A DNA stretch of 64,000 nucleotides from Chloroflexota bacterium (GTDB taxonomy: Bacteria > Chloroflexota > Dehalococcoidia > Lucifugimonadales > Lucifugimonadaceae): contig JABIFF010000006.1 in NCBI GenBank assembly GCA_018650845.1, forward strand, positions 62,001 through 126,000, given 5' to 3'. The position numbers were made by a program, and so were the translations under genes. Below are positions 1-64,000 of this stretch, piece after piece (the first letter of the stretch is position 1; every line of letters begins with the position of its first letter). The notes below the pieces were generated by a model. It was not told where the DNA came from and did no database searches. It was given only the letters and a program-made list of their open reading frames with translations.

Positions 1-1
1 C

Positions 2-757
2 GCAGCTGAAATCACCGATATGGGACGAGCCGGAATTCCGATTCTCGCCTACAACTGGATGCCCAACTCGGTTTGGCGCTCGGCAGGTACACAGCTTCGT
101 GGCAACACCGATGTGACTGCATGGGATAGCGATTCACCCGATCAGAGTTCGATTCTCGATATTTCACCAGAAACCGAAGAACTGCTCGCCAACTACGACA
201 CCTCACGAGAAAACATGTGGGAGTGCCTTGAGTACTGGATCAAGACGATCACGCCTATCGCAGAGTCGGCAGGTATCAAACTGGGTATTCACCCTGATGA
301 CCCGCCTGTGCCTGAATTAGGCGGTGTTCCTAGGCTTCTAGGTAGCTTCGACGGATTCAAGCGGCTCACCGAGATCGTAGATAGCCCGTACAACGGTATC
401 GAGTTCTGTCAGGGAACTTTCTCTGAGATGGAAGATGCTCGAGACGGCGGCATCTACGAGATGATCAAGTACTTCGCCGAGCGAGACAAAGTTTTGTACG
501 TTCACTTCCGTAACGTTTCTGGAACGGTGCCCAAGTTCAACGAAGAGTTCATTAACACTGGCTACGTGGATATGAAGAAGGCGATGGAGACGTATCACGC
601 CGCTGGGTACAAGGGCACGTTCATGGATGACCACTGTCCAGAGATTGTTGGCGATTCGGAGTTCCCAGGAAACTGGGGCGGCTACCGTTCACGTATCTTC
701 GCTCAGGGCTACATCCAGGCGATGCTAGAGGCCGTGACAGGCGAACGACCCGAATAG
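2..757 (+). CDS. uxuA: D-mannonate dehydratase, 5' truncated by window edge
   Basis: Catalyses dehydration of D-mannonate to 2-keto-3-deoxygluconate in hexuronate breakdown. The frame is open from base 2, so the true start lies left of the window; about 251 C-terminal residues are visible. Family signatures are present in order: GIHPDDPP, FCQGTFSE, VHFRNV and FMDDHCPE, which carry the metal ligands of the xylose-isomerase-like TIM barrel. The visible part is close to the last two thirds of a usual UxuA. The first in-frame ATG is at base 20 but sits mid-domain, so it is not the start. The neighbour downstream is a repeat-filled gap, so no operon partner can be seen on this side. It fits the sugar-acid catabolic theme further along. 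Identification is firm; substrate range within the family (mannonate versus related acids) is not proven. Confidence 0.9.
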   Translation, partial: AAEITDMGRAGIPILAYNWMPNSVWRSAGTQLRGNTDVTAWDSDSPDQSSILDISPETEELLANYDTSRENMWECLEYWIKTITPIAESAGIKLGIHPDDPPVPELGGVPRLLGSFDGFKRLTEIVDSPYNGIEFCQGTFSEMEDARDGGIYEMIKYFAERDKVLYVHFRNVSGTVPKFNEEFINTGYVDMKKAMETYHAAGYKGTFMDDHCPEIVGDSEFPGNWGGYRSRIFAQGYIQAMLEAVTGERPE

Positions 758-787
758 GGCGTTCGTCACCGAGGTAGTCGTGCACTC

Positions 788-932
788 TGTCATTGCGAGG
801 AGTCCGATGACGTGGCAATCAACGCCACCGGGCAACGCTGTGAACATGTGTGGAACTCTCTCGCATTCACCAGCAGCGTTGCTCGAAATTACTGATTGCC
901 ACGTCCTTCGTACCTCAGTCCTCGCAATGACA
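788..932. repeat. Family I hairpin repeat, inverted pair
   Basis: The left half (788-822) reads TGTCATTGCGAGG... and ends TGGCAATC. The right half (893-932) is its reverse-complement type, GATTGCCACG...CTCGCAATGACA. Each half can itself fold, because the ends ATTGC and GCAAT are complementary. The same unit recurs at 1071-1112 and at 36498-36665. Confidence 0.8.
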
Positions 933-968
933 GTTTGGTTAGTTGTCACCCCGGTAAATCACCGCCAA

Positions 969-996
969 TTGTCATCCTGAATTCATTTTCAGGATC
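969..996. repeat. Short TCCTGA...AGGATC hairpin repeat
   Basis: Reads TTGTCATCCTGAATTC then ATTTTCAGGATC. The arms ATCCTGAA and TTCAGGAT pair as a hairpin. The ends resemble the family II repeats of this window, which have TCCCGA and GGGATC, so it may be a related member. Confidence 0.6.
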
Positions 997-1070
997 TAAC
1001 GTACATCGGCCAAGCTACGTTCGAGTAAGAGACGGCTTCTCTCATTCGCCAACGGCGTTGCTGAGAATTA

Positions 1071-1112
1071 CTGATTGCCACGTCCTTCGTACCCCAGTGC
1101 TCGCAATGACAA
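1071..1112. repeat. Family I hairpin repeat, single copy
   Basis: CTGATTGCCACGTCCTTCG, then CCCAGTGCTCGCAATGACA. It is near-identical to the right half of the pair at 788-932, differing at a few central bases. Confidence 0.75.
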
Positions 1113-1148
1113 CTTGCAGATTGTTCCTAGTTGGCCACCAACGTCGAA

Positions 1149-1271
1149 TGTCATGCTGAACTTGATTCAGTATCACGAACAACCGCCACAATCCTTGTGG
1201 TTAGTGAACACGTACCCTAAGTCTCTCGTTTGCTCCGCTTACAGAGATACTGAATCAAGTTCAGCATGACA
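1149..1271. repeat. Perfect 26-bp inverted repeat
   Basis: The arm at 1149-1174 (TGTCATGCTGAACTTG... ending CAGTATC) has an exact reverse complement at 1246-1271, with a 71-bp spacer between. Each arm also folds on itself through CTGAA/TTCAG. The TGTCAT-C/G-CTGAA start links it to the repeat at 969-996. There is no gene within the spacer. Confidence 0.8.
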
Positions 1272-1292
1272 GCTGTCGAAGCGACCGGTTCT

Positions 1293-1724
1293 CTACCTGT
1301 CGACCATCTGCTTGTTGATAACTGCGTTGCTCTTTAGGAATTTGATCAGCACGGCCTCTATGCGCTCCCTGAGCACCTTGTTGTCGATTCGAACGTATGA
1401 AGCAGATTGAACTATCGGCGGTCTGAACCAGAATTTGTCGAAGTGGTAACGAACACGCTTATCGATCGATCGACCCTGTCCGATGTACAACGGGCGTTCG
1501 CTAATGTCGTAGAGGACGTAGATCCCGCCGACTCTCGGGTACTTGGTGGGGTCATGCGGGTTGAACTCAACTAGGTCGCCGATACTGGAATTCAAACTGG
1601 CTAACTGCCCCGCTGCGGCCAAACGCTGAACGTCGCCACCAGAATTAATCGAACGTTCCAGCCCATCCAATCTCTCTCTCAACCTGGTTCGCTTCATATC
1701 CGTTACGTAATACCCTTGCTGCAT
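1293..1724 (-). CDS. GIY-YIG domain protein
   Basis: A 143-residue protein whose C-terminal half is a GIY-YIG nuclease-type domain: GGIYVLYD near residue 66, LYIGQGRS near 79, then an Arg at about 90 and a conserved-looking Glu in LRERIEAVLI near 120. The N-terminal 50 residues look helical and are unassigned. The length is too short for UvrC or a homing endonuclease with a binding domain, so this resembles stand-alone GIY-YIG proteins of uncertain function. The ATG at 1724 has a GAGGG-type ribosome site upstream. It lies downstream of the ftsZ terminator and is transcribed in the same direction as ftsZ, but the strong hairpin between suggests separate transcription. Domain assignment is good; biological role unknown. 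Confidence 0.75.
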   Translation of the reverse strand: MQQGYYVTDMKRTRLRERLDGLERSINSGGDVQRLAAAGQLASLNSSIGDLVEFNPHDPTKYPRVGGIYVLYDISERPLYIGQGRSIDKRVRYHFDKFWFRPPIVQSASYVRIDNKVLRERIEAVLIKFLKSNAVINKQMVDR

Positions 1725-1800
1725 ACCGCTGCCCTCGCTGATGCAAATAGTAATGCAGGGCGTGCGTCAAGTATTGGGTGCGAGTACCAATCGCCTATAG

Positions 1801-1839
1801 CAAAAGACCCCGAGAGAAACATTCTTCTCTCGGGGTCTT
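1801..1839 (-). terminator. Intrinsic terminator downstream of ftsZ
   Basis: Perfect 14-bp stem (1804-1817 with 1826-1839; arm AAGACCCCGAGAGA) and an 8-base loop. On the minus strand it is followed by a short T run. It lies about 90 bp past the ftsZ stop codon and would end the mraZ-rsmH-ftsA-ftsZ transcript. Confidence 0.85.
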
Positions 1840-1925
1840 GATTTGACTCATACCTCAGATGCTTTTGAAGAACGTCTGGGCAGAGCTATTTATAAGTGGT
1901 TTGACTTATTTAGTGCGAATACCGC

Positions 1926-3038
1926 TTAGTCGCTTGCTGCCATCTCGCGAGCTGAGCGACGTCGAGCTGAACGGTGGTGTCGAAGGAACGGTGGAAGATC
2001 CAACGCTTCTTCGTCGCCGAGTACATCGCTAAGAGCGGCAGTAACTGCAGCTTCTTTCTCAGCCGATGCTTCTGCGCCTGGGAATCCAGTCGCAATGATC
2101 GTCATCTTGACTTCGTTTTCCATCTTGGGGTCGGTGACCATACCGAAGATGATGTTGCAATCTGGGTCGACCATGTTCGATACAACTTCTGAAGCCTGTT
2201 GCACTTCCTGAAGTGTGAGATCGGTTCCGCCAGTAACGTTGAAGATCACGCCACGTGCGCCTGCGATAGACACTTCCAACAGCGGACTGTCGATAGCAGC
2301 TTCAGCAGCCATGATGGCTCGGTCTTCGCCGTTACCCTGGCCAATAGCCATCCATGCAGGACCAGCGTTCGACATGATTGCCTTTACGTCGGCAAAGTCG
2401 AGGTTGATCTCACCTGGCATGAGGATCAGTTCTGCGATCGACTGCACACCCTGTCGCAGAACGTCGTCTGCCATTCGGAATGCCATGTCCATCGAGAGAT
2501 TCTCGGTCGACATGATTAGAAGTCGGTCGTTTGGAATAACGATAAGAGTGTCGACTACTTCAGAAAGCGCCTTGATGCCTTCTTCAGCCTGTCGACGTCG
2601 TCGTGCGCCTTCGAAGTTGAACGGCTTGGTTACAACACCAACCGTTAGCGCACCGAGTTCTTGGGCAACTTCAGCAACAACTGGCGAGCCACCTGTTCCT
2701 GTTCCGCCACCCATACCGGCTGCGATGAACACAAGGTCGGCACCTTCAAGTGCACGCTTGATTTCATCACGATCTTCTTCGTGACACTCTCGACCCTTTG
2801 AAGGGTCTCCACCAACGCCAAGACCTCGAGCTGTTCGGTCGCCGACTCGAATTCGAATCGGAACGTCTGAACGTGTGAGTGCCTGTGCATCAGTGTTTAC
2901 TGTGATGTACTCAACTTCAGGAATACGGTCTCGGTACATGCGAGAAACGGCGTTTGAGCCACCTCCGCCGACGCCAACAACTTTAATCGTTGCTGATCCG
3001 ATGTTTCCTTCAATTGGTGTTTGAGCCTGGTCGACCAT
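1926..3038 (-). CDS. ftsZ: Cell division protein FtsZ
   Basis: Tubulin-like GTPase that polymerises into the division ring at mid-cell. The GTP-binding motifs are GVGGGGSN at residues 22-29 and the tubulin signature GGGTGTG at 110-116. The synergy (T7) loop has [15 protein letters not shown] with the catalytic aspartates. At 370 residues it is of normal length. The tail ends [12 protein letters not shown] then a basic stretch, rather than the acidic linker plus DIPxFLR peptide seen in many bacteria; a PPFLR-type tail is typical for Chloroflexota by recollection. A clear AAAGGA site precedes the ATG. It is last in the mraZ-rsmH-ftsA-ftsZ cluster, about 135 bp after ftsA, and is followed by a strong terminator. 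Confidence 0.97.
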
Positions 3039-3108
3039 TACTGTTTTTCCTTTGGGGATCGATTTGCCGTTTGTAAACGACTCATCGACCGCGGATGTTG
3101 GGGTTCGG

Positions 3109-3128
3109 CGCCGCTCACTTGAGCGGCG
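3109..3128 (-). other. Stem-loop between ftsA and ftsZ
   Basis: CGCCGCTCA pairs with TGAGCGGCG, nearly closed (9 bp, 2-4 base loop). It sits in the 136-bp gap between ftsA and ftsZ. No T run follows on the minus strand, so it is unlikely to be a terminator. It could protect or cut the mRNA, or affect relative FtsZ expression; function is speculative. Confidence 0.5.
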
Positions 3129-3174
3129 GTATGAGTTTTGTTAGCGCCCGAAAAGAGATTCTGTTCGCACGTTT

Positions 3175-4461
3175 TTACGTGCCAGCAGTCTCCTTTTCTC
3201 GTTTTGGCAACCAGCCACGGATCATAGAAAGTGCACCTGTGGGAGCCTTTTCGACTGTTCCTGAAGTGTTAGATGTGGTTGCGGATTTTCGTTCACCGAT
3301 GTGGTTTTCGGCTGGCAGGTTGCGCATGCCCCAAAGAGCAATGCCGGCTGCTGCCGAGTAGGACGGATCGTTGGTGCCTTCAGGCATTCCATCGAGTCCG
3401 CGTGGTGTTGCGAGTCGTACTTTTCGTTGGAAGATGTACTTGGCGATGTTCAAGAAGCCATCGAGTTTGGCTCCACCACCCGTGAATACGATTCGATCGG
3501 TTGGAATGTCGGCCAAGTGTGGCTCTTCCAGCTTGAGCTGAATCATTCGGAACAACTCGGAAGTTCGTTCCTTTAGAACCTGCCCAATCTCACGCTTCGA
3601 GATCGTAAGCGGCTGATTCATCGTCGTCGGGTTAAGAGTTATTTCCTCTTTCATCCCAGCAAGTTCAGGAGCAGCTGTGCCGTGTTCAATTTTGAGCTGT
3701 TCAGCTGAATCGAAATCGATTGCAAATGCGATGCTCAGGTCGTTGGAGAACTGGAAACCACCTACTGGAATAACAGCTGTGTGAACAACCGCACCATCGT
3801 GATAAACAGCGATATCTGAAGTACCGCCACCTACGTCGATAAGCACTGCACCTTCTTCACGCTCGTCAGCAGTAAGAACTGCGTCTGCGCTGGCGAGTGG
3901 CTCAACAACCATTGACGAAACACGAACACCGGCATCACTAACAGCGTTGTGAAGTTCAGTGATTTTTGAAATAGATCCTGTGATCACATGGCTCTCGACG
4001 TGAAGTTCACCAGTGTGCATTCCCAAAGGATTGCGGACACCGTGAAGACCATCGAGGGCGTAGCTTCGAGGAATTACGTGAAGCAGACGTCGGTCATCTG
4101 CGAGATCCATAGATCCGGCGGCTTTCTTGGCAGCCGATATATCAAGATCGGTGACAGCGCGCATACCGTCGGATCGTGGGACGTTCGCCCATCGGTTCTT
4201 AGATTCAACGTGGCTGCCTGTTAGGCCAGCGTAAACACTGCTGATCTCTACTCCTGCATCGGCAGCAGCAGCGGTAACAGATTCTTTGATGGCTGCGGTA
4301 ACGGCGGCTGAATCAGCAACCATTCCCTTACTCATGCCAGAACATGGCACGATGCTGATACCCGCGACCTCCACTCGGTGGTCGGGTCGTTTACGGGCGA
4401 TGATCGTGCACACCTTAGTGGTGCCGATATCTATAGCTACTCTGAAGTCGTCTTGCATCAT
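3175..4461 (-). CDS. ftsA: Cell division protein FtsA
   Basis: Actin-like ATPase that tethers FtsZ to the membrane. The actin-fold phosphate loops are visible as VAIDIGTTKVC near residue 8 and LIDVGGGTSDIAVY near 205, with a GGGAKLDGF adenosine motif near 343. The FtsA-specific 1C domain region lies between. The C-terminus has the expected amphipathic membrane-binding helix (ALSMIRGWLPKR). 428 residues is normal. AGGAG precedes two adjacent ATG codons; the first is taken. It is upstream of ftsZ in the same direction, and there is a 156-bp gap from rsmH in which I see no ftsL, ftsI or mur gene, an unusually bare arrangement. Confidence 0.95.
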   Translation of the reverse strand: MMQDDFRVAIDIGTTKVCTIIARKRPDHRVEVAGISIVPCSGMSKGMVADSAAVTAAIKESVTAAAADAGVEISSVYAGLTGSHVESKNRWANVPRSDGMRAVTDLDISAAKKAAGSMDLADDRRLLHVIPRSYALDGLHGVRNPLGMHTGELHVESHVITGSISKITELHNAVSDAGVRVSSMVVEPLASADAVLTADEREEGAVLIDVGGGTSDIAVYHDGAVVHTAVIPVGGFQFSNDLSIAFAIDFDSAEQLKIEHGTAAPELAGMKEEITLNPTTMNQPLTISKREIGQVLKERTSELFRMIQLKLEEPHLADIPTDRIVFTGGGAKLDGFLNIAKYIFQRKVRLATPRGLDGMPEGTNDPSYSAAAGIALWGMRNLPAENHIGERKSATTSNTSGTVEKAPTGALSMIRGWLPKREKETAGT

Positions 4462-4617
4462 GATGGTCTCCTAAAGGAAATGGTGGGAAGGGGATTTAGC
4501 GGAGAGGGCGTAACTCAGCCAGAGGCGTATCTGGTGGTTCAGCTATGGCTGCCGTTCCTTCAAATGTCGCCGACTGGGCTTGTCGGTAAAGACTGTTGTT
4601 ACTTGTGAAGTTGTAGC

Positions 4618-5553
4618 TCATATCCGCTCAGCCACCCTTAACTTGGCGCTGCGTGCACGCGGATTAGCTGCGATTTCAGAATCAGTAGGAATAGATGGTC
4701 GCCTAGTGATCATCTTCAAGGTGGCCAAGTGATCGCATCGGCAAACCGGAGTACCGGGAGGGCAGATGCAATCCGAAGCCTGCTTACGAACGAAGTTCTT
4801 TACGATTCGATCTTCAAGCGAGTGATATGAAATTACGGCGAGTCGTCCACCCTGACCAAGCAGCGATACTGCCTGTTCAAGAGCTGTTTCAAGGGCAGAT
4901 AGCTCGTCGTTCACGGCAATGCGAATTGCCTGGAACGTTCGAGTTGCAGGGTGAGTTCGCTTGCCTCGACGTGGGTTGACCTTTTCGATCAAATCAGCGA
5001 GTTCTAGCGATGTGAGGATAGGGCGGCTACGAACGATCGCACGTGCGATTCGTCGTGCTGCTCGATCTTCGCCCAAGTGGAAAATAATGTCGGCAAGTTC
5101 CGATTCGGCGTAACCGTTCACGATATCGGCAGCAGTGATCTGCTGGTCGAAGCTGAATCGCATGTCGAGCGGGTCGGAACGACGGAAGCTGAAACCGCGT
5201 GACTCACGGTCGAGCTGAAGTGACGAAACACCAAGGTCAAATAAAACGCCATGCACTGGCACGAATTCGTACCGTAGGGCGGTTGCTCGTACGTCACGGA
5301 AGTTTGTGTTGATAGCAAGGAACGATTCGCCGTGTTCGGCAAGACGTTCGGTTGCAACTGAAATAGCTTCGGCATCGGCGTCGAGACCTAATACCTGCCC
5401 ACCAGGATCGGCAGCGCGCAGTATTTCCTTCGAGTGGCCACCCTCACCGAGAGTTCCATCGATGTAGCGACCACCAGGCTGGACGTTTAGTGCCTGCATG
5501 ATTTCCGGCATCATTACCGGTTCGTGGTGAAGTTCTAATCCCATAAGAATCAC
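4618..5553 (-). CDS. rsmH: 16S rRNA (cytosine1402-N4)-methyltransferase RsmH
   Basis: Adds the N4 methyl group to C1402 in the decoding centre, using SAM. Features: HHEPVMMPEI near the start, SAM-binding YIDGTLGEGGHS and GLDADAEAI, then VISYHSLEDRIVKNF and the Cys-rich CICPPGTPVCRC near the end. 311 residues is the usual length. The GTG start at 5553 overlaps the mraZ stop by four bases (GTGA), suggesting translational coupling. An internal ATG at 5544 is an alternative start. It sits second in the reduced division cluster, its standard position after mraZ. Confidence 0.96.
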   Translation of the reverse strand: MILMGLELHHEPVMMPEIMQALNVQPGGRYIDGTLGEGGHSKEILRAADPGGQVLGLDADAEAISVATERLAEHGESFLAINTNFRDVRATALRYEFVPVHGVLFDLGVSSLQLDRESRGFSFRRSDPLDMRFSFDQQITAADIVNGYAESELADIIFHLGEDRAARRIARAIVRSRPILTSLELADLIEKVNPRRGKRTHPATRTFQAIRIAVNDELSALETALEQAVSLLGQGGRLAVISYHSLEDRIVKNFVRKQASDCICPPGTPVCRCDHLATLKMITRRPSIPTDSEIAANPRARSAKLRVAERI

Positions 5554-6047
5554 GCGTTCGACTCCGGCGTTTCCGGTTCGTATTGACGGACAACGATCTG
5601 TGTTTGTTCGGGTTGAGGAGTTACTTGCGGTGCTGCTTCAGCAATGTCGCTCGCTTCGGTATCGAGCACACGACGCTCTTCGGACCACGCAGCAGCTGAC
5701 CAAATTTCGATAAACCTGCCAGTGCCGACGATGATTACGTCTTCACCCAAACCGGCATACTCACGAAGCTGCATTGGCACGACTACTCGACCGCTGCGAT
5801 CGAGAGTTCCTGCAAATGCGCCAGAGAATGTGAGTCGAGCCAGCTTTCGTGCGCTGGCTGAAGTTGCGGGCTGTTGGGCGATATCGCTGGCTGCTCGTTC
5901 CCACTCTTCCGGGGTGTAAACAACAACACAGTTGTCGTAAGCCCGGCCGAGGACGATGCCATCGATAAACGCCATTTTGAATCGAGCAGGAATAGCGACC
6001 CTGCCTTGAGGATCGATTCTGTGCTCATATTCGCCGGCGAAAATCAT
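5550..6047 (-). CDS. mraZ: Transcriptional regulator MraZ
   Basis: DNA-binding repressor of the division and wall cluster, related to AbrB. The two characteristic repeats are present: IDPQGRVAIPARF near residue 12 and LDRSGRVVVPMQLREYAGL near 82, each with the DxxGR motif. The protein is 165 residues, longer than the usual ~145. The extra is a C-terminal tail rich in Pro, Gln and Glu of unknown role. It is first gene of the cluster and probably autoregulates; a direct-repeat operator candidate lies at 6098-6114. Confidence 0.95.
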   Translation of the reverse strand: MIFAGEYEHRIDPQGRVAIPARFKMAFIDGIVLGRAYDNCVVVYTPEEWERAASDIAQQPATSASARKLARLTFSGAFAGTLDRSGRVVVPMQLREYAGLGEDVIIVGTGRFIEIWSAAAWSEERRVLDTEASDIAEAAPQVTPQPEQTQIVVRQYEPETPESNA

Positions 6048-6097
6048 GGTTGACTAAAAATCTCTGTGTATTGAGCAAATGAAGATCAGACCGATTT

Positions 6098-6114
6098 CAC
6101 CCCTATTTGCCCCT
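6098..6114 (-). promoter_or_regulatory. Candidate MraZ operator
   Basis: On the minus strand, TAGGGGCAAATAGGGGTGA contains two direct GGGG(C/T) boxes spaced exactly ten bases apart, about 55 bp before the mraZ start. Known MraZ sites are direct repeats of a TGGGN/GTGGG-like box with about one helical turn spacing, so position and spacing fit although the box is AGGGG here. Confidence 0.5.
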
Positions 6115-6189
6115 ATACGCGACAAATTGTGCCATATGGCGACTTTCTACGACAATACATTCCATGCACACTTTTGAGAGAAATTTGCG

Positions 6190-6285
6190 AGTACGTTCGT
6201 ACTTGCCAGCGTGCTAGCATCCGATGAACCGAGCTTGTACTTTCGTACCTCTAGTTAGAGCTTCAGTTCATTGGTACGTCGGTAC
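6190..6285. promoter_or_regulatory. Three GTAC-N4-GTAC sites in a divergent promoter region
   Basis: Sites at 6191-6202, 6237-6248 and 6274-6285 share GTAC-N4-GTAC. The first extends to a 14-base palindrome, AGTACGTTCGTACT. They lie between the divergently transcribed mraZ and the mogA/moaB-like gene and may be binding sites for an unknown regulator. Not known to me as a defined operator. Confidence 0.35.
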
Positions 6286-6314
6286 TTCGACGACTTGTTA
6301 CACATGATTTCGGC

Positions 6315-6830
6315 GTGCGCCGAGACGGAGAAACCGAAATAGTTACCTATTCAGTCCTTACTAGTAGCGACACCGGCGCACTGGGGAAACGGGTCGATAC
6401 GAGTGGTGATGCCATCGTCGAGATCATGGATGGCGCAGGCCACACGCTGGCTGAACGCGTGATGCTTCCAGACGATTTCGACCAGCTAACGCAGCAGATA
6501 TCTTCTTGGTGCGATTCAGGCGATGTCGATGTTGTACTGACAACAGGCGGCACGGGATTATCTTCCCGAGACGTAATGCCTGAAGTTACTCGAGGGCTGA
6601 TCGATCTGGAGATTCCCGGCATTGCTGAAGCGATGCGAGCAGAGTCGTTAAAGGCAACGAAGATGGCGATGATCTCACGTGCAGTTGTTGGCGCACGAGG
6701 CTCAACTCTGGTCATCAACCTACCTGGCAGCACCGGCGGGGTTCGTGACAATCTTGCAGTAGTTCTCTCGGTGATCGAACACGCTGCCGAAGTGCTTCAA
6801 GATCGCCAAAAAGGCAATCACCCTATTTAG
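6315..6830 (+). CDS. Molybdenum cofactor protein, MogA/MoaB family
   Basis: Predicted molybdopterin adenylyltransferase-type protein that activates MPT before molybdate insertion. Motifs: VVLTTGGTGLSSRDVMPE near residue 76 (family TTGGTG...RD.TPE) and INLPGSTGGVRDNL near 134. The 171-residue length is right for the single-domain family. The start is taken as GTG at 6315; an upstream ATG is out of frame. No other cofactor genes are adjacent, so MogA and MoaB cannot be told apart. It is divergent from mraZ, in a 267-bp shared promoter region. Confidence 0.85.
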   Translation: MRRDGETEIVTYSVLTSSDTGALGKRVDTSGDAIVEIMDGAGHTLAERVMLPDDFDQLTQQISSWCDSGDVDVVLTTGGTGLSSRDVMPEVTRGLIDLEIPGIAEAMRAESLKATKMAMISRAVVGARGSTLVINLPGSTGGVRDNLAVVLSVIEHAAEVLQDRQKGNHPI

Positions 6831-6920
6831 GATCTTTTGACCCTGCCTCACGTGCATGTGTGTGCGCGTACGCCCGCATGTCGTTAGTCTTACTAGAGAC
6901 CTGTCTTGCAGCTATGAATT

Positions 6921-7032
6921 GATTTCCCGAGTGGAGTCTTCGGAACCGAGGGATCTGGTGCGGTGTCGCGCAAGTACCGACTTCTACCCGCCACCGCCCG
7001 TCCGCCGAAGATCCCTCCACGTTGGTCGGGAT
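6921..7032. repeat. Family II hairpin repeat, inverted pair
   Basis: The left unit (6921-6960) reads GATTTCCCGAGTGG...CGAGGGATCTGGTG. The right unit (about 6990-7032) is in reverse orientation; its complement reads ATCCCGACCAACGTGGAGGG then ATCTTCGGCGG. The two are different subtypes of the same unit. In the right one, CCA and TGG form an inner stem around ACG, while ATCCC and GGGAT form the outer stem. It lies between the mogA/moaB-like gene and trmD. Confidence 0.75.
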
Positions 7033-7077
7033 GTCGATCTCGGATTTAGCTGGCTCGTTCGCTCGTCATTATAAAAA

Positions 7078-7797
7078 ATGAAAATCTCGATAATCACACT
7101 GTTCCCTGAAATGTTCGAAGGCCCACTCGGCACGAGCATAGTCGGGCGCGCAGTTGAATCGAACCAAGTCGATATCAATATCGTTCAACTACGAGATTTC
7201 GCACCCGATCAAGACGGCCGTCGTACTGTCGACGAACCTCCTTTCGGAGGGGGCGCAGGAATGGTGCTTCAGGCAGGTCCTCTCGTATCTGCTGTCGATT
7301 CAGTCGCAGAAAACTCCAAGCCTGAAGAAGCACAACCCCACGTCGTACTAATGTCAGCTCAGGGCGCACCGTTAACTCATCGTCGAGCGCAGGAGCTATC
7401 TGAGATGGACTCAGTAACGCTCGTGTGTGGCCACTATGAAGGAGTCGACGAGCGATTCATTGAACTTCGAGTTGACGAAGAAATATCCATTGGCGACTTC
7501 GTTATGACCGGCGGCGAGATACCAGCGATGGCGGTGACAGATGCAATCGTCAGGCTCATTCCCGGTGTGCTTGGTGATGATGCTTCGTCGAAGCACGATT
7601 CGTTCGCTCCCGGTTCCGATTCGTTGCTTGAGGGTCCGGTTTACACCCGACCCGCTAAATTCATGGGACTCGGAGTTCCCAAGGAGTTACTGACCGGCGA
7701 CCATGCAAAGATCGAGGCATGGCGACGAAAACAGGCGCTTCGACGCACCGAAGAACGACGTCCCGATCTGCTGACCGATTGGCCAGAAACCGAATAA
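7078..7797 (+). CDS. trmD: tRNA (guanine37-N1)-methyltransferase TrmD
   Basis: Methylates G37 of tRNAs that read CUN, CCN and CGG codons, preventing frameshifts. It begins with the family signature MKISIITLFPEMF. Next come PPFGGGAGMVL near residue 59, GHYEGVDERF near 118 and the trefoil-knot SAM segment SIGDFVMTGGEIPAM near 135, then EGPVYTRP near 187. 239 residues is normal. The ATG at 7078 has only a weak ribosome site. It is followed by rplS, the conserved neighbour, but the two are separated by about 150 bp containing a promoter. Confidence 0.97.
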   Translation: MKISIITLFPEMFEGPLGTSIVGRAVESNQVDINIVQLRDFAPDQDGRRTVDEPPFGGGAGMVLQAGPLVSAVDSVAENSKPEEAQPHVVLMSAQGAPLTHRRAQELSEMDSVTLVCGHYEGVDERFIELRVDEEISIGDFVMTGGEIPAMAVTDAIVRLIPGVLGDDASSKHDSFAPGSDSLLEGPVYTRPAKFMGLGVPKELLTGDHAKIEAWRRKQALRRTEERRPDLLTDWPETE

Positions 7798-7856
7798 TCG
7801 CCACTGGCCGGTTCGGCAAGGAAGGCGCAGCCGCCAAAAATGCGGTGTGATCGGTA

Positions 7857-7886
7857 TTGCTGGATCGCCGATTTCGGAGGTAGAAT
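7857..7886 (+). promoter_or_regulatory. Predicted rplS promoter
   Basis: A -35-like TTGCTG (7857-7862), an 18-bp spacer and a -10-like TAGAAT (7881-7886) lie upstream of rplS. This gives a leader of roughly 60 nt before the L19 start at 7952. Read by eye only. Confidence 0.5.
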
Positions 7887-7910
7887 TATGGTTCTGCACT
7901 GAAACACATC

Positions 7911-7930
7911 GACGCCTCTGGGCGTCTTTT
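7911..7930 (+). promoter_or_regulatory. rplS leader hairpin with T run
   Basis: GACGCC-TCTG-GGCGTC followed immediately by TTTT, between the predicted promoter and the L19 start. It is shaped like a small attenuator and might control L19 synthesis in response to free L19 or ribosome supply. No sequence match to a known L19 leader is claimed. Confidence 0.45.
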
Positions 7931-7951
7931 CGCGACGAAAGAATTTTAGAC

Positions 7952-8305
7952 ATGGACGCCGCATCACTGGTCGAGCGCAAGACGCTAGACCATATCGAAG
8001 ACTTCCAGCCCGGTGACACCGTTACCGTGAACCTTCGCATTGTCGAAGGCGAACGACAGCGTGTTCAGGCTTTCCAGGGCAACGTAATTTCGGGCAAGCA
8101 CCGAATTGGAAAGTCTCCACTTCCAGGCGACACCTTCATGGTTCGTCGAGTTTCCTACGGCGTAGGTGTAGAGCGAATCGTTCCTTTCCACTCACCAAAT
8201 GTTGAGTCTGTAAAGGTAACCCGCAAGGGCAAGGTACGACGTTCACGCTTGTACTACCTCCGTGGTCTCACTGGCAAGAAGGCCAGAATCAAGGAACGCC
8301 GATAA
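7952..8305 (+). CDS. rplS: 50S ribosomal protein L19
   Basis: Large-subunit protein at the 30S-50S interface. The 117-residue product starts MDAASLVERKTL and contains FQPGDTVTVN, VQAFQGNVIS, FMVRRVSYGVGVERIVPFHSP and the basic end RSRLYYLRGLTGKKARI, all typical L19. An in-frame GTG at 7847 would add 35 residues that match nothing in the family and would run through the leader hairpin, so the ATG at 7952 is preferred. It follows trmD as in most bacteria and ends at a strong terminator. Confidence 0.97.
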   Translation: MDAASLVERKTLDHIEDFQPGDTVTVNLRIVEGERQRVQAFQGNVISGKHRIGKSPLPGDTFMVRRVSYGVGVERIVPFHSPNVESVKVTRKGKVRRSRLYYLRGLTGKKARIKERR

Positions 8306-8354
8306 TCGAATTTCGACCTCCGGTTTACTCTCGGAGTCGATATCGAATCTAACT

Positions 8355-8387
8355 AACCTCTGCAGTTCAACTGCGGAGGTTTTTTTA
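8355..8387 (+). terminator. Intrinsic terminator after rplS
   Basis: AACCTCTGCAGT pairs with ACTGCGGAGGTT (12 bp, one G-U-type pair, 3-base loop), followed by a run of seven Ts. It is 50 bp past the rplS stop. Confidence 0.9.
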
Positions 8388-8490
8388 TTTCTGTGCCGTT
8401 CGGTGTTTGACCGCACCAACTCAGCGCAGATAATTGCCAGCATCCTAAGTAATAGTTTTCGCCCCAGAGTTTCGGAGTAAGGAGTAGTAA

Positions 8491-10962
8491 GTGCAATTCG
8501 CCGAAGTCGCCGTCGACTTTCCAGACGAGCACTCGCGCACATTTACCTACTCAACTTCCGACGAACTCGGAATTGTTGTGGGCGATCTCGTTTGGGTCCC
8601 GTTCGGTCCTCGTACGGTGCAGGGGATTGTGTTTGAGCTCAGTGATACCCCCTCAACAGATGTCGACAAAGTTCGACCTATCACTGCGCGGACGCTCGAT
8701 GGCCCGTTCATCGCCGACCACCTTGTTCGAGTAGCAAGGTGGGTAGCCGAGTACTATCGAACAACCCTGTTTACAGCGTGTTCACTACTTCTTCCGCCGG
8801 GCGCTTCTTCCAAATTACGAACATGGCTAACTCCCGGCGCAATAAATCGTGATCTCTCAAAGCGGGAGCAACAGGCAGTCGGTTACGTCGTAGAAAACGA
8901 GCGAGCGCCGAAGTCGAGAGTGGCGAAACGACTTGGGCTGGGCGGCGGTCCTATAGTCGACAGGCTTATTCGCCAGCACATATTAAAAGCTGAATCGGAA
9001 TGGGAACGGCCGCGGGTATCAGCGGTTTACTCGAACCGAATCGAGCTCGCAGCAAGTGAGCATGTCGTCACAGAACTGATCGGAGAGTACGCAGATTCAC
9101 GACGCCCACGCCGTGCCGAATTGTTGGAATGGTTCAGTTCGGGGAAAGTTGCCCAGACGAAATCGGCGCTGAACGACTTATTCGGTGGGGCAGCAGTGAA
9201 GTGGGCCTTCGAAGAGAAACTGCTGAGCACCAGAAAAATCCGCCGAGATCGTGATCCGCTTGCCGATTACTTCTTCCAGCAGGAATTCGCACACTCGCCA
9301 ACCGAACTACAGCGATCTGCTATCGATGAAATCGTCACTCAGATCCTTTCTGCAGAGCCTGCAAAGAACCCAAGCGATAGGCAATTTCTGCTTCATGGCG
9401 TAACCGGATCAGGCAAAACCGAGGTCTATCTTCAGGCGATCGAGGCGTGTATTGCAGCCGGCAAACGAGCCATATTCCTAGTGCCTGAAATCGCCCTGAC
9501 CCCACAGACCTTACGCCGAATCGCATCCCGATTTCCGGGAAAGGTTGGGGTACTCCACTCCGGTCTCTCGATAGGCCAGCGTTACGACCAGTGGTGGCGC
9601 GTTAAAAACGGTGATTTCCCGATTGTTCTCGGTTCACGTGGAGCGATATTCGCACCCATCGAAAACCCCGGCCTAATAGTCATCGACGAAGAGCATGAGT
9701 GGACCTACAAGCAAGGAGATAAAGCTCCCCGATATCACGCACGGGCTGTGGCTGAGCGAATATCTGAGGAGACCGGCGCCACACTGGTTCTAGGCAGTGC
9801 AACTCCAGAAGTTTCGAGCTACCGTGCCGCTCTATCGGGAAACTATCGACTGCTTGAGCTTCCTGATCGCGTAGGAAGCATGCAAGCCCTCGGCAGCACG
9901 ATAAAGACGCAGGCAATGGCGAAAGTCGATATCGTCGACATGCGGGAAGAGCGTGCCGATGGTCATTTCGAGATGCTCAGCAGGCGGCTCATCGACGGAA
10001 TGCGAGATGCTCTGCAAGACGGTGGGAAAGTAATCCTTTTCCTCAACCGTCGAGGCTCTGCATCGTTCATTCAATGCATGGAATGTGGCGAAGTTCGAGG
10101 GTGTAAAAGATGCGACACTGCGCTCACTTTTCATCGTGATTCGGGTGATTCTCGTTCCCAATCCGGCAAGCTCGTGTGTCACTACTGCAACTACACCGTC
10201 GGTGCCGGATCGAAGTGTCCGTCTTGTGACGGGAAACAGATGCGTCGGTCGTCCCCGGGCACCCAGATGGCAACCGAAACGGTCAAAGAATATTTTCCAG
10301 GAATCGAAGTATTCCGCTGGGACTCTGATTCAGCTCGAACCGCTAGTGATCACCAGCGAATCATGGACGATTTTATTAAGAGTGAGGCAAGCGTGCTTGT
10401 CGGCACGCAAATGGTCGCCAAAGGGCTTGATATCCCGAGCGTCACACTAGTCGGCGTCATATCTGCTGACACCGGACTCGCCGTGCCAGATTTTCGTGCG
10501 GGAGAGCGGGCGTTTCAAGTTCTAGCGCAAGTTGTAGGGCGAAGCGGTAGGGGAGCGTGGGATGGTCGAGCGGTGATCCAGACGTTCAATCCTGATCACT
10601 ACGCAATCGAAGCGGCAGCCGATCAGGACTACAAATTGTTCTACGACACTGAAATTCGCCTCAGAGCCGCTCAAGCGAATCCACCGTTCACGAAAATGAT
10701 CAAGCTAATGCACGCTGCTGGCGACCCTGAAATGGCGAGTGCCGAAGCAGAACGAATGGCAATTGCGCTGCTCGAAGCCCGTGAATCTCACGGTGAAACC
10801 GGCGTTGAAGTAGTAGGCCCTACGCCCGCGTACCCACTTAAGATACGGAATATGTACAGGTGGCAAATATTGCTCAAGGGAGCTCATCCTGAGAGACTTC
10901 TTGAACTGGTATCGACCGGATCGTTATGGTCGGTCGACATCGATCCTGCATCGCTTGGTTAG
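8491..10962 (+). CDS. priA: Primosomal helicase PriA
   Basis: Superfamily 2 3'-5' helicase that restarts stalled replication forks. The order is an N-terminal 3'BD/winged-helix region, Walker A GVTGSGKTEVY near residue 304 and the Walker B box VIDEEHEW near 396. A zinc-binding insert with four CxxC pairs (CMEC, CKRC, CHYC, CPSC) follows between about 530 and 580. The helicase C-terminal lobe has VLVGTQMVAKGLDIP and VVGRSGRG. 823 residues is slightly longer than E. coli PriA. The GTG start has AAGGAG shortly upstream. def follows 50 bp later, a common arrangement. Confidence 0.96.
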   Translation: MQFAEVAVDFPDEHSRTFTYSTSDELGIVVGDLVWVPFGPRTVQGIVFELSDTPSTDVDKVRPITARTLDGPFIADHLVRVARWVAEYYRTTLFTACSLLLPPGASSKLRTWLTPGAINRDLSKREQQAVGYVVENERAPKSRVAKRLGLGGGPIVDRLIRQHILKAESEWERPRVSAVYSNRIELAASEHVVTELIGEYADSRRPRRAELLEWFSSGKVAQTKSALNDLFGGAAVKWAFEEKLLSTRKIRRDRDPLADYFFQQEFAHSPTELQRSAIDEIVTQILSAEPAKNPSDRQFLLHGVTGSGKTEVYLQAIEACIAAGKRAIFLVPEIALTPQTLRRIASRFPGKVGVLHSGLSIGQRYDQWWRVKNGDFPIVLGSRGAIFAPIENPGLIVIDEEHEWTYKQGDKAPRYHARAVAERISEETGATLVLGSATPEVSSYRAALSGNYRLLELPDRVGSMQALGSTIKTQAMAKVDIVDMREERADGHFEMLSRRLIDGMRDALQDGGKVILFLNRRGSASFIQCMECGEVRGCKRCDTALTFHRDSGDSRSQSGKLVCHYCNYTVGAGSKCPSCDGKQMRRSSPGTQMATETVKEYFPGIEVFRWDSDSARTASDHQRIMDDFIKSEASVLVGTQMVAKGLDIPSVTLVGVISADTGLAVPDFRAGERAFQVLAQVVGRSGRGAWDGRAVIQTFNPDHYAIEAAADQDYKLFYDTEIRLRAAQANPPFTKMIKLMHAAGDPEMASAEAERMAIALLEARESHGETGVEVVGPTPAYPLKIRNMYRWQILLKGAHPERLLELVSTGSLWSVDIDPASLG

Positions 10963-11012
10963 TACGACATCGTGATCGCACCTTTTGAGTGCTACTTGGT
11001 AGAGGAAAAAAT

Positions 11013-11777
11013 ATGCCGCTAAGGCGAATTCGAGTTTTTCCCGATCCCATTCTTCGAAAGAAGTGTCGGGTGGTAAAACGCATCGACGACAAAGTCCGTG
11101 ATCTCGCATCCGACATGATCGAAACGATGGACGCCGCCAGTGGAGTAGGTCTTGCTGCCAATCAGGTAGGCGCTCTACAACGAGTCATCACGCTTCATCT
11201 CCCCGGCGACGAAGATGCGATCGTGCTGATTAATCCTGAAATTCGAGACACCGAAGGCGAACGGGAAGTTATCGAAGGTTGTCTCTCGTTCCCCGGCTAT
11301 GAAGGAATGGTCAAACGTTCCATCACGGTAAAAGCTCGATGGCTAGACGAGAACGGTTCGAAGATGAAAGTCACGACCGAAGATCTGTTCGCTCAAGCGC
11401 TTGAACATGAAGTCGACCACCTCAACGGCATCCTCTATGTAGATCATCTTTTAGAGCACGAAAAGTTGGCAGCAGCTGGTTCCCATATAGAAGAAGGGGA
11501 GCCGCACATGCACGATGTCGAAGTAGAAGTGCATGCCGATCACAGCGATGACGACGTAGAAGAACCCGAAGAATCTGATATTGAAGTGGTTCACTCCACG
11601 ATCAAATTCAGCGATTTGTACTCTGAATCATCGGTCGATCAGATGCAGTACGACCTGCGTCAGGCAGGCTTCGTAATCGATGCACCGAAACCGACAGATC
11701 ACACGCACGATCATGTTGAATCGGATGACCCACACCTCGATGGCGGCGTGATTCTAGATTCCGATCACACGAACTAA
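11013..11777 (+). CDS. def: Peptide deformylase with long His/Asp-rich C-terminal extension
   Basis: Removes the formyl group from nascent proteins at the ribosome exit. All three metal/catalytic motifs are intact: GVGLAANQ at 44-51, EGCLS at 88-92 and HEVDH at 132-136. The ATG at 11013 is preferred over the GTG at 10989 because AGAGGA lies just before it. The normal enzyme would end around residue 165. This one continues for about 90 residues rich in His, Asp and Glu (HMHDVEVEVHADHSDDDVEE, DHTHDHVESDDPH), a possible metal-binding tail. The usual partner fmt is not next to it. Confidence 0.93.
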   Translation: MPLRRIRVFPDPILRKKCRVVKRIDDKVRDLASDMIETMDAASGVGLAANQVGALQRVITLHLPGDEDAIVLINPEIRDTEGEREVIEGCLSFPGYEGMVKRSITVKARWLDENGSKMKVTTEDLFAQALEHEVDHLNGILYVDHLLEHEKLAAAGSHIEEGEPHMHDVEVEVHADHSDDDVEEPEESDIEVVHSTIKFSDLYSESSVDQMQYDLRQAGFVIDAPKPTDHTHDHVESDDPHLDGGVILDSDHTN

Positions 11778-11850
11778 GCGGGTTTGCTGGTCATTTCAGC
11801 TGGGTATCTCCTCTTTTTCACAACCAAGCGTCTCCCAATCGCTCCCGATT

Positions 11851-11987
11851 GATTTCCCGAGGGCCGCGGAGGTATCTGGAGGGGACGCGCGAGTATCGAA
11901 TCCAAGAACGAACGTCCTATCCGGCGTGAAATCTCGCGAACCCATCCCCAGATCCCTCAATTCCGCCGACCCCACTCGGGAAATCGA
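11851..11987. repeat. Family II hairpin repeat, inverted pair
   Basis: Left GATTTCCCGAGGGCCGCGG then AGGTATCTGGAGGGG. Right CCCCAGATCCCTCAATTCCG ending CACTCGGGAAATC. The ends match other family II copies; the centres are diverged. It lies between def and secD. Confidence 0.7.
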
Positions 11988-12077
11988 TGATTCCTAAGCC
12001 GATTCGTGGGCAATTTCGTAAGTGAGATATTCACCCAAACGAGACTTGAATTCCCAAGCGAATTTGTACGTAGCCGG

Positions 12078-12086
12078 TGCTATACT
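12078..12086 (+). promoter_or_regulatory. Extended -10 promoter for secDF
   Basis: TGCTATACT is a strong extended -10 element (TG-N-TATACT). No good -35 box is evident at 17 bp, which is usual for extended -10 promoters. Transcription from it would make a leader of about 215 nt. Confidence 0.55.
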
Positions 12087-12094
12087 TTTTGCTT

Positions 12095-12300
12095 GCCTGA
12101 AACAGGTTGAGATTTCATTTCATCAAGTTCGGGCGAAATTCAGGTTTTGTTCGATACCGACCTTCGTAATGAATCCGTCCGGTATCGGGAGTGCGTTCTA
12201 GCCATATGCTGACGTCACCAGATCGGTGATCAAACGTCAGATTTAGTCACGATAAATCACATAGACACGCCGCCTTGGCGGCGCGTTTCGCGTAAGAGTG
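12095..12300 (+). promoter_or_regulatory. Structured 5' leader of secD
   Basis: The leader can form at least three helices. CGATACC (12152-12158) pairs with GGTATCG (12181-12187). A two-tier stem spans 12209-12240 (CTGACG/CGTCAG outside, TCACC/GGTGA inside). A GC-rich hairpin CGCCGC/GCGGCG (12268-12283) is followed by CGTTTCGCG, shortly before the TTG start. This could be a cis-regulatory RNA that senses secretion or a ligand. No known riboswitch class is recognised. Confidence 0.45.
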
Positions 12301-12307
12301 TTAGTCA

Positions 12308-14323
12308 TTGAGTAGATTCAGAGGTTTAATCCTCGTAGCAATACTGGTTGTCACTTCGGTTGTTGTATTGGCAATATCCGAAGTTAGCGTCCTCGGTCTC
12401 AACCGTGGTAGTGATAGCGCCCTCGGCTTGACCTTAGGACTTGACCTGGAGGGTGGAACGCATCTCGTTTACAGCGTTATCCCCGAAGATGGTCGAGAGC
12501 CGACGCGAGAAGACATGGAAGGTGTTCGCAACATCATCGATAAACGTGTCAACGAATTCGGTGTAAGCGAAGCTAGCGTTCAATTGCTCGGTGGTGGAGT
12601 TGACTCGGTCCCAGACCGTGTTCTCGTTCAAATCCCGGGCCAGTCTGGCGCTGCGATTACCTTGAACTTCGGTGCCGACACCGTTTCAGCAGTAACGCTT
12701 GAAGACTTTTTCCACAACGAACTCGGTCGTTCCGACGCAGAAGTTAGCCAGAACGAGAATGGTTCACTAACAGTTCAGCTTGATGAAATTCAGGGTGAAG
12801 TGCTCGACGCCGCAGGCAACGTTGTAACTGCAAACGAATCTGACGCATGGCGAGAAGCGATCATCGCTCAGTACCCAGTAGCGCTGCAGGTTGGTTACGT
12901 TCTTCCTCGGATCGACCCACCAGTGATCGGCGACGACACTGCGGTAGATCCTGTTCCAACAGAAGACGTTGTAACTCTCCCGACTCTTGCGGAAGTCGAA
13001 GGTGCATTCGCATCTATCGGCCGTTCTGACGCAGATGTCACCGCCGTATCTGGCGCTGAGGGTCTGTTCTCTATATTGATGTACGGTCTCGACATTGAAT
13101 CGACGGATGCCGAAGGCAATCCGATTCAGGGTGAGGACCAGCAGATCCTCATCGCACTTCGAGAACTCGGCGAAGTACAGTTCACTTCCAGCCAGGGAAC
13201 ACTTACTCAGTGGACTCTCGGTGGCGGTATTCAGGAAGCCAAGAGCTTGATCAGCAACGTTGCTAAGCTCGAGTTCCTATACCGGGAATGTGGCGACATC
13301 ATCGCACCTTCCGACGATATTCCATGGCCGCCAGACGGTCTGACACAAGATCAGTGGCTCGTGGACCGTTGCACGAACCCTGCTTACTTCACACAGACAG
13401 CAACTGAGATCGACCCTGCTGACCTCGACGATGCGTTCCCTGAACTATCGTCTGGAGCGATCCCACGACCTATCGTGACTCTCGTATTCAATGACAAGGG
13501 TGCAGACGCATTCTTCGACGTTACTGACCGTGTTTCTCGACAGGGTGACCGACTGGCTATTTACCTCGACGGTGAAGAGCTGGTAGCTCCTGGTGTGGCT
13601 GCAAGTCAGGGCGGAATCGCTGGTGGCCGAGCCATCATCGAAGGTGGAAGCTTCACTACCGAAGGCGTGCGAACAATCGCAATTCAGCTTCGATCTGGTG
13701 CACTTCCTGTTGGCCTTGATCTAATTCAGGAACGAAACGTCGATGCCGTACTTGGTGAGGACTCTCTACAGAAGAGCCTTATCGCCGGTGCCGTCGGTCT
13801 CGTGCTCCTGCTGATCTTCATGATCGCCTACTACAAGATCCCTGGTCTCGTAGCTGCAATTGCTCTTATCGGATACTCGTTGATGTTGCTCGCAATCTTC
13901 AAGATGATTCCAGTAACGCTGACACTCTCGGGTGCAGCAGCTGTGATCCTCTCGCTCGGTTTCGCTGTGGATGCAAACATCCTCATCGCAGAACGAACGA
14001 AAGAAGAACTGCGATCTGGACGCTCGCTCCTTGCTGCCATTACGGCAGGATTCGATCGGGCATGGCCATCGATTAGAGATGGAAACATGTCGACGATCAT
14101 CGTAGCTATTGTTCTCTTCTGGTTCGGTGATCGATTCAGCACCAGCGTTATGCAGGGATTCGCCCTCACTCTCGCAATTGGTGTGCTGTTGAGCATGTTC
14201 ACCGCATTCTTCGCCAGCCGACTGCTGCTCCGTCTTCTCGCTTCAACTGGTCTCGGTGACAACCCGAACCTGTTCGTTCCGGTGAGAGATCAGAGCGAAT
14301 CAGCGTCTGGAGGTAACTCCTAA
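12308..14323 (+). CDS. secD: Protein translocase subunit SecD
   Basis: Inner-membrane partner of SecYEG that uses proton motive force to pull exported proteins across. One N-terminal membrane helix precedes the LTLGLDLEGGTHLVYSV signature near residue 42. A large exported P1 region follows. Then comes the RND-type membrane part with five helices, including VILSLGFAVDANILIAERTKEE (D-x-N-V/I-L-I-x-E-R motif) near 555. 671 residues includes an expanded P1 domain compared with E. coli's 615. The start is TTG at 12308. The stop overlaps the secF start by one base (TAATG), so the two are co-translated. Confidence 0.95.
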   Translation: MSRFRGLILVAILVVTSVVVLAISEVSVLGLNRGSDSALGLTLGLDLEGGTHLVYSVIPEDGREPTREDMEGVRNIIDKRVNEFGVSEASVQLLGGGVDSVPDRVLVQIPGQSGAAITLNFGADTVSAVTLEDFFHNELGRSDAEVSQNENGSLTVQLDEIQGEVLDAAGNVVTANESDAWREAIIAQYPVALQVGYVLPRIDPPVIGDDTAVDPVPTEDVVTLPTLAEVEGAFASIGRSDADVTAVSGAEGLFSILMYGLDIESTDAEGNPIQGEDQQILIALRELGEVQFTSSQGTLTQWTLGGGIQEAKSLISNVAKLEFLYRECGDIIAPSDDIPWPPDGLTQDQWLVDRCTNPAYFTQTATEIDPADLDDAFPELSSGAIPRPIVTLVFNDKGADAFFDVTDRVSRQGDRLAIYLDGEELVAPGVAASQGGIAGGRAIIEGGSFTTEGVRTIAIQLRSGALPVGLDLIQERNVDAVLGEDSLQKSLIAGAVGLVLLLIFMIAYYKIPGLVAAIALIGYSLMLLAIFKMIPVTLTLSGAAAVILSLGFAVDANILIAERTKEELRSGRSLLAAITAGFDRAWPSIRDGNMSTIIVAIVLFWFGDRFSTSVMQGFALTLAIGVLLSMFTAFFASRLLLRLLASTGLGDNPNLFVPVRDQSESASGGNS

Positions 14324-15231
14324 TGGATTTCGTTGCAAAACGCCGAATATTCCTAACCATGTCGATCGTGCTTGTAGCACTTTCCGCTATCGTTCTTGGA
14401 ACCGAAGGCTTGAATCTTGGTATCGACTTCACATCGGGATCAACTGTTACTTACCAGTTCGCTAATGGCGACCCCGGTACTGTAGATGTAACCGATGCGA
14501 TGACCGCTTCTGGCCACCCTGAATCTATCGTTCAGGCGCTTGGAGATGACCAGTACTTCATCCGAACTGATGACCTTGGTGTTTCAGGATTGGACGAAGT
14601 AAATACTGAAATTTTGAAGCTCGACCAAGGTGCTCGTGTACTCGATACCTCAACGGTTGGTGCTTCAGTTGCTGAAGACACAGTTAGCAATGCCATCACA
14701 GCGGTTATCGTCGCTGCGGTGTTCGTGATGATCTACATCATGTATGCGTTCCGATCTGTTCCAAATTCGTACAAGTACGCATTCGCTGCGATCGTCGCAT
14801 TGATGCATGACGTTCTGATCGTTCTTGGAGCATTCGCTGTTCTCGGAATTGCTATCAACGCTGAGGTCAACGCGATTTTCATCGTGGGTATCCTCACGGT
14901 GATTGGTTACTCGGTCAACGACACAATCGTTATTTTTGACCGAATCCGTGAGAACGTTACGCTGGCACCAGGTCGTGAATTCCGAACCACAGTGAACATA
15001 TCGATCAACGAATCGGTTACTCGTTCACTAGGCACAAGTATTACGACTATGACGGTGATTCTTGCGATGCTGCTCTTTGGTGGAGCATCACTGCGAGACT
15101 TCCTGATCGTGTTGCTTGCTGGTGTACTTGTTGGAACCTACAGTTCGATATTTGTCGCAGCTCAGGTTCTAGTGCTTTGGGAACGCCGGGCGTTCCTTCC
15201 ATGGCGGAAGACTGCCGCCACTAACTCCTAA
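14323..15231 (+). CDS. secF: Protein translocase subunit SecF
   Basis: Forms a complex with SecD. It has an N-terminal helix, the LNLGIDFTSGS motif near residue 28, a small exported domain, then five membrane helices with LTVIGYSVNDTIVIFDRIRE (SecF signature) near 193 and SITTMTVILAMLLFGG near 240. 302 residues is normal. The ATG start overlaps the secD stop by one base. It is followed by a structured element and nfo. Confidence 0.96.
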   Translation: MDFVAKRRIFLTMSIVLVALSAIVLGTEGLNLGIDFTSGSTVTYQFANGDPGTVDVTDAMTASGHPESIVQALGDDQYFIRTDDLGVSGLDEVNTEILKLDQGARVLDTSTVGASVAEDTVSNAITAVIVAAVFVMIYIMYAFRSVPNSYKYAFAAIVALMHDVLIVLGAFAVLGIAINAEVNAIFIVGILTVIGYSVNDTIVIFDRIRENVTLAPGREFRTTVNISINESVTRSLGTSITTMTVILAMLLFGGASLRDFLIVLLAGVLVGTYSSIFVAAQVLVLWERRAFLPWRKTAATNS

Positions 15232-15268
15232 CTACTTAGTTTAGAAGTCGCACCCTTCAGATTATTCA

Positions 15269-15322
15269 ACTACCATGCGCCGGTCGGGCTTGTTCGCAAG
15301 CTCCCGACGGATGCAGGGTAGT
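15269..15322 (+). ncRNA. Structured element between secF and nfo
   Basis: Nested stems: ACTACC/GGTAGT outside, TGC/GCA, then GTCGGG/CCCGAC, then CTTG/CAAG capped by a TTCG tetraloop. There is no T run on either side, so it does not look like a simple terminator. It may be an mRNA-processing or leader structure for nfo, or a small RNA. Identified by eye only. Confidence 0.4.
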
Positions 15323-15360
15323 AGGGCGCGCTTGTTTATCGAACAAAGGAACGGTTTCGA

Positions 15361-16215
15361 ATGCTGATAGGTGCGCACGTATCCGCCGCTGGTGGATCGA
15401 ACAAGGCGATAGCCCGAGCTGAAGAGATTGGGGCCGAGTGCTTCCAAATTTTCGCTTCATCTCCACGTATGTGGTCGGCAAAGCCAATTGCCGATGCTGT
15501 CGCTGAGAAGTACCAGGCCGAAATGAAGCGCTCAGGAATGGGCCCAACCGTTCTGCACGGAAAGTACCTCGTTGCACTAGGTAGCTCCGATCCTGAACTG
15601 CTCGCAAAGTCAGAAGTCGCACTTCAAGCCGATATCGCCGCCGCCAACAAGCTTGGCGCTCTAGGCGTAATTTTTCACCCTGCGAGTCACCGTGGCCAAG
15701 GATTCGAAGCGATCGTCGATCAGTTCGCCGCATCAGTTCGTAAAATCCTCGATAACGAACCCGGCGATTCACTGTTGATGCTCGAAACGAGCGCTGGTGC
15801 TGGCGATCATATTGGATCTTCTTTCGCCGAATTGGGAACCTTGATCAAAGCCATTGGGAACGAACGAGTGGCCGTATGTCTCGACACTCAGCACGTTTGG
15901 GCCGCCGGTTACAACATCGCCGCCGCCGACACGTTGAAAGCGACGATAGACGAGTTCGATAAAGAGATCGGCATAGGTCTCCTTCGATCCGTGCACGCTA
16001 ACGATTCGATGCGAGAACTTGGCTCATCTGTAGATCGTCACGAAAACATCGGTGATGGCCTGATCGGAACAGCCGGCTTCCAAACCATCATGGCTCACGA
16101 AGCGTTCAAGCGCGTACCGTTCTACCTCGAAGTTCCCGGCACAGGCAAGAGCGGACCCGACAAGCCGAATATCGACCGCCTCAAAGAAATCCGTACGCAG
16201 GTTGGCGCTAGTTAG
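15361..16215 (+). CDS. nfo: Endonuclease IV (AP endonuclease)
   Basis: Cuts DNA at abasic sites in base excision repair. The TIM barrel starts MLIGAHVSAAGGSNKAI. Zinc-ligand motifs follow: HPASHRGQG near residue 101, MLETSAGAGDHIG near 140, CLDTQHVWAAGY near 178 and VHANDSMRELGSSVDRHENI near 212. 284 residues is typical. The ATG at 15361 lies 129 bp from secF, after a structured element. The small metallopeptidase and phosphodiesterase genes follow closely, and the three are probably one transcript. Confidence 0.96.
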   Translation: MLIGAHVSAAGGSNKAIARAEEIGAECFQIFASSPRMWSAKPIADAVAEKYQAEMKRSGMGPTVLHGKYLVALGSSDPELLAKSEVALQADIAAANKLGALGVIFHPASHRGQGFEAIVDQFAASVRKILDNEPGDSLLMLETSAGAGDHIGSSFAELGTLIKAIGNERVAVCLDTQHVWAAGYNIAAADTLKATIDEFDKEIGIGLLRSVHANDSMRELGSSVDRHENIGDGLIGTAGFQTIMAHEAFKRVPFYLEVPGTGKSGPDKPNIDRLKEIRTQVGAS

Positions 16216-16226
16216 GTAGTTCGTTT

Positions 16227-16598
16227 TTGCAGGTGAGCCGAGACAGCTTCGAAGATATCGTGCGCGATGCGATAGCGTCTCTGCCCGAGCAATTTCTGTC
16301 GAAGATGGGTAACGTCAGCATCATCATTGCTGACAAAGCCTCACCGCAGCAAATGGCCGAGAACGGCCTTGCTCCCCATGACGTTCTATACGGGCTCTAC
16401 GATGGCGTACCGCTTCCTGAACGAGGAAGCTACGTGCCACCGCTGCCAGATGTAATAACGATCTTCCAAGAACCGATCGAACGGGCTTCGAGATCCATGG
16501 AAGAGCTTGAAGAGCAGGTCGTGACTACCGTGCGGCACGAAGTTGCGCACTACTTCGGATTTTCAGACAACGAATTAGACAAGATGGGATTGGGCTAA
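16227..16598 (+). CDS. Small zincin-fold metallopeptidase family protein
   Basis: A 123-residue protein of the minimal metallopeptidase family (MMP-like fold). The zinc motif HEVAHYFGFSDNELDKMG lies near the C-terminus (HExxH). Upstream is the family-typical PEPDV-like segment, here YVPPLPDVITIFQEP, and VLYGLYDGVPL. No signal peptide, so cytoplasmic. The start may be TTG at 16227 or, more likely, GTG at 16233. It starts 11-17 bp after nfo, and its stop overlaps the start of the next gene by one base. The physiological substrate of this family is unknown. Confidence 0.85.
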   Translation: MQVSRDSFEDIVRDAIASLPEQFLSKMGNVSIIIADKASPQQMAENGLAPHDVLYGLYDGVPLPERGSYVPPLPDVITIFQEPIERASRSMEELEEQVVTTVRHEVAHYFGFSDNELDKMGLG

Positions 16599-17998
16599 TG
16601 CCACGAATAGTCATCGCTGCGTTTGATGGACTTCAGCCGTCTCAGGTCACAGCTGATCTCATGCCCGTGGTCAGTGAATTAGCAAGTAACGGCGTTCGAT
16701 TTCTGCACAATCACGCAGTCTTCCCAACTGTCACCCGAGGTAATTCGGCGAGCCTCGTAACCGGGGTTACTCCTGGCAAGCACGGACTAACCGCCAACAA
16801 ATCGATATTCACTGATTACTCATCTACTGAAGTAGTCGATGCCCTTATTCCTAAACTGCCTGAAATCAATCGACTGAAGAATGGTGGGTTGCTGTTCGTT
16901 CCAACGCTAGGCGAACTCATTAGTGAGAAAGACCTCAAGTGGGTTTCGGTTGTCGGTGGCACTAGCGGAAATGCATTTGTGCAGCACCCAAACGCCGCCG
17001 ATCATGGCGACGTAGTGATTCACCCTGAATTCACGAATCCACCCGAGCACCATTCGACAATTATCGAACGATTCGGCGAATGGCCTGCCAAAGAGGCTCC
17101 CGCTGCCGATCTGGTGAAACGAACTGCCGACGTGGCGATTGAGTACGCGATAAAAGAACTTAATCCGGATGTGCTGATGGTCTGGTTCCCTGAACCTGAC
17201 ACTTCGCAGCACTTCTACGGAGTGGATACACCCGAAGTTCGCCAGATGTACTCATTAGCCGATGCTCAGCTTGGCAAGATTTTGCAGACTCTCGAAGACC
17301 GTGGCGACGAGCCAGATGTATTCGTTGTATCCGATCACGGCTATTCAACGATTGATGAAGTTGTTGATGTGCACTCAGAACTTGCGTCAGCTGGGTTCTC
17401 TCCTGATCAAGGCGACCGAAGCGTGATCTGTGCCGAAAACGGCGGGTCGATCCTTCTGTACACACCGACTAAGAGTGAAGAGCTAACCAATGAATTGTTG
17501 GATTGGCTGGCGAACCAAGCATGGGCGGGTGCGATAGCTACCGACCTCCCAAATTCAGTATTGGTTGACGAAGTTTCAATGGCCGATATCGGTTTGGCAG
17601 GTCCGCGCTCACCACATATCGCAGTAGCCATGAGATCTACCGATACCGGGAAGCCCGCCCCACTCGCTCGTTCTGGCGCAACTGCCGGTGGAACCATTGG
17701 TGTTGGATCGCACGGCGGTAGTAGCCCATCGGAGCTACACAATACGTTGATAGCCAGTGGTCCATCGTTTGAACCCGGCATCAGCTCAAATATTCCAAGC
17801 GGGAACATCGACGTTGCCCCAACGATTCTCACATTGCTAGGAATTGCGCCGCCTGAACACATGGATGGCCGAGTGCTTGAAGAAGCAATGCTGAATGTTG
17901 AATCAGCTCAAAACAGTTCGAGTACACCGATTCTCAAATCCACCAAAATCACAAAGTCGGGTCACGGCGAATCTAGCTACCTCTGTGAGTTCGGATAA
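16598..17998 (+). CDS. Type I phosphodiesterase / nucleotide pyrophosphatase family protein
   Basis: Alkaline-phosphatase-superfamily hydrolase, 466 residues. Metal and nucleophile motifs: VIAAFDGLQPSQV near residue 4, FPTVTRGNSASLVTGVTPGK near 47 (T the likely nucleophile), VWFPEPDTSQHFYGVD near 194, VVSDHGYSTID near 245 and GSHGGSSPSELHNTLI near 368. No signal peptide is evident, so it is predicted cytoplasmic, unlike many secreted relatives. The ATG overlaps the previous stop (TAATG). The substrate (nucleotide, lipid or phosphonate ester) cannot be deduced. Confidence 0.85.
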   Translation: MPRIVIAAFDGLQPSQVTADLMPVVSELASNGVRFLHNHAVFPTVTRGNSASLVTGVTPGKHGLTANKSIFTDYSSTEVVDALIPKLPEINRLKNGGLLFVPTLGELISEKDLKWVSVVGGTSGNAFVQHPNAADHGDVVIHPEFTNPPEHHSTIIERFGEWPAKEAPAADLVKRTADVAIEYAIKELNPDVLMVWFPEPDTSQHFYGVDTPEVRQMYSLADAQLGKILQTLEDRGDEPDVFVVSDHGYSTIDEVVDVHSELASAGFSPDQGDRSVICAENGGSILLYTPTKSEELTNELLDWLANQAWAGAIATDLPNSVLVDEVSMADIGLAGPRSPHIAVAMRSTDTGKPAPLARSGATAGGTIGVGSHGGSSPSELHNTLIASGPSFEPGISSNIPSGNIDVAPTILTLLGIAPPEHMDGRVLEEAMLNVESAQNSSSTPILKSTKITKSGHGESSYLCEFG

Positions 17999-18120
17999 CA
18001 GTCGGTAGCTACACGGTTATGGGTCACCTACACCAATTTCGTACCATGAGGTGCGTTTTTGGTTTCGACGATATGAGATCGTAGTCGCACGGAAGTGATG
18101 ATGAGTCTGAGTGGCTAGGC

Positions 18121-20649
18121 GTGAGCAGCACACAACTAGAAAACGAAAAGACAGGCAAGAAAGCCCCGCGTATTGAACTACGCATGCTTTCGTTCGACCT
18201 CGATGATCGAACGAACATCGCTCGTTTTCTTACCGATGCAGGTTTTTCGATTCGCAATGAATCAGCCGCCAATCTCGAACGATTTGAACGTCGAATAGTT
18301 GACGATGAATGGGATCTAATATTTCTCGATGCTCGCAATCCCATCGAAATCGTCTCCGAAATCATCGCTCTGGTTCACCAGCATGCACGAAAAACCCCCA
18401 TTTTCGCTGTAATTGAACCTGGTCAAGAAAATCAGTCTCAACTGATGGAACTTGGCATCATCGACCTGTTCGAATCCGATGGCCTGGAACGAATGCCAAG
18501 CAGCGTTACGCGCGAGCTAGGTGCGAAGGCTGATCGAGAATTGGCGCTGGAAGCCCGACGGCTTCAGAGCGAAATCAAAGTTGTTGGGGATGAACGTGCC
18601 GTGCTTGCTGAACTCGGACGACTCGTAACTTCTTCGCTCGACATTGGGCAGGTATACGACCAAGTAATCGAACAAGTAGGGCAGTTACTCCCTATCGAAT
18701 CTTCCGCCATCGCCGTTGCTGACGTTGAAACTGATTCGGTTACGTTCGAGTACGTCACGGGCAAGCCACTACCTGGGTTTGAACAGGGAATGGTAATTCC
18801 CATGTCGAGCTTTACCGATGCGAACCAGCTCGCCAGATTTGTACTCGTACTCGACACCGATCTACTTAACGAGATGCGTGACGAGTTTCCAGGAATCGGC
18901 GATCTGCTGGACGCCGGAGTGCACTCTGCGATGTCGACGCCATTGATCCATAGGGATGAAGTCGTCGGTATCCTTGCGGTAACTAGCTCCGAAGAAAATG
19001 CATATGGACCAGAGCATGTTGAAGCAGCCGAACGGGTCGGTGCTCAGATTTCGGGAGCGCTAGCGAACTCTCGCCTGCACTCGCGGATGACTCGAATTGC
19101 ACAAATACGAGAAATTCTAGTGCAGATTGGAAGAGACGCTAGCAACGCACGGAACACAAAAGCGCTCTACACATCTGTATTCAAACATATGCGTGAACTG
19201 TTCCCTGTCGATCGCGGCGTTATCGCACTAACAAACGAGAGTAATAACTCTCTGGTGATCGATCACGTTGACGGCAAGGGGATTCAGGGACTTGAAGAGG
19301 GTAAATCACTGCAACTTGATGACCTCTCAGATGTTGTTCTGACCCAGTCAGAGTCGAGCAATGCCGACAACTTAGCCGATCAAAAACCAACCGATCCAAC
19401 TGGCGGCTTTCTCGTCCAAGCAGGTTTGCGGTCGAATCTAAGGACTCCGTTGCGAGCGCGGGATTCAGTTATCGGTCTTATTTCTGTCAGTGGCGTAGAC
19501 GATCATGCTTACACCCCGGCGAACCTCAGCTTGCTCGAACGTGTCGCCGATCAGATATCTCCAGTGATCGAATCGTTGAATCTGCTTGAGCGAGTCCAGA
19601 GTTTGGCGGCAACAGTCGAACGAACTCTTGATCTTGTTGCCATCTGTGATTTAGAAGGTGTGACCAGCTACATAAACCCTGCCGGTCTTCAACTGCTCAA
19701 TGTTGAAGATAATCCCTCGGGTTTGGACGTCGATCTGACTGATTTCATCTCAGATGAAATTGCAGATGTGATTCGTACTTCTGGACTTTCGCAGGCCGAG
19801 ATAATGGGGGGCTGGCAATCCGAAATATCGATCACCCCTAGAGACGCCGAAAATTCGATTCCGGTTGAAATACAGCTCGTGCCCGTTCGAAGTGTCGACA
19901 ACCAAATGACCGCAGTAAACGTCTTCATGCGTGATCTTCGCGATCGTGAAGCTGTGCAGGTTGAACGTCGAGAATTTGTATCGACTGTTTCACACGAACT
20001 GCGCACGCCGCTGACCAGCATGAAGATGTACACCGACATGCTGGGTGAAGGCGACGCTGGCGAACTGAATGATCAGCAGCAACGACTTGTGAACAATATG
20101 AAATCGACCGTTGATCGACTTTCGCGAATGGTCGACGATCTGAACGTTGTTTCGATGCTCGAAGCAGGTCGCTTCAGCCTCCAGTCGGAATCGTTCGATA
20201 TGGAAGAATTGGTGGTCTCGGCGATAGAAATCGCAGAGCCTAATTTTGCAGAACGAGGAATTGCTGTTCGAACAGTACAACCAGATACTTCCGCAACCGT
20301 TGATGCCGATAAAGAGCGAATTCTTCAGGTGCTGGTCAATCTTCTAATCAACTCAGCGAAATACGCCGATGCCGATACGGAAGTCGTTGTTTCGACAGCA
20401 GTCGATAATCACGAAGTACGTATCGAAGTTGCTGACAAAGGACCTGGTATCGAAGAGGGCGAACTCGAAACAGTGTTCGAAAGCTTCTACCGCAGTAAAT
20501 CAGCTCGAATATCCAGGGTTAGCGGATCAGGCCTAGGACTTTCGATTGCACGTGGATTCGTCGAGGCACAGGGTGGGCGAATCTGGGCAGAGAGCACGGT
20601 TGGCGAAGGAAGCAAGTTCATATTTACGCTTCCACTCGTGCTTGGGTAG
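18121..20649 (+). CDS. Orphan sensor histidine kinase with receiver-like, GAF, GAF and PAS domains
   Basis: An 842-residue soluble kinase. The order is a receiver-like domain (about 20-130; DLIFLDARNP keeps the aspartate, but the conserved lysine after strand 5 is not apparent), GAF (about 160-320), GAF (about 330-487), PAS (about 500-610), HisKA with VSHELRTPLTSMKMYTDM (His near 624), and HATPase with LINSAKYAD, DKGPGIEEGE and GSGLGLSIARGFVEAQGG. There are no membrane helices, so it senses a cytoplasmic or diffusible signal. No response regulator is adjacent. Start GTG at 18121; the ribosome site is weak. Its 3' end converges on selB. Confidence 0.9.
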   Translation: MSSTQLENEKTGKKAPRIELRMLSFDLDDRTNIARFLTDAGFSIRNESAANLERFERRIVDDEWDLIFLDARNPIEIVSEIIALVHQHARKTPIFAVIEPGQENQSQLMELGIIDLFESDGLERMPSSVTRELGAKADRELALEARRLQSEIKVVGDERAVLAELGRLVTSSLDIGQVYDQVIEQVGQLLPIESSAIAVADVETDSVTFEYVTGKPLPGFEQGMVIPMSSFTDANQLARFVLVLDTDLLNEMRDEFPGIGDLLDAGVHSAMSTPLIHRDEVVGILAVTSSEENAYGPEHVEAAERVGAQISGALANSRLHSRMTRIAQIREILVQIGRDASNARNTKALYTSVFKHMRELFPVDRGVIALTNESNNSLVIDHVDGKGIQGLEEGKSLQLDDLSDVVLTQSESSNADNLADQKPTDPTGGFLVQAGLRSNLRTPLRARDSVIGLISVSGVDDHAYTPANLSLLERVADQISPVIESLNLLERVQSLAATVERTLDLVAICDLEGVTSYINPAGLQLLNVEDNPSGLDVDLTDFISDEIADVIRTSGLSQAEIMGGWQSEISITPRDAENSIPVEIQLVPVRSVDNQMTAVNVFMRDLRDREAVQVERREFVSTVSHELRTPLTSMKMYTDMLGEGDAGELNDQQQRLVNNMKSTVDRLSRMVDDLNVVSMLEAGRFSLQSESFDMEELVVSAIEIAEPNFAERGIAVRTVQPDTSATVDADKERILQVLVNLLINSAKYADADTEVVVSTAVDNHEVRIEVADKGPGIEEGELETVFESFYRSKSARISRVSGSGLGLSIARGFVEAQGGRIWAESTVGEGSKFIFTLPLVLG

Positions 20650-20671
20650 CAGTCTCGAAGTACCGCCCGTA

Positions 20672-22522
20672 TTACCGTACGAAGCGAGCATCGCCCGCAC
20701 GACGAGTCAAGCCCTTCGAGTCCATGTGTTCCAACACTGCCAGCGTGTACTTACGGCTCGTGCCAAAAATCTCTCGAACGCTGGTGATAGATATTTCTTG
20801 CCCATCGGCACCCGTTGCAAGAATCTTTGATTCCATCTCTTCGTAAGCATCAGTTGGGTAAACGATATCTCCACTGATGCGCACCACGTCACCACGTTCG
20901 GTCAAGAATTGCAAAATCTCTATATCGACCGGCTTTTCGGTCGAAGGACTGTAACGATCCGTAGAGATCAAGTTCAAAAAGCCAACTGCTTCCGATTCTT
21001 GTGCAGACGATAGAACGGGCTGGTGGCTCGGCACCCCCACCGTAGCTTCGTTGGTCGAAATCACATCTTCAGACTTGAGCGAATGCGTCACTGCAGTGAA
21101 TGCTGCAGTTTTGAGTTTGAGTTGACCACGGAAATCCTGAAGTGGCATTCCCTGTCGAAGTGGGTAAGCCTTGTGGAAACTCGAAAGAGTTGAGCTGGCT
21201 GAGTTGGTTAAATTCTGCCAACCTCCAGTGGACATTATGTAGCTCGAATCGTCGCCCAGAAGCGTGATACGCCCCTGAGATTCGAGTGTGGATATCGCGG
21301 CTTCAACTTCAGCGTTGTTCGTACCTGTTACCCCTGCTAGTTGAGCAACAGTAGCGGGTTCCACACCTGTGAGAGCGTTGAAGATCACGTCTTCACTCGA
21401 ACCGCTAGCTATGGTCTCAAGCACCGAAATAGTCTCAGCGTCGTTTCGTTTCCTACGCGGTGCGTTCGGCTCAAGAACCTGACCGCCACCAAGTGTGTTC
21501 TCAGTATCACGAACAACAAACGAATCGCCACGAACGACAGGGATTTTCGCCTGCGTTCGAAGCTGAACCCAGCCCGATGAACCCGGCACGATCTCATCGC
21601 CCTGAAGAACCCGAATAGTCGCTGGAACTTCGCGTGTTCCGGCGAATAGCGTCACTTTGTGATTGTGTCGGACTGGACGTGGAGCGTCTGGGATCACGCG
21701 GAAAATGGCGTCGAAAGCAGTCGAGGTTTGAAGCCAATTGAGGCTCGTAACGAGATCGCCACGTTCGATATCAGAGTGATCGATACCGCTCAGATTTACG
21801 GCGAGGCGAGTTCCCGGCCCAACCTGATCAACCGATTCCTCGTGAACCTGCAAGCTCCTGACCCGTGCCTTCAAGCCTGAAGGGAGGATCTCAACCTCTT
21901 GACCAGTCTTCAGAGAACCATCAGCCAAAGTGCCAGTCACCACCGCACCGAAGCCGGAGATGGTGAATGAACGATCGACTGGCAGACGAGGATTCCCGGT
22001 GCTCTGGTGAGCGGGAAGCTCGGAGATTAGTTTGTCGAGCGTCGAGCGTAGTTCGTCTAGCCCTTCACCGTTCTCTGCCGAAACTGCGACGACTTCAGCG
22101 TCTTCCAAAGAAGTGCCTTCCAGCGCCTCTTGTACATCGAGAGTGATCAGGTCGAGCCAGTCTTGATCAACCAGATCCTTCTTCGTCATCACCACTATGC
22201 CGGTCTCTATACCGAGTAAGTCGAGAATCGCCATATGTTCGCGGGTTTGCGGCATCACGCCTTCGTCGGCAGCCACGATCAGCAGAGCCACGTCGACGCC
22301 ACCTGCACCCATGAGCATGTTTTTGATGAAGCGCTCGTGTCCGGGCACGTCAACGATGCTTATCTGCGCACCGGACGGTAGTTCCAGCCAGGCGAATCCC
22401 AGCTCGATGGTCATTCCACGATTCTTCTCTTCGCGCAGACGATCGGGATCGATTCCAGTCAAAGCCTGAATCAGAGTCGATTTACCGTGGTCAACATGAC
22501 CTGCCGTACCTACTACAAACAA
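20672..22522 (-). CDS. selB: Selenocysteine-specific elongation factor SelB
   Basis: GTPase that delivers Sec-tRNA to UGA codons marked by a SECIS hairpin. G domain: [11 protein letters not shown] near residue 5, DVPGHERF near 58 and TKKDLV near 113. It has the SelB-specific link [18 protein letters not shown] near 186, then domains II-III. C-terminal winged-helix repeats (about 375-616) end [18 protein letters not shown]. 616 residues is typical. Start TTG at 22522 with a weak ribosome site. No selA, selD or selC is in the window, so the rest of the pathway must lie elsewhere if functional. It implies the organism makes selenoproteins. Confidence 0.94.
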
Positions 22523-22669
22523 TCTTTTTCTTGCTTCCCGTTTTTGGCTTGCTTGGTGGTTGTCGGGTAGTTGGTGAGACTACAGAGCGACAACGTGCGT
22601 GAAGTTAGTTACAGGATTTTAGATGCGATGAAGGCTGTTGGGTTGTTGGACCGGCTCATCTATCGCTAG

Positions 22670-23905
22670 CTATTCGTCGGGATCGCCAATGAACTCAGCG
22701 AAAACTTCGTTGCCAAGTAGTCGTCCGCGTTCGCTGAGCAGCACGGCTTCTTTGGTGATGTCGATTAACCCAAGTTTTGTGAGTCGGGCAACTTCGTCTG
22801 GGAAGATGACATCTACGGCGGCTCCGAATCTCTTTTCGAAACGTTCGTGCGTCACGCCCTGGTTTAGGCGCATTCCCATCATCATCGTCTCTGCAACATC
22901 GATGGCTGGCGTTGTGATGTCGACCATCTCAACTGGTCCAGCGGGCGAGGTCATTGCGGAAACTGGATCAGCCGCACCGTTTTCATAGTCAGTCCCGACG
23001 ATGGTCGTATACCTACGAGGTGATCGAAGATTGGCGAATCGCTGACCTGCGAGCCACGAGTGCGCTCCGGGACCAACTCCCAAGTACGGCTCGTTGAGCC
23101 AGTAGATTATGTTGTGGCGCGACTCCATATCTGGCTTAGACCAGTTCGAAATCTCGTACTGCGAAAAGCCGTTTTCACCAAGCCGAGTCTGAGCTTCTTC
23201 GTACATGTCAGCGGCAAGATCGTCGTCTGGAATTGGGTATTTTCCAGCTTCAACATCGACAGCCAGCGGAGTGCCTTGTTCAATCTGCAACGAATAGAGT
23301 GAAATGTGCTCAGGCTCTAGATCAATCGTCTTGTCGAGAGTGTCAGACCATTGCTTGGCAGATTGGTAGGGCAGGCCATAAATCAGATCAATCGACTGAT
23401 TCACGAATCCAGCTTTGCGAAGAGTCTTGAATGCTTCCTTAGCTTCGGCGGCTGTGTGCCTTCGACCCAACAGGCCGAGCAGCTCATCATCGAAGCTTTG
23501 CACACCCATTGAAATTCGATTCACACCCGAAGCCAGCCAGCTCGCTGCCTTCTCGGCTGTCACGTCACCGGGGTTGCATTCCATCGTGATCTCGGCCGAA
23601 TCCTCGACCCGGAACGCATCACGAATCGTCTGATGAATCGCTTCGAGATCGGCAGGAGGAAGATACGAGGGCGTGCCGCCGCCGAGAAAAATCGTGCGCA
23701 CTGGTGGATGTCCAAGTACGTTGGCCCAACCGATTAGTTCATCTTGAAGTGAACGCACGTAGCCGGAAATCTGATCTTCGATTCCGGCGTACGTGTTGAA
23801 GTCACAATACGGACACTTCGTTTGGCAAAACGGCACATGGAGATACAACCCGATACCGCCATCGTAAGTCGGTGGGCTGTGCTTAATCTCCGCCAGATTT
23901 GGCAT
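22670..23905 (-). CDS. hemW: Radical SAM heme chaperone HemW
   Basis: HemW-type protein, often annotated as oxygen-independent coproporphyrinogen oxidase but in known cases a heme-transfer chaperone. The radical SAM cluster motif is HVPFCQTKCPYCDF near residue 25 (CxxxCxxC). Next come GGGTPSYLPP, MECNPGDVTAEK, RISMGVQSFDDELL and DLIYGLPYQ, and a C-terminal HemN-like domain. 411 residues. ATG at 23905 with GGAGA upstream. It follows the unknown 240-residue gene by 26 bp and precedes selB, all on the minus strand. Confidence 0.9.
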   Translation of the reverse strand: MPNLAEIKHSPPTYDGGIGLYLHVPFCQTKCPYCDFNTYAGIEDQISGYVRSLQDELIGWANVLGHPPVRTIFLGGGTPSYLPPADLEAIHQTIRDAFRVEDSAEITMECNPGDVTAEKAASWLASGVNRISMGVQSFDDELLGLLGRRHTAAEAKEAFKTLRKAGFVNQSIDLIYGLPYQSAKQWSDTLDKTIDLEPEHISLYSLQIEQGTPLAVDVEAGKYPIPDDDLAADMYEEAQTRLGENGFSQYEISNWSKPDMESRHNIIYWLNEPYLGVGPGAHSWLAGQRFANLRSPRRYTTIVGTDYENGAADPVSAMTSPAGPVEMVDITTPAIDVAETMMMGMRLNQGVTHERFEKRFGAAVDVIFPDEVARLTKLGLIDITKEAVLLSERGRLLGNEVFAEFIGDPDE

Positions 23906-23931
23906 TAAGTCTCCGTTGGTTGGCTACGTTG

Positions 23932-24654
23932 TTACGAGCCTGGAGTCCAGAGTCCTGAACCACCGTCGCCAGCTTCAGGAGCGGCTTGTGGGGCAGGTGG
24001 CTCGCCAGCTGCTGCACGAGCCTGCTCTTCAGCCATCTGCTGTCGAATAGCTTCGTTAGCCTGCTGCACCCATCGTTCGAGTTCATCGAGCTCAGGTGGT
24101 GAAACAACGAATTTTTCTACGCCTTCAGGAAGAGCGATGTTTGGGTCGCCACCAAGCAGCAAAGCCGCTTCTGATTCTCCGATTCCCTCTGAAAGACGAT
24201 TTGCCAGATGAGAAACACGTTTGTCGGCTGCTTCGGTGTAGTGAGCCTGAATCGTGTCGGCAACGGTTCGGTTGATCAGGCCACTCTGAAGACAACGTCC
24301 CCAGTCAATTACCTGTCCGAAAAGATCAGTGTCTTCGAACTCTTCAAATTCTGCACCGGCGGCAACTCGTGATCGAACGAGCTTGTGTGCGCCCGGGTTC
24401 GATTGTTGAACCATCAGCATGGCGTCGTCACCCCGACCTATCACGCCCTCTGCGAATACGCGATTTACAGTTCCAGCCTTGGCTTCAAGCTGAGAAACTT
24501 GTTCTTCAACCGCAGCCCAGTAGGCGTTGTAGCGTTCTTCGAAGCCGTCCGGCGCACCCTGTGAAGGCTGTACCAGCGTCACCATGTAAACCTTGCGGCT
24601 AGTCAAAATATCGCCAGCGGCTTTGTTGCCAACGTTACCCAGTTCTTCAGACAT
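23932..24654 (-). CDS. Conserved hypothetical protein between ychF and hemW
   Basis: A 240-residue soluble protein that I do not recognise. It begins with a short extended region (KVYMVTLVQPSQGAPDGF), followed by long helices including AYWAAVEEQVSQLEAK and ELERWVQQANEAIRQQMAEE. It ends with a low-complexity tail rich in Ala, Pro and Gly. No signal peptide, membrane helix or catalytic motif is visible. A clear AAAGGA precedes the ATG. Its tight placement between ychF and hemW (26-46 bp gaps) makes one operon with them and suggests a housekeeping role, possibly in translation or stress, but this is inference only. Confidence 0.7.
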   Translation of the reverse strand: MSEELGNVGNKAAGDILTSRKVYMVTLVQPSQGAPDGFEERYNAYWAAVEEQVSQLEAKAGTVNRVFAEGVIGRGDDAMLMVQQSNPGAHKLVRSRVAAGAEFEEFEDTDLFGQVIDWGRCLQSGLINRTVADTIQAHYTEAADKRVSHLANRLSEGIGESEAALLLGGDPNIALPEGVEKFVVSPPELDELERWVQQANEAIRQQMAEEQARAAAGEPPAPQAAPEAGDGGSGLWTPGS

Positions 24655-24700
24655 GATTTTCCTTTGTTGACCTCATTAGGTCGTGCTCGTAAGAGAGAAT

Positions 24701-25786
24701 TTACACCGAGAATAAGAAATTGACGATATCGCCGTCTTGAACGACGTATTCCCGACCTTCTTGTCGGAATAGCCCTCGGTTTCGGGCTTCAGCCATCGTT
24801 CCGCAATCAATAAAATCTTGGTACGCAACGGTTTCGGCGCGGATGAATCCACGTTCGATATCGGAGTGAATGACTCCGGCGGCCTTTGGAGCAAGTGCGC
24901 CGATGTCGATAGTCCATGCCCGTGTTTCGTCTTCACCAACAGTGAGGAACGAATTCAGGCCAAGCACTCGATATGAGAGCTTGATCATTCGAGAAAGTCC
25001 CGGCTCACCGGCGTCGAGGCCTGCTCGCATTTCGGCTTCTTCCTCTTCCGACATGCCAACAAGCTCAGCCTCAAGGCTTCCGCAAATCGCAGCTCCGCCG
25101 GTCGATCGTCCGCTCAGCAATTCAGCCATCTCTGCTTCAAGATCAGCTGTGTTCGAAATATCGTCTTCACCAATGTTCAGTGCCACTAGTAGAGGCAAGC
25201 TGCTCAGCAAGAACGTATCGGAAATAGCTTTGATTTCCGAAGCTTCTAGATCACGATCACGAATTGCGATTCCGTTTTCAAGATCGCTTTGAAGGCGCTT
25301 CAGAGTCTCGATGTTCTTTTCGGCGTCGTCTCGTTCAGCAACCTTGAGAGTTTTGAGGCTCCCAGAAATGCGTTCGATTCGTCGTTCAAGAAGTGCGATA
25401 TCGGCAAACATAATGTCGAAGGCGACCTTCTCGATATCACGCTTGTAATCAACCGTTCCTTCGAGGTGCGGTACTGAGCCATCTTCGAAAGCTCTAGCAA
25501 CGTGCAAAATTGCATCCACCTGTTGCAACTGCGCCATCGCCTCGCCCTCGAATAGTTCGCCAGAAGCGCTACCGGGGAGGTCGACGTACATCACTTCGGC
25601 GTAGATCGTCTTCTTCGACTTGAACATCTTGGTGAGGATGTCGACTCGTTCGTCGGGAACATGCGCCACACCGACGTTCGCCGAACGGGTGGCACCGAAG
25701 CCACCAACATCGGCTTTGCCGCGGGTGAGGGAGTTAAATATCGTGGTCTTGCCGCTGGCTGGCAGACCGAGAATGCCGATCTTCAT
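24701..25786 (-). CDS. ychF: Ribosome-binding ATPase YchF
   Basis: Obg-family P-loop protein that binds ribosomes and prefers ATP. Walker A GLPASGKTTIFNSL near residue 7 (usually GLPNVGKST, so it diverges here), G3-like YVDLPGSASGE near 68 and a helical hairpin insert near 130-205. The C-terminal TGS domain begins around FLTVGEDETRAWTI near 275 and ends VVQDGDIVNFLFSV. 361 residues is normal. First gene of the ychF-unknown-hemW run on the minus strand. Confidence 0.94.
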   Translation of the reverse strand: MKIGILGLPASGKTTIFNSLTRGKADVGGFGATRSANVGVAHVPDERVDILTKMFKSKKTIYAEVMYVDLPGSASGELFEGEAMAQLQQVDAILHVARAFEDGSVPHLEGTVDYKRDIEKVAFDIMFADIALLERRIERISGSLKTLKVAERDDAEKNIETLKRLQSDLENGIAIRDRDLEASEIKAISDTFLLSSLPLLVALNIGEDDISNTADLEAEMAELLSGRSTGGAAICGSLEAELVGMSEEEEAEMRAGLDAGEPGLSRMIKLSYRVLGLNSFLTVGEDETRAWTIDIGALAPKAAGVIHSDIERGFIRAETVAYQDFIDCGTMAEARNRGLFRQEGREYVVQDGDIVNFLFSV

Positions 25787-25897
25787 AAGTTGTTGTTACT
25801 GGTTCTTCTGAATGTGTCGAAAGTGGGTCGGGTGCTTTGTTCTCAGGCACCGACTGTTAATCGTACCGCCAGAGCCCAGAACATGGTTAATACTCGA

Positions 25898-26389
25898 TTA
25901 TTTTTTTGAACTGTCTTCGTCGGCTTCTTCAAGTTCTTCGTCATCGACGTATTTGAACTCAGCATCGACGGTATTTCCGTTGGGCTGGTTAGGCGACTCA
26001 CCGGGACGTTGACCGGGGCGTTGGCCGAATTGGCTCGGGTCAAACTGGCTTGGATCGAATTGGTCAGGGTCGAATCCCTGCTGCTTCTGCAAATCCCGCA
26101 GCTTCCTACCAATGGTCTGATCGGCAATAACGTGGTTCGGCGAGGCAGCGATGAACACCAAGAACAATATGGTGGTCACGATCAAATCATCGAACTGCCC
26201 GAGCAGCGGAATGCGATCTGCGATCACGTCGTACGGCAGTGCAATATAGGCAATTGCAAGCAGAGGGATAATCTTCGTGAACGGTGAAACCCGTTTGTCG
26301 ATGAATAATCTCCACACCAATTTTAGGAACGGAATGACAAGTGAGCGTATCGGCAAGAGTCTGAACATGTTAGAAAGTGTATCTACCAA
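25898..26389 (-). CDS. YkvA-type DUF1232 membrane protein
   Basis: A small predicted membrane protein. The DUF1232 core is present: IPLLAIAYIALPYDVIADRI, then PLLGQFDDLIVTTILFLVFI, giving two hydrophobic segments around residues 40-85. The tail is unusual, with imperfect repeats FDPDQ-FDPSQ-FDPSQF-GQRPGQRPG followed by an acidic end EELEEADEDSSKK, likely disordered. Start TTG at 26389 or ATG at 26368; neither has a clear ribosome site. The function of DUF1232 is not established. It is divergent from holA. Confidence 0.8.
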   Translation of the reverse strand: MVDTLSNMFRLLPIRSLVIPFLKLVWRLFIDKRVSPFTKIIPLLAIAYIALPYDVIADRIPLLGQFDDLIVTTILFLVFIAASPNHVIADQTIGRKLRDLQKQQGFDPDQFDPSQFDPSQFGQRPGQRPGESPNQPNGNTVDAEFKYVDDEELEEADEDSSKK

Positions 26390-26435
26390 TCGACTGGTTC
26401 ACTCAACCAATATCCGCAACTGCTGAACATTCCTC

Positions 26436-27404
26436 ATGATTCGAGTCCTGCACGGCGAAGACGAATACTCAAGATCGGAAGCTCTCACGAAAATTCGTGA
26501 ATCAGCTGGTCCTGCAGAAGTTCGCGATCCCAACACCACGGTGTTTCAGGGGCAGGGCTTCAAGCTGGCCGATGTAATTGGTGCCGCGCAGGTCGTGCCA
26601 TTTATGGCCGATAGGCGAGTGATTATCGTCCACGGGGTTCTTGGTCGTATGCAGAAGCGCGACAAGTCTTTGGGCAACGAATGGCGTGAACTAACGGCAA
26701 GGCTCGCTGAAGTTCCAGCTTCAACTGAATTGGTATTTGTCGAAGAGGTTGGCCTGCGTGACAACGGTATCGCTGTGAAGTCTGTAGGGCCAAGCGCTCG
26801 TGTTCAGGAATATCGCGTGAAGCGACGGGGTGAGCTCGAAAGCTGGGTTCGAGACCGATTCTCACATTACAAAGCCGAAGGCACTCGCGATGCGATAGCC
26901 CGGATAGCTTGGCTGGCGGGTTCAGATACCCGTCTGCTTGATCAAGAAATAAAGAAGCTCGCTCTCTACGCTGGTGATCGACAAGTTACTCAAGATGATG
27001 TCGATCTGATGGTTTCCGACGCCCGAGAAGCCAGTATCTTCGCTGCGGTCGATGCCGTTCTAGAAGGTCGACCCGCAGTAGCGATGAAGTCGCTTTACTC
27101 GTTGCTATCAAGCGGTTCTAGCGTTTCGACAATCCTCTCGATGTTGGCTAGGCAAACCCGCCTGTTGATCCTCGCAGTCGAACTACAGCAGCAGGGCGTA
27201 CATCCCGAGGAAATCGGCAAGAGAATCAGTCTGACGAATCGATACGCACTCGACAAAACGCTTCGCCAATCGCAAAATTTCAGTACCGAGAATCTCGCAA
27301 ATATTCATCGCCGATTGCTAGCTGCCGATCTCACCATCAAGCAGGGTGGAATGGACGAACGACTGGCTGTGGAAATCTTAGTTGGCGAGCTTTCTGCAGC
27401 TTGA
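26436..27404 (+). CDS. holA: DNA polymerase III subunit delta
   Basis: Clamp-loader subunit that opens the beta sliding clamp. It begins MIRVLHGEDEYSRSEALTKI, typical of HolA. It has an AAA+-like fold without a Walker A motif, with LVFVEEVGL near residue 100, ELESWVRDRF, IARIAWLAGSDTRLLDQEIKKL near 150, and a helical C-terminal collar domain (ILSMLARQTRLLILAVEL). 322 residues is normal. ATG at 26436. It stands alone between two unrelated genes. Confidence 0.92.
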   Translation: MIRVLHGEDEYSRSEALTKIRESAGPAEVRDPNTTVFQGQGFKLADVIGAAQVVPFMADRRVIIVHGVLGRMQKRDKSLGNEWRELTARLAEVPASTELVFVEEVGLRDNGIAVKSVGPSARVQEYRVKRRGELESWVRDRFSHYKAEGTRDAIARIAWLAGSDTRLLDQEIKKLALYAGDRQVTQDDVDLMVSDAREASIFAAVDAVLEGRPAVAMKSLYSLLSSGSSVSTILSMLARQTRLLILAVELQQQGVHPEEIGKRISLTNRYALDKTLRQSQNFSTENLANIHRRLLAADLTIKQGGMDERLAVEILVGELSAA

Positions 27405-27489
27405 ACGGGAATCCCAAACTTCATCTTTCGACGTATCTGTGCGTGAGATGCCAAAGCATCCCAAGCAAAAACCACGGATAATTACCTGA

Positions 27490-28413
27490 ATGCTGAACCG
27501 CACTCGAACATATTTGGCACTACTTGCCCTCGTCGCCCTCCTTGCAGTCGCTTGCTCAAGCAGCGATACCGACTCGGCAGACGACAACCAGCCGACTCCG
27601 GTACCAGCTGCTACCGAAGTCGCCGAACCAATTTCCGAACCGGAGCCAACGTCGGCGCCGCGTCCTAAAGTTACCGTCACGCCAACCCCGGAGCCAGAAG
27701 GCACAGCAGTATCTGAATCAGAGAGCGTTACGTTCTATCTACAGGCTTTCAACTCGATTGGTCGGGGCGAATATGTCGACGCTGAGCGTACTTTCACGAC
27801 GGTAGTAGAACTCGAACCGGGATTCGCCCGTGGATGGGACGGTCGTGGTCAGGCTTTGATGCTGCAAGGCAAGTACGAAGAGGCACTTCGTGATTTTGAT
27901 AAAGCGATTGAGCTGAAGCCGAATTTGTCGGTCGCTTATGCAAATCGAAGCCTTACTCGTATCGCTATAGATGACATGGACGGTGCTGAACGAGACGCCC
28001 GACGTGCCTTCGAACTAGACGACGAATCCGTGGCCGCACAATTGGTGATGGGCCGGGTTTACGCTCGTGAGGGCGACACGACGACTGCGCTTGAGTGGTT
28101 CGACCTGGCTGTCGCTACCGATCCCGAAGACGCATCGACATGGTGGTGGCGCGGACGTTTCTATCGAGACGTACTGGGCATCGGAAATGCCGCCCTCGCC
28201 GATTTCAATGCGGCGATCGAACTTGCTCCTGCACAAGCGGCTTTGTACCTCGATCGAGCACAGCTATACATTCAAGCTGAAGTCGATCCAGAGCTGGCAA
28301 GGGCTGATCTAGAGGAAGCGATCTCTCTCTCTCAGGACCCAAAACTGCCGAGCATCATCGCTCGGGCTGAAGATCTCATTGCGGTGCTGGACGAACGTGC
28401 AGCTGCGGCTTAG
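27490..28413 (+). CDS. TPR-repeat lipoprotein
   Basis: A 307-residue exported lipoprotein. The signal peptide ends in a lipobox LLAVACSSS, with the Cys near residue 22. After a Pro/Thr-rich linker (to about 75) come about six TPR motifs, for example GRGQALMLQGKYEEALRDFD, ANRSLTRIAIDDMDGAERDA and MGRVYAREGDTTTALEWFDL. It is probably an outer-face scaffold protein binding other polypeptides. Start ATG at 27490. It converges with the DUF3179 lipoprotein gene; both are envelope proteins but they are not an operon. Confidence 0.85.
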   Translation: MLNRTRTYLALLALVALLAVACSSSDTDSADDNQPTPVPAATEVAEPISEPEPTSAPRPKVTVTPTPEPEGTAVSESESVTFYLQAFNSIGRGEYVDAERTFTTVVELEPGFARGWDGRGQALMLQGKYEEALRDFDKAIELKPNLSVAYANRSLTRIAIDDMDGAERDARRAFELDDESVAAQLVMGRVYAREGDTTTALEWFDLAVATDPEDASTWWWRGRFYRDVLGIGNAALADFNAAIELAPAQAALYLDRAQLYIQAEVDPELARADLEEAISLSQDPKLPSIIARAEDLIAVLDERAAAA

Positions 28414-28452
28414 CTGCCTACAGGTCTAGGTGGAACGACCCCAAATCGTTCG

Positions 28453-29853
28453 CTACCCAAGATCGTCTAGAGAATCCCTGATTTGGGTCGCAGGCTTGAA
28501 CACCGCCCAAGCGAACCAGAAGTGATTTGCGTGAACCACTGGTTCAAGTTGCGTTCCCTCTAGCTCCCCACTGGTTGCTATCCCTGCGTAATTCCACGCC
28601 GAGCCAGTTTCGATATCGGTTATTCCGTGATCGTTGGCTTCAAATGTCAGAAGTCGATCACCTACGATTCGAGAGAACACCGCGACAGATCCTGATGTCT
28701 GATGTTCGTTCGAAAGACTATTGAACGCCGAGAATGTTCCGTAATCGAAGAACGCTGTAATCGGTGAATCGTTTATGGAATCGTTGATGACTGGTGCTTC
28801 TTTAAGGAATGCGAACGGATAGGCGACCGGTATTTCACCGTCGATAGTTAGCACTCGTGAAGTAGCAATCAACCTGTCGTCGACGCTGCCCTGGAACAGG
28901 AACGGATGTGCATCGACATCGTCATATCCGGCATACGGTGGGCTGTCATACGGTCGTGCAAGTAAGCCCCGGTCGTCCACTACACGTTCGAGCAGCTTAC
29001 CCTCCGGATATGCCTCAGCGAACGTCTCCCACGCAATGATCGATGAAGGAAGCTGGCTCAGCACGGATTCGTTCGCTGCGAAATCGCCAGCAAGTGCTTC
29101 ACCCGTTATTTGCTGCCAAAAGCTCTCCGACTGGCGATCCCACATCACGAGATCGGAATTTCGGAGCATTCCCGAAGTTCCAAACGTCAGTTCTTGACCA
29201 TCAATTATTCGAGAGAACGTAATTCCGGTATTGCACAACGGGCAGAACGTGACGGTAACTGGCTCGCCGCCAACGGTGTCGTTCACAATCTCGTGCCACA
29301 TCAAAATCGCCAACGGGTAAGCACGAGCATCGCCTTCGACGATCAATGCCACGACAGGTTCTCTCGATTCCATATAGGCAGGAGCGTCCGCTACCGAGAC
29401 GAATGTGGGATTGTCGACTGGGGTGATTTTGTCTTTCGCTAGAACAATCGATAGCTCAGTCAGCGGAATCGTACGTTCTTCAAAATTCGTCTTCCAGCCC
29501 CAGATTTTTTGCAGAGTTGCGACGCGGGATTTTTCAGCATCATCACTGAACAAATCCGAGAAATCTAATTCTTCTTTGGTGTTTTCAACTACATCGACAG
29601 GAGTCGACGTTGGCTCCTGTTCGATTTCAGGAGCGGTTGTCGGAACTGGAGTCTCCGTGGGATCGGGAGCCGCAACTACCGCTGTCGCCTCGTTGGAAGG
29701 GTCATCAACGGTCGGCGAAGTCGAATCATCGCCAGTACCACCACATGCCACTAGAACTGTTGCGAGCAACCCAACGCCAAGCAGCCCGATTCGTCGCTTC
29801 CACAAAGATCCGACCATATTCGTGCCGCTGCCAACCCTGACGAACTGATTCAT
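28453..29853 (-). CDS. DUF3179 domain lipoprotein
   Basis: Exported lipoprotein, up to 466 residues. The signal has lipobox LLATVLVACGG. A long Pro/Thr/Glu linker follows, then DUF3179: VVALIVEGDARAYPLAILMW, VTVTFCPLCNTGITF (a Cys-x2-Cys pair), SGMLRNSDLVMWDRQSESFW and TFEANDHGITDIETGSAW. It may bind a metal or redox group, but the family has no proven role. The start is probably the internal ATG at 29817, giving a compact signal peptide, rather than the ATG at 29853. Single gene on the minus strand. Confidence 0.8.
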   Translation of the reverse strand: MNQFVRVGSGTNMVGSLWKRRIGLLGVGLLATVLVACGGTGDDSTSPTVDDPSNEATAVVAAPDPTETPVPTTAPEIEQEPTSTPVDVVENTKEELDFSDLFSDDAEKSRVATLQKIWGWKTNFEERTIPLTELSIVLAKDKITPVDNPTFVSVADAPAYMESREPVVALIVEGDARAYPLAILMWHEIVNDTVGGEPVTVTFCPLCNTGITFSRIIDGQELTFGTSGMLRNSDLVMWDRQSESFWQQITGEALAGDFAANESVLSQLPSSIIAWETFAEAYPEGKLLERVVDDRGLLARPYDSPPYAGYDDVDAHPFLFQGSVDDRLIATSRVLTIDGEIPVAYPFAFLKEAPVINDSINDSPITAFFDYGTFSAFNSLSNEHQTSGSVAVFSRIVGDRLLTFEANDHGITDIETGSAWNYAGIATSGELEGTQLEPVVHANHFWFAWAVFKPATQIRDSLDDLG

Positions 29854-29989
29854 ATGCCGTTACCTAATCCCACCGTGCAGACTCAATTTACGTTAGTGCA
29901 TTGAATATCTGATGCGCCAAACTTCAGGATGGCGCGAGAAAACCCGCCAACAACAGGCAAATTCGAAGGAAATTGGCTAGAAGTAACGC

Positions 29990-31066
29990 TTAGTCGAAGG
30001 TCAGCATTCGAGTTGGGTTGTCGACCAATATCAGTCGTACAACCTCTTCGCTCATGCCACGTGCACGCATACGAGGAACCACACGGGTGAGGATGTGGTC
30101 GAAACCGTGACCGCCATATGTCTTCAAACGGTGCTTCGAGCAAATGTCGTGCGCAAGCAGAATGTTTCCTCGCTTGCCTTCGTTCACCATGTGCTCGACC
30201 ATCTCGATACGTTCGTGATCGGCTGGCATGTGTGATTCAGGAGCCAGCGGGTAGAACGAAGAATCGTGACCGAATAGGTCGAAGTTCAAATATGCACCAG
30301 TGGCGATTAGTTCGTTCAATACGCCACGGTCGTAAACCGTTCGCTCGACGTGACCCATTACCGTGCGGTTGAGGTTTCCACCCCATTTGTCCACAGCTTC
30401 AAGAATTTCAAGCGGTGCACGTTCGCTGCGACCGGGATGAATCAGCAGGGGAGCGCCGGTTTCGCGCTGGGCGATTACGGCTGCTTCGAGAACCTTTTTT
30501 TCAGAATCGTGCCAAGGGAACGAACAGCCGATTTCACCGATGATGCCCGATCGAATGCCGGTATCGCCGACGCCCTGGTCGACATCGTGAATGATCTGTC
30601 CGGCGATCTGCTCAACTGTAAGATCTTCAAGCTCTGGAGCGTGCGTCATGTGAACGTAGTTACCAGCGCCCATCACAACGTTCAAACCTGTGGCTCGTGA
30701 AATTCGCACCAACGCACGTGGGTCACGAGCGAGGCCTACAGAAGTCACATCGACGATAGTGCTGCCGCCAGCGTTGAAGTACTGCTGGGCTTCCCAAGTG
30801 GAAATATCTTCGTCGAGAATCTGCAGATTGTCTCGGTTACTGGTCCAGTTATAACGAACCCAACCGAGGTTATCCATCGACACTTCTTCGTCCATGAGTA
30901 GACGCTCAGAAGCCTCTTTTGGCTCAGTGAAAACGACTCCAAAGTCGATCAGCAGATGCTCGTGCGTGGTCGTGATGCCAACTTTCGCTGGCTCAATCGG
31001 ACCCAGAACAGTCAGAACTTTTCTTGCTGCTCGGTGCTTCGGAACTGGATGGGAAGGTGAGGTCAA
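29990..31066 (-). CDS. Phosphotriesterase-family metal hydrolase
   Basis: Amidohydrolase-superfamily TIM barrel of the phosphotriesterase (PTE/PLL) type, 358 residues. Motifs: the N-terminal HxH in ITTTHEHLLIDFG near residue 33, GIIGEIGCS near 170, LIHPGRSERAP near 200, MGHVERT near 230 and LLAHDICSKHRL near 303. A Lys or carboxylated residue cannot be assigned confidently in the usual place, since IGEIGCS carries a Glu instead, as in some relatives. Activity is more likely lactonase or esterase than organophosphate hydrolysis. Start is TTG at 31066, as no Met occurs before the HxH. Single gene, minus strand. Confidence 0.82.
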   Translation of the reverse strand: MTSPSHPVPKHRAARKVLTVLGPIEPAKVGITTTHEHLLIDFGVVFTEPKEASERLLMDEEVSMDNLGWVRYNWTSNRDNLQILDEDISTWEAQQYFNAGGSTIVDVTSVGLARDPRALVRISRATGLNVVMGAGNYVHMTHAPELEDLTVEQIAGQIIHDVDQGVGDTGIRSGIIGEIGCSFPWHDSEKKVLEAAVIAQRETGAPLLIHPGRSERAPLEILEAVDKWGGNLNRTVMGHVERTVYDRGVLNELIATGAYLNFDLFGHDSSFYPLAPESHMPADHERIEMVEHMVNEGKRGNILLAHDICSKHRLKTYGGHGFDHILTRVVPRMRARGMSEEVVRLILVDNPTRMLTFD

Positions 31067-31199
31067 CTAACTAAACCCTATTGGCATTATTGGAATCGCC
31101 CGAAATGCCCAAGTACGAGGAACGCACGACGGGCACGAGACGGCATGAAATTCGAATCGACAAAAAGTCTAACGCAGGAATGGAACTCAACGAACTCTA

Positions 31200-32102
31200 T
31201 TACGCGTCACGCCAAGTAACTTTTGGCTCCCAGCCGAGTACCCGTTTTGCCTTTTCGACCGATATAGCGGTCGCATTACCGGGCATTGGTGTACGAATTT
31301 CGGCTTCCGGGTAGACCTTCTTGATCAGTTCTTCAGTTGGCTCGTCGGCTGAAGTATCTTCACCATTTATGAAGAACGCCTCGTGTCCGCCGAACTCAAC
31401 TTCTATCGCCAGTACGCACGCCCGTGCTGCCTCTGCGAAATCGGTCCAGCCCCAAAAATGCTTGGCGTTGTTGCCGTAAGCGCCCTGGCGTTCGTCAGCA
31501 GCATTTAGAGCAGTTTGTCGTTCTCGATCCATCAAGCCGTGAAATCTCATCGAAGCGATTTGTACTTCACCGGGACGACGACGCACGAACGCATCAGCTA
31601 ATTCTTCGCTAATCCACTTACCGACGGAGTAGGCGTCTTCGGCGAAAGTCGGGTGCTCTTCGTCCATTGGGAAGTATGGTCGAGGAGTAATTCCCTTCGA
31701 GAAAACCGCACCGACAGCGTTCACCGAAGAAGCTAAAACTACTTTGCTAATGCCGTGAATTTCCGCAGCCTCAAGCACATTCCAATTGGAAGTCATATTT
31801 ACTCGGAAAACTTCGTGTTCCGGCGCAATGATCGGGTTCGTAATCGCAGCCATGTGGATCACAGCGTCACAATTCTTCATTGCTGAAAGCACTTGGCCAA
31901 AGTCGGTTACATCGACAAATTTGAAGGTGTAGCCGGGTACTCGCACTTGGCGTGAATCGTTGGACGAATTGAGATCGACCCCAACCACGTCATAGCCGTT
32001 TTCTAAAAGGTCTTTGACGATGAACTGTCCGGCGCGTCCAGATGCTCCAGTTACGAAAACGGTTGTCATAGTTTTGTTGCGACTTTCTTGGTTCTTAGAC
32101 AC
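31200..32102 (-). CDS. NAD-dependent epimerase/dehydratase (extended SDR)
   Basis: Extended short-chain dehydrogenase, about 289-300 residues. The dinucleotide site is FVTGASGRAGQFI, and the active-site dyad is in YSVGKWISEE (YxxxK). The Ser is in ASSVNAVG. It has the extended-SDR C-terminal substrate region. It is similar to NAD(P)-binding nucleotide-sugar epimerases but the substrate is unknown; PTE and enolase neighbours hint at sugar-acid metabolism. The start could be ATG at 32069 (MTTVFV) or the ATG at 32102; the later one fits the fold. It is flanked upstream by a repeat pair. Confidence 0.82.
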   Translation of the reverse strand: MSKNQESRNKTMTTVFVTGASGRAGQFIVKDLLENGYDVVGVDLNSSNDSRQVRVPGYTFKFVDVTDFGQVLSAMKNCDAVIHMAAITNPIIAPEHEVFRVNMTSNWNVLEAAEIHGISKVVLASSVNAVGAVFSKGITPRPYFPMDEEHPTFAEDAYSVGKWISEELADAFVRRRPGEVQIASMRFHGLMDRERQTALNAADERQGAYGNNAKHFWGWTDFAEAARACVLAIEVEFGGHEAFFINGEDTSADEPTEELIKKVYPEAEIRTPMPGNATAISVEKAKRVLGWEPKVTWRDA

Positions 32103-32105
32103 CCT

Positions 32106-32296
32106 CGTCCCGACCGCAGCAAAGCGGAGTGGAGGGATCAGTAGTCAGATGGGATCATCTGGCGATTCAGTGAAAATTGATCTTGCCATTATCGGCTGAA
32201 CTGACGCGCAAATACACAGCATTCGTCGAGATTCTTCTGAATGGCTAGATTCTTGAAGGATCGTTTGTGATCCCTCCGCTGCGGTCGGGACGAGGG
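32106..32296. repeat. Family II hairpin repeat, inverted pair
   Basis: The left unit (32106-32140) reads GTCCCGACCGCAGCAAAGCG ending AGGGATCA. The right unit (32268-32296) is its reverse complement without ten central bases. The inner stem is CCGC/GCGG here. It lies between the SDR gene and the beta-propeller gene. Confidence 0.8.
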
Positions 32297-32382
32297 CAAT
32301 CCGTATAGCATCCCGTTTGATCTGAGAGATTTCGAGTTGCTGTGCGGTATTGCAGGTCGAGGTAAATCAGCCCCAACAGAAA

Positions 32383-33093
32383 TTAGAACGTTGGCTCCAT
32401 GCCGACATCGAGGAAGCCGATTGGGCCACGATCGTCTGCGTACCAGAGTCGATTGTCTTTGATCGTCATGCCGTGAACCTGAATCGGATCGAGCACTCGG
32501 AAAGCATCGTAGCAACGTCCGTCTTCAAGACGGTGTCGGCTAACAACTCCGAAAGCAGTGTCAGCGATCCAAACGTGACCTTCTTCTTCTGCCCAAGCGA
32601 GACCGTGCACTCGGAATCCAGGAGCCTTCATTCGGTGGATTTCTTGGAAATTCGAAGTGTCGATAACGTGCACGAACTGTGATGGAGGTGAAGCGACATA
32701 TAGGTTGCCATCTTTCCATTCAAGACCGTGGTCTCCCGTTGGCTCTGACTTACGTCCAGCTTCTTCGTCGAGGTGCTCGCGTGTGGCGTTGATGCCTGCG
32801 CCCGGAGATGGGTAGACCTCGACGGTCTTGCCGGTGTCCATGTCTAGCTGGTAGATCTCGCAACTGTAGGTCGAAGCAACCCATATGTAGCCGCCGCCAA
32901 TGGTTATTCCGCTCGATTTCTCTGTGTCAGTTTCGAGATCGACTAGCACGTCGCCCGTGTCCCAATCGACCTTGTACACATGGTCGTCGCCCTGATCGAT
33001 GATCCACAGACCATCATCGGCAGCCTGAAGTCCGTTCGGCTTAGGGCCGGGAGCGTTGAACTGGAAGATCGTATCGGCAACTTTGTGCGGCAT
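32383..33093 (-). CDS. Beta-propeller repeat protein
   Basis: A 236-residue cytoplasmic protein built from repeated blade motifs: GLWIIDQGDDHVYKVD, GYIWVASTYSCEIYQLD, GNLYVASPPSQFVHVID, GHVWIADTAFGVVSRH and NRLWYADDRGPIGFLD. This suggests a six-blade propeller of the YncE/SMP-30-like class. No signal peptide. Some of these proteins are lactonases that bind metal, but catalytic ligands cannot be named here. Start ATG at 33093 with GAGAG upstream. It lies between two repeat copies; not obviously in an operon. Confidence 0.65.
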   Translation of the reverse strand: MPHKVADTIFQFNAPGPKPNGLQAADDGLWIIDQGDDHVYKVDWDTGDVLVDLETDTEKSSGITIGGGYIWVASTYSCEIYQLDMDTGKTVEVYPSPGAGINATREHLDEEAGRKSEPTGDHGLEWKDGNLYVASPPSQFVHVIDTSNFQEIHRMKAPGFRVHGLAWAEEEGHVWIADTAFGVVSRHRLEDGRCYDAFRVLDPIQVHGMTIKDNRLWYADDRGPIGFLDVGMEPTF

Positions 33094-33191
33094 GAGGTCT
33101 CTCGTTTACTAGTGCTTAGTGCGTTATCTATCTGCGGCGGTAGTGTAGCGCGCTACTGCGGAGAGCGGGGAGGAAATTCGCCTAATACGAC

Positions 33192-33240
33192 ATCCCGACT
33201 CCTGCGGAGGGATCTTCGGCGGGGTTTGAGGTGATGGGGG
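33192..33240. repeat. Family II hairpin repeat, single
   Basis: ATCCCGACTCCTGCGGAGGG then ATCTTCGGCGGGG. Inner stem CTCC/GGAG with loop TGC, outer ATCC/GGAT. The first 24 bases are the same as in the copy at 53791, 20 kb away. Confidence 0.75.
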
Positions 33241-33287
33241 AGAGTGCGATGTGATGAAGCCCTCTCCATATGAGAGAAGGAAAATAA

Positions 33288-34124
33288 CTATTCAGGCTTG
33301 TGTGCTTTAATCGAATGCATCAGCGGTAGAAAATCTTCCTTGCCTTCTGGCATCTTCCAAAGACCGTTGTCGGCCTGAACCAGCATAGGGAATGCTTGCC
33401 AGTGCAATGATTTGTGTTCATGAACGACATCTAATACCAGGCCAGCCTGAATTAGAGCGTTGATCGTTTCGCCCAGCCCGTGTGTGAAGTTGTATTCCCT
33501 GGTGTGTTCAAGCGTTCCTTCACCGGCATAGGTTCCTTCGTTTTCCTCAGCCAGTGGTCCGGCTGATTCGAAGTAAGGCCAGTCGAGAACAACTTGCTCG
33601 CCATGATCGTCCTGCGAAACCGACCACATCATCGGGTGACCTTCGAGGATGTAGAAAGTCCCTCCGGGTTTCAGGAAATCAGCAACGATCTTTGCCCAAG
33701 CGTTGATATCGGGAAGCCAGCAAATAGCACCGACGCCGGTGTAAACCACATCGAATTGCCGGTTTTCTAATACATGCGGAGAGTCGTAAAACTCTGCCAC
33801 CACAAATTCTCCTGGGGTAGCGGAATCGGTGCTCAACTTACGACAAGCCTCGATAGCTGGCTCAGAAAAATCTACGCCGGTGACTTCTGCACCCTGGCGT
33901 GCCCAGCTTAGAGTGTCGGTGCCAATGTGGCATTGCAAATGCAGCAGTGTTTTGCCGGATACATCGCCAAGCTCATCGTTATCTAGATCGAATTGGACGA
34001 CATCGCTGATGTGCTCGGGGTTATCGATGAACTTCTGGATTCCGTAGTCATCAGATCCATAGTGAATCGGAACTCGGTCATCCCAGTTATCGCGATTTGC
34101 CAATCGATATTCGTCAAATGCCAT
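33288..34124 (-). CDS. Class I SAM-dependent methyltransferase
   Basis: A 278-residue protein with the Rossmann SAM-binding motif in GKTLLHLQCHIGTDTLSWAR near residue 56, then EVTGVDFSEPAIEACRKL near 80 (acidic ribose-binding D) and VVYTGVGAICWLPDINAWAK near 125. FYILEGHPMMW near 155 is a distinctive later element. The C-terminal part resembles small-molecule methyltransferases. Substrate unknown. The ATG at 34124 has a GGAG site. Minus strand, between the propeller gene and the enolase-superfamily gene with its terminator. Confidence 0.85.
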   Translation of the reverse strand: MAFDEYRLANRDNWDDRVPIHYGSDDYGIQKFIDNPEHISDVVQFDLDNDELGDVSGKTLLHLQCHIGTDTLSWARQGAEVTGVDFSEPAIEACRKLSTDSATPGEFVVAEFYDSPHVLENRQFDVVYTGVGAICWLPDINAWAKIVADFLKPGGTFYILEGHPMMWSVSQDDHGEQVVLDWPYFESAGPLAEENEGTYAGEGTLEHTREYNFTHGLGETINALIQAGLVLDVVHEHKSLHWQAFPMLVQADNGLWKMPEGKEDFLPLMHSIKAHKPE

Positions 34125-34204
34125 CTAGAAAACTCCAGCCTAGTTGTTGCAAGCCAACGGCGTGATCATATACTGCTGCGTCCGATGACCCATGGCGATT
34201 ATTA

Positions 34205-34239
34205 ATCAAAAAGTGCTGACCGAAAACGGTCAGCACTTT
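34205..34239 (-). terminator. Intrinsic terminator after the MR/MLE gene
   Basis: 13-bp perfect stem AAAGTGCTGACCG / CGGTCAGCACTTT with an AAAA loop on the plus strand (TTTT on the minus). On the minus strand it is followed by TTTTTGATT. Sits about 25 bp past the stop of the enolase-superfamily gene. Confidence 0.9.
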
Positions 34240-34264
34240 GAGCAATCTAAACATGAGTCAGCGA

Positions 34265-35476
34265 TTACAGTTCGCTGTTCATCGTTGTGGTCTGTGGGTC
34301 GTCCAAGAACTTGGCGATTAGGTTTGTACCTGAGCCAACGCCGGTTGGTGGGAACGCGTACCCGTTTTCAATCTTAGGAAGCTGGTCGACGATGTCCTTG
34401 TACCAAGTGTTGTTGTACGCACGAACTGTCTCTTGAATTAGAGCGTTCGGAGCGTTCAACGAAAGGTGAACACTGAACATCAACGTGACAGGTCCCACAC
34501 AGTCGTGAGGGGCCACAGGCATGTGGTAGGCGTGAGCCATCGAAGCTATTCGCTTGGCTTCGGAAATTCCACCAACCCACGAAATATCGAGCATGCAGAT
34601 CGTCATTGCCTGCTTCTCGAACATCTCTCGGAACGCCCATCGTGTTGCGACAGTTTCACTGGCGGTAGTCGCCACTTCGGTCGACTTTCGGAATTCGGCG
34701 AGAGTGTCGATGTTGTCCATCGGTACTGGGTCTTCAAACCAGAACGGACTGTGCGGCTCGACGGCTTTGGCGATGCGCTTTGCTGAGGAAAGATTCCACA
34801 GGCTGTGCATCTCGACCATAACGTCCATCTTGTTGCCGACTGCCTCTCGGATTTTCCTGAACGGCTCGGTACCTTCTTCAAGATCGGTGGCGTGGATAAA
34901 TTGACCGTTCGATGGAACTGAGTATTTGTCGTATGGCCAGATCTTCATCGCCGTGAAGCCTTCCGACATCAGATCTTCAGCAAGTGCACCAGCGTCGGTC
35001 ATGAACGCCTGGTAGTCCTCGTAAGGCTGCTCGGGTCTGTAATCGATCTGACCCGGAATCCAACCCTGAGGAGTCTTCACGCCGTACGAGTAGCCAGCGC
35101 AGGTGTTGTAAACCCTGATCTTCTCTCGGGCGAGTCCACCAAGCACCTGATACAGAGGTTGGTTGTAGCGTCGAGCATACAAATCCCAAAGCGCCATATC
35201 GATCGCTGAAACCGATGAGGCGTCAACGCTACGACCACGATTCACCTTCATTCGGCGCCCCATGGTGTCCCAGTGCATATCGAGCTGGTCTGGGTCCTGC
35301 CCAAGCAGATAGGGCGCTATATCGCCGTGAATATATGCTTCGATGGCGTCGGGAGAGAACGAAGTTTCTCCAAGTCCGACGTAGCCATCTGAGCTGTAGA
35401 CCTTGGCCCAAACGATCATTGGGTATTCAGGGTTTCGTAGAGTTTCGATTCGGTTGATAACCGCTGCGGTTGCCAT
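34265..35476 (-). CDS. Enolase-superfamily (MR/MLE) sugar-acid dehydratase or racemase
   Basis: A 403-residue enzyme of the mandelate racemase/muconate lactonising family. The capping domain is followed by the barrel, with SVSAIDMALWDLYAR near 106, GFTAMKIWPYDKYS near 185, metal-ligand segments MVEMHSLWN and FWFEDPVPMDN, then LDISWVGGISEAKRI and the His-containing PVAPHDCVGPVT near 330. The D/H pairing suggests MR-type chemistry, probably acid-sugar dehydration, but the substrate is unknown. The ATG at 35476 is preferred over the upstream in-frame codon at 35563, since the N-terminal 29 residues would not fit the fold. Fits with UxuA at the other end. Confidence 0.88.
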   Translation of the reverse strand: MATAAVINRIETLRNPEYPMIVWAKVYSSDGYVGLGETSFSPDAIEAYIHGDIAPYLLGQDPDQLDMHWDTMGRRMKVNRGRSVDASSVSAIDMALWDLYARRYNQPLYQVLGGLAREKIRVYNTCAGYSYGVKTPQGWIPGQIDYRPEQPYEDYQAFMTDAGALAEDLMSEGFTAMKIWPYDKYSVPSNGQFIHATDLEEGTEPFRKIREAVGNKMDVMVEMHSLWNLSSAKRIAKAVEPHSPFWFEDPVPMDNIDTLAEFRKSTEVATTASETVATRWAFREMFEKQAMTICMLDISWVGGISEAKRIASMAHAYHMPVAPHDCVGPVTLMFSVHLSLNAPNALIQETVRAYNNTWYKDIVDQLPKIENGYAFPPTGVGSGTNLIAKFLDDPQTTTMNSEL

Positions 35477-35627
35477 CTTGTATCTCGTATTTATATAAGG
35501 CGATTTGTTGATTTGGCAGTTCGATTTCACATTCACTGCCGAGTGACGCGAGAAGGTTAACAAGCCCGATAGACGTTGTGTGAATACCTAGCGTGTTTTT
35601 TTCGAAAAGTTCAAACTTCTAGAACTC

Positions 35628-36461
35628 ATGTCATTCATTCAGATAATCGTGCTCGCAGTTGTTCAAGGAATCACCGAATTCCTGCCGATTAGCAGCAGCG
35701 GACATTTGATACTCGGGTCGTGGTTGTTCAATTGGCCAGATCAGGGATTGTTTTTCGACGCTGCTGTGCACGTCGGCACGTTAGTTGCTGTGTTGATTTA
35801 CTTCCGGCGCGAGTGGATTCAGCTGGCTACGGGTTTAGCTGCGAATCAGCTTGTTGAAATCGATGATGTTGGCGGCTCTATTCGATCTAGGGCGTTGGCG
35901 ATATTGATCGTTGCTGGAACGGTTCCGCTTGTTGTATTTGGCCCATTTATCAAAGATGCACTCGAAAGTGATTTTCGAGACCCTACCGCGGTCGGGTGGC
36001 TCCTAATCGGCACGGCTTTGGCTTTGACTGTTGGAGAGTTGTTCAGCCGAAAAGTGCACAAGCGGGCGTATGGAATCGATGCGATGAAGACACCGCAGGG
36101 ATTTACCGTTGGTCTTATACAAACGCTGGCGGTGTTCCCTGGTATTTCTCGTTCCGGCGTGACGATGATCGCCGGTATGGCTCTTGGGTTATCTCGTGAA
36201 TCGGCAGCTCGATTTTCTATGCTGTTGGCGACTCCGGCTATTGCTGGAGCCGGTGTTCTGTTGGCAATGGACGCACTCGATTCGACCGAAAACGTTGATA
36301 TCGGTGCGGCAGTACTCGGTGCGATTATTTCAGCTATCACCGCTTATTTCGTAATTGCTGGACTAATGCGACTCCTACGAAACGGATCGTTCCGACCGTT
36401 CATCGTCTACTGCGCAGTGGCTGGTGTTGCAGTCGTGATCGCCCGAGCCGCCGGGGCGTAG
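35628..36461 (+). CDS. uppP: Undecaprenyl-diphosphatase UppP (BacA)
   Basis: Integral membrane enzyme that recycles undecaprenyl pyrophosphate, the carrier for wall and glycan synthesis. The signatures are EFLPISSSGHLILG near residue 17 and PGISRSGVTMIAGMALGLSR near 177. There are about eight hydrophobic segments in 277 residues, the normal length. The ATG at 35628 is divergent from the enolase-superfamily gene. Its presence is notable because no peptidoglycan genes are near the division cluster; a lipid-carrier role in other glycans is possible. Confidence 0.93.
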   Translation: MSFIQIIVLAVVQGITEFLPISSSGHLILGSWLFNWPDQGLFFDAAVHVGTLVAVLIYFRREWIQLATGLAANQLVEIDDVGGSIRSRALAILIVAGTVPLVVFGPFIKDALESDFRDPTAVGWLLIGTALALTVGELFSRKVHKRAYGIDAMKTPQGFTVGLIQTLAVFPGISRSGVTMIAGMALGLSRESAARFSMLLATPAIAGAGVLLAMDALDSTENVDIGAAVLGAIISAITAYFVIAGLMRLLRNGSFRPFIVYCAVAGVAVVIARAAGA

Positions 36462-36497
36462 CTATGCCCCGACCGAAGCGAGCCCACGTCGTCCATT

Positions 36498-36665
36498 TGT
36501 CATTGCGAGAAGGCCAAAGGCCGCCGTGGCAATCAACATCGTCGAGCAACGCTGCATCGCTACAGGCGCACCGATTAGCCCTCGGCAACATCTAGTCAGA
36601 TAGAACAATCCAGCCAAAGCCGACTGATTGCCACGTCGCCTCAAGGCAGGCTCCTCGCAATGACA
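36498..36665. repeat. Family I hairpin repeat, inverted pair
   Basis: The left unit (36498-36535) is TGTCATTGCGAGAAGGCC then AAAGGCCGCCGTGGCAATCA. The right unit (36626-36665) is reversed, GATTGCCACGTCGCCTC then AAGGCAGGCTCCTCGCAATGACA. Inner stems are GGCC/GGCC on the left and GCCT/AGGC on the right, which differ in sequence but both pair. It lies between uppP and a convergent cupin gene. Confidence 0.8.
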
Positions 36666-36684
36666 GAATTGTGCGAACACGTCT

Positions 36685-37164
36685 CTAGTCGCTTGGCGAC
36701 CGCTTCTCCCAAGTTACGTCGCAGTTCTCGCATTCTTCCTGCCAAACGTGCACAGCAGGCGGCATTGCGACTGCGAAGCGAAGACTCATTTCGTCACCCT
36801 CGGTCACGATGTGGTGAACCGTTCCGCGAGGAATCCAAACGATATCGCCTTTTTGAGCGTGGATAATCTTGCCGCCGGTCAGTTCCCACTTAAGCTTGCC
36901 AGCCATAACGAACCACCACTCATCGAACTGAGCGTGCCAGTGAGCATGATTACCCTGACCCGGCATCGAAGCGATTAGCGTGCCACGGTTTCGTTCGTCC
37001 TCGATTAGTAGTTTCGACCAAGGAGCTGGCCCCATTTGCTCAACGATTTTGTCAATTTCGATGTGCATCATTCCCGGTCCAAACGTAGCGTCTACACGTG
37101 GTGGAATTGGTCCTTCAACCGTGTCAGTAATTGCGGCTACTACGCCTTCGTAATCTGTACCCAT
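36685..37164 (-). CDS. Cupin-domain protein
   Basis: A 159-residue single-cupin protein. The metal-binding first motif is in GNHAHWHAQFDEWWFVMAG near residue 70 (HxH then Glu). The second is in GDIVWIPRGTVHHIV near 105. It may be a dioxygenase, isomerase or sugar-binding protein; sequence alone cannot say which. ATG at 37164 with GGGAG upstream. Divergent from the following PHP/CehA-type gene by 139 bp. Fits the accessory catabolic region. Confidence 0.85.
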   Translation of the reverse strand: MGTDYEGVVAAITDTVEGPIPPRVDATFGPGMMHIEIDKIVEQMGPAPWSKLLIEDERNRGTLIASMPGQGNHAHWHAQFDEWWFVMAGKLKWELTGGKIIHAQKGDIVWIPRGTVHHIVTEGDEMSLRFAVAMPPAVHVWQEECENCDVTWEKRSPSD

Positions 37165-37303
37165 GCGATTTACTCCCGTTACTTTTGGCAGAAGTCTGTA
37201 TACCGACTTCTTGCTGATTTTTCGTGATGCGGCTAACGTAGCACGATCATCAGTACGCTGAGCAAGCGCCCGATGTCGAATATAACGACGAGGAGAGAAC
37301 GTA

Positions 37304-38749
37304 ATGCCTAAGATAATTGGCGAAATTCGAGACGCCGCAACAGGTGAAGTCGTTCAGGCTCGTGTTCAGGTCCTTGCTCCAAATGGCGAAAACGTTGCTC
37401 CTGCCGATGCCATGTGGAAAGTCGGCTCCGGCGAACCGTTCTTCTACAGCAACGGTCAATTCGCACTCGATACCATTCGTGGATATCACCGAGTTCTTGT
37501 TGAACGGGGTACCGAATTCACGCCGTGGGAAGGAATCATCGAAGTCGATGGTTCGGCTGATTCTTCAGTAGATATCAAACTCGAACGTTGGTCCGATCTT
37601 CCTGATCGTGGCTGGCACCCCGGCAACACCCACATCCATTACGACGAAAAGGAAACCGATCCTGATCGTCGATTGGGATACGACTCTCGAGTCGAAGACC
37701 TGCGAATGACAGCAGTATCGATTCTCAAGCGCTGGGATCTCGACTACGCAACGAACAAGTACCCGCCGGGAGTGCTCACCGAGTACACCGATACCCACCA
37801 TCACGTTCAAAGCGGCGAAGAAACTCGGCACAATCACGACCCATCCGATCCGTTCAAGATCGGCTATGGGCACGTAATGCTGTTGAACATTCGAAATCAG
37901 GTCGACCCAATTAGCCGTGGGCTAATCATCGACCAGTTCGATCCCGACTACCCGCCGCTTAGCTACGCCTGTGACCAAGCAAATGACCAAGACGGTTTAG
38001 TGATTTGGTGCCACAACGGGCAGGGTATGGAAGCGCCAGTGGCTGCAGCACTTGGCAAAGTTCACGCAATGAACCTGTTCGATCCGTTCTGGACCGATAT
38101 CGAATATCTCTACTGGTACCACATGCTAAACACCGGAATCAAAATGCCGGTTTCAACAGGCTCAGACTGGTTCGTAAGCTCGGCAAACCGTGTGTACTCA
38201 CAGACCAACGGCGGCTTCGCATACGAATCGTGGCTCGACGGCATTCGTACTGGCAAAACGTTCATCACAAACGGTCCTGCGCTATTTCTCTCGGTCGCTG
38301 GGCAAGAACCCGGCGAAACCGTTCAGGTTGAAAAGGGAACAAAACTTCCGATTCATGCCAATTGGAGTTCGCACTACCCAGTGCAAAAGGTCGAGATTGT
38401 TCAGAACGGAAAAGTTATAGCTCGTCGAGATTTCGGCGAAGGCGTGACAGTAGGGCATATCGAAATCGAGCTAGAAGCGGAAACCGACGGCTGGATTGGC
38501 GCACGGCTTGGATCGGGTTCGCGTGATTCGTTCAACCAGCCGATCTGGGCGCACACGAGCCCTGTCTATCTCACCGGCACTGGCGAGCGGTCTGAAGCTA
38601 GCGTCGAATCAGCAAAGTTCTACACCGATCAAATCGGTGAGGGCATCAACTGGGTGAAGACTAAAGGCCGCTTCTACAACGACTCTCAGCGAAAAGAAGT
38701 CGTCGATCTGTTCAAGCAGGGGCAAGACTGGTATCGCAATCTGACTTGA
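37304..38749 (+). CDS. CehA/McbA-type metallohydrolase
   Basis: A 481-residue protein with a carbohydrate-binding-like N-terminal domain (about 1-95; GEIRDAATGEVVQARVQV) and a metal-dependent hydrolase domain of the PHP-like CehA/McbA family. It has WHPGNTHIHYDEK near residue 105 (HxH), a Met/His-rich stretch with THHHVQSGEETRHNHDPS near 162 and later metal-ligand segments VIWCHNGQG near 228 and STGSDWF near 284. CehA-type members cleave carbamate or ester bonds in known cases; the substrate here is unknown. The start has GGAGAG upstream. No signal peptide. Confidence 0.75.
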   Translation: MPKIIGEIRDAATGEVVQARVQVLAPNGENVAPADAMWKVGSGEPFFYSNGQFALDTIRGYHRVLVERGTEFTPWEGIIEVDGSADSSVDIKLERWSDLPDRGWHPGNTHIHYDEKETDPDRRLGYDSRVEDLRMTAVSILKRWDLDYATNKYPPGVLTEYTDTHHHVQSGEETRHNHDPSDPFKIGYGHVMLLNIRNQVDPISRGLIIDQFDPDYPPLSYACDQANDQDGLVIWCHNGQGMEAPVAAALGKVHAMNLFDPFWTDIEYLYWYHMLNTGIKMPVSTGSDWFVSSANRVYSQTNGGFAYESWLDGIRTGKTFITNGPALFLSVAGQEPGETVQVEKGTKLPIHANWSSHYPVQKVEIVQNGKVIARRDFGEGVTVGHIEIELEAETDGWIGARLGSGSRDSFNQPIWAHTSPVYLTGTGERSEASVESAKFYTDQIGEGINWVKTKGRFYNDSQRKEVVDLFKQGQDWYRNLT

Positions 38750-38781
38750 TTGCATCGAACGTACAACCGATAGACGGCCCC

Positions 38782-38800
38782 AGCGAGTAAAATCGCTCGG
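38782..38800 (+). terminator. Possible weak terminator
   Basis: A short stem AGCGA/TCGCT around a 6-base loop, then GTTCGTTTTG. It is 33 bp past the CehA-type gene. Weak: the stem is only 5 bp. Confidence 0.3.
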
Positions 38801-38859
38801 GTTCGTTTTGTTCGCTAACTGCCAACTTCACACACGCTAATACGAGTCACTTTAGAAAA

Positions 38860-39555
38860 ATGTCAGTCGAATCTCTGCTAGATCACTACTACGAGCGCGC
38901 CACGATGCCGATGCGAAACACCAAGTTCGGTCGGGAGCAAAAGGGTGCGTTCGATATTCGGCACGTTGTTGAAGACGATGAATTCCGACAGCTAAATCAC
39001 AAAATCGTTCTCAAAGACGGCGTGGCATCCAGCATGTGGCGTGAGCAGGAGTGGGGACTCGGCGAAAATTCGATCGACGTCAGCCACTTCGAAGATGGCA
39101 TCGTCAAGCAGCTGAGTCTCAGACATACAGGCGAAGCCGTAACCGGCATGAAAGTTAGCCTGACCCGCGGTGATTGGCTGATTCCGGATCCCGATCACCG
39201 CTTGCCTTACATTTTTGGCCGAGCCGATATGGAAACCTGGTACAAAGCCAGCAATTACAAGATGGGGCTAAACCGAGTTCGTTTGGCGTGGGATTACGAG
39301 GAAAAGCACACGTTCCCTGTCCGCGATCACGGAGTGGACAAAGACAAGGGCGAGCATCTGTACAAGGGCGTTGAGTACCGAATAGAACTCGACGACGCTA
39401 TTCGCCTGTCTATCGATGAAAAATCTTCTCGCAAGGTCAATTGGCGCATGGAAATGACCGATGACGAAGTTCGTTCACTATTCGAATACGCCAGCAACGA
39501 ATCGTGGATAGACGGCTGGGGCCCAGTCGCCGACATCATCGAACACGGTAAGTAG
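38860..39555 (+). CDS. Hypothetical protein
   Basis: A 231-residue soluble protein, not recognised. It contains charged segments such as LRHTGEAVTGMKVSLTRGDW, MGLNRVRLAWDYEEKHTFPV and VEYRIELDDAIRLSIDEKSS, suggesting mainly beta-strand structure. No signal peptide, membrane helix or known motif. Start ATG at 38860; the ribosome site is weak. It follows the CehA-type gene by about 110 bp on the same strand, and functional linkage is only suggested by order. Confidence 0.6.
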   Translation: MSVESLLDHYYERATMPMRNTKFGREQKGAFDIRHVVEDDEFRQLNHKIVLKDGVASSMWREQEWGLGENSIDVSHFEDGIVKQLSLRHTGEAVTGMKVSLTRGDWLIPDPDHRLPYIFGRADMETWYKASNYKMGLNRVRLAWDYEEKHTFPVRDHGVDKDKGEHLYKGVEYRIELDDAIRLSIDEKSSRKVNWRMEMTDDEVRSLFEYASNESWIDGWGPVADIIEHGK

Positions 39556-39604
39556 ATTTTTGAGACTGTACTAGGGTCTCGGGCAGCCGCAATCGCGACC
39601 CTTG

Positions 39605-39739
39605 CCCCAGATCCTTCGACTCCGCTGACTCCGCTCAGGAAATCACATGTTTGCTTGGGGAATATCAGAATCTTTTGGAACGACCCTCAAACCCCAACCA
39701 TAGATTTCCCGAGTGCCGGCGAGGGATCTGGTGGGGGGG
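39605..39739. repeat. Family II hairpin repeat, inverted pair
   Basis: The left unit (39605-39643, reversed) is CCCCAGATCCTTCGACTCCG then CTGACTCCGCTCAGGAAAT. The right unit (39703-39739) is GATTTCCCGAGTGCCGGC then GAGGGATCTGGTGGGG. The left unit uses TCCTGAGC..., which joins the TCCTGA-type repeats to family II. It lies between two convergent genes. Confidence 0.7.
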
Positions 39740-39775
39740 CGTTAGTCCTTGGCATCATCGAGCCACAGGCGCACT

Positions 39776-41311
39776 CTAGCCGTGTTCGTACTTAGCTTCC
39801 AAATCTAGCGGGTACAGAGAATCTCGCACTCGCTTGTAGTCGAAGCTCGACATATCGGCTGAAGTCGCACCCGGCGTATTCACGGTGACCATTTCGTGAG
39901 CAATCGGCTGATACGCAGGTCGAGGCGATACAACGCCTTTCGCCACCACGATGTCGAAGTCGTCTGGACGATAACCCAGAGAGTAGAACTGTTCTCTGCT
40001 CATATTGCCGACTCGGGTCGTAACTAACGCTACAGTCGGCCCCTCTTGTGATTCGATAACCACCGTCGTTCCGCCGTCAAAGAATCTCCATCCAGCGTGA
40101 ACCGTTCCGGTGTCCTCGAAGCGCCCATCTGAAATACGTGTGATGCGTCCCGTTAGGCTCACCGGACTGCCATGAAGTGAATCGGTTTTGCCACCAACTT
40201 CTATGGTCACGGTCGCACCAATCCCAGCAGCAAGACACGCCTCTATAGCTTCTGAATCTCGTACCGTCTGAAGCCAAGACGCCGCACCCTGCTTCACGCC
40301 CTCAGCAAGCAAGAAAGTGCTATCGCCTGAACTGCCTGCACCGATATTGTCGCCAACATCAAGCAGCACTATCGGACCTGATTCATCAGGCCTGGCAGCG
40401 GCCTCTTTCAACGCATATTCGACGGCTTCGGAAGGTGTAGGCCCAACAGGTTCGTAAAGCTCTTTGCGATTCGCCCACGCTCTATCGGCAATCCAGCGCG
40501 CCGCCTTCTTCGCTTCGTCGACTGAATCTTCATGCAGCACGTAGCAAGCAAGTCCGTTCTCGTGCACATCAGACCACGGATATCCCTCGCCGATCGACCC
40601 GCCGACCACGCCCGGCTGTGCAAGCACGGTCTCAAGATCGTCGATTACAGCCTTCATCGGCATGTCGCGAGTGTCGTGCTGGAATATACCGACCACCATA
40701 GGCGGCTGTTCGAGCCACACAGCAGGCCGCCAGTTTTCCCGAGCCATGCGAACAACTAAGTCGCAGGCGTCGTGTGCTCGTGGCACAGCGTCGGTGTGCG
40801 GATTGGTTTTGTAGATGACGAGTGCGTCTGTTTCATCGGCCATCTGCTGCGATACGTTCGCGTGCAGATCGAGCGTCATGGCGACTGGAACATTTGGCCC
40901 TACGATCTCCCTCACTCGGCGTGCGAGTTCGCCATCCATGTCCGGATATTCTTCCGAGACCGCAGCACCCATTTGATTCAGTAAAACGCCATCGAACGGG
41001 CCTTGGTCCCGAAGCATTTCGAACGCCTCGCCACCGAGCGTGTCGAACACTTCTTTACTAATCGTTCCACCGGGATCGGTAGCAGCAAAGATCAATGGCA
41101 CCAATTCGAAATCGAGTCGGTTGGAAGCCTGAATAAATCCCGCCATCGAAGTCGATGAAAGCTCGTGCATGTCGTAATACTGCTGACCGCGTTGGACGGC
41201 GTACGTCTGCATCCCCGAAACTTTAAAACTGTCCATCGTCGTGGGATTACTGGCGAATGTATTGGTTTCGTGGTGGATACCAAGCGTGGCGATGCGGAGT
41301 TTTTTGGTCAT
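39776..41311 (-). CDS. M81 family metallopeptidase (MlrC-like)
   Basis: A 511-residue member of the family named after MlrC, a microcystin-breakdown enzyme. Signatures: IATLGIHHETNTFASNP near residue 7, AMTLDLHANVSQQMADETDA near 145 (candidate metal ligands), KTNPHTDAVPRAHD and LLDVGDNIGAGSSGDSTFLL near 316. Most homologues are not microcystinases, so it should be read as a metal-dependent amide hydrolase. It has its own GGGAA site and starts at ATG 41311. It lies downstream of the dehydrogenase operon but beyond its terminator, so it is separately transcribed. Confidence 0.85.
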   Translation of the reverse strand: MTKKLRIATLGIHHETNTFASNPTTMDSFKVSGMQTYAVQRGQQYYDMHELSSTSMAGFIQASNRLDFELVPLIFAATDPGGTISKEVFDTLGGEAFEMLRDQGPFDGVLLNQMGAAVSEEYPDMDGELARRVREIVGPNVPVAMTLDLHANVSQQMADETDALVIYKTNPHTDAVPRAHDACDLVVRMARENWRPAVWLEQPPMVVGIFQHDTRDMPMKAVIDDLETVLAQPGVVGGSIGEGYPWSDVHENGLACYVLHEDSVDEAKKAARWIADRAWANRKELYEPVGPTPSEAVEYALKEAAARPDESGPIVLLDVGDNIGAGSSGDSTFLLAEGVKQGAASWLQTVRDSEAIEACLAAGIGATVTIEVGGKTDSLHGSPVSLTGRITRISDGRFEDTGTVHAGWRFFDGGTTVVIESQEGPTVALVTTRVGNMSREQFYSLGYRPDDFDIVVAKGVVSPRPAYQPIAHEMVTVNTPGATSADMSSFDYKRVRDSLYPLDLEAKYEHG

Positions 41312-41383
41312 ATTGTTCCCGAGTCGAATGGAAGATTTCAGCAGATTATGGGTGAGTTGTTCGTAACAGGCAATCGGTTAATA

Positions 41384-41421
41384 AATAACGGCTGGACCAA
41401 TACTTTGATCCAGCCGTTATT
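41384..41421 (-). terminator. Intrinsic terminator after the dehydrogenase operon
   Basis: Perfect 13-bp stem (41384-41396 with 41409-41421; arm AATAACGGCTGGA) and a 12-base loop. The T run on the minus strand is short (TTATTTATT). It sits about 20 bp after the last dehydrogenase gene. Confidence 0.8.
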
Positions 41422-41442
41422 AGAATTTCGTTCTACTAGAGG

Positions 41443-42489
41443 CTACTCGCCGTGACCGGTGATGAGTCCTTCTGAACCTGGGTGTCGAGTCTTCGAATCA
41501 AGCTTCGAAGTCACTTCTGGGTTCTGACCAGCACTTGGCCATTCGCCACGAAGAACCGACGCAACCTGCTGCGAAGCACGCTGACGCGCCAGCCACGCTG
41601 AACGAGTTGATTGACCCGCTGAGTGTGGTGCGGTGATTACGTTCTTCATCTGAAGAAGAGGGTTGTTAGGGTCAACCGGTTCTTGTTCGAACACATCTAG
41701 CCCAGCGCCCCGCATCTTGCCCTGTTGGAGGGCTTCGATCAACGCTGGCTCATCGTTTACCGAACCACGGCAAACGTTGATGTAGTAAGCAGATTCCTTC
41801 ATCACGTCAAACTGTTCTTTGCCGATCATGTGGAACGTTTCTGCGTTCAACGGAACCACTACAACGATGTAATCAGCTCGTTCGAATAGATCATTGAGTT
41901 CAAAGACTTGTTCCACACCATATTCGGTGATGATCCACGGCTCTACATAGGGATCGTAAACGATCGTGTCCATGCGCCATCCTTGACCGAGCTTGCGTGC
42001 GACCTGGCGTCCGATATTTCCGAATCCTACGATTCCAAGAGTCTGCTCGTCGATTGGCTCGATCGGCCCTAACTCCCCGGCGTTCCATCGTCCATCTCGC
42101 AATTGGAGAGTCGATTGCACAGTCTGGCGGTTGAGAGCCAGCGTCATTGTTACGGCTTGGTTAGAAACCTCTTCTGCACACATGCCAGCACCGTTTGTCA
42201 CGATGATGCCCATGTCGGTCGCTGCATCCACATCGATGTGATTGAAACCGTGTGAGTAGACAGCGAGAACCTGTGCCTGGTCAGCAGCTTTGATTACCTG
42301 TTCTGAACCCCAGCCACCACGCATCATGATAGCGTCGGCGCCTCGGACGGCTTCCATTGCCTCGCCCTCAGACTGGGGGGCTTCCTGAACAAATTCCACA
42401 TCAAGATCGGCCATTTCGGCACGCTCGTGATACAGCGGATCGTCGGTGTCTCCACCCAGTACTACAACTCGTTGCTTTGCCATTTTCAT
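41443..42489 (-). CDS. D-2-hydroxyacid dehydrogenase, paralogue 1
   Basis: A 348-residue NAD-dependent dehydrogenase of the D-isomer-specific family. The Rossmann motif is GIVGFGNIGRQVARKL near residue 154. Catalytic Arg, Glu and His are in INVCRGSVNDEP, DVFEQEPVD and TAPHSAGQ. It is third in a run of three related genes on the minus strand. It follows paralogue 2 by 58 bp and has a TTGGAG site. Shares the stretch DVFEQEPVDPNNPLL with both others. The substrate is unknown, probably a hydroxyacid from organic-matter or sugar-acid breakdown. Confidence 0.9.
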   Translation of the reverse strand: MKMAKQRVVVLGGDTDDPLYHERAEMADLDVEFVQEAPQSEGEAMEAVRGADAIMMRGGWGSEQVIKAADQAQVLAVYSHGFNHIDVDAATDMGIIVTNGAGMCAEEVSNQAVTMTLALNRQTVQSTLQLRDGRWNAGELGPIEPIDEQTLGIVGFGNIGRQVARKLGQGWRMDTIVYDPYVEPWIITEYGVEQVFELNDLFERADYIVVVVPLNAETFHMIGKEQFDVMKESAYYINVCRGSVNDEPALIEALQQGKMRGAGLDVFEQEPVDPNNPLLQMKNVITAPHSAGQSTRSAWLARQRASQQVASVLRGEWPSAGQNPEVTSKLDSKTRHPGSEGLITGHGE

Positions 42490-42547
42490 TACTCCAAAAG
42501 ATAAGTAGGAGACTAGCTATCAATGCCAGCCCATAGAAAAACTCGAA

Positions 42548-43621
42548 TTACTTGCCCTGCTCGGCGAGCATGACTTCCCAGCTAACGGCCCAGTTGCGAG
42601 GCTCTACTGTGCTTCGAACATCTGGGTTGATCAGTGACATTGGCCAGTAGCCAAGAGCTACTCGCATCGCCTCTTCACCAAGCTGGGTGTTTGCACGACT
42701 CCACGCAACCTCACTGTAGGAAGCGTAGTGGTTAGTTACAGATACGTTGTCCATCTTGAGCAACGGGTTGTTTGGGTCGACAGGTTCCTGCTCGAACACA
42801 TCGAGACCTGCACCGGCGATCTTGCCCTGCTGAAGTGCTTCGATCAACGCTTTCTCGTCGACCACAGGTCCACGTGAGCAGTTGATCAGGTAAGCAGTTG
42901 GCTTCATTAGGTCGAAGAACTCTGCGCCAACCATGTGATGTGTTGCAGGTGTCAGGTACGTGTGAGGTGAAACATAGTCAGATCGCTTGGCGATTTCCTG
43001 AGGAGTTCCAACCATCTCAACGCCGTATTCCTTAGCGTCCCACGAGGAAACGAAAGGATCGTAGCCGATAACTTTCATGCCGAAAGCCTGCGCCTTACGA
43101 GCAACGGTTCGGCCGATGTCACCGAGTCCGATGATTCCGAACGTCTGGCCGGAAATGTGACCCATTGGAGCGAGGTGATCGCGAGTCCACGTGCCACCCT
43201 TTACGAGCTTGTCGTGCAGTACAAATTTTCGTGAGCAAACGAGGAAGTGCATCATCGTCTGGTTGCTAACTTCTTCAGTACCGAACGAAGCAGTGTTAGC
43301 AAGGACAACGCCGTTTTCAACCGCTGCGCCGAGATCCATACCGTCATATCCATGACCGAAGGAAACCAGTCCCTTGCAGCGACCGTTGTTGCCCATGTGT
43401 ACGAACAGGTCAGGCGATACGCCGTGACCCGCAGCCATGGCTACATCGGCGTCTTTGAGCGCTTCGATTAGCTCGCCATCGCTGTCGCCATCGTAAACAA
43501 CAAATTCGGCACCCATTTCAAGCGCTGCTGCGCTCTGGTGAGGGAAATCTGCAGCGGTACCGTTCCGCATGTTCTTAGGGCCTAGGAATAAAACTCGTTT
43601 GTCTTTTGCGTCTGCGGTCAT
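42548..43621 (-). CDS. D-2-hydroxyacid dehydrogenase, paralogue 2
   Basis: A 357-residue family member. The NAD site is FGIIGLGDIGRTVARKA near residue 162. Catalytic residues are in INCSRGPVVDEK, DVFEQEPVDP and VTNHYASYS. The last differs from the usual APH context (NH) but keeps the His. N-terminal RVLFLGPKNMRNG is a distinctive start. Middle gene of the three; AAGAGA precedes the ATG at 43621. Gaps to its neighbours are 46 and 58 bp, consistent with one transcript. Confidence 0.9.
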   Translation of the reverse strand: MTADAKDKRVLFLGPKNMRNGTAADFPHQSAAALEMGAEFVVYDGDSDGELIEALKDADVAMAAGHGVSPDLFVHMGNNGRCKGLVSFGHGYDGMDLGAAVENGVVLANTASFGTEEVSNQTMMHFLVCSRKFVLHDKLVKGGTWTRDHLAPMGHISGQTFGIIGLGDIGRTVARKAQAFGMKVIGYDPFVSSWDAKEYGVEMVGTPQEIAKRSDYVSPHTYLTPATHHMVGAEFFDLMKPTAYLINCSRGPVVDEKALIEALQQGKIAGAGLDVFEQEPVDPNNPLLKMDNVSVTNHYASYSEVAWSRANTQLGEEAMRVALGYWPMSLINPDVRSTVEPRNWAVSWEVMLAEQGK

Positions 43622-43667
43622 GGGTCTCTTTAGGTTTCAGCTAAGGGTTGTACTGGCTAGAAAATAT

Positions 43668-44630
43668 TTATTCGGGTTTGACGATGCTATCGGGCGTACC
43701 GCCATCCCAAACCTTCATCATGTTGTCGAAGGCGAATCGTACTCTTCTTGGATAGCTTTCGTAACTCTTACCAGCAATATGCGGAGCGACTACGACGTTA
43801 TCTCGCTTGAGCAGCGGATTGTTTGGGTCGACCGGTTCTTGCTCGAACACGTCGAGTCCTGCACCCCAAATCTCGCCATCTTCAAGTGCCTGTTCGAGAG
43901 CTATTTCGTCGACCACAGGACCTCGACACGTATTGATTAATGTCGCGGTATTTTTCATCAGGCGAAGCTCGCGTTCGCTGATCAATGCACGTGTGCTGTT
44001 GTCGAGCGGAGTGTGAAGCGTGACGATGTCGGATCGTTCGAGAAGTTCGTCGAGTTCTACTCTGGTCGCACCGAAGCTCTCGGCTTTTTCGCTGCGGACT
44101 TTGTCGGTGTAGAGCGTGGTTGTGTCGAAGCCACGCAGCATGCCTGCCACGTTGCTGCCGATTTTTCCTGCGCCAACGATGCCGACGGTAGCACCGAATA
44201 ATTCGTGAGAGTCACGACCGTCGACCTCAGGCCGCATCCAGTCTCCAGCCTTGGTATCCATGTTGGAGACACCGAGATGTCGAATGGTCGAAAGCATGAG
44301 CGTGAGGGCGAATTCAGCAACGGGAATTGCGTTCGCTCCGCCGTTGTTCGACACCGGGATTCCCATTTCGCCAGCAAGACCTAGATTTACGCCATCGAAC
44401 CCTGCCGAACAAAGTTGAACCAACTTGGTTTTCTTGGCGAGTCGAAGCGTGTCATCGTCGACACCGTGACCGAACACCAGAATGAAATCTGCCAGCTCTG
44501 CCGCTTCGGCAACTTCTTCAGCCGACGAATCTGTGGTGCGAACGTGCAAATTCCAGTCGTCAGGTTTCATCTCGTTCGCCATGTCCAATAGCGGCAGGGC
44601 GGGACCAGAAAATACGAGGACTTCAGGCAT
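43668..44630 (-). CDS. D-2-hydroxyacid dehydrogenase, paralogue 3
   Basis: A 320-residue family member, first in the operon. The NAD motif is VGIVGAGKIGSNVAGML near residue 149. Catalytic residues are in INTCRGPVVDE, DVFEQEPVDP and VAPHIAGKS. It is shorter than the other two and closer to phosphoglycerate dehydrogenase-like enzymes in layout. AGAGAG lies upstream of the ATG at 44630. The upstream gap holds a strong inverted repeat that may carry the promoter region. Confidence 0.9.
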   Translation of the reverse strand: MPEVLVFSGPALPLLDMANEMKPDDWNLHVRTTDSSAEEVAEAAELADFILVFGHGVDDDTLRLAKKTKLVQLCSAGFDGVNLGLAGEMGIPVSNNGGANAIPVAEFALTLMLSTIRHLGVSNMDTKAGDWMRPEVDGRDSHELFGATVGIVGAGKIGSNVAGMLRGFDTTTLYTDKVRSEKAESFGATRVELDELLERSDIVTLHTPLDNSTRALISERELRLMKNTATLINTCRGPVVDEIALEQALEDGEIWGAGLDVFEQEPVDPNNPLLKRDNVVVAPHIAGKSYESYPRRVRFAFDNMMKVWDGGTPDSIVKPE

Positions 44631-44979
44631 GTTGATTCGATCTCTCTTTGACTAGTTCGATGCGTTCTTCGAAACGAACTCGGGCATTGTAGAACTTGGG
44701 AGTGATCTTTGTATTTTCCTGATCGAGAGAATCTGGTTGTCGCGATTACAAACTTCCCGAGTGCATCCGAGGGATCTGGTGGGGTCGCGGTCGTCAGCAT
44801 GGACACATCGCAAGTTCGGGCGGCAACGCGTCACCCCACCAGATCCCTCGGATGCACTCGGGAAATCGATTGTTCTCCAATTCGAATTTCACTCTCCGTT
44901 ACGTCCCACATGGCCTCCCAACACGTATGCTTCTGTCTCCTGAAAACTTCCTACTACCGAACCCTAAGAACACTCGTAA
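44631..44979. other. 349-bp divergent promoter region
   Basis: Separates the dehydrogenase operon (minus) from the M42 peptidase gene (plus). It is dominated by a perfect 32-bp inverted repeat of family II (44754-44864). I see no gene in it. Promoters for both directions must lie here but none is clear by eye. Confidence 0.7.
44754..44864. repeat. Family II repeat, perfect 32-bp inverted pair
   Basis: The left arm, 44754-44785 (TTCCCGAGTGCATCCGAGGG then ATCTGGTGGGGT), is the exact reverse complement of the right arm, 44833-44864, with a 47-bp spacer. It is the best-conserved pair in the window and can form a long cruciform or hairpin. Confidence 0.9.
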
Positions 44980-46176
44980 ATGAACACTGGCTCTGAACAA
45001 ATCGAATCCTCTGCTCTGGAAATACTTTCTGAGTTAGGCAAGCTTCCTGCAACCTCGTACTGGGAAGACGGACCAGCGAGATATCTGGCGGTTCGAGCGA
45101 GGGAAGCCGGACTCGAAGTCACCCGTGACGAGTGGGGCAATGTGCTCGCTACCAAAACCGGAACCGATCCCGATGCGCCGGGAATAGCATTTGTCGCACA
45201 TACCGATCACCCCGGTTACGAAGTGGTCGAGCAAGATGGCAAAAAACTCACGCTCAAAACTATGGGTGGAGTCGGAATTGCCGCCGGTCGTGCGGGCACG
45301 AGCATTCTCGTGATAGGTCGGCACGGTGTACGAATCAAAGCAACGATCACCGGAGCCGATGCTCCCGATGGCGATTTCGCAAAGTCTCGTGAAGACGCTG
45401 GTTGGCTCGGAACAGATACCGTCTACGCCGAGCTAGAAGGCGACACCGATCTCGGCGAACTACCAAAGCCCGCCGTTCCGGATTTACTCGACTACGAACT
45501 CGGCGACGACGACATAATCCGCATGCGAGCCGCCGACGATCTCGCCGGTTGTGCAGCGATTCTCGCAGCCCTCGAATCGATCACTGAAGCTGCAACCAAA
45601 GGCAACGTCTACGGATTGTTCACAAGGGCTGAAGAGGTAGGGCTGATAGGCGCACGCATCGCAGCGGAGCAAGAGCTACTTCCAAAGAGCACCATCATCG
45701 TTTCCGTTGAAACGAGTTCAGTTCTTCCCGGAGCTGAAATCGGCGACGGCGTGGTGATAAGAACCGGCGACCGCGCAGCAACTTTCGACTACGAAGCAGA
45801 AGCGTATCTCGGCGAAGCTGCGCAGCGAATAAAATCTGCCGACCCAACTTTCAAAATTCAACGACAACTTATGAGCGCTGGCGGTTGCGAAGCGTCAGCG
45901 TTCAAGGCCTTCGGACACAAAGTGACTGGCACGGCATTCCCGCTCGGTGCATGGCACAATCGGGGTGAAAACGGCGTCGAACCGGAATTCATTTCTAAGG
46001 ACGATTTCGTAGGCGGCGCGAGGCTAATCGCAGAGGCTGGAAAGCTCGCAGGAACTAGTCCCGCGGGTGTTCTCGGTCGACTTTCCGACACTCCATCTGA
46101 TGAAGCGGATCGCCTGAAGAGGGACCGTCTTCGACCCGAATACGTAAAGTATTGGGCGTATTCTGGTTTCGAATAA
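44980..46176 (+). CDS. M42-type aminopeptidase
   Basis: A 398-residue co-catalytic zinc peptidase of the M42/M20 type. Metal sites: AFVAHTDHPGYEV near residue 69 (H, D), RAADDLAGCAAI near 186 (bridging D), LFTRAEEVGLIGA near 216 (EE) and IIVSVETSS near 237. The later GAWHNRGENG near 328 supplies the final His. M42 enzymes form large shells that digest peptides in the cytoplasm. It is transcribed away from the dehydrogenase operon; the ThDP-enzyme gene follows after 60 bp. Confidence 0.87.
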   Translation: MNTGSEQIESSALEILSELGKLPATSYWEDGPARYLAVRAREAGLEVTRDEWGNVLATKTGTDPDAPGIAFVAHTDHPGYEVVEQDGKKLTLKTMGGVGIAAGRAGTSILVIGRHGVRIKATITGADAPDGDFAKSREDAGWLGTDTVYAELEGDTDLGELPKPAVPDLLDYELGDDDIIRMRAADDLAGCAAILAALESITEAATKGNVYGLFTRAEEVGLIGARIAAEQELLPKSTIIVSVETSSVLPGAEIGDGVVIRTGDRAATFDYEAEAYLGEAAQRIKSADPTFKIQRQLMSAGGCEASAFKAFGHKVTGTAFPLGAWHNRGENGVEPEFISKDDFVGGARLIAEAGKLAGTSPAGVLGRLSDTPSDEADRLKRDRLRPEYVKYWAYSGFE

Positions 46177-46237
46177 ATTTTCGACCACCGCATCTAAGTC
46201 AACCTGCAAGTCAGCAAACGAGTTATAGAGAACAAAC

Positions 46238-47869
46238 ATGGAAGTAGATGGCAGCTACCTATTGGCCCGCACGCTCAAAGAAGAAGGGGTCGAACACCTC
46301 TTCTACCTGATGGGCGGACCTAACTACGAGATCATCAACAATTCTGAGGATCTTGGAATTAAGGCGATCGACTTCCGTCACGAGCAAGCCGCTTCGATGG
46401 CTGCTCACGGCTACGCCCGAGTCACTGGTAAACCCGGTGTTACAACCGCTGCTTCAGGACCAGGAACGCTGAACCTGCTTACAGGCCAATACACAGCGTG
46501 GGTCGACGGCGCGCCAATGATCACTCTTGGCGGCGCTGGCCCAATCGAAGACTTCGGCCGTGACGGCTTCCAAGAAGTCGATCAAGTCAGCATCTTCGAA
46601 CCTATATCTAAAGCTGTAATGCGACCTACCGATCCTGCTCGCTACCCTGAGCACATTTCGACTGCGTTCCGATTGGCGACTACGGGTCGACCCGGGCCGG
46701 TTTATGTCGATTGCAACGAAGATGTTCTCTATGGCAAGGTCGAAGAATCCGAAGCTGCGATACCAACCCGCCCATCGACTAAACCTCGACCTGCTGGTGA
46801 TCCCGATCTGATCAAGCAAGCGGTAAAAATGCTGTCGGAAGCCAAGAGCCCGATGATCTTCGCCGGTGGTGGAGTTTGGTGGTCGCAGGCATACGACGAA
46901 CTTCGAGTACTCGTCGAGCGAATGGGCATTCCGTTCTACACCTCGCCAATGTCACGAGGCTTGCTTCCTGACGACCATGAGATGTCGTTCCCTGCAGCCC
47001 GTTCTGGTGCGTTTAGAGGCGCTGACGTTGTGCTGGTTGTCGGCACTCGAATGAACTGGATGATGACTTTCGGCAAGCGAATTGCTGCCGATTCAAAGAT
47101 GATTCAGATCGATATTCATGGTGCCGAACTTGGGCACAATCGCTCGGTCGATGTTGGAATCGAAGGCGACGCCAAAACAGTTCTACAGCAGATGATCGAC
47201 GAAGCTGAACGAACTGGCTTCGAATCTAAGGCAAAATCTAAATGGATCGAAACCCTTCGAGAAGCTGACCTTTCACGTCGTGAGCGAGTCGCTCCTCTAG
47301 AAAACTCTGATCAGCAGCCGATTCACCCGCTTCGACTCTGCAAAGAACTTCGTGACGTCATGGACCGTGACGCAATTCTCGCCGTCGACGGAAACGAAAT
47401 CCTCCACTTCGGTCGACAATCTATGCCTACCTACGAACCCGGTCACCGACTCAACTCTGGACCATCTGGCTGCATGGGCGTGGGGCTTCCTTACGCAATC
47501 GGAGCCAAGATCGCCAAGCCAGACAAGCAAGTCGTAGCTCTTCACGGCGACGGATCGCTCGGGATGAACATTCAGGATTTCGATACCGCCGTTCGGCACA
47601 ATCTTCCGTTAGTCGTCGTTGTATCGAACAATGAGGGATGGACGGCGCGTGTCGAGGGTATCCGTAAGCCGGGTCGTGAACTCGGCTTCACCCGCTTCGA
47701 CAAAGTTGCTGAAGCTCTTGGCGGCCACGGTGAACTCGTTGAGGATCCTAAAGATCTTCAGCCAGCACTCGAACGTGCGTTCGATGCGGGAGTGCCAGCG
47801 ATAGTCAACGTTCGTACCGACCCAACGGCTCGTGCGCTTTCACGTTTCGTCGGCTCGAAAATGGAATAA
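46238..47869 (+). CDS. Thiamine-diphosphate-dependent enzyme (acetolactate synthase-like)
   Basis: A 543-residue POX/AHAS-family protein with the three usual domains. The N-terminal pyrimidine-binding part has DFRHEQAASMAAHGYARV (catalytic Glu in HEQAA) and AASGPGTLNLLTG. The C-terminal diphosphate-binding motif is HGDGSLGMNIQDFDT with the later SNNEGW. The central domain has PMIFAGGGVWWSQAYD near 205. It might be a decarboxylase, a lyase or an ALS-like enzyme; residues that separate them cannot be judged here. Start ATG at 46238. Followed 48 bp later by a GYD protein, probably co-transcribed. Confidence 0.88.
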   Translation: MEVDGSYLLARTLKEEGVEHLFYLMGGPNYEIINNSEDLGIKAIDFRHEQAASMAAHGYARVTGKPGVTTAASGPGTLNLLTGQYTAWVDGAPMITLGGAGPIEDFGRDGFQEVDQVSIFEPISKAVMRPTDPARYPEHISTAFRLATTGRPGPVYVDCNEDVLYGKVEESEAAIPTRPSTKPRPAGDPDLIKQAVKMLSEAKSPMIFAGGGVWWSQAYDELRVLVERMGIPFYTSPMSRGLLPDDHEMSFPAARSGAFRGADVVLVVGTRMNWMMTFGKRIAADSKMIQIDIHGAELGHNRSVDVGIEGDAKTVLQQMIDEAERTGFESKAKSKWIETLREADLSRRERVAPLENSDQQPIHPLRLCKELRDVMDRDAILAVDGNEILHFGRQSMPTYEPGHRLNSGPSGCMGVGLPYAIGAKIAKPDKQVVALHGDGSLGMNIQDFDTAVRHNLPLVVVVSNNEGWTARVEGIRKPGRELGFTRFDKVAEALGGHGELVEDPKDLQPALERAFDAGVPAIVNVRTDPTARALSRFVGSKME

Positions 47870-47917
47870 TTTTCCTACTCAGTCAATAAGCCACAAATAG
47901 AAGAAGAGGATGCTGCA

Positions 47918-48208
47918 GTGCCGTACTACCTGATGCTTTCAAAACTGACCGAGCGTGGGCGAGACCGAATCAAGCACGATCCGGATCGAATTACGCAGGT
48001 GAATTTGGAAATTGAAGATCAGGGCTGCAGCGTTGTTTCGCAATACGCTCTGCTGGGTCGATACGATTTCGCAACGCTGATCGAAGCACCCGACAACGCT
48101 CACATGAGCCGACTCGCTGTCGATCTTGGCGCACGTGGAACTATCGAAACCGAAACGCTCCCAGCCGAGCCAACAGAACTGTTCATCGACGCGATGAAGG
48201 CTGAATAG
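47918..48208 (+). CDS. GYD-domain protein
   Basis: A 96-residue GYD-domain protein. The domain begins MPYYLMLSKLTERGRDRIK and contains YALLGRYDFATLIEAPDNAH near residue 45, where the GYD-like GRYDF sits. The family is small and ferredoxin-like in fold, probably dimeric; its function is uncertain. Start GTG at 47918 with AAGAAGAGGA just upstream; a nearby ATG at 47910 is out of frame. It lies right after the ThDP enzyme gene, so a linked role is likely. Confidence 0.85.
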   Translation: MPYYLMLSKLTERGRDRIKHDPDRITQVNLEIEDQGCSVVSQYALLGRYDFATLIEAPDNAHMSRLAVDLGARGTIETETLPAEPTELFIDAMKAE

Positions 48209-48305
48209 ACCACCTCCGCGTTCGCAATGGGCCACCACTAGGTGCGAATAGCCCTTAGAATCTCGCTACCTAGATCAGACTGGGCAAGAGACGAGAGCAG
48301 GGACT

Positions 48306-49778
48306 ATGACTTCAGGTAACTCTGGTAATTCCGCCGATTCAGATAGAGAACTCGGCTTCACGCCTACCCACAGGCTGCGAGAAATGATCGGATCGAAAGA
48401 AATTTCACCGGTTGAACTTACGGAGTCCCACCTGAGGCGCGCCGATGAACTTGATCCCAAGCTGGGCATCTTCATCACTCGTATCTCCGACGTGGCCATG
48501 GACGCCGCCCGAGAAGCTGAAGCAGCGGTAATGCGTGGCGACGATCTTGGCCCGCTTCATGGCATCCCTGTGCCGTACAAAGACACCGAGCCAATGAAGG
48601 GCGTCGTGTGGACTCACGGTTCGCTGACATACAAAGACAATATCGCCGAAGTCGATTCGATTCCTCTAAGCCGGGTTAAAGCCGCTGGTGGAATTATTAC
48701 CGGCAAGACCAACACCCCAGAAAACGGATTTGCTGGAACGACTGAAAATCGACTTGGCCCACCAGCTAGAAATCCGTGGAATCCCGATAAAACTCCAGGC
48801 GGTTCGTCGGGTGGAGCATCCGCTGCCGTTGCATCTGGCTTGACCAGCTTTGCCCCTGGCGGCGACGGTGGAGGCTCGGTTCGTATTCCTGCTGGCTTCT
48901 CGGGTGTGTACGGCATCAAGGCGACCCAGGGCAGGGTGGCACGTGCTGCTAGCCCAACCCGCAACGCTGGAAACAACATCATGAACAACGCAACGTCGGG
49001 ACCTCTGACTCGAACGGTGCGTGATGCTGCGGAAACTCTGGCAATATTCTCTGGATACGATCCCCGTGGCGAGTACGACACGCTCACCGACGACGTTCCT
49101 GACTACGTAGGCGCTCTAACGAAAGGCGTGAAGGGGATGAAGATTGGTTGGACTCCCGACATGGGAGGAAATCCAGTCGACCCAGAAGTGGTGCAGGTAA
49201 CCGAGAACGCTGCGAAGGTTTTTGAAGAACTTGGTGCTTCGGTGGAAACGGTCGATTTCAACCCGTCAGACTACGAAGATGTTTTCTGGACGTTCTTCGA
49301 CTACTTCACGATCAAAGGTCTGGATGCTGCTCGGGAAGATTTCGATAATCACCGGGAAGATATGACCGATTATTTTGGCGAGTACATGGATCGCGCCGAT
49401 ACGCTTTCAGCCGAACGAATGTGGAACATTTTTAGCAATATCGGGGCCTACAGAAAGTACGTTAACGATTATTTTGGCAAGTATGATGTGCTGCTTTCGC
49501 CATCACTTGCAGTGCCAGCTTTCGACATCGGCGATGCGCCGAGCGTGATAGGTGGCAAGGAAGTTCCGCACCGCTTGTGGGGCTTCACACCGTTTACCTA
49601 TCTGTTCAACCTCACCGGCAATCCGGGGGCGTCGGCACCGGCTGGATTCTCGTCAGAAGGTCTACCAATCGGTCTTCAAATCGTTGGTGATATGAAAGAC
49701 GAAGAGACGATTTTCGCCGCTTCAGCAGCCTTCGAAGAAGCTCGCCCTTGGGCCGACAAGCGACCGCCTGTTAGCTAA
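48306..49778 (+). CDS. Amidase signature family enzyme
   Basis: A 490-residue amidase with the Ser-cisSer-Lys triad. The Lys is in IPVPYKDTEP near 97. The signature region is TPGGSSGGASAAVASG near 161 and GGDGGGSVRIPAGFSG near 181, holding both serines. C-terminal NLTGNPGASAPAGFSSEGLP is typical. The substrate is not known; it is not GatA because no gatB or gatC neighbours are seen. Start ATG at 48306. It follows the GYD gene by 97 bp. Confidence 0.88.
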   Translation: MTSGNSGNSADSDRELGFTPTHRLREMIGSKEISPVELTESHLRRADELDPKLGIFITRISDVAMDAAREAEAAVMRGDDLGPLHGIPVPYKDTEPMKGVVWTHGSLTYKDNIAEVDSIPLSRVKAAGGIITGKTNTPENGFAGTTENRLGPPARNPWNPDKTPGGSSGGASAAVASGLTSFAPGGDGGGSVRIPAGFSGVYGIKATQGRVARAASPTRNAGNNIMNNATSGPLTRTVRDAAETLAIFSGYDPRGEYDTLTDDVPDYVGALTKGVKGMKIGWTPDMGGNPVDPEVVQVTENAAKVFEELGASVETVDFNPSDYEDVFWTFFDYFTIKGLDAAREDFDNHREDMTDYFGEYMDRADTLSAERMWNIFSNIGAYRKYVNDYFGKYDVLLSPSLAVPAFDIGDAPSVIGGKEVPHRLWGFTPFTYLFNLTGNPGASAPAGFSSEGLPIGLQIVGDMKDEETIFAASAAFEEARPWADKRPPVS

Positions 49779-49834
49779 GCTCGGATCGACGATTAGATAA
49801 TCTGACTTCCAACGCACTGAACGGTCACCGATGC

Positions 49835-50635
49835 TCACGTGACAAAGGGAAGCCAGGCCCCCCAAGCAATCAACAAAATCCCTGATGCTCGCGACAGCCA
49901 TTGTCCTGCTGGAACTACTTTTTCAAGTAGAACGAATGCCGATAGCACGGCGATCCACAACAGATTCATCACGCCAAGAACAAACAGCAATGCCATGAGC
50001 ATCCAGCAGCATCCGACGCAGTAAGCTCCGTGCACCAAACCCATCGATAATGTGCCCCTGTGGCCTTCCCGCCATTCGTTCATGAGAAAGCCTAGCGGTG
50101 ACCGACATTTATTGAGGCAGGTCAACTTGAGTGGGCTCAGTTGATAGGCACCTGCCCCTATAAGAAGAGCGCTGCCCAGCACCGTATTCGTAGTGACCAT
50201 CATTGGCGACATCAGCGTCGCCTCGTGGAGTCCCCACTGAATCAGTGTGGCTCCGAGTGCGAAACCCGACCAGATCACGATATAGCCCGTTACGAAAATC
50301 GCCGTTGGTACTGATGTGGACCCTGATTGCGATTTCCGACGAATCATTGATGTGAAGGTGAGCACCATGGGAGCTGCGGTCGGAACCATCATCGCGACCA
50401 TCATTACTACCCACATCATCAACGTGGCGGCGAAATCGGCGAGACTCCATGAGGCAGTAATCGGTCCTGCCATTTTCTGGCCCATTTCCATGGATCCTGA
50501 CCCCGACATGCTGTTACCGAGGTACGCCGTATACAGCCATGCAAGTGCCGTGATCGCGAGCAGCCCAACGATCACGACCTTGCGATCAGCTTGTAGTACG
50601 GCTAGAAGTGCATTGCCTTGCGTTGCCGAGCGCAA
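49835..50635 (-). CDS. DUF2182 membrane protein
   Basis: A 266-residue integral membrane protein with several hydrophobic segments and Met-rich stretches (LMMWVVMMVAMMVPTAAP near 72), as in the DUF2182 family, which is annotated as a predicted metal-binding membrane protein. The gene starts with TTG at 50635 directly after the DUF1326 stop (3-bp gap), so the two are coupled. Cys are found in LTCLNKCRSPLGFLMNEW and YCVGCCW. Its function is unknown; the partnership suggests a metal or redox role. Confidence 0.83.
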   Translation of the reverse strand: MRSATQGNALLAVLQADRKVVIVGLLAITALAWLYTAYLGNSMSGSGSMEMGQKMAGPITASWSLADFAATLMMWVVMMVAMMVPTAAPMVLTFTSMIRRKSQSGSTSVPTAIFVTGYIVIWSGFALGATLIQWGLHEATLMSPMMVTTNTVLGSALLIGAGAYQLSPLKLTCLNKCRSPLGFLMNEWREGHRGTLSMGLVHGAYCVGCCWMLMALLFVLGVMNLLWIAVLSAFVLLEKVVPAGQWLSRASGILLIAWGAWLPFVT

Positions 50636-50638
50636 GTT

Positions 50639-51244
50639 CTATGGTCCTGCGTAGTCGAATGGGGATTGGTATGAGTTAGTCCCAGCCAGTTCCCAGTCCA
50701 TGCCGTGATCGTGATAAGTAAGTTCCTTGGAGTGCCCAACCGAAACGGGGAATCCCGGAGAAATCGCGAGAGGGTGATTCGAAACCGTCACCTCGGCGCC
50801 GCCTTGGCCTTCGATCAGCTCGGTTTCGACAGTCGCAACGTTGCCGACTTTCATGCTTTGGGTCTTGCCATTATTCTTGAAATCGATTGGCACGACCGAC
50901 ATCCCAAGCACTTCGCCGATGTGCTGCCCTACAACGCTGAAATGACCACCGGCTTGCCCGGAAAATATCTGCGCCAAAGCACCCTGCTGCTGCTCATCAG
51001 CCTTGTCATCAACATAGAGTGCAACTTGCCACTGAACTTCTACCATGTTGCCTGGGCTGTAGACGGCGAGGGCAACATTTAGCCCGCCAATATCAACCGC
51101 ACCAAATGAGCCGTCGTTGATGTGCCAGCCAACTAGCGCTGTGCATTCACCAGTAGTTGGAGAGCTCAAGAAAACACAGGGGCAAGCCGCTGCGCAATTA
51201 CAACTCTCAAAATAAGATCCGGTGATTTTCCAGTTATCACTCAT
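50639..51244 (-). CDS. DUF1326 family protein
   Basis: A 201-residue soluble protein. The N-terminus has the family Cys cluster ESCNCAAACPCVF near residue 12 (C-x-C...C-x-C). The rest is a single beta-rich domain (GWHINDGSFGAVDIGGLNVA, then QVALYVDDKADEQQQGALAQ). The ATG at 51244 is chosen because a GGGGG site lies just upstream and the 94 upstream codons of the open frame look non-coding. DUF1326 is often found next to DUF2182; the joint function is unknown, perhaps metal handling. Confidence 0.85.
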   Translation of the reverse strand: MSDNWKITGSYFESCNCAAACPCVFLSSPTTGECTALVGWHINDGSFGAVDIGGLNVALAVYSPGNMVEVQWQVALYVDDKADEQQQGALAQIFSGQAGGHFSVVGQHIGEVLGMSVVPIDFKNNGKTQSMKVGNVATVETELIEGQGGAEVTVSNHPLAISPGFPVSVGHSKELTYHDHGMDWELAGTNSYQSPFDYAGP

Positions 51245-51482
51245 ATACCTACGCCCCCCATATCTTAAGCCTGTATCTGAACGGCGCACCCTAACACATT
51301 CATGTCTTTTCGTCATGTGATGGTTATTAATTTCGTAATATATGTTCGTGTGATTGTCTGAAAACGTAACTTTGGTGAGCATGCGTGCGAAATAGCGATG
51401 TTCGCTCTGGGTCGACCGACGGTCATCAGTTGGGCTAATGGCTGTTTTCGTAAGGGCAGAATCGACGAGTTGCGGGAACGCT

Positions 51483-52283
51483 CTACGCCGTGGTTTTCTC
51501 GCTGACGCGGAGTATCGCGATGTCACTGCTCGTGGTGCGAACCTGAATTTTTAAATCAGCTGCTTCGGTCTGGCTTTCTGAAGTTTCGAGATCATTCGAA
51601 ATATTTCCAGAAACCGAGTCTAGATCGATCCATACGCCAGTGTCGGGTACGACTCCGATAAAAATTTCGCCAGAAGAACTTCTTGCCGATATCGACCCGC
51701 CGTGAGCAGCACGGATTCGTAGACCACCCGAGGCTGATTTCGATCGAACATCGGTTCGAGCATCGGCGATCTCGATATTTCCGCTGGCGGAACTCAACGT
51801 TGTAACTCCAACAACATCGTTTGCGGTTACGTTGCCCGAAGCCGTCTTGACATTGAGCTTCCCGCCAACTTTGTTGATGCGGGCGTCGCCATTCGACGTC
51901 TGAATCCTCGCATTCCCGGTTGCTTCATCTATCTCGATATCGCCTGACGCCGATTTGATAACAACATGTTTGTAGCGTCCTTTGCAAGCGACTGTGGCCG
52001 ATGCGACGGCAACCCTGATATCGCTATCGATCGGTGCCTGAACTTCGATATTCAGTTGAACGCTCGTCCGTAAATAGCTGCCCCCTTTGGGCGGCTCAAT
52101 TGTCAGTTTGTCGTTGTCGAGAATGACAGCAGTAGCTTCGGCTGCCTCTCGATCTTGGCGACTGTGGCCTAGCGGAGTCACAACCACATTTACGGAGTCT
52201 CGTTCCTCGACGAGCACATTAACGGATCCGGACGGAAGTGAGATGTCGATCAGCAGAGGTTTATCGCGAGTGAACTCAGGCAT
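51483..52283 (-). CDS. DUF4097 repeat protein
   Basis: A 266-residue protein of DUF4097 type, with repeated short strands carrying SASG-like turns (KSASGDIEIDEATG, KTASGNVTANDVVG, SSASGNIEIADART, KSASGGLRIRAAHG). This predicts a right-handed beta-helix. No signal peptide is seen, so it is probably cytoplasmic. Role unknown. It begins three bases after the stop of the 473-residue unknown gene, so the two are translationally linked. Confidence 0.82.
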   Translation of the reverse strand: MPEFTRDKPLLIDISLPSGSVNVLVEERDSVNVVVTPLGHSRQDREAAEATAVILDNDKLTIEPPKGGSYLRTSVQLNIEVQAPIDSDIRVAVASATVACKGRYKHVVIKSASGDIEIDEATGNARIQTSNGDARINKVGGKLNVKTASGNVTANDVVGVTTLSSASGNIEIADARTDVRSKSASGGLRIRAAHGGSISARSSSGEIFIGVVPDTGVWIDLDSVSGNISNDLETSESQTEAADLKIQVRTTSSDIAILRVSEKTTA

Positions 52284-52286
52284 GTT

Positions 52287-53708
52287 TTAATTTTGACCCT
52301 CGCTGTACTTCCGAATCACATCCCATATCTCGGGCTTCATCGAGTTGTAGATGAAGTAGCAGTAGTGAGTCGCACCTTGCGATTGCATCTCTGCCAACAG
52401 TCGATCAAGCTCGCTCGCAGTCAGCCAATTCGATCCAAAATGCTCGAGACCTACCCATGGCATGAAACGTTCTTGCCCACCGCTGGTGGCGATCATCTTG
52501 GCAGTCTGATCTCGTATTGACGTACTGAACCACTCGTCAGTCGCTTCTCCGTTGTACGCACTCACTGGGTAGTCAGAGGGCATCGGATAATCGAACATTG
52601 AACCGAAAAGTTCCGACGCCAAATCATGATTGAGATCATCGTTCCAATCGACCAGCGTATCGACCCAGTTCACAATCGTTCCCCTGAAACCAGCCACGCC
52701 GCCTGACCACCAATATTGCTTAGGCTGCTGGAAGTCGGTGTATTGCTGTTTGCGAGTTGTATTGTGTCCGGTCAGCGGATCTAAGAACGGCAATCGTGAA
52801 GAGTTGCCCACTTGGATGTTTGGGAGATGTTCTTTCACGCCTTTATATGAACTGCTTACGCTCCATTCAACGGCGGCTTGCTTGAACGAATACCAATCGT
52901 TGAATTTTGGATGATCACGCCACCAGTCGTGGTTGGCTAACGCGCCTGGGGCCTTCGCCATAAACTTGCGGGCATAGTCGGGATTGAATCCGTGAAGGAA
53001 TTCTTTAAAGTGCTCTCGACCATCGAGAATCTTTTGAAAATCCATACCGTTGTTCGAAGCGAACGCACGATTCTCTGGAGTGTCGATTGGTTCGACCCAC
53101 AGATCATCACGGTGTCCCGGCTGAATCTCCCATTTGAAATCGGGACCGTCTAGCAATAGGCCGGTCACTTGCGGGAAATTTTTAGCGGTGTCTCTCGCCC
53201 GGGCGACGGTCATCGCTGGCATATCGGGATCCGTAAAACTGGGAGTGCGCTTCGTTAGATCGAGCTTCCCCGAGCCGAACCCGCCATGCAAGAAATATCC
53301 CTTATCGTCGACAGCGTAGATCGTAAAACCTTTAGAGCGACCCATCTCTAGTGCGGCCGAGAGTTTCTCAGCCTGTGGTGCCAGATGATCAGGCATCGTT
53401 GGTGGTTGCCAGGCGAGACCTTCGTAGAATTCGGGAGCGGGGTTGAATGCGGCTGTAGGCACTCGCCTAACTCGTTCGCCGCCCATTGCCTTGAGGCCGC
53501 TTGGATGACCATCTTCTGGCTGCGGATAAATGTTGCCTTCGCCTTCAGGAGCTTGATCGTCGAGGAGGCACAGCCACTGTAGGGCGATCTCGTTCACACC
53601 TGCGGCTGAAAGGTCATCCCAGAACGACTCCTCGAACATGATGTCGTTCGGAGGCCTCAGGCACATCACGGGCTTGAGCGGATTTTTCGCTGAGTTACTC
53701 GATGACAT
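52287..53708 (-). CDS. Hypothetical protein, possible TIM-barrel enzyme
   Basis: A 473-residue soluble protein that I do not recognise. Aromatic and acidic segments such as VTGLLLDGPDFKWEI, GVNEIALQWLCLLDDQAPEG and FMPWVGLEHFGSNWLTASEL are reminiscent of barrel-type glycosidases, but no catalytic pair can be assigned. The ATG at 53708 is preferred over the GTG at 53723 because GGAGAG sits seven bases before it. It lies upstream of DUF4097 in the same operon (3-bp gap). Confidence 0.65.
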   Translation of the reverse strand: MSSSNSAKNPLKPVMCLRPPNDIMFEESFWDDLSAAGVNEIALQWLCLLDDQAPEGEGNIYPQPEDGHPSGLKAMGGERVRRVPTAAFNPAPEFYEGLAWQPPTMPDHLAPQAEKLSAALEMGRSKGFTIYAVDDKGYFLHGGFGSGKLDLTKRTPSFTDPDMPAMTVARARDTAKNFPQVTGLLLDGPDFKWEIQPGHRDDLWVEPIDTPENRAFASNNGMDFQKILDGREHFKEFLHGFNPDYARKFMAKAPGALANHDWWRDHPKFNDWYSFKQAAVEWSVSSSYKGVKEHLPNIQVGNSSRLPFLDPLTGHNTTRKQQYTDFQQPKQYWWSGGVAGFRGTIVNWVDTLVDWNDDLNHDLASELFGSMFDYPMPSDYPVSAYNGEATDEWFSTSIRDQTAKMIATSGGQERFMPWVGLEHFGSNWLTASELDRLLAEMQSQGATHYCYFIYNSMKPEIWDVIRKYSEGQN

Positions 53709-53790
53709 TCGGCTGCTCTCCACGGATTCTTGATTGCACGCCGAAAATGTACACCTATCACCGCGGTGTTAGGAAGGTACTGACACCCGA

Positions 53791-53834
53791 TATCCCGACT
53801 CCTGCGGAGGGATCTTTGGTGGTGATGTGAGGGG
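53791..53834. repeat. Family II hairpin repeat, single
   Basis: TATCCCGACTCCTGCGGAGG then GATCTTTGGTGGTGATGTG. It shares the same inner stem CTCC/GGAG as the copy at 33192. It lies between the unknown 473-residue gene and the ABC transporter gene. Confidence 0.75.
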
Positions 53835-53849
53835 TTGGCTCCGGAACGC

Positions 53850-55742
53850 CTACGAGAGCGAAGGAATCGCCGTGAACTGCTCTTCGTAGAGCCGACGATA
53901 CAGCGAAGATCGTTCGAGAAGCTCTTCGTTCGTGCCTCTGTCGGCGATCTTTCCGCCATCCATAACCAAAATCTGCTGAGCCGCAATCACCGTCGAAAGC
54001 CGATGCGCAATGGCGACAGTCGTACGACCCTCACGAAGCCTAGTAAGAGCTTGCTGAATCATTCGTTCCGATAGCGTGTCTAGTGAGCTAGTCGCCTCGT
54101 CTAGAAGCAGAATTCGTGGGTTGGCGAGGATCACTCGGGCAATCGCTAATCGCTGGCGTTCGCCACCTGAAAGCCGATAGCCACGTTCGCCGACAACCGT
54201 ATCGAATCGCTCAGGTAGTCCATCGATCAAGTCGAAAATCTGCGCTGCTTTGGTCGCATCGATCATCTCTTCTTCGGTGGCATCAGATTTCCCGAACACA
54301 AGATTCTCTCGAATGCTTGCGTGGAACATGAACGAATCTTGCGACACTACGCCGATCAGCTTCGAAAGATCGGCCTGAGCCATATCTTTCACATTGATGC
54401 CATCGATAGAGATCGAGCCGGAGTCAGCGTCGTACAGCCGAGCCAATAGATAGCCGACAGAGGTTTTGCCCGCTCCGCTGGGACCTACTAACGCCGTTAG
54501 GCCACCGCTTGGAACCGAAAAATCTATGCCATCGAGCTTGAACGGTGCATCGGCGTTTTGGCGTATTTTCTTGGACTCTTGAGGATTTTTGGAACTGCGC
54601 GGCAAGTCGAGCGCAGTGTATTTGAAACCAACGTTTTGATATTCGATTTCGCCACGGAAATTCGCAGGAACGACCTCAACTGGATTTTCAGGATCTTTGA
54701 TCTTGGGGTCGATATCGAGATACTCGAAAATCCGATCGAACAATGCGATAGAACTCGAAATCTGCACCCCACGCATAAAGAGACCCGCCATGGGGAACAG
54801 CAACCGGGCTTGAATAGCGGTGAATGCAACAATGTCACCAAGTGAAACAGACTCTCGCTCGTCCATGATGAACGATCCGCCAAGCAGCCAGATTATCGCT
54901 GGAGCCATAGTGAAAAATGTCTGCATCACGACCGAGAATCGCTGACCGGTCATCGTTTGGCGCAGACTCAGCGAAGTTAGCTCCGAGCTGTTCTTTTTGA
55001 AAGAACTAAACTGATCGGCCTCTCGCCCAAACGTCTTCGAAAGCATCACCCCTGATACCGACAACGTCTCGCCAGTGCGAGAAGTTAGATCAGAAAGTGA
55101 CTTCTGGGTTTCGCGAGTTAGCTCTCGTCTTTTTCGTCCCACCTTGAACATGGCGAACGCAAAGATCGGCAGAGTGATCAACGCAACAATCGATAGCTCC
55201 CACGAAAGCACGAGCATTGCGACTATCGAAGAAATGACGATCACAGAGTTCGAAACCAAAACACCCAGAGTGTCGGTGAGAAGCATCTGGGTGCTCGCTA
55301 CATCACTCGAAATACGAGTCTGTAAATCGCCTGTGCGAGTCGACGTGAAAAACGACAACGGCAGCTTCTGGAGATGAGCGTAAACAGCCAAACGCAGATC
55401 TTCCATCACCGTGAGACCGGTACGCATGTTCAGGAAATTCGTGGCGTACGAAATTGCCCCACCGACTACTGCGACACCGATCATCCACCCTGTTAGCCAG
55501 TAAAGAAGAGTGCGGTCGGAGTTGGGAATTGCATCGTCGATGATCTGACGAATTAGCAGGGGAGTGGCGACAAGCAGCGAAGCCGAAATCAAAATCAGAA
55601 TAGCGACAGTTATTAGTGCGCTGCGGTATGGCTTGTACAACTTCGCAACACGAACCAGCGTTTCGCGTGACATCGGTCGCTTCGGCGCATCTTCGAGCGA
55701 TCGCCCAAGCCGAGCAGGTCGTACACCGTGTCCACGTACCAA
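53850..55742 (-). CDS. ABC exporter, fused permease and ATPase
   Basis: A 630-residue half-transporter of the MsbA/multidrug type. The N-terminal membrane domain has six helices (about 35-320). The ATPase has Walker A GPSGAGKTSVGYLL near 420, signature RLSGGERQRLAIARV near 525, Walker B ILLLDEATSSLD near 546 and AIAHRLSTV near 577. It is a homodimeric exporter of unknown cargo, possibly lipid or drug. TTG at 55742 is supported by AGGGAG just upstream; an alternative ATG at 55673 has none. It follows the tRNA pair on the same strand. Confidence 0.92.
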   Translation of the reverse strand: MVRGHGVRPARLGRSLEDAPKRPMSRETLVRVAKLYKPYRSALITVAILILISASLLVATPLLIRQIIDDAIPNSDRTLLYWLTGWMIGVAVVGGAISYATNFLNMRTGLTVMEDLRLAVYAHLQKLPLSFFTSTRTGDLQTRISSDVASTQMLLTDTLGVLVSNSVIVISSIVAMLVLSWELSIVALITLPIFAFAMFKVGRKRRELTRETQKSLSDLTSRTGETLSVSGVMLSKTFGREADQFSSFKKNSSELTSLSLRQTMTGQRFSVVMQTFFTMAPAIIWLLGGSFIMDERESVSLGDIVAFTAIQARLLFPMAGLFMRGVQISSSIALFDRIFEYLDIDPKIKDPENPVEVVPANFRGEIEYQNVGFKYTALDLPRSSKNPQESKKIRQNADAPFKLDGIDFSVPSGGLTALVGPSGAGKTSVGYLLARLYDADSGSISIDGINVKDMAQADLSKLIGVVSQDSFMFHASIRENLVFGKSDATEEEMIDATKAAQIFDLIDGLPERFDTVVGERGYRLSGGERQRLAIARVILANPRILLLDEATSSLDTLSERMIQQALTRLREGRTTVAIAHRLSTVIAAQQILVMDGGKIADRGTNEELLERSSLYRRLYEEQFTAIPSLS

Positions 55743-55841
55743 TTGGGGCTCCCTAATGAGCGTTGAAAATTCGTGAATCGTAGCTTCAGGCAGCTATCGC
55801 AATGCTGTCATTGTGCGCTTTCGATCAGAAAAATCGGAAAC

Positions 55842-55874
55842 AAAAAAGCGGCCAGCACATGTGCCGACCGCTTT
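55842..55874 (-). terminator. Intrinsic terminator after the tRNA genes
   Basis: On the minus strand, AAAGCGG and CCGCTTT form the outer stem, with a palindromic GCACATGTGC inside, followed by TTTTTTG. It lies 14 bp after tRNA-Glu and would end the tRNA transcript. Confidence 0.85.
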
Positions 55875-55887
55875 ATTTTGCTACTTA

Positions 55888-55963
55888 TGGTAGCCCCAAG
55901 GGGATTTGAACCCCTGTTTCAGCCTTGAGAGGGCCGTGTCCTGGGCCACTAGACGATGGGGCC
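55888..55963 (-). tRNA. tRNA-Glu (anticodon CUC)
   Basis: 76 nt including the encoded CCA. The acceptor is GGCCCCA with TGGGGCT and a G-U end pair. The anticodon loop CUCUCAA has anticodon CUC at 34-36. The T arm has GGTTCAAATCC. It reads GAG codons. First of two minus-strand tRNA genes listed by coordinate; transcribed after tRNA-Gln. Confidence 0.93.
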
Positions 55964-55968
55964 CTTGT

Positions 55969-56042
55969 TGGCTGCCGATCCAGGGATCGAACCTGGGTTA
56001 CCAGATTCAGAGTCTGGTGTCTTACCGCTAGACGAATCGGCA
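55969..56042 (-). tRNA. tRNA-Gln (anticodon CUG)
   Basis: 74 nt including the encoded CCA. Acceptor TGCCGAT with ATCGGCA. The anticodon stem CCAGA/TCTGG surrounds the loop CUCUGAA, giving CUG, which reads CAG. The T arm has GGTTCGATCC. It lies five bases upstream of tRNA-Glu on the same strand, so the pair is one transcript. Confidence 0.93.
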
Positions 56043-56247
56043 TCTGCGAACAGCTATTAATACTAGCAAGTCGAATCGAATTCGCCTAATAAATGAATCC
56101 CCAAATATCCGTAATTCGCGCAATCTTTGACCAGAATCTTCGTAATTGCTGATTTCTACGAATTGATGACAACTCAACATTCGCAACAAATTAAGAGCTA
56201 GACTGTCGCCTTCATGTAATAGAGGCAATGCCTCGGAGGTTTATTGA

Positions 56248-57189
56248 ATGGCGACTATCGCAACTGCTGCCGAAAGAGCGAAAGCATCTGGCAAGGGACT
56301 TGAGTGGTCGGGAGTATTTCCCGCTAACCCGACGCCGGTTCACGCCGACGGACGAATAAACGAAGAGGCGCTGCGAGCGATTTTCGAAGACAACCTCTCG
56401 CACGGAGTAGGCGGCTTCTGGGTCGCTGGATCTACGGGCGAGGGCCCGGTGATGAGCGAGCAGCAGCGTGAAACTACTGCGCGAGTGGCCGGTGAAACGA
56501 TCAAGGGCAAAGGTCTTTCGATCATGCACGTTGGTGCAGTTAGCACGGAGAGTGCGGCGAAGGGCGCCAAGGCTGCGGCCGATTACGGTAACGATGCAAT
56601 TTGCTGCGTTCCTCCGTTCTTCTTCCGTGGTGGCGATCAGATGACGATTGACCACTACAAGCGAGTCGCCGATGCCGCTGATGGACTTCCATTCTTCGTC
56701 TACAACCTTCCACAGCTGACTCAAGTCGAGTTCACTCCTGAACTAATGGAAAAGGTTGTCGAAGCTGTGCCAACCGTTATCGGTCTGAAGCACTCGGCTC
56801 CTACATTTGGAAACATCCGAGCTTTCGCAGACATGGGCCTGAAGTGTTTCTCAGGTAACGGCGCGATTCCGTTGCCGGCACTGACAATGGGTGCTGTAGG
56901 GACAGTCGACGCTCCGCTATCGTTGGCTCCTTGGCACTACACCGAGCTGCACGACGCATGGGAACGTGGCGATCTGGAAAATGCTCAACGATTGCAGGAC
57001 GGTGCGAAAGAAATCGTCGACGTTGTACGAATGTTCGGTGCACCAGCAGCGGTGACCAAGATGATTCTTTCGGAACGACTCGGCATGGATATGGGACGAC
57101 CAATCCCACCAGTTGCCGATCTAACCGATGAGCAGCGACCAATCGTTATGGCTGCTGCAAAGAAGGCAGGCCTTCTTACTACGCCGTAA
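56248..57189 (+). CDS. DapA-family aldolase/lyase
   Basis: A 313-residue (beta/alpha)8 enzyme of the DHDPS/N-acetylneuraminate lyase family. It has the substrate-loop motif VAGSTGEGPVMSEQQRE near 47, the Tyr in FFVYNLPQLTQ near 148 and the Schiff-base Lys in VIGLKHSAPTFGNI near 176. Not clearly DapA; it may act on a keto-sugar acid, in line with the UxuA and MR/MLE theme (an inference). The GGAGG site precedes the ATG at 56248. Single gene, closed by a terminator. Confidence 0.88.
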   Translation: MATIATAAERAKASGKGLEWSGVFPANPTPVHADGRINEEALRAIFEDNLSHGVGGFWVAGSTGEGPVMSEQQRETTARVAGETIKGKGLSIMHVGAVSTESAAKGAKAAADYGNDAICCVPPFFFRGGDQMTIDHYKRVADAADGLPFFVYNLPQLTQVEFTPELMEKVVEAVPTVIGLKHSAPTFGNIRAFADMGLKCFSGNGAIPLPALTMGAVGTVDAPLSLAPWHYTELHDAWERGDLENAQRLQDGAKEIVDVVRMFGAPAAVTKMILSERLGMDMGRPIPPVADLTDEQRPIVMAAAKKAGLLTTP

Positions 57190-57214
57190 GACGGTTACTT
57201 AGTAAATTACAAAT

Positions 57215-57245
57215 CACCCCGGTCAAGAAATTGCCGGGGTGTTTT
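57215..57245 (+). terminator. Intrinsic terminator after the DapA-family gene
   Basis: CACCCCGG pairs with CCGGGGTG; the 11-base loop itself has TCAA/TTG pairing. Followed by TTTT. It is 26 bp past the stop. Confidence 0.88.
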
Positions 57246-57369
57246 GTTTAACGCGAGTAAGTCAGCAAGTGAGAAATATGGCATACCTGTGCGATGTTAT
57301 TGGTGTCCAATTCGTCGAATCTTCCTCACGTCGGTGTCAACGATGGCGTCGATATAAGGAGGAACCGAA

Positions 57370-57936
57370 ATGCGCACACTTGCGATACAAAATAATCGAA
57401 ATATGGTGTTGATATTTGGAGCCGTTATTACGGCGCTAGTTTTGAGTGCGGCCGCTGCTGGTTGTAGCTCTGATAAAGCGATCGCTGAGCAACAGCAACC
57501 GACAGCAACCGCAGTGACTATTGCGGTCACTCAGGCTCCAACGGCGACTGTCCCGCCACCTGGACCGACACCAACCACAGTGCCACTGCCTGATCTGTCA
57601 CCCGATGAAAAGGCGCTCAGCGAATTGCACTACCTTTGGAGAGATGCACGGGTAAATCTCGAGGCGGAGCACTTCAATGATGGCTGTGATCCCGAACTCG
57701 CAGCGTTAGATACTCGCACGCCTGCAGAGAGACTCAAAGCGTGGCGAATTGCACTCAATAGCGGTGGAATAACACCCGAGGAATGGGGAGCTGGTGAGCC
57801 ATCGGTACTTGTTCTAGGTGGTGGTACGACGGCAATCGTGAATTTCGCAGTATTTCGAAACGACGAAGAGAAATTCGAATGGGCTAATTTCTACACGAAG
57901 CACGACGATACCTGGTACCAAGACTGCAGCTTCTAA
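57370..57936 (+). CDS. Lipoprotein of unknown function
   Basis: A 188-residue exported lipoprotein. The signal has lipobox LSAAAAGCSS near residue 30. A Pro/Thr-rich linker (about 42-76) is followed by a C-terminal domain with WRDARVNLEAEHFNDGC and TAIVNFAVFRNDEEKFEW, which could be an NTF2- or cystatin-like fold; I cannot assign it. A perfect AGGAGG site lies seven bases before the ATG at 57370. Convergent with the LuxR-type regulator. Confidence 0.75.
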   Translation: MRTLAIQNNRNMVLIFGAVITALVLSAAAAGCSSDKAIAEQQQPTATAVTIAVTQAPTATVPPPGPTPTTVPLPDLSPDEKALSELHYLWRDARVNLEAEHFNDGCDPELAALDTRTPAERLKAWRIALNSGGITPEEWGAGEPSVLVLGGGTTAIVNFAVFRNDEEKFEWANFYTKHDDTWYQDCSF

Positions 57937-58083
57937 GGCAGCCTTTCCGATCAACTGTATGGCGAAAATCTAAGGCGCTCACCTCCTTGAGCCGGTCGTG
58001 ATTCTTCACTCTTCTGTGTTGAATCCGATCGGCGGAGTGGGTGATGTTGGGATTGCTGAGATTGTCGACGGAGCTGTTATCAC

Positions 58084-60873
58084 TCAAACCAATCCTAGCT
58101 CGACAGCCGCTTTACTCGCTTCAGTGCGGTTCGATACATCGAGTTTCGAAAATACGTTGCTCAAATGCCTGACCACTGTGTGCCGACTCAATACCAACTC
58201 TTCGGCAATTTCAGGATTCGATTTGCCCGAGTACATCAATCGAAGTATTTCTAGCTCTCGACTGGTTAGTCCTGCGGTCCGTTTTTTTCGCCCAGCTGCC
58301 TGAAGCTCAAGTGAATCGAATCTTTCGTTCAAAGCAACGATTCCACCGCGTGTCGCTGTCCGTCGACCGGAGCTTATGGCTTGCGCGATAGCTGTTTCGC
58401 CATATGAGTGACGAACCAAGTGAGCTGCTAGGTCGAACCGCAGCCACGATTCTGTAAATAGCTGCCCGCTTTCAGTCGCCAGAGAGATTGCTTGCTCGAA
58501 TTCATCGTCGGCTTCTTTTTTCAATCCGGCCAAACTCGTCACACCAGGTAAGTATGGGAGTTCGAGCACCTGTAATCGCTCTTGAATCAATTGTTCGCGC
58601 AATTGCTGGTAGTCGTCTGATCGACCGTCGAGCGCTAAGCAAGCACGAGCGAGTAGAGCTCCGACACTCAGCTGACTGGTAGATTGTGTCCGCAATTCAA
58701 TAGCTGAAATAGAACGTTCAACCTCTTTGAATAATTCTGCAGTTTCGTTCGCCCTGTAAGCCATTATCAAGTGCCGAGTACTAGATCCTTCTCCACTGTC
58801 CCGCCGTTGTTCGGCTGTCGCCATGAATCCCGAAAATGCATCGGTATACGCTTCCGCATTGCCTGTCATCGATTCGATCACAACACTTAACCCAAGCACT
58901 CTGTCGTCTGTTGGGAACAACTGAAGAGCCAATTGAACATGCTCACGTGCCGACTCCCAATCACAAACCTTGATAAACGCGCTGATTAGCACTTTGTGTG
59001 ATGAACTAATTCGCTCGTTTATGTGCGATTCAATAGATTGAGCTAGCGATCGTGTTAAGTATTCGATCCCACGCGCTGTTTCTCCTAGAGCCATGTCGAA
59101 TATGCCTAAATGGAGGTAGGCTCCGCTCTCAGATAAAGAATCAGAAGTCACTTTTGCAAGTTGTTCGATTCGAACGCAGTAACTGCGTGAGTCTAAATAT
59201 TCACCATTGAAAGCTGCGACATTTACGCCATCGCCAGATAATTGCATTTCCAGATTCGCATCCTCAAGCTGCTGGGCGATACGGATTCCGCTCTCGAGCA
59301 AAGATTGAGCACGAGAGTAATCTCCTCGAACCATGCCTACTGATCGACCAAGCCGTCCCAAAATATTTGCTTCGATCTTGCTGTCGGGTTCAGCCAGTTC
59401 CAGAGCGGCCTCGTAAACCTCTATGCCTTGCGACATCCCGACGGTATCGATGAATCTGATCTGGGCGATTTCCAAGGCCAAATCGATCATTCCGGCACCA
59501 ACGTAATATCTAAACGATCGCTCGAAGTACTGTGCTATTTCTGAATCTCTATCAGTACCAGAGCCAGCAACAACTATTCCTCGCATCGCCTCTGCAAGAG
59601 ATTCATCCACCATTTCCGAACCCGAAATCTCGATCACTCGTGTGTAGTGAATTGCAGCTCTCTCAACCGAAAACGTTTTCATCGCTTCTCTGGCGGCAAG
59701 AATCAACAACCGAACCAAACGCTGAACCTCGATCAACGGTCTAGCGTGCTCTGCATGGAACACCAGAACCTCAGATTGTTCTTGAAGACTGTTCTCAAAT
59801 TCAGTTTCAAGGGCGTCTAAATATCGGGTGTGAATTTGTGACTTCCGGTGCTTTCCTATTCTTGATGCGATCACTTCACGAACAACCGGGTGCCTGAAAC
59901 TGTACGAACCGTCTAGCTCAGGATCCTCCGATAAAAACTTTTGCTGAACAGCTTCATCGATTGACTCCGCAATTTCTTGAAGACTCCATGAATCGCCGCT
60001 GTTGGCGACAATCGATATTGTTGATCGCCTGATTTCTCGGGACGCGAGAGAGCACAGTTCCAGAAGCTCGATAGTTCTAGGCTTCAGCAAATTGAGCCGG
60101 TACTCAACTGCTAGCCGCAATGTGCTCGAAAGTTCACCATTTGAACTTAAGCTCGCCATCAAACCTAGTTCCGAAACAAATAAAGGATTTCCACCTGATC
60201 TCTCGAAAACATCCGCCCAGGGAATATCTTGTCCTGAAGCCTTTTCAAGTCTGCCTACGAGATCGCGTGTCTCTGCCTCTGTAAATGATTCCAGCATGAT
60301 CAATTCGGAATCGGCGGTTCTCATCAAGCTGAGCAATGCTTGTTTTGAAACGACGGAAACATCTTCTAATTGCTGTCGGTATGTAGCAATCAAACCGACC
60401 GCTGCTCCTTCAAGTCCCGGCGCAATATGCGCTAGAAGCCGAAGGGAGTCTTCGTCAGCCCAGTTCAAATCTTCCAACACGATCAGAATGGGGCGCTCCG
60501 CTGCAACTTTTCGAACGGCTGCGGCGATCGATTCAAAAGCCACAAATTCACGCCGAGCACGTGTAGTGGGATCTAGGAGTGCCGCATCAGCATCTTCAAA
60601 ATCGAGAGGGTTGGAAATACCCAGCTTGTCTAGAACGCTCTGCCACAACCAGTAGGGTGGAGTGCCGCCATGAGCAACGCTAGTCGAACGAATACCCACT
60701 ACATTAGCCGATTGGGAGAGCTGTAGTACGGCGCTTGTAAACGTCGTTTTGCCGACACCTGATTCGCCAGCAACAGCGACTACGAACGACGCACCACACG
60801 ACAACGCGTGCAATCGGTTGCGAAGGTTTTCAAGCTCTCGATTTCGACCAACAAAAAAATCAGGAAAGATCAC
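58084..60873 (-). CDS. Large LuxR-type regulator with AAA ATPase (LAL/MalT-like)
   Basis: A 929-residue STAND-type regulator. The N-terminal AAA domain has VGRNRELENLRNRL and Walker A AGESGVGKTTF near 36. Next is the Walker B region ILIVLEDLNWADED near 129. A long helical and TPR-like sensor region runs from about 380 to 850. The C-terminal LuxR helix-turn-helix (GLTSRELEILRLMYSGKSNP, near 867; SRHTVVRHLSNVF) binds DNA. It probably binds an unknown ligand or protein. GTG start at 60873 with a weak ribosome site. Its target could be nearby but none is proven. Confidence 0.9.
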   Translation of the reverse strand: MIFPDFFVGRNRELENLRNRLHALSCGASFVVAVAGESGVGKTTFTSAVLQLSQSANVVGIRSTSVAHGGTPPYWLWQSVLDKLGISNPLDFEDADAALLDPTTRARREFVAFESIAAAVRKVAAERPILIVLEDLNWADEDSLRLLAHIAPGLEGAAVGLIATYRQQLEDVSVVSKQALLSLMRTADSELIMLESFTEAETRDLVGRLEKASGQDIPWADVFERSGGNPLFVSELGLMASLSSNGELSSTLRLAVEYRLNLLKPRTIELLELCSLASREIRRSTISIVANSGDSWSLQEIAESIDEAVQQKFLSEDPELDGSYSFRHPVVREVIASRIGKHRKSQIHTRYLDALETEFENSLQEQSEVLVFHAEHARPLIEVQRLVRLLILAAREAMKTFSVERAAIHYTRVIEISGSEMVDESLAEAMRGIVVAGSGTDRDSEIAQYFERSFRYYVGAGMIDLALEIAQIRFIDTVGMSQGIEVYEAALELAEPDSKIEANILGRLGRSVGMVRGDYSRAQSLLESGIRIAQQLEDANLEMQLSGDGVNVAAFNGEYLDSRSYCVRIEQLAKVTSDSLSESGAYLHLGIFDMALGETARGIEYLTRSLAQSIESHINERISSSHKVLISAFIKVCDWESAREHVQLALQLFPTDDRVLGLSVVIESMTGNAEAYTDAFSGFMATAEQRRDSGEGSSTRHLIMAYRANETAELFKEVERSISAIELRTQSTSQLSVGALLARACLALDGRSDDYQQLREQLIQERLQVLELPYLPGVTSLAGLKKEADDEFEQAISLATESGQLFTESWLRFDLAAHLVRHSYGETAIAQAISSGRRTATRGGIVALNERFDSLELQAAGRKKRTAGLTSRELEILRLMYSGKSNPEIAEELVLSRHTVVRHLSNVFSKLDVSNRTEASKAAVELGLV

Positions 60874-60966
60874 TGCAGTACCCTTTGTGCCGATTATGCA
60901 CGATTCCTGAATAGCAATTGGGTTACGTTTTGATTGGTCCGAGCATTGTCCGCAATCGAAATTTAT

Positions 60967-62145
60967 TCAAACCGATCCGCGGGAGATCGACTCGTTACCG
61001 AAACGTTCGCGGATGGTGTCGAGAGCTTCGCTGGTGTCGGAATCTGCCATTGGGTTTTGATCAAGAAGCGATAGCTGTGCGGCCTGTTCGCCTAGACCCG
61101 ATACGCCAACACCGATCAATCTAATTGCGTCACCACGCTGTCTCATGGCTGTCACTAGTAGGGCGTGGGCGGTGTCGTAGATCAGCTGGTCGCCGTCTCC
61201 GGGAGCTTGGAAAGTTCTCTGGCGAGTGATCGTTGTGAAGTCGCCATAGCGCAGTTTGATACTCGCACCGCGAGCGCGCTGTCCTGATTTGCGAAGCCGG
61301 GTCCCAACTCGTTCACACAATTTCTTCAGCGATTTTTCTAATTCAGATCGACTCGAGACGTCCTTTTCAAACGTCGTCTCTGCGCTAATAGATTTCGCCT
61401 TCACACGTTCTCGCAAAGGAGCGTTATCGATACCACGGGCACGACGCTGAACATGTGCCGCGTTGTTCGGTCCCAGAGCCCTACGCAGCGGACCTATCTG
61501 TGCAGCTGCGAGTTCTCCGAGTGTGGTGATTCGAAGCTTGCTCAACGCTTCGCCAGCCTTTGGGCCGATGCCGGGTAGGTTGCGAACTGGCTGCGGAGCG
61601 AAGAACGCCTCCGCTTCTTGTTGCCTCACCTGAAAGACGCCGTCAGGTTTGGCGTGTTCCGATCCTACTTTTGCGACCAGTTTGTTGGGGCCAATTCCAA
61701 TCGATGCCGGAAGTCCAAGCGCATCACGAACTGCTTTGCGAATTCGATCGGCAGCGTCGATTGGTTCACCGTAGAGTCGCTCAGATCCCGTCATGTCGAG
61801 ATAGGCTTCGTCGACGCTCACTGGTACGACGTTCGGAGAATACTCACGAAGGATGTTCATGAATTTTTTGGAGACATCTCGGTAGAGCTCGTGATTGCCT
61901 CGCATGTAAATGGCGTCGGGGCAGAGCCGACGAGCCACGGCGGTTGCCATGGCGGAATGAACACCGAATTTTCGTGCTTCGTACGAAGCTGTCGCTACGA
62001 CTCCCCGAGGACCCGTGCCACCGATTACGACTGCTTTGCCGCGTAGGTTGGGGTCGTTTTGACGTTCGACTTCAACATAGAACGCGTCGAGATCAACGTG
62101 AAATATCACACGCTCTTTGTCGAAGTTTATTGAGTCGCCAGTCAT
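60967..62145 (-). CDS. dinB: DNA polymerase IV
   Basis: Y-family lesion-bypass polymerase, 392 residues. Catalytic motifs: FHVDLDAFYVEVER near residue 14 and PVSVDEAYLDMTG near 102. The thumb has the helix-hairpin-helix GIGPKAGEALSKL near 197. The little-finger domain follows (FEKDVSSRSELEKSLK, then GDFTTITRQRTF). The ATG at 62145 is clear. No beta-clamp motif is obvious at the end, though LSLLDQN near 367 (in AAQLSLLDQN) may serve (QLSLL-type clamp peptide). It lies between the regulator and the rib genes. Confidence 0.95.
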   Translation of the reverse strand: MTGDSINFDKERVIFHVDLDAFYVEVERQNDPNLRGKAVVIGGTGPRGVVATASYEARKFGVHSAMATAVARRLCPDAIYMRGNHELYRDVSKKFMNILREYSPNVVPVSVDEAYLDMTGSERLYGEPIDAADRIRKAVRDALGLPASIGIGPNKLVAKVGSEHAKPDGVFQVRQQEAEAFFAPQPVRNLPGIGPKAGEALSKLRITTLGELAAAQIGPLRRALGPNNAAHVQRRARGIDNAPLRERVKAKSISAETTFEKDVSSRSELEKSLKKLCERVGTRLRKSGQRARGASIKLRYGDFTTITRQRTFQAPGDGDQLIYDTAHALLVTAMRQRGDAIRLIGVGVSGLGEQAAQLSLLDQNPMADSDTSEALDTIRERFGNESISRGSV

Positions 62146-62232
62146 ACGAGCAGGTTAGCACCCGAGGTGGGGAATCTCGAAGCGAGTGGTGGCTGGGTTT
62201 TCATGAAGCTGCTGGCGCAATCTCGTGCCCTA

Positions 62233-62345
62233 TATCCCGACCAACGTGGAGGGGTCTTCGGTGGGGCAGGGGTGATGGGAGACGTGACGTTCGCGCTACC
62301 CCGCACCAGATCCCTCGACTACGGATGCACTTCGTTCGGGAAATC
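62233..62345. repeat. Family II hairpin repeat, inverted pair
   Basis: The left unit (62233-62280) is TATCCCGACCAACGTGGAG then GGGTCTTCGGTGGGG. The right unit (62297-62345) is reversed, CCCCGCACCAGATCCCTCGA ending GTTCGGGAAATC. The inner stem CCA/TGG on the left is like the right-hand copy at 6990. It lies between dinB and ribH. Confidence 0.75.
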
Positions 62346-62394
62346 GAACTAAGGCTTTCGGTGAGAGGAGCGATCGATAGTGAACAGTTAAAAC

Positions 62395-62859
62395 TTACGA
62401 AAGTTCGTGGATTTGGCGGAGCGTGTTTGCCATCTCGACCGCTGCATCGGCGTAGCCGCTGGAATGGCCAATGCGAACCACAGCGTCTTCAGTGTTGTCG
62501 GTCGTAAGCACGCCGAAGATCACTGGCTTGCCAGAATCCATTCCTGCCTGAGCGATGCCTTCAGTTGCCGCTCGAGCAACGAATTCGTAGTGATCGGTAT
62601 CACCTCGAATGACGACTCCAAGGCAGATCACCGCATCGATATCGCCACGATCGGCAAGTTGTCTTGCCACGACGCCAAGCTCAAATGCGCCCGGGATTCG
62701 AACGACAACCACGTCATCACTAGCCACCCCAAGTTCGCCAAGACGGTTGACTGTAATATCGGTCATCTGATCAGTTAGATAGCCGTTGAAACGCGCCGAA
62801 ACTACTGCGATTCCAAGTCCCTTGCCATCAAGGTTCTGGTCGATCTTGCGAGGTGACAT
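62395..62859 (-). CDS. ribH: 6,7-dimethyl-8-ribityllumazine synthase
   Basis: Joins the ribitylamino-uracil to DHBP in riboflavin synthesis. 154 residues. Motifs: VVSARFNGYLTDQM near 19, IPGAFELGVVARQL near 54, CLGVVIRGDTDHYEFVA near 80 and KPVIFGVLTTDNTEDA near 109. It usually forms a 60-mer or pentamer. The ATG overlaps the ribBA stop by one base (TAATG). Cotranscribed with ribBA. Confidence 0.97.
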   Translation of the reverse strand: MSPRKIDQNLDGKGLGIAVVSARFNGYLTDQMTDITVNRLGELGVASDDVVVVRIPGAFELGVVARQLADRGDIDAVICLGVVIRGDTDHYEFVARAATEGIAQAGMDSGKPVIFGVLTTDNTEDAVVRIGHSSGYADAAVEMANTLRQIHELS

Positions 62860-64000
62860 TACTTCGAGGCCTCGTCATCCGTATCACTTGGTGAAGCGTT
62901 CGGTGAGGTTTCGAGATCGTGTCCCATCTTGTCGACCTTGGTCTGCATGTAGAAACGATTTTCATCGTTGATCGGTGCTTCGAGCGGAAGCTGTTCGACC
63001 ATCTCTAATCCAAATCCTTCAAGACCAATAACCTTCTTTGGGTTATTCGTCAGAAGCTTGAAGCGACGTACGCCTAGATCGTTCAATATTTGCGCCCCGA
63101 CACCGTAGCGTCGAAGGTCCATCGGGAAGCCGAGTCGTAGATTCGCCTCTACGGTGTCCAACCCCTGATCCTGAAGTTCGTATGCCTTCAGCTTGTTCAG
63201 CAGGCCGATTCCTCGACCCTCCTGCCGCATGTACACCAGGACTCCACGACCTTCAGCAGCGATCTGCTTAAGCGCCATGTTGACTTGATCTCCACAGTCA
63301 CAGCGAGTGCTACCAAACACGTGGCCTGTTAAACATTCCGATTCGACCCGAACTAATACTGGCTCTGAATCATCGATCTCGCCCATGTAGACGGCGATGT
63401 GCTCGGAAGGATCGACGAAGCTGTTGTACGCCACCGCTTTGAACACTCCATGCTCGGTTGGCAGACGGGCTTCTGCGCCGCGCTCAACGAGCTTCTCATG
63501 ACTCATTCGGTAGGCGATTACATCAGCGATAGTGACGATTGGGAAGTCGTGCTTCTTAGCCGTTTCCTCAAGCTGAGGTCGGCGCGCCATCGTGCCATCT
63601 TCATTCAAGATCTCGCAAATAACTGCCGATGGGTGTTTGCCGGCAAGCGATACAAGGTCAACCGATCCCTCAGTGTGTCCGGCTCGAACCAGTACGCCAC
63701 CCTCTTCGTATCGAAGTGGAAACACATGACCCGGCTGCACAAAATTGGCAGAAGTCGATTCTTCACTAGAAAGAAGCTGAATCGTGTGTGCACGATCTGC
63801 TGAAGATATTCCAGTCGTTATGCCGAATTTCGCATCGACCGTAACGGTGAACGCAGTTCCGTGCTCTGCCGTGTTCTTTCGAACCTGCATTGGAAGTCCA
63901 AGGCGGTCGAGATCTTCGCCCTTCATTGGAGTGCAGATCAAGCCTTTGGCTTCGTTAGCCATCATGGTGACCATCGCTGGCGTGACGTCCTGAGCCGCCA
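62859..64000 (-). CDS. ribBA: Bifunctional DHBP synthase / GTP cyclohydrolase II, 5' truncated by window edge
   Basis: Supplies both riboflavin precursors. The RibB domain (left of about residue 175 in the visible part) has AQDVTPAMVTMMANEAKGLI, RAGHTEGSVDLVSLAG and VICEILNEDGTMAR. The RibA domain has VRVESECLTGHVFGSTRCDC (zinc Cys cluster) and MRQEGRGIGLLNK. The reading frame continues to base 64000 with no start, so the N-terminus (with the acidic DHBP site) lies outside. It precedes ribH in one operon. Confidence 0.96.
   Translation of the reverse strand, partial: AAQDVTPAMVTMMANEAKGLICTPMKGEDLDRLGLPMQVRKNTAEHGTAFTVTVDAKFGITTGISSADRAHTIQLLSSEESTSANFVQPGHVFPLRYEEGGVLVRAGHTEGSVDLVSLAGKHPSAVICEILNEDGTMARRPQLEETAKKHDFPIVTIADVIAYRMSHEKLVERGAEARLPTEHGVFKAVAYNSFVDPSEHIAVYMGEIDDSEPVLVRVESECLTGHVFGSTRCDCGDQVNMALKQIAAEGRGVLVYMRQEGRGIGLLNKLKAYELQDQGLDTVEANLRLGFPMDLRRYGVGAQILNDLGVRRFKLLTNNPKKVIGLEGFGLEMVEQLPLEAPINDENRFYMQTKVDKMGHDLETSPNASPSDTDDEASK

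Follow-up and report, generated by a model that had tools for sequence, protein, structure and literature searches.

A REPIN-like family of covarying hairpin repeats in a SAR202 genome, probably a branch of the CGTC-tagged REP superfamily

Among described bacterial repeats, the closest to the family reported here are the CGTC-tagged REPs, which according to the text of PMC3733652 occur in 5 phyla (Chloroflexi being named there for GTAG repeats), include TGTC and CCTC variants as well as stem starts A and T, and form HH dimers with the tags outside, many of them heterodimers. In the same text they are sited 3' of genes and lack a dedicated transposase, what moves them is left open, and dRS3 of Neisseria and RPE-4/-6 of Rickettsia are counted in the superfamily. 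A second comparison is offered by REPINs and the RAYT-linked GTAG REPs, which in the relevant passages of PMC3116915 and PMC6006769 share with our pairs the arrangement of two inverted hairpins, the intergenic setting and the high copy number, but which carry a GTAG/GTGG foot tag and flank a RAYT gene, neither of which accompanies the units described below. The class 3 TnpA-Y1 elements with a CnGA foot, as outlined in PMC6006769, are likewise atypical high-copy hairpins, and our type-B heads read nGAT; however, those elements have a Y1 enzyme, none was detected here, and the two feet agree loosely, perhaps by chance. Finally, the RepRanger table (PMC12306157) lists predicted REPs in Chloroflexota, e.g. 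Dehalococcoides mccartyi, so that REP-like repeats have been published for this phylum before, although its passages on them give counts and no structure of the present kind, and do not mention SAR202.

In this work we analyse a hairpin repeat in a 64-kb stretch of DNA, here called the window, from contig C13 of a Chloroflexota MAG (2.48 Mb, 24 contigs, 87% complete). The genus Lucifugimonas is placed in SAR202, a marine clade with cultured strains, in PMC10444878. We regard the repeat as probably a family of small, non-autonomous mobile elements resembling REPINs, which branches from the CGTC-tagged superfamily, its mobility being suggested by site occupancy, defined ends and unrelated flanks. 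The evidence for this affiliation includes units of sister genera: all 43 full-head units from six other-genus genomes carry a CGTC, TGTC or CCTC tag before the stem (TGTCA 31, CGTCA 6, CCTCA 5, TGTCG 1), as in the text of PMC3733652, and the dominance of head-head dimers, the frequency of heterodimers, the preference for convergent and unidirectional gaps and the want of a dedicated transposase are all described there as well. In the complete chromosome of a same-genus relative (G013, one contig of 3,094,136 bases) the head is CGTCA in 12 of 70 units, and own-genome heads are mostly others; whereas the CGTC-tagged REPs of PMC3733652 keep their tag, own-genome type-B units are mostly tagless with the head nGATT. 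The base pair just outside TCCC is A-T in 30 of 35 other-genus units and mostly T..T (50 of 104) in the own genome. The stems here are, moreover, interrupted by a GA/GA step that the text of PMC3733652 does not mention, and the 4-5-nt loops given there contrast with own-genome cores of 5 to 24 nt. Judged from these sequence features, the family would best be filed as a derived branch of the CGTC superfamily in which the tag was largely lost and the stem has a GA/GA step. It is ordinary in kind and new as a variant: the original prediction of an undescribed structured repeat was right as to structure, while the kind, on the evidence of PMC3733652 as far as its text goes, is a known one. The likeness to dRS3, which that source reports mostly in large clusters in Neisseria, unlike the SAR202 units, is one of superfamily. 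Overall the family is REPIN-like in its working and, by the tests made, not a RAYT-REP.

The window holds 14 units by a search with R1, the covariance model built from these units (weakest E 2.7e-8), of which 10 form five facing pairs, 2 stand back to back (39.6-39.7 kb) and 2 are single (Table 1). The frame TCCCGA...GAGGGA, originally proposed for at least eight loci, was present at all eight, three of them being inexact: the unit at 39605, a minus-strand copy, has the sequence TCCTGA...GAAGGATC, and the frames GAGGTATC at 11851 and GAGGGGTC at 62233 have one mismatch each. Six partner units had been missed, with ends at 7031, 11981, 32290, 44863 and 62341 on the minus strand and at 39707 on the plus strand, which brings the count to 14 instead of 8, and with them the organisation itself had been overlooked, namely two hairpins, in most cases unlike, that face each other. 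The string GAGGGATC matches 12 times in the window against 2.2 expected, a number reached in 0 of 100 shuffles. A 15th R1 match at 24160-24200 (E 9e-4) falls inside the ORF 23932-24654 and is probably due to chance, and an Rfam scan of the window at gathering scores returned two tRNAs and nothing for the hairpin repeat.

Table 1. Hairpin-repeat units in the 64-kb window, with their R1 scores.
Position	Strand	Unit	Arrangement	R1 bits	E	Remark
6918-6968	+	type B, long core	left partner of facing pair 6918-7038	44.8	6.8e-13	
6997-7038	-	type A, CCAACGTGG core	right partner of pair 6918-7038	44.3	1e-12	
11848-11889	+	type B-like, core GAGGGCCGCGGA	left partner of pair 11848-11988	43.3		G..G replaces G-C
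11938-11988	-	type B, long core	right partner of pair 11848-11988	39.8		
32101-32152	+	type A, long core	left partner of pair 32101-32297	31.5	2.7e-8	exact 19-bp inverted arms
32256-32297	-	type A, short core	right partner of pair 32101-32297	32.6		
33186-33227	+	type A, CTCCTGCGG core	single	43.3		
39597-39647	-	type B	back to back with 39700	36.8		outer stem TCCT/AGGA (compensated); the MAG's one back-to-back case
39700-39741	+	type B, short core	back to back with 39597	47.6		
44748-44789	+	type B	left arm of perfect 32-bp inverted repeat	43.4		between divergent genes
44829-44870	-	type B	right arm	49.5		core equal to that of left arm
53786-53827	+	type A	single	44.6		
62228-62269	+	type A	left partner of pair 62228-62348	39.0		
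62296-62348	-	long core	right partner of pair 62228-62348	44.5		A..C at S-S' in this copy

Covariation was examined in three sets of units: 124 from the own genome (123 in the comparison and pooling of sets, one with a gap in the stem being left out), 47 from 30 loci of the six other-genus genomes (39 distinct), and 72 from 17 loci of G013, a part of its matches; pooled, they give 198 distinct units. Read from the aligned letters, the frame consists of a stem with a conserved GA/GA mismatch next to it on the inner side. Across the 124 own-genome units, 98.0% of cells in the outer stem TCCC/GGGA are paired, and at two of the stem's pairs C-G is replaced by T-A, both bases having changed, in 17 cells compared with 1.9 in shuffles. 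In the pooled set the outer pairs p2, p3 and p4 are Watson-Crick in 191, 192 and 190 of 198 units (shuffle means 162.6, 163.6 and 143.9) and S-S', the pair inside GA...GA, in 191 (shuffle mean 95.5), values which for p2-p4 and S-S' were reached in 0 of 2000 shuffles; because the shuffles keep relatedness, these figures are not p-values, and the weight rests on replication in other genera and on slid controls, which scored at most 0.085 against covariation scores of 0.17 and 0.325. S-S' is G-C in 104 and C-G in 85 of the pooled units (69 and 51 of 124 in the own genome), and it is paired in 60 of 62 distinct G013 units (30.9 by shuffle) and in 37 of 39 from the other genera (21.6 by shuffle). 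The covarying outer pairs differ by set, being p3 and p4 in the MAG, where p1 and p2 are without covariation, p1, p2 and p4 in the other genera, where p3 is without it, and p2, p3, p4 and weakly p1 in G013.

Covariation of the outer stem and of the S-S' pair is thus real in all three sets, and pairing is kept on both sides of the GA/GA step while the step itself, intact in 191 of the 198 distinct units, is not turned into pairs. The claim that the two sides change together accordingly holds for these positions and fails for the inner stems on which it had been based (CTCC/GGAG, CCGC/GCGG and CCA/TGG), whose letters are present but in different registers, so that they do not make up one covarying helix. 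From its sequence we infer that GA...GA is a tandem G.A step. Tandem sheared G.A pairs and the d(GCGNAGC) mini-hairpin are known DNA motifs, and the latter resembles the CGNAG core, any base standing at N, that lies beside GA/GA in 117 of 242 units (49/123 own-genome, 36/47 other-genus, 32/72 G013); this core would be a C(GNA)G triloop, which is stable, although 74 of the 123 own-genome units are without it. With DNA folding parameters, none of seven single units did better than shuffles beyond z -0.3 (z -0.3 to +1.6), a result that speaks against a stable lone hairpin; the pair 44748-44870 gave a fold z of -11.5.

A covariance model and whole-genome search, as originally suggested, yielded many copies, with 130 R1 matches in the MAG (E<=1) and 114 in G013 (E<=0.1), which bears out a structured, covarying repeat that is not the debris of one insertion. 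At E<=0.01, R1 matches were found in 28 of 60 genomes, the MAG included, and in none of the other 32, four of which are of the same genus. Using R2, a model built from other-genus units, matches were found in at least 56 of 201 Chloroflexota genomes, with no more than 29 candidates per genome being scored, which makes the per-genome counts lower bounds. A type-B pattern scan of named genomes gave 31 stretches, 26 from Chloroflexi/Dehalococcoidia MAGs or Candidatus Lucifugimonas marina JH1073 and 5 from scattered others. The same scan of viral contigs gave 0 matches, on which ground carriage of the units by phage was rejected.

Most multi-unit sites lie between genes, on the 3' side, and consist of two units facing each other with the tag side outside, mostly 15-280 nt apart, with one overlapping pair. 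For neighbours less than 400 nt apart, 127 of the 130 MAG matches (3 partial ones left out) gave 35 facing, 1 back-to-back and 3 tandem arrangements, and G013 gave 23, 2 and 3, respectively. Among 53 facing pairs (spacing up to 300 nt), 34 combine type A with type B and 52 have unequal cores, the sole exception being 44748-44870 in the window; since the G013 ortholog of this pair combines the two types, its arms in the window may have been homogenised later. One subfamily could be aligned over 13 pairs (11 MAG, 2 G013), which are similar over about 170 bp; their subterminal sequence is conserved, whereas the flanks are unrelated and the middles vary, 4 of them having another hairpin repeat nested in the middle. 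All 13 differ from one another and thus give no sign of current activity. Other pair types keep the arms and hardly the spacer. In type-B T-head units the outer end can be placed 14 nt outward from the stem, where G stands in 68% of 54 units (61% of 31 type-B units in G013) and further out there is scant conservation, an end not shared by 17 G-head units or by type A.

Comparison with relatives indicates that sites turn over. Matches to the window from 44 to 63.9 kb exist in all 19 genus genomes, many of them collinear. Of the genomes aligned at each site, 3 of 12 carry units at 62.2 kb and 2 of 9 at 44.7 kb. At 53.75 kb, 13 aligned genomes comprise the window, 7 relatives with units by R1, G013 with units by eye, 3 without units and 1 ambiguous case; since four relatives have a pair at the site orthologous to 53786-53827, the single unit there is probably a half-lost pair. 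Half-lost pairs at 57.2 kb in the relatives G014 and G012 mean that some absences are losses. The 62.2-kb site is filled in a third relative, G009, and empty in G014 and G012, whose regional identity to G009 is 84-88%. On these alignments, unit loss certainly occurs and gain probably does; at 57.2 and 62.2 kb, where the relatives are too divergent, neither a target duplication nor a clean empty site could be read.

Under the reading we favour, a REPIN-like mobile family, each unit presents a short covarying outer stem, the near-invariant GA...GA and a variable core closed by a pair that covaries. GA...GA would form a tandem G.A step in a subterminal ssDNA hairpin. An enzyme may recognise this hairpin as single-stranded DNA and copy or move the pair, for which HUH transposases acting on IS200/IS605 and REP hairpins provide the model. 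Copies would survive downstream of genes, where they do no harm, and may have taken on a secondary role at mRNA 3' ends. The mobilising enzyme would not be a resident Y1 visible to the Pfam model and may either have been lost or be of another kind. The Y1 transposase (PF01797) is absent from the MAG (87% complete), from the complete G013 and from 18 of 18 same-genus relatives, and is found in 1 of the 60 relatives (a count that includes the MAG); a resident RAYT as mobiliser was consequently rejected for this genus. Across Chloroflexota, PF01797 is present in 78 of 201 genomes, namely in 14 of the 29 with at least 5 R2 matches (absent in 15) and in 64 of the remaining 172, giving no association with R2-rich genomes (Fisher 0.30). 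We read 45 distinct Y1 loci of more than 150 Y1 matches (2 from G021, 30 best-match loci, 4 of these from genomes with at least 5 R2 matches, and 13 added), covering 10 of the 14 R2-rich genomes with Y1 (all except G092, G136, G140 and G162): none had units on both sides and three had units on one side. These were L272 in G077, with a facing pair on the 3' side of the gene for a 549-aa Y1 protein, where units usually lie, the second match of the pair falling inside that ORF; L261, with a possible pair about 2 kb off; and L274, with one match (E 0.014). Among the remaining Y1 loci there was one unit match, at E 0.95. The statement that no transposase is linked to the units covers the Y1 search and the IS110 search given below.

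The lack of Y1 genes throughout the genus also speaks for a fossil family, in which the RAYT or other enzyme that used to move the units has been lost genus-wide and only decay and local arm homogenisation continue. Many single units and the half-lost pairs at 57.2 kb agree with this; the filled 62.2-kb site with its empty counterparts in close relatives and the similarity kept along subfamily copies run against it, albeit in a manner compatible with old loss, and we consider this explanation possible but doubtful. That the units instead serve an IS110/IS1111/Piv-type recombinase as its targets or attachment sites, an idea drawn by analogy with dRS3, appears very improbable. IS110-family genes do occur in 10 of 60 relatives, and at one suggestive locus, L248, a facing pair lies 143 nt downstream of such a gene; however, neither R1 nor R2 finds a unit at E<0.05 in 17 of the 19 IS110 loci, the other two (L248 and L250) are not homologous, and the MAG has no IS110 match, leaving a consistent association without support over the 19 loci. 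A different account again would make the covariation a by-product, with template-switch correction of quasi-palindromes equalising arms that have no hairpin function. The perfect inverted repeat at 44.7 kb, set beside its unlike-armed G013 ortholog, is what such correction would leave, yet it would be expected to pair GA/GA too, which is kept in 191 of 198 units. Moreover, compensation is seen within individual units, and at the same positions in other genera; we therefore think this quite unlikely.

Placement relative to genes bears on a further alternative, in which the units are selected RNA elements, transcribed 3' UTR hairpins retained because they protect mRNA ends or aid termination. 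With ORFs called by a simple longest-ORF rule, the 86 MAG sites fall into 43 convergent, 34 same-direction and 3 divergent gaps, 5 ORFs and 1 edge (63, 133 and 39 gaps of the three classes in the loci read), and the 49 G013 sites into 14, 27 and 4 gaps, 3 ORFs and 1 edge (22, 116 and 22 gaps). Occupancy, which is inflated in every gap class since loci were chosen round matches, is 43/63 for convergent versus 3/39 for divergent gaps in the MAG (Fisher 6.7e-10) and 14/22 versus 4/22 in G013 (Fisher 0.005), and median distances to gene 3' ends are 51.5 nt (MAG) and 71 nt (G013). This strong bias suits an RNA role, as does the folding of facing pairs with RNA parameters (median z -3.4; z < -2 in 32 of 53), but the bias is also expected from selection against promoter hits, and orthologous gaps in sister species lack units. 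Furthermore, none of 172 site ends in the MAG and none of 98 in G013 has TTTTT within 12 nt (1.1 and 0.7 expected at random places), which gives no sign of intrinsic terminators, a role rejected here for the units. Taken with the turnover of sites, we judge a selected RNA element to be unlikely.

A bolder extension of the REPIN-like reading is that the CGTC-REP superfamily as a whole may be defined by a so-far unnamed ssDNA fold, with an outer stem, then a tandem G.A step that does not vary, then a closing pair and in many cases a C(GNA)G loop, and be actively moved as facing heterodimers by an enzyme other than Y1/RAYT. We offer this tentatively and think it less likely than not. Among the titles listed by literature searches on sequence strings and topic, none dealt with this fold or with Dehalococcoidia repeats, which is not proof of absence. 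Were both the fold and the non-Y1 mover true, SAR202 would provide a cultured system for finding the enzyme. The family can now be followed in a deep-ocean clade with a complete genome, a structural signature, one element end defined and Y1 not detected, which turns the open question of the mover into concrete tests, for a hairpin-binding protein and for new copies arising, and a fold signature tolerant of sequence change may help to detect such repeats in other phyla. A search for autonomous copies, as facing units 0.4-4 kb apart, gave two cases, 72020/74374 in G013 and 180031/181614 on contig C5 of the MAG.

Units of the described family, hairpin repeats that lie mostly as facing pairs 3' of genes, are unevenly distributed along the genomes. 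On the chromosome of the complete same-genus relative, Ca. Lucifugimonas marina, they are clumped (variance/mean of 4.7 per 100 kb), with 55 of the 114 units held in the first 600 kb and only one between 0.6 and 1.1 Mb. Density is also uneven among contigs of the MAG itself, at 145/Mb on C13, 144/Mb on C10 and 14/Mb on C17, while no units were found on the 107-kb contig C3; these contig-to-contig differences could represent either a local effect or a matter of binning.

Two placements beside transposase genes are listed in the Table, and long Y1 ORFs like the one at L272 are present in several genomes of the same family (that of G077). Facing pairs were further found to contain nested TGTCATCCTGA-type hairpin repeats, which are distinct from the described family and whose nesting suggests that insertions came successively at these sites.

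Table. Coordinates of individual features (L-numbers, loci of the genomes)
Feature	Location	Genome	Context
TGTCATTCTGA hairpin and facing partner (by eye)	L272 1744-1840	G077	3' of 549-aa ORF with Y1 transposase domain
Facing pair	L248 2675-2838	G021	143 nt downstream of IS110-family gene, ahead of convergent gene
Pair with TGTCATCCTGA-type repeat	L163 6085-6311		repeat nested in pair
Pair with TGTCATCCTGA-type repeat	L163 7997-8298		repeat nested in pair
Pair with TGTCATCCTGA-type repeat	L115 2001-2237		repeat nested in pair
Pair with TGTCATCCTGA-type repeat	L115 5361-5594		repeat nested in pair
Pair with TGTCATCCTGA-type repeat	L145 2001-2300		repeat nested in pair
Inverted repeat TGTCATGCTGAACTTGATTCAGTATC, perfect, 26 bp	window 1149-1271		
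Two tRNA genes	window 55842-56042, minus strand		imperfect palindrome adjoins

Within the window, a weak match (18.4 bits, E 9e-4) to R1, the covariance model built from the 14 window units, lies inside an ORF at 24160-24200 and is probably due to chance. A second family of hairpin repeats, of the form TGTCATTGCGAGGA...TCCTCGCAATGACA and including CGTGGCAATCA parts, was observed at 787-1271 and 36498-36665; it shares a TGTCAT start with the 26-bp inverted repeat, as in the CGTC-tagged REP superfamily. Three related 195-nt stretches at 41638-43988 are distributed one to each of three adjacent minus-strand ORFs.
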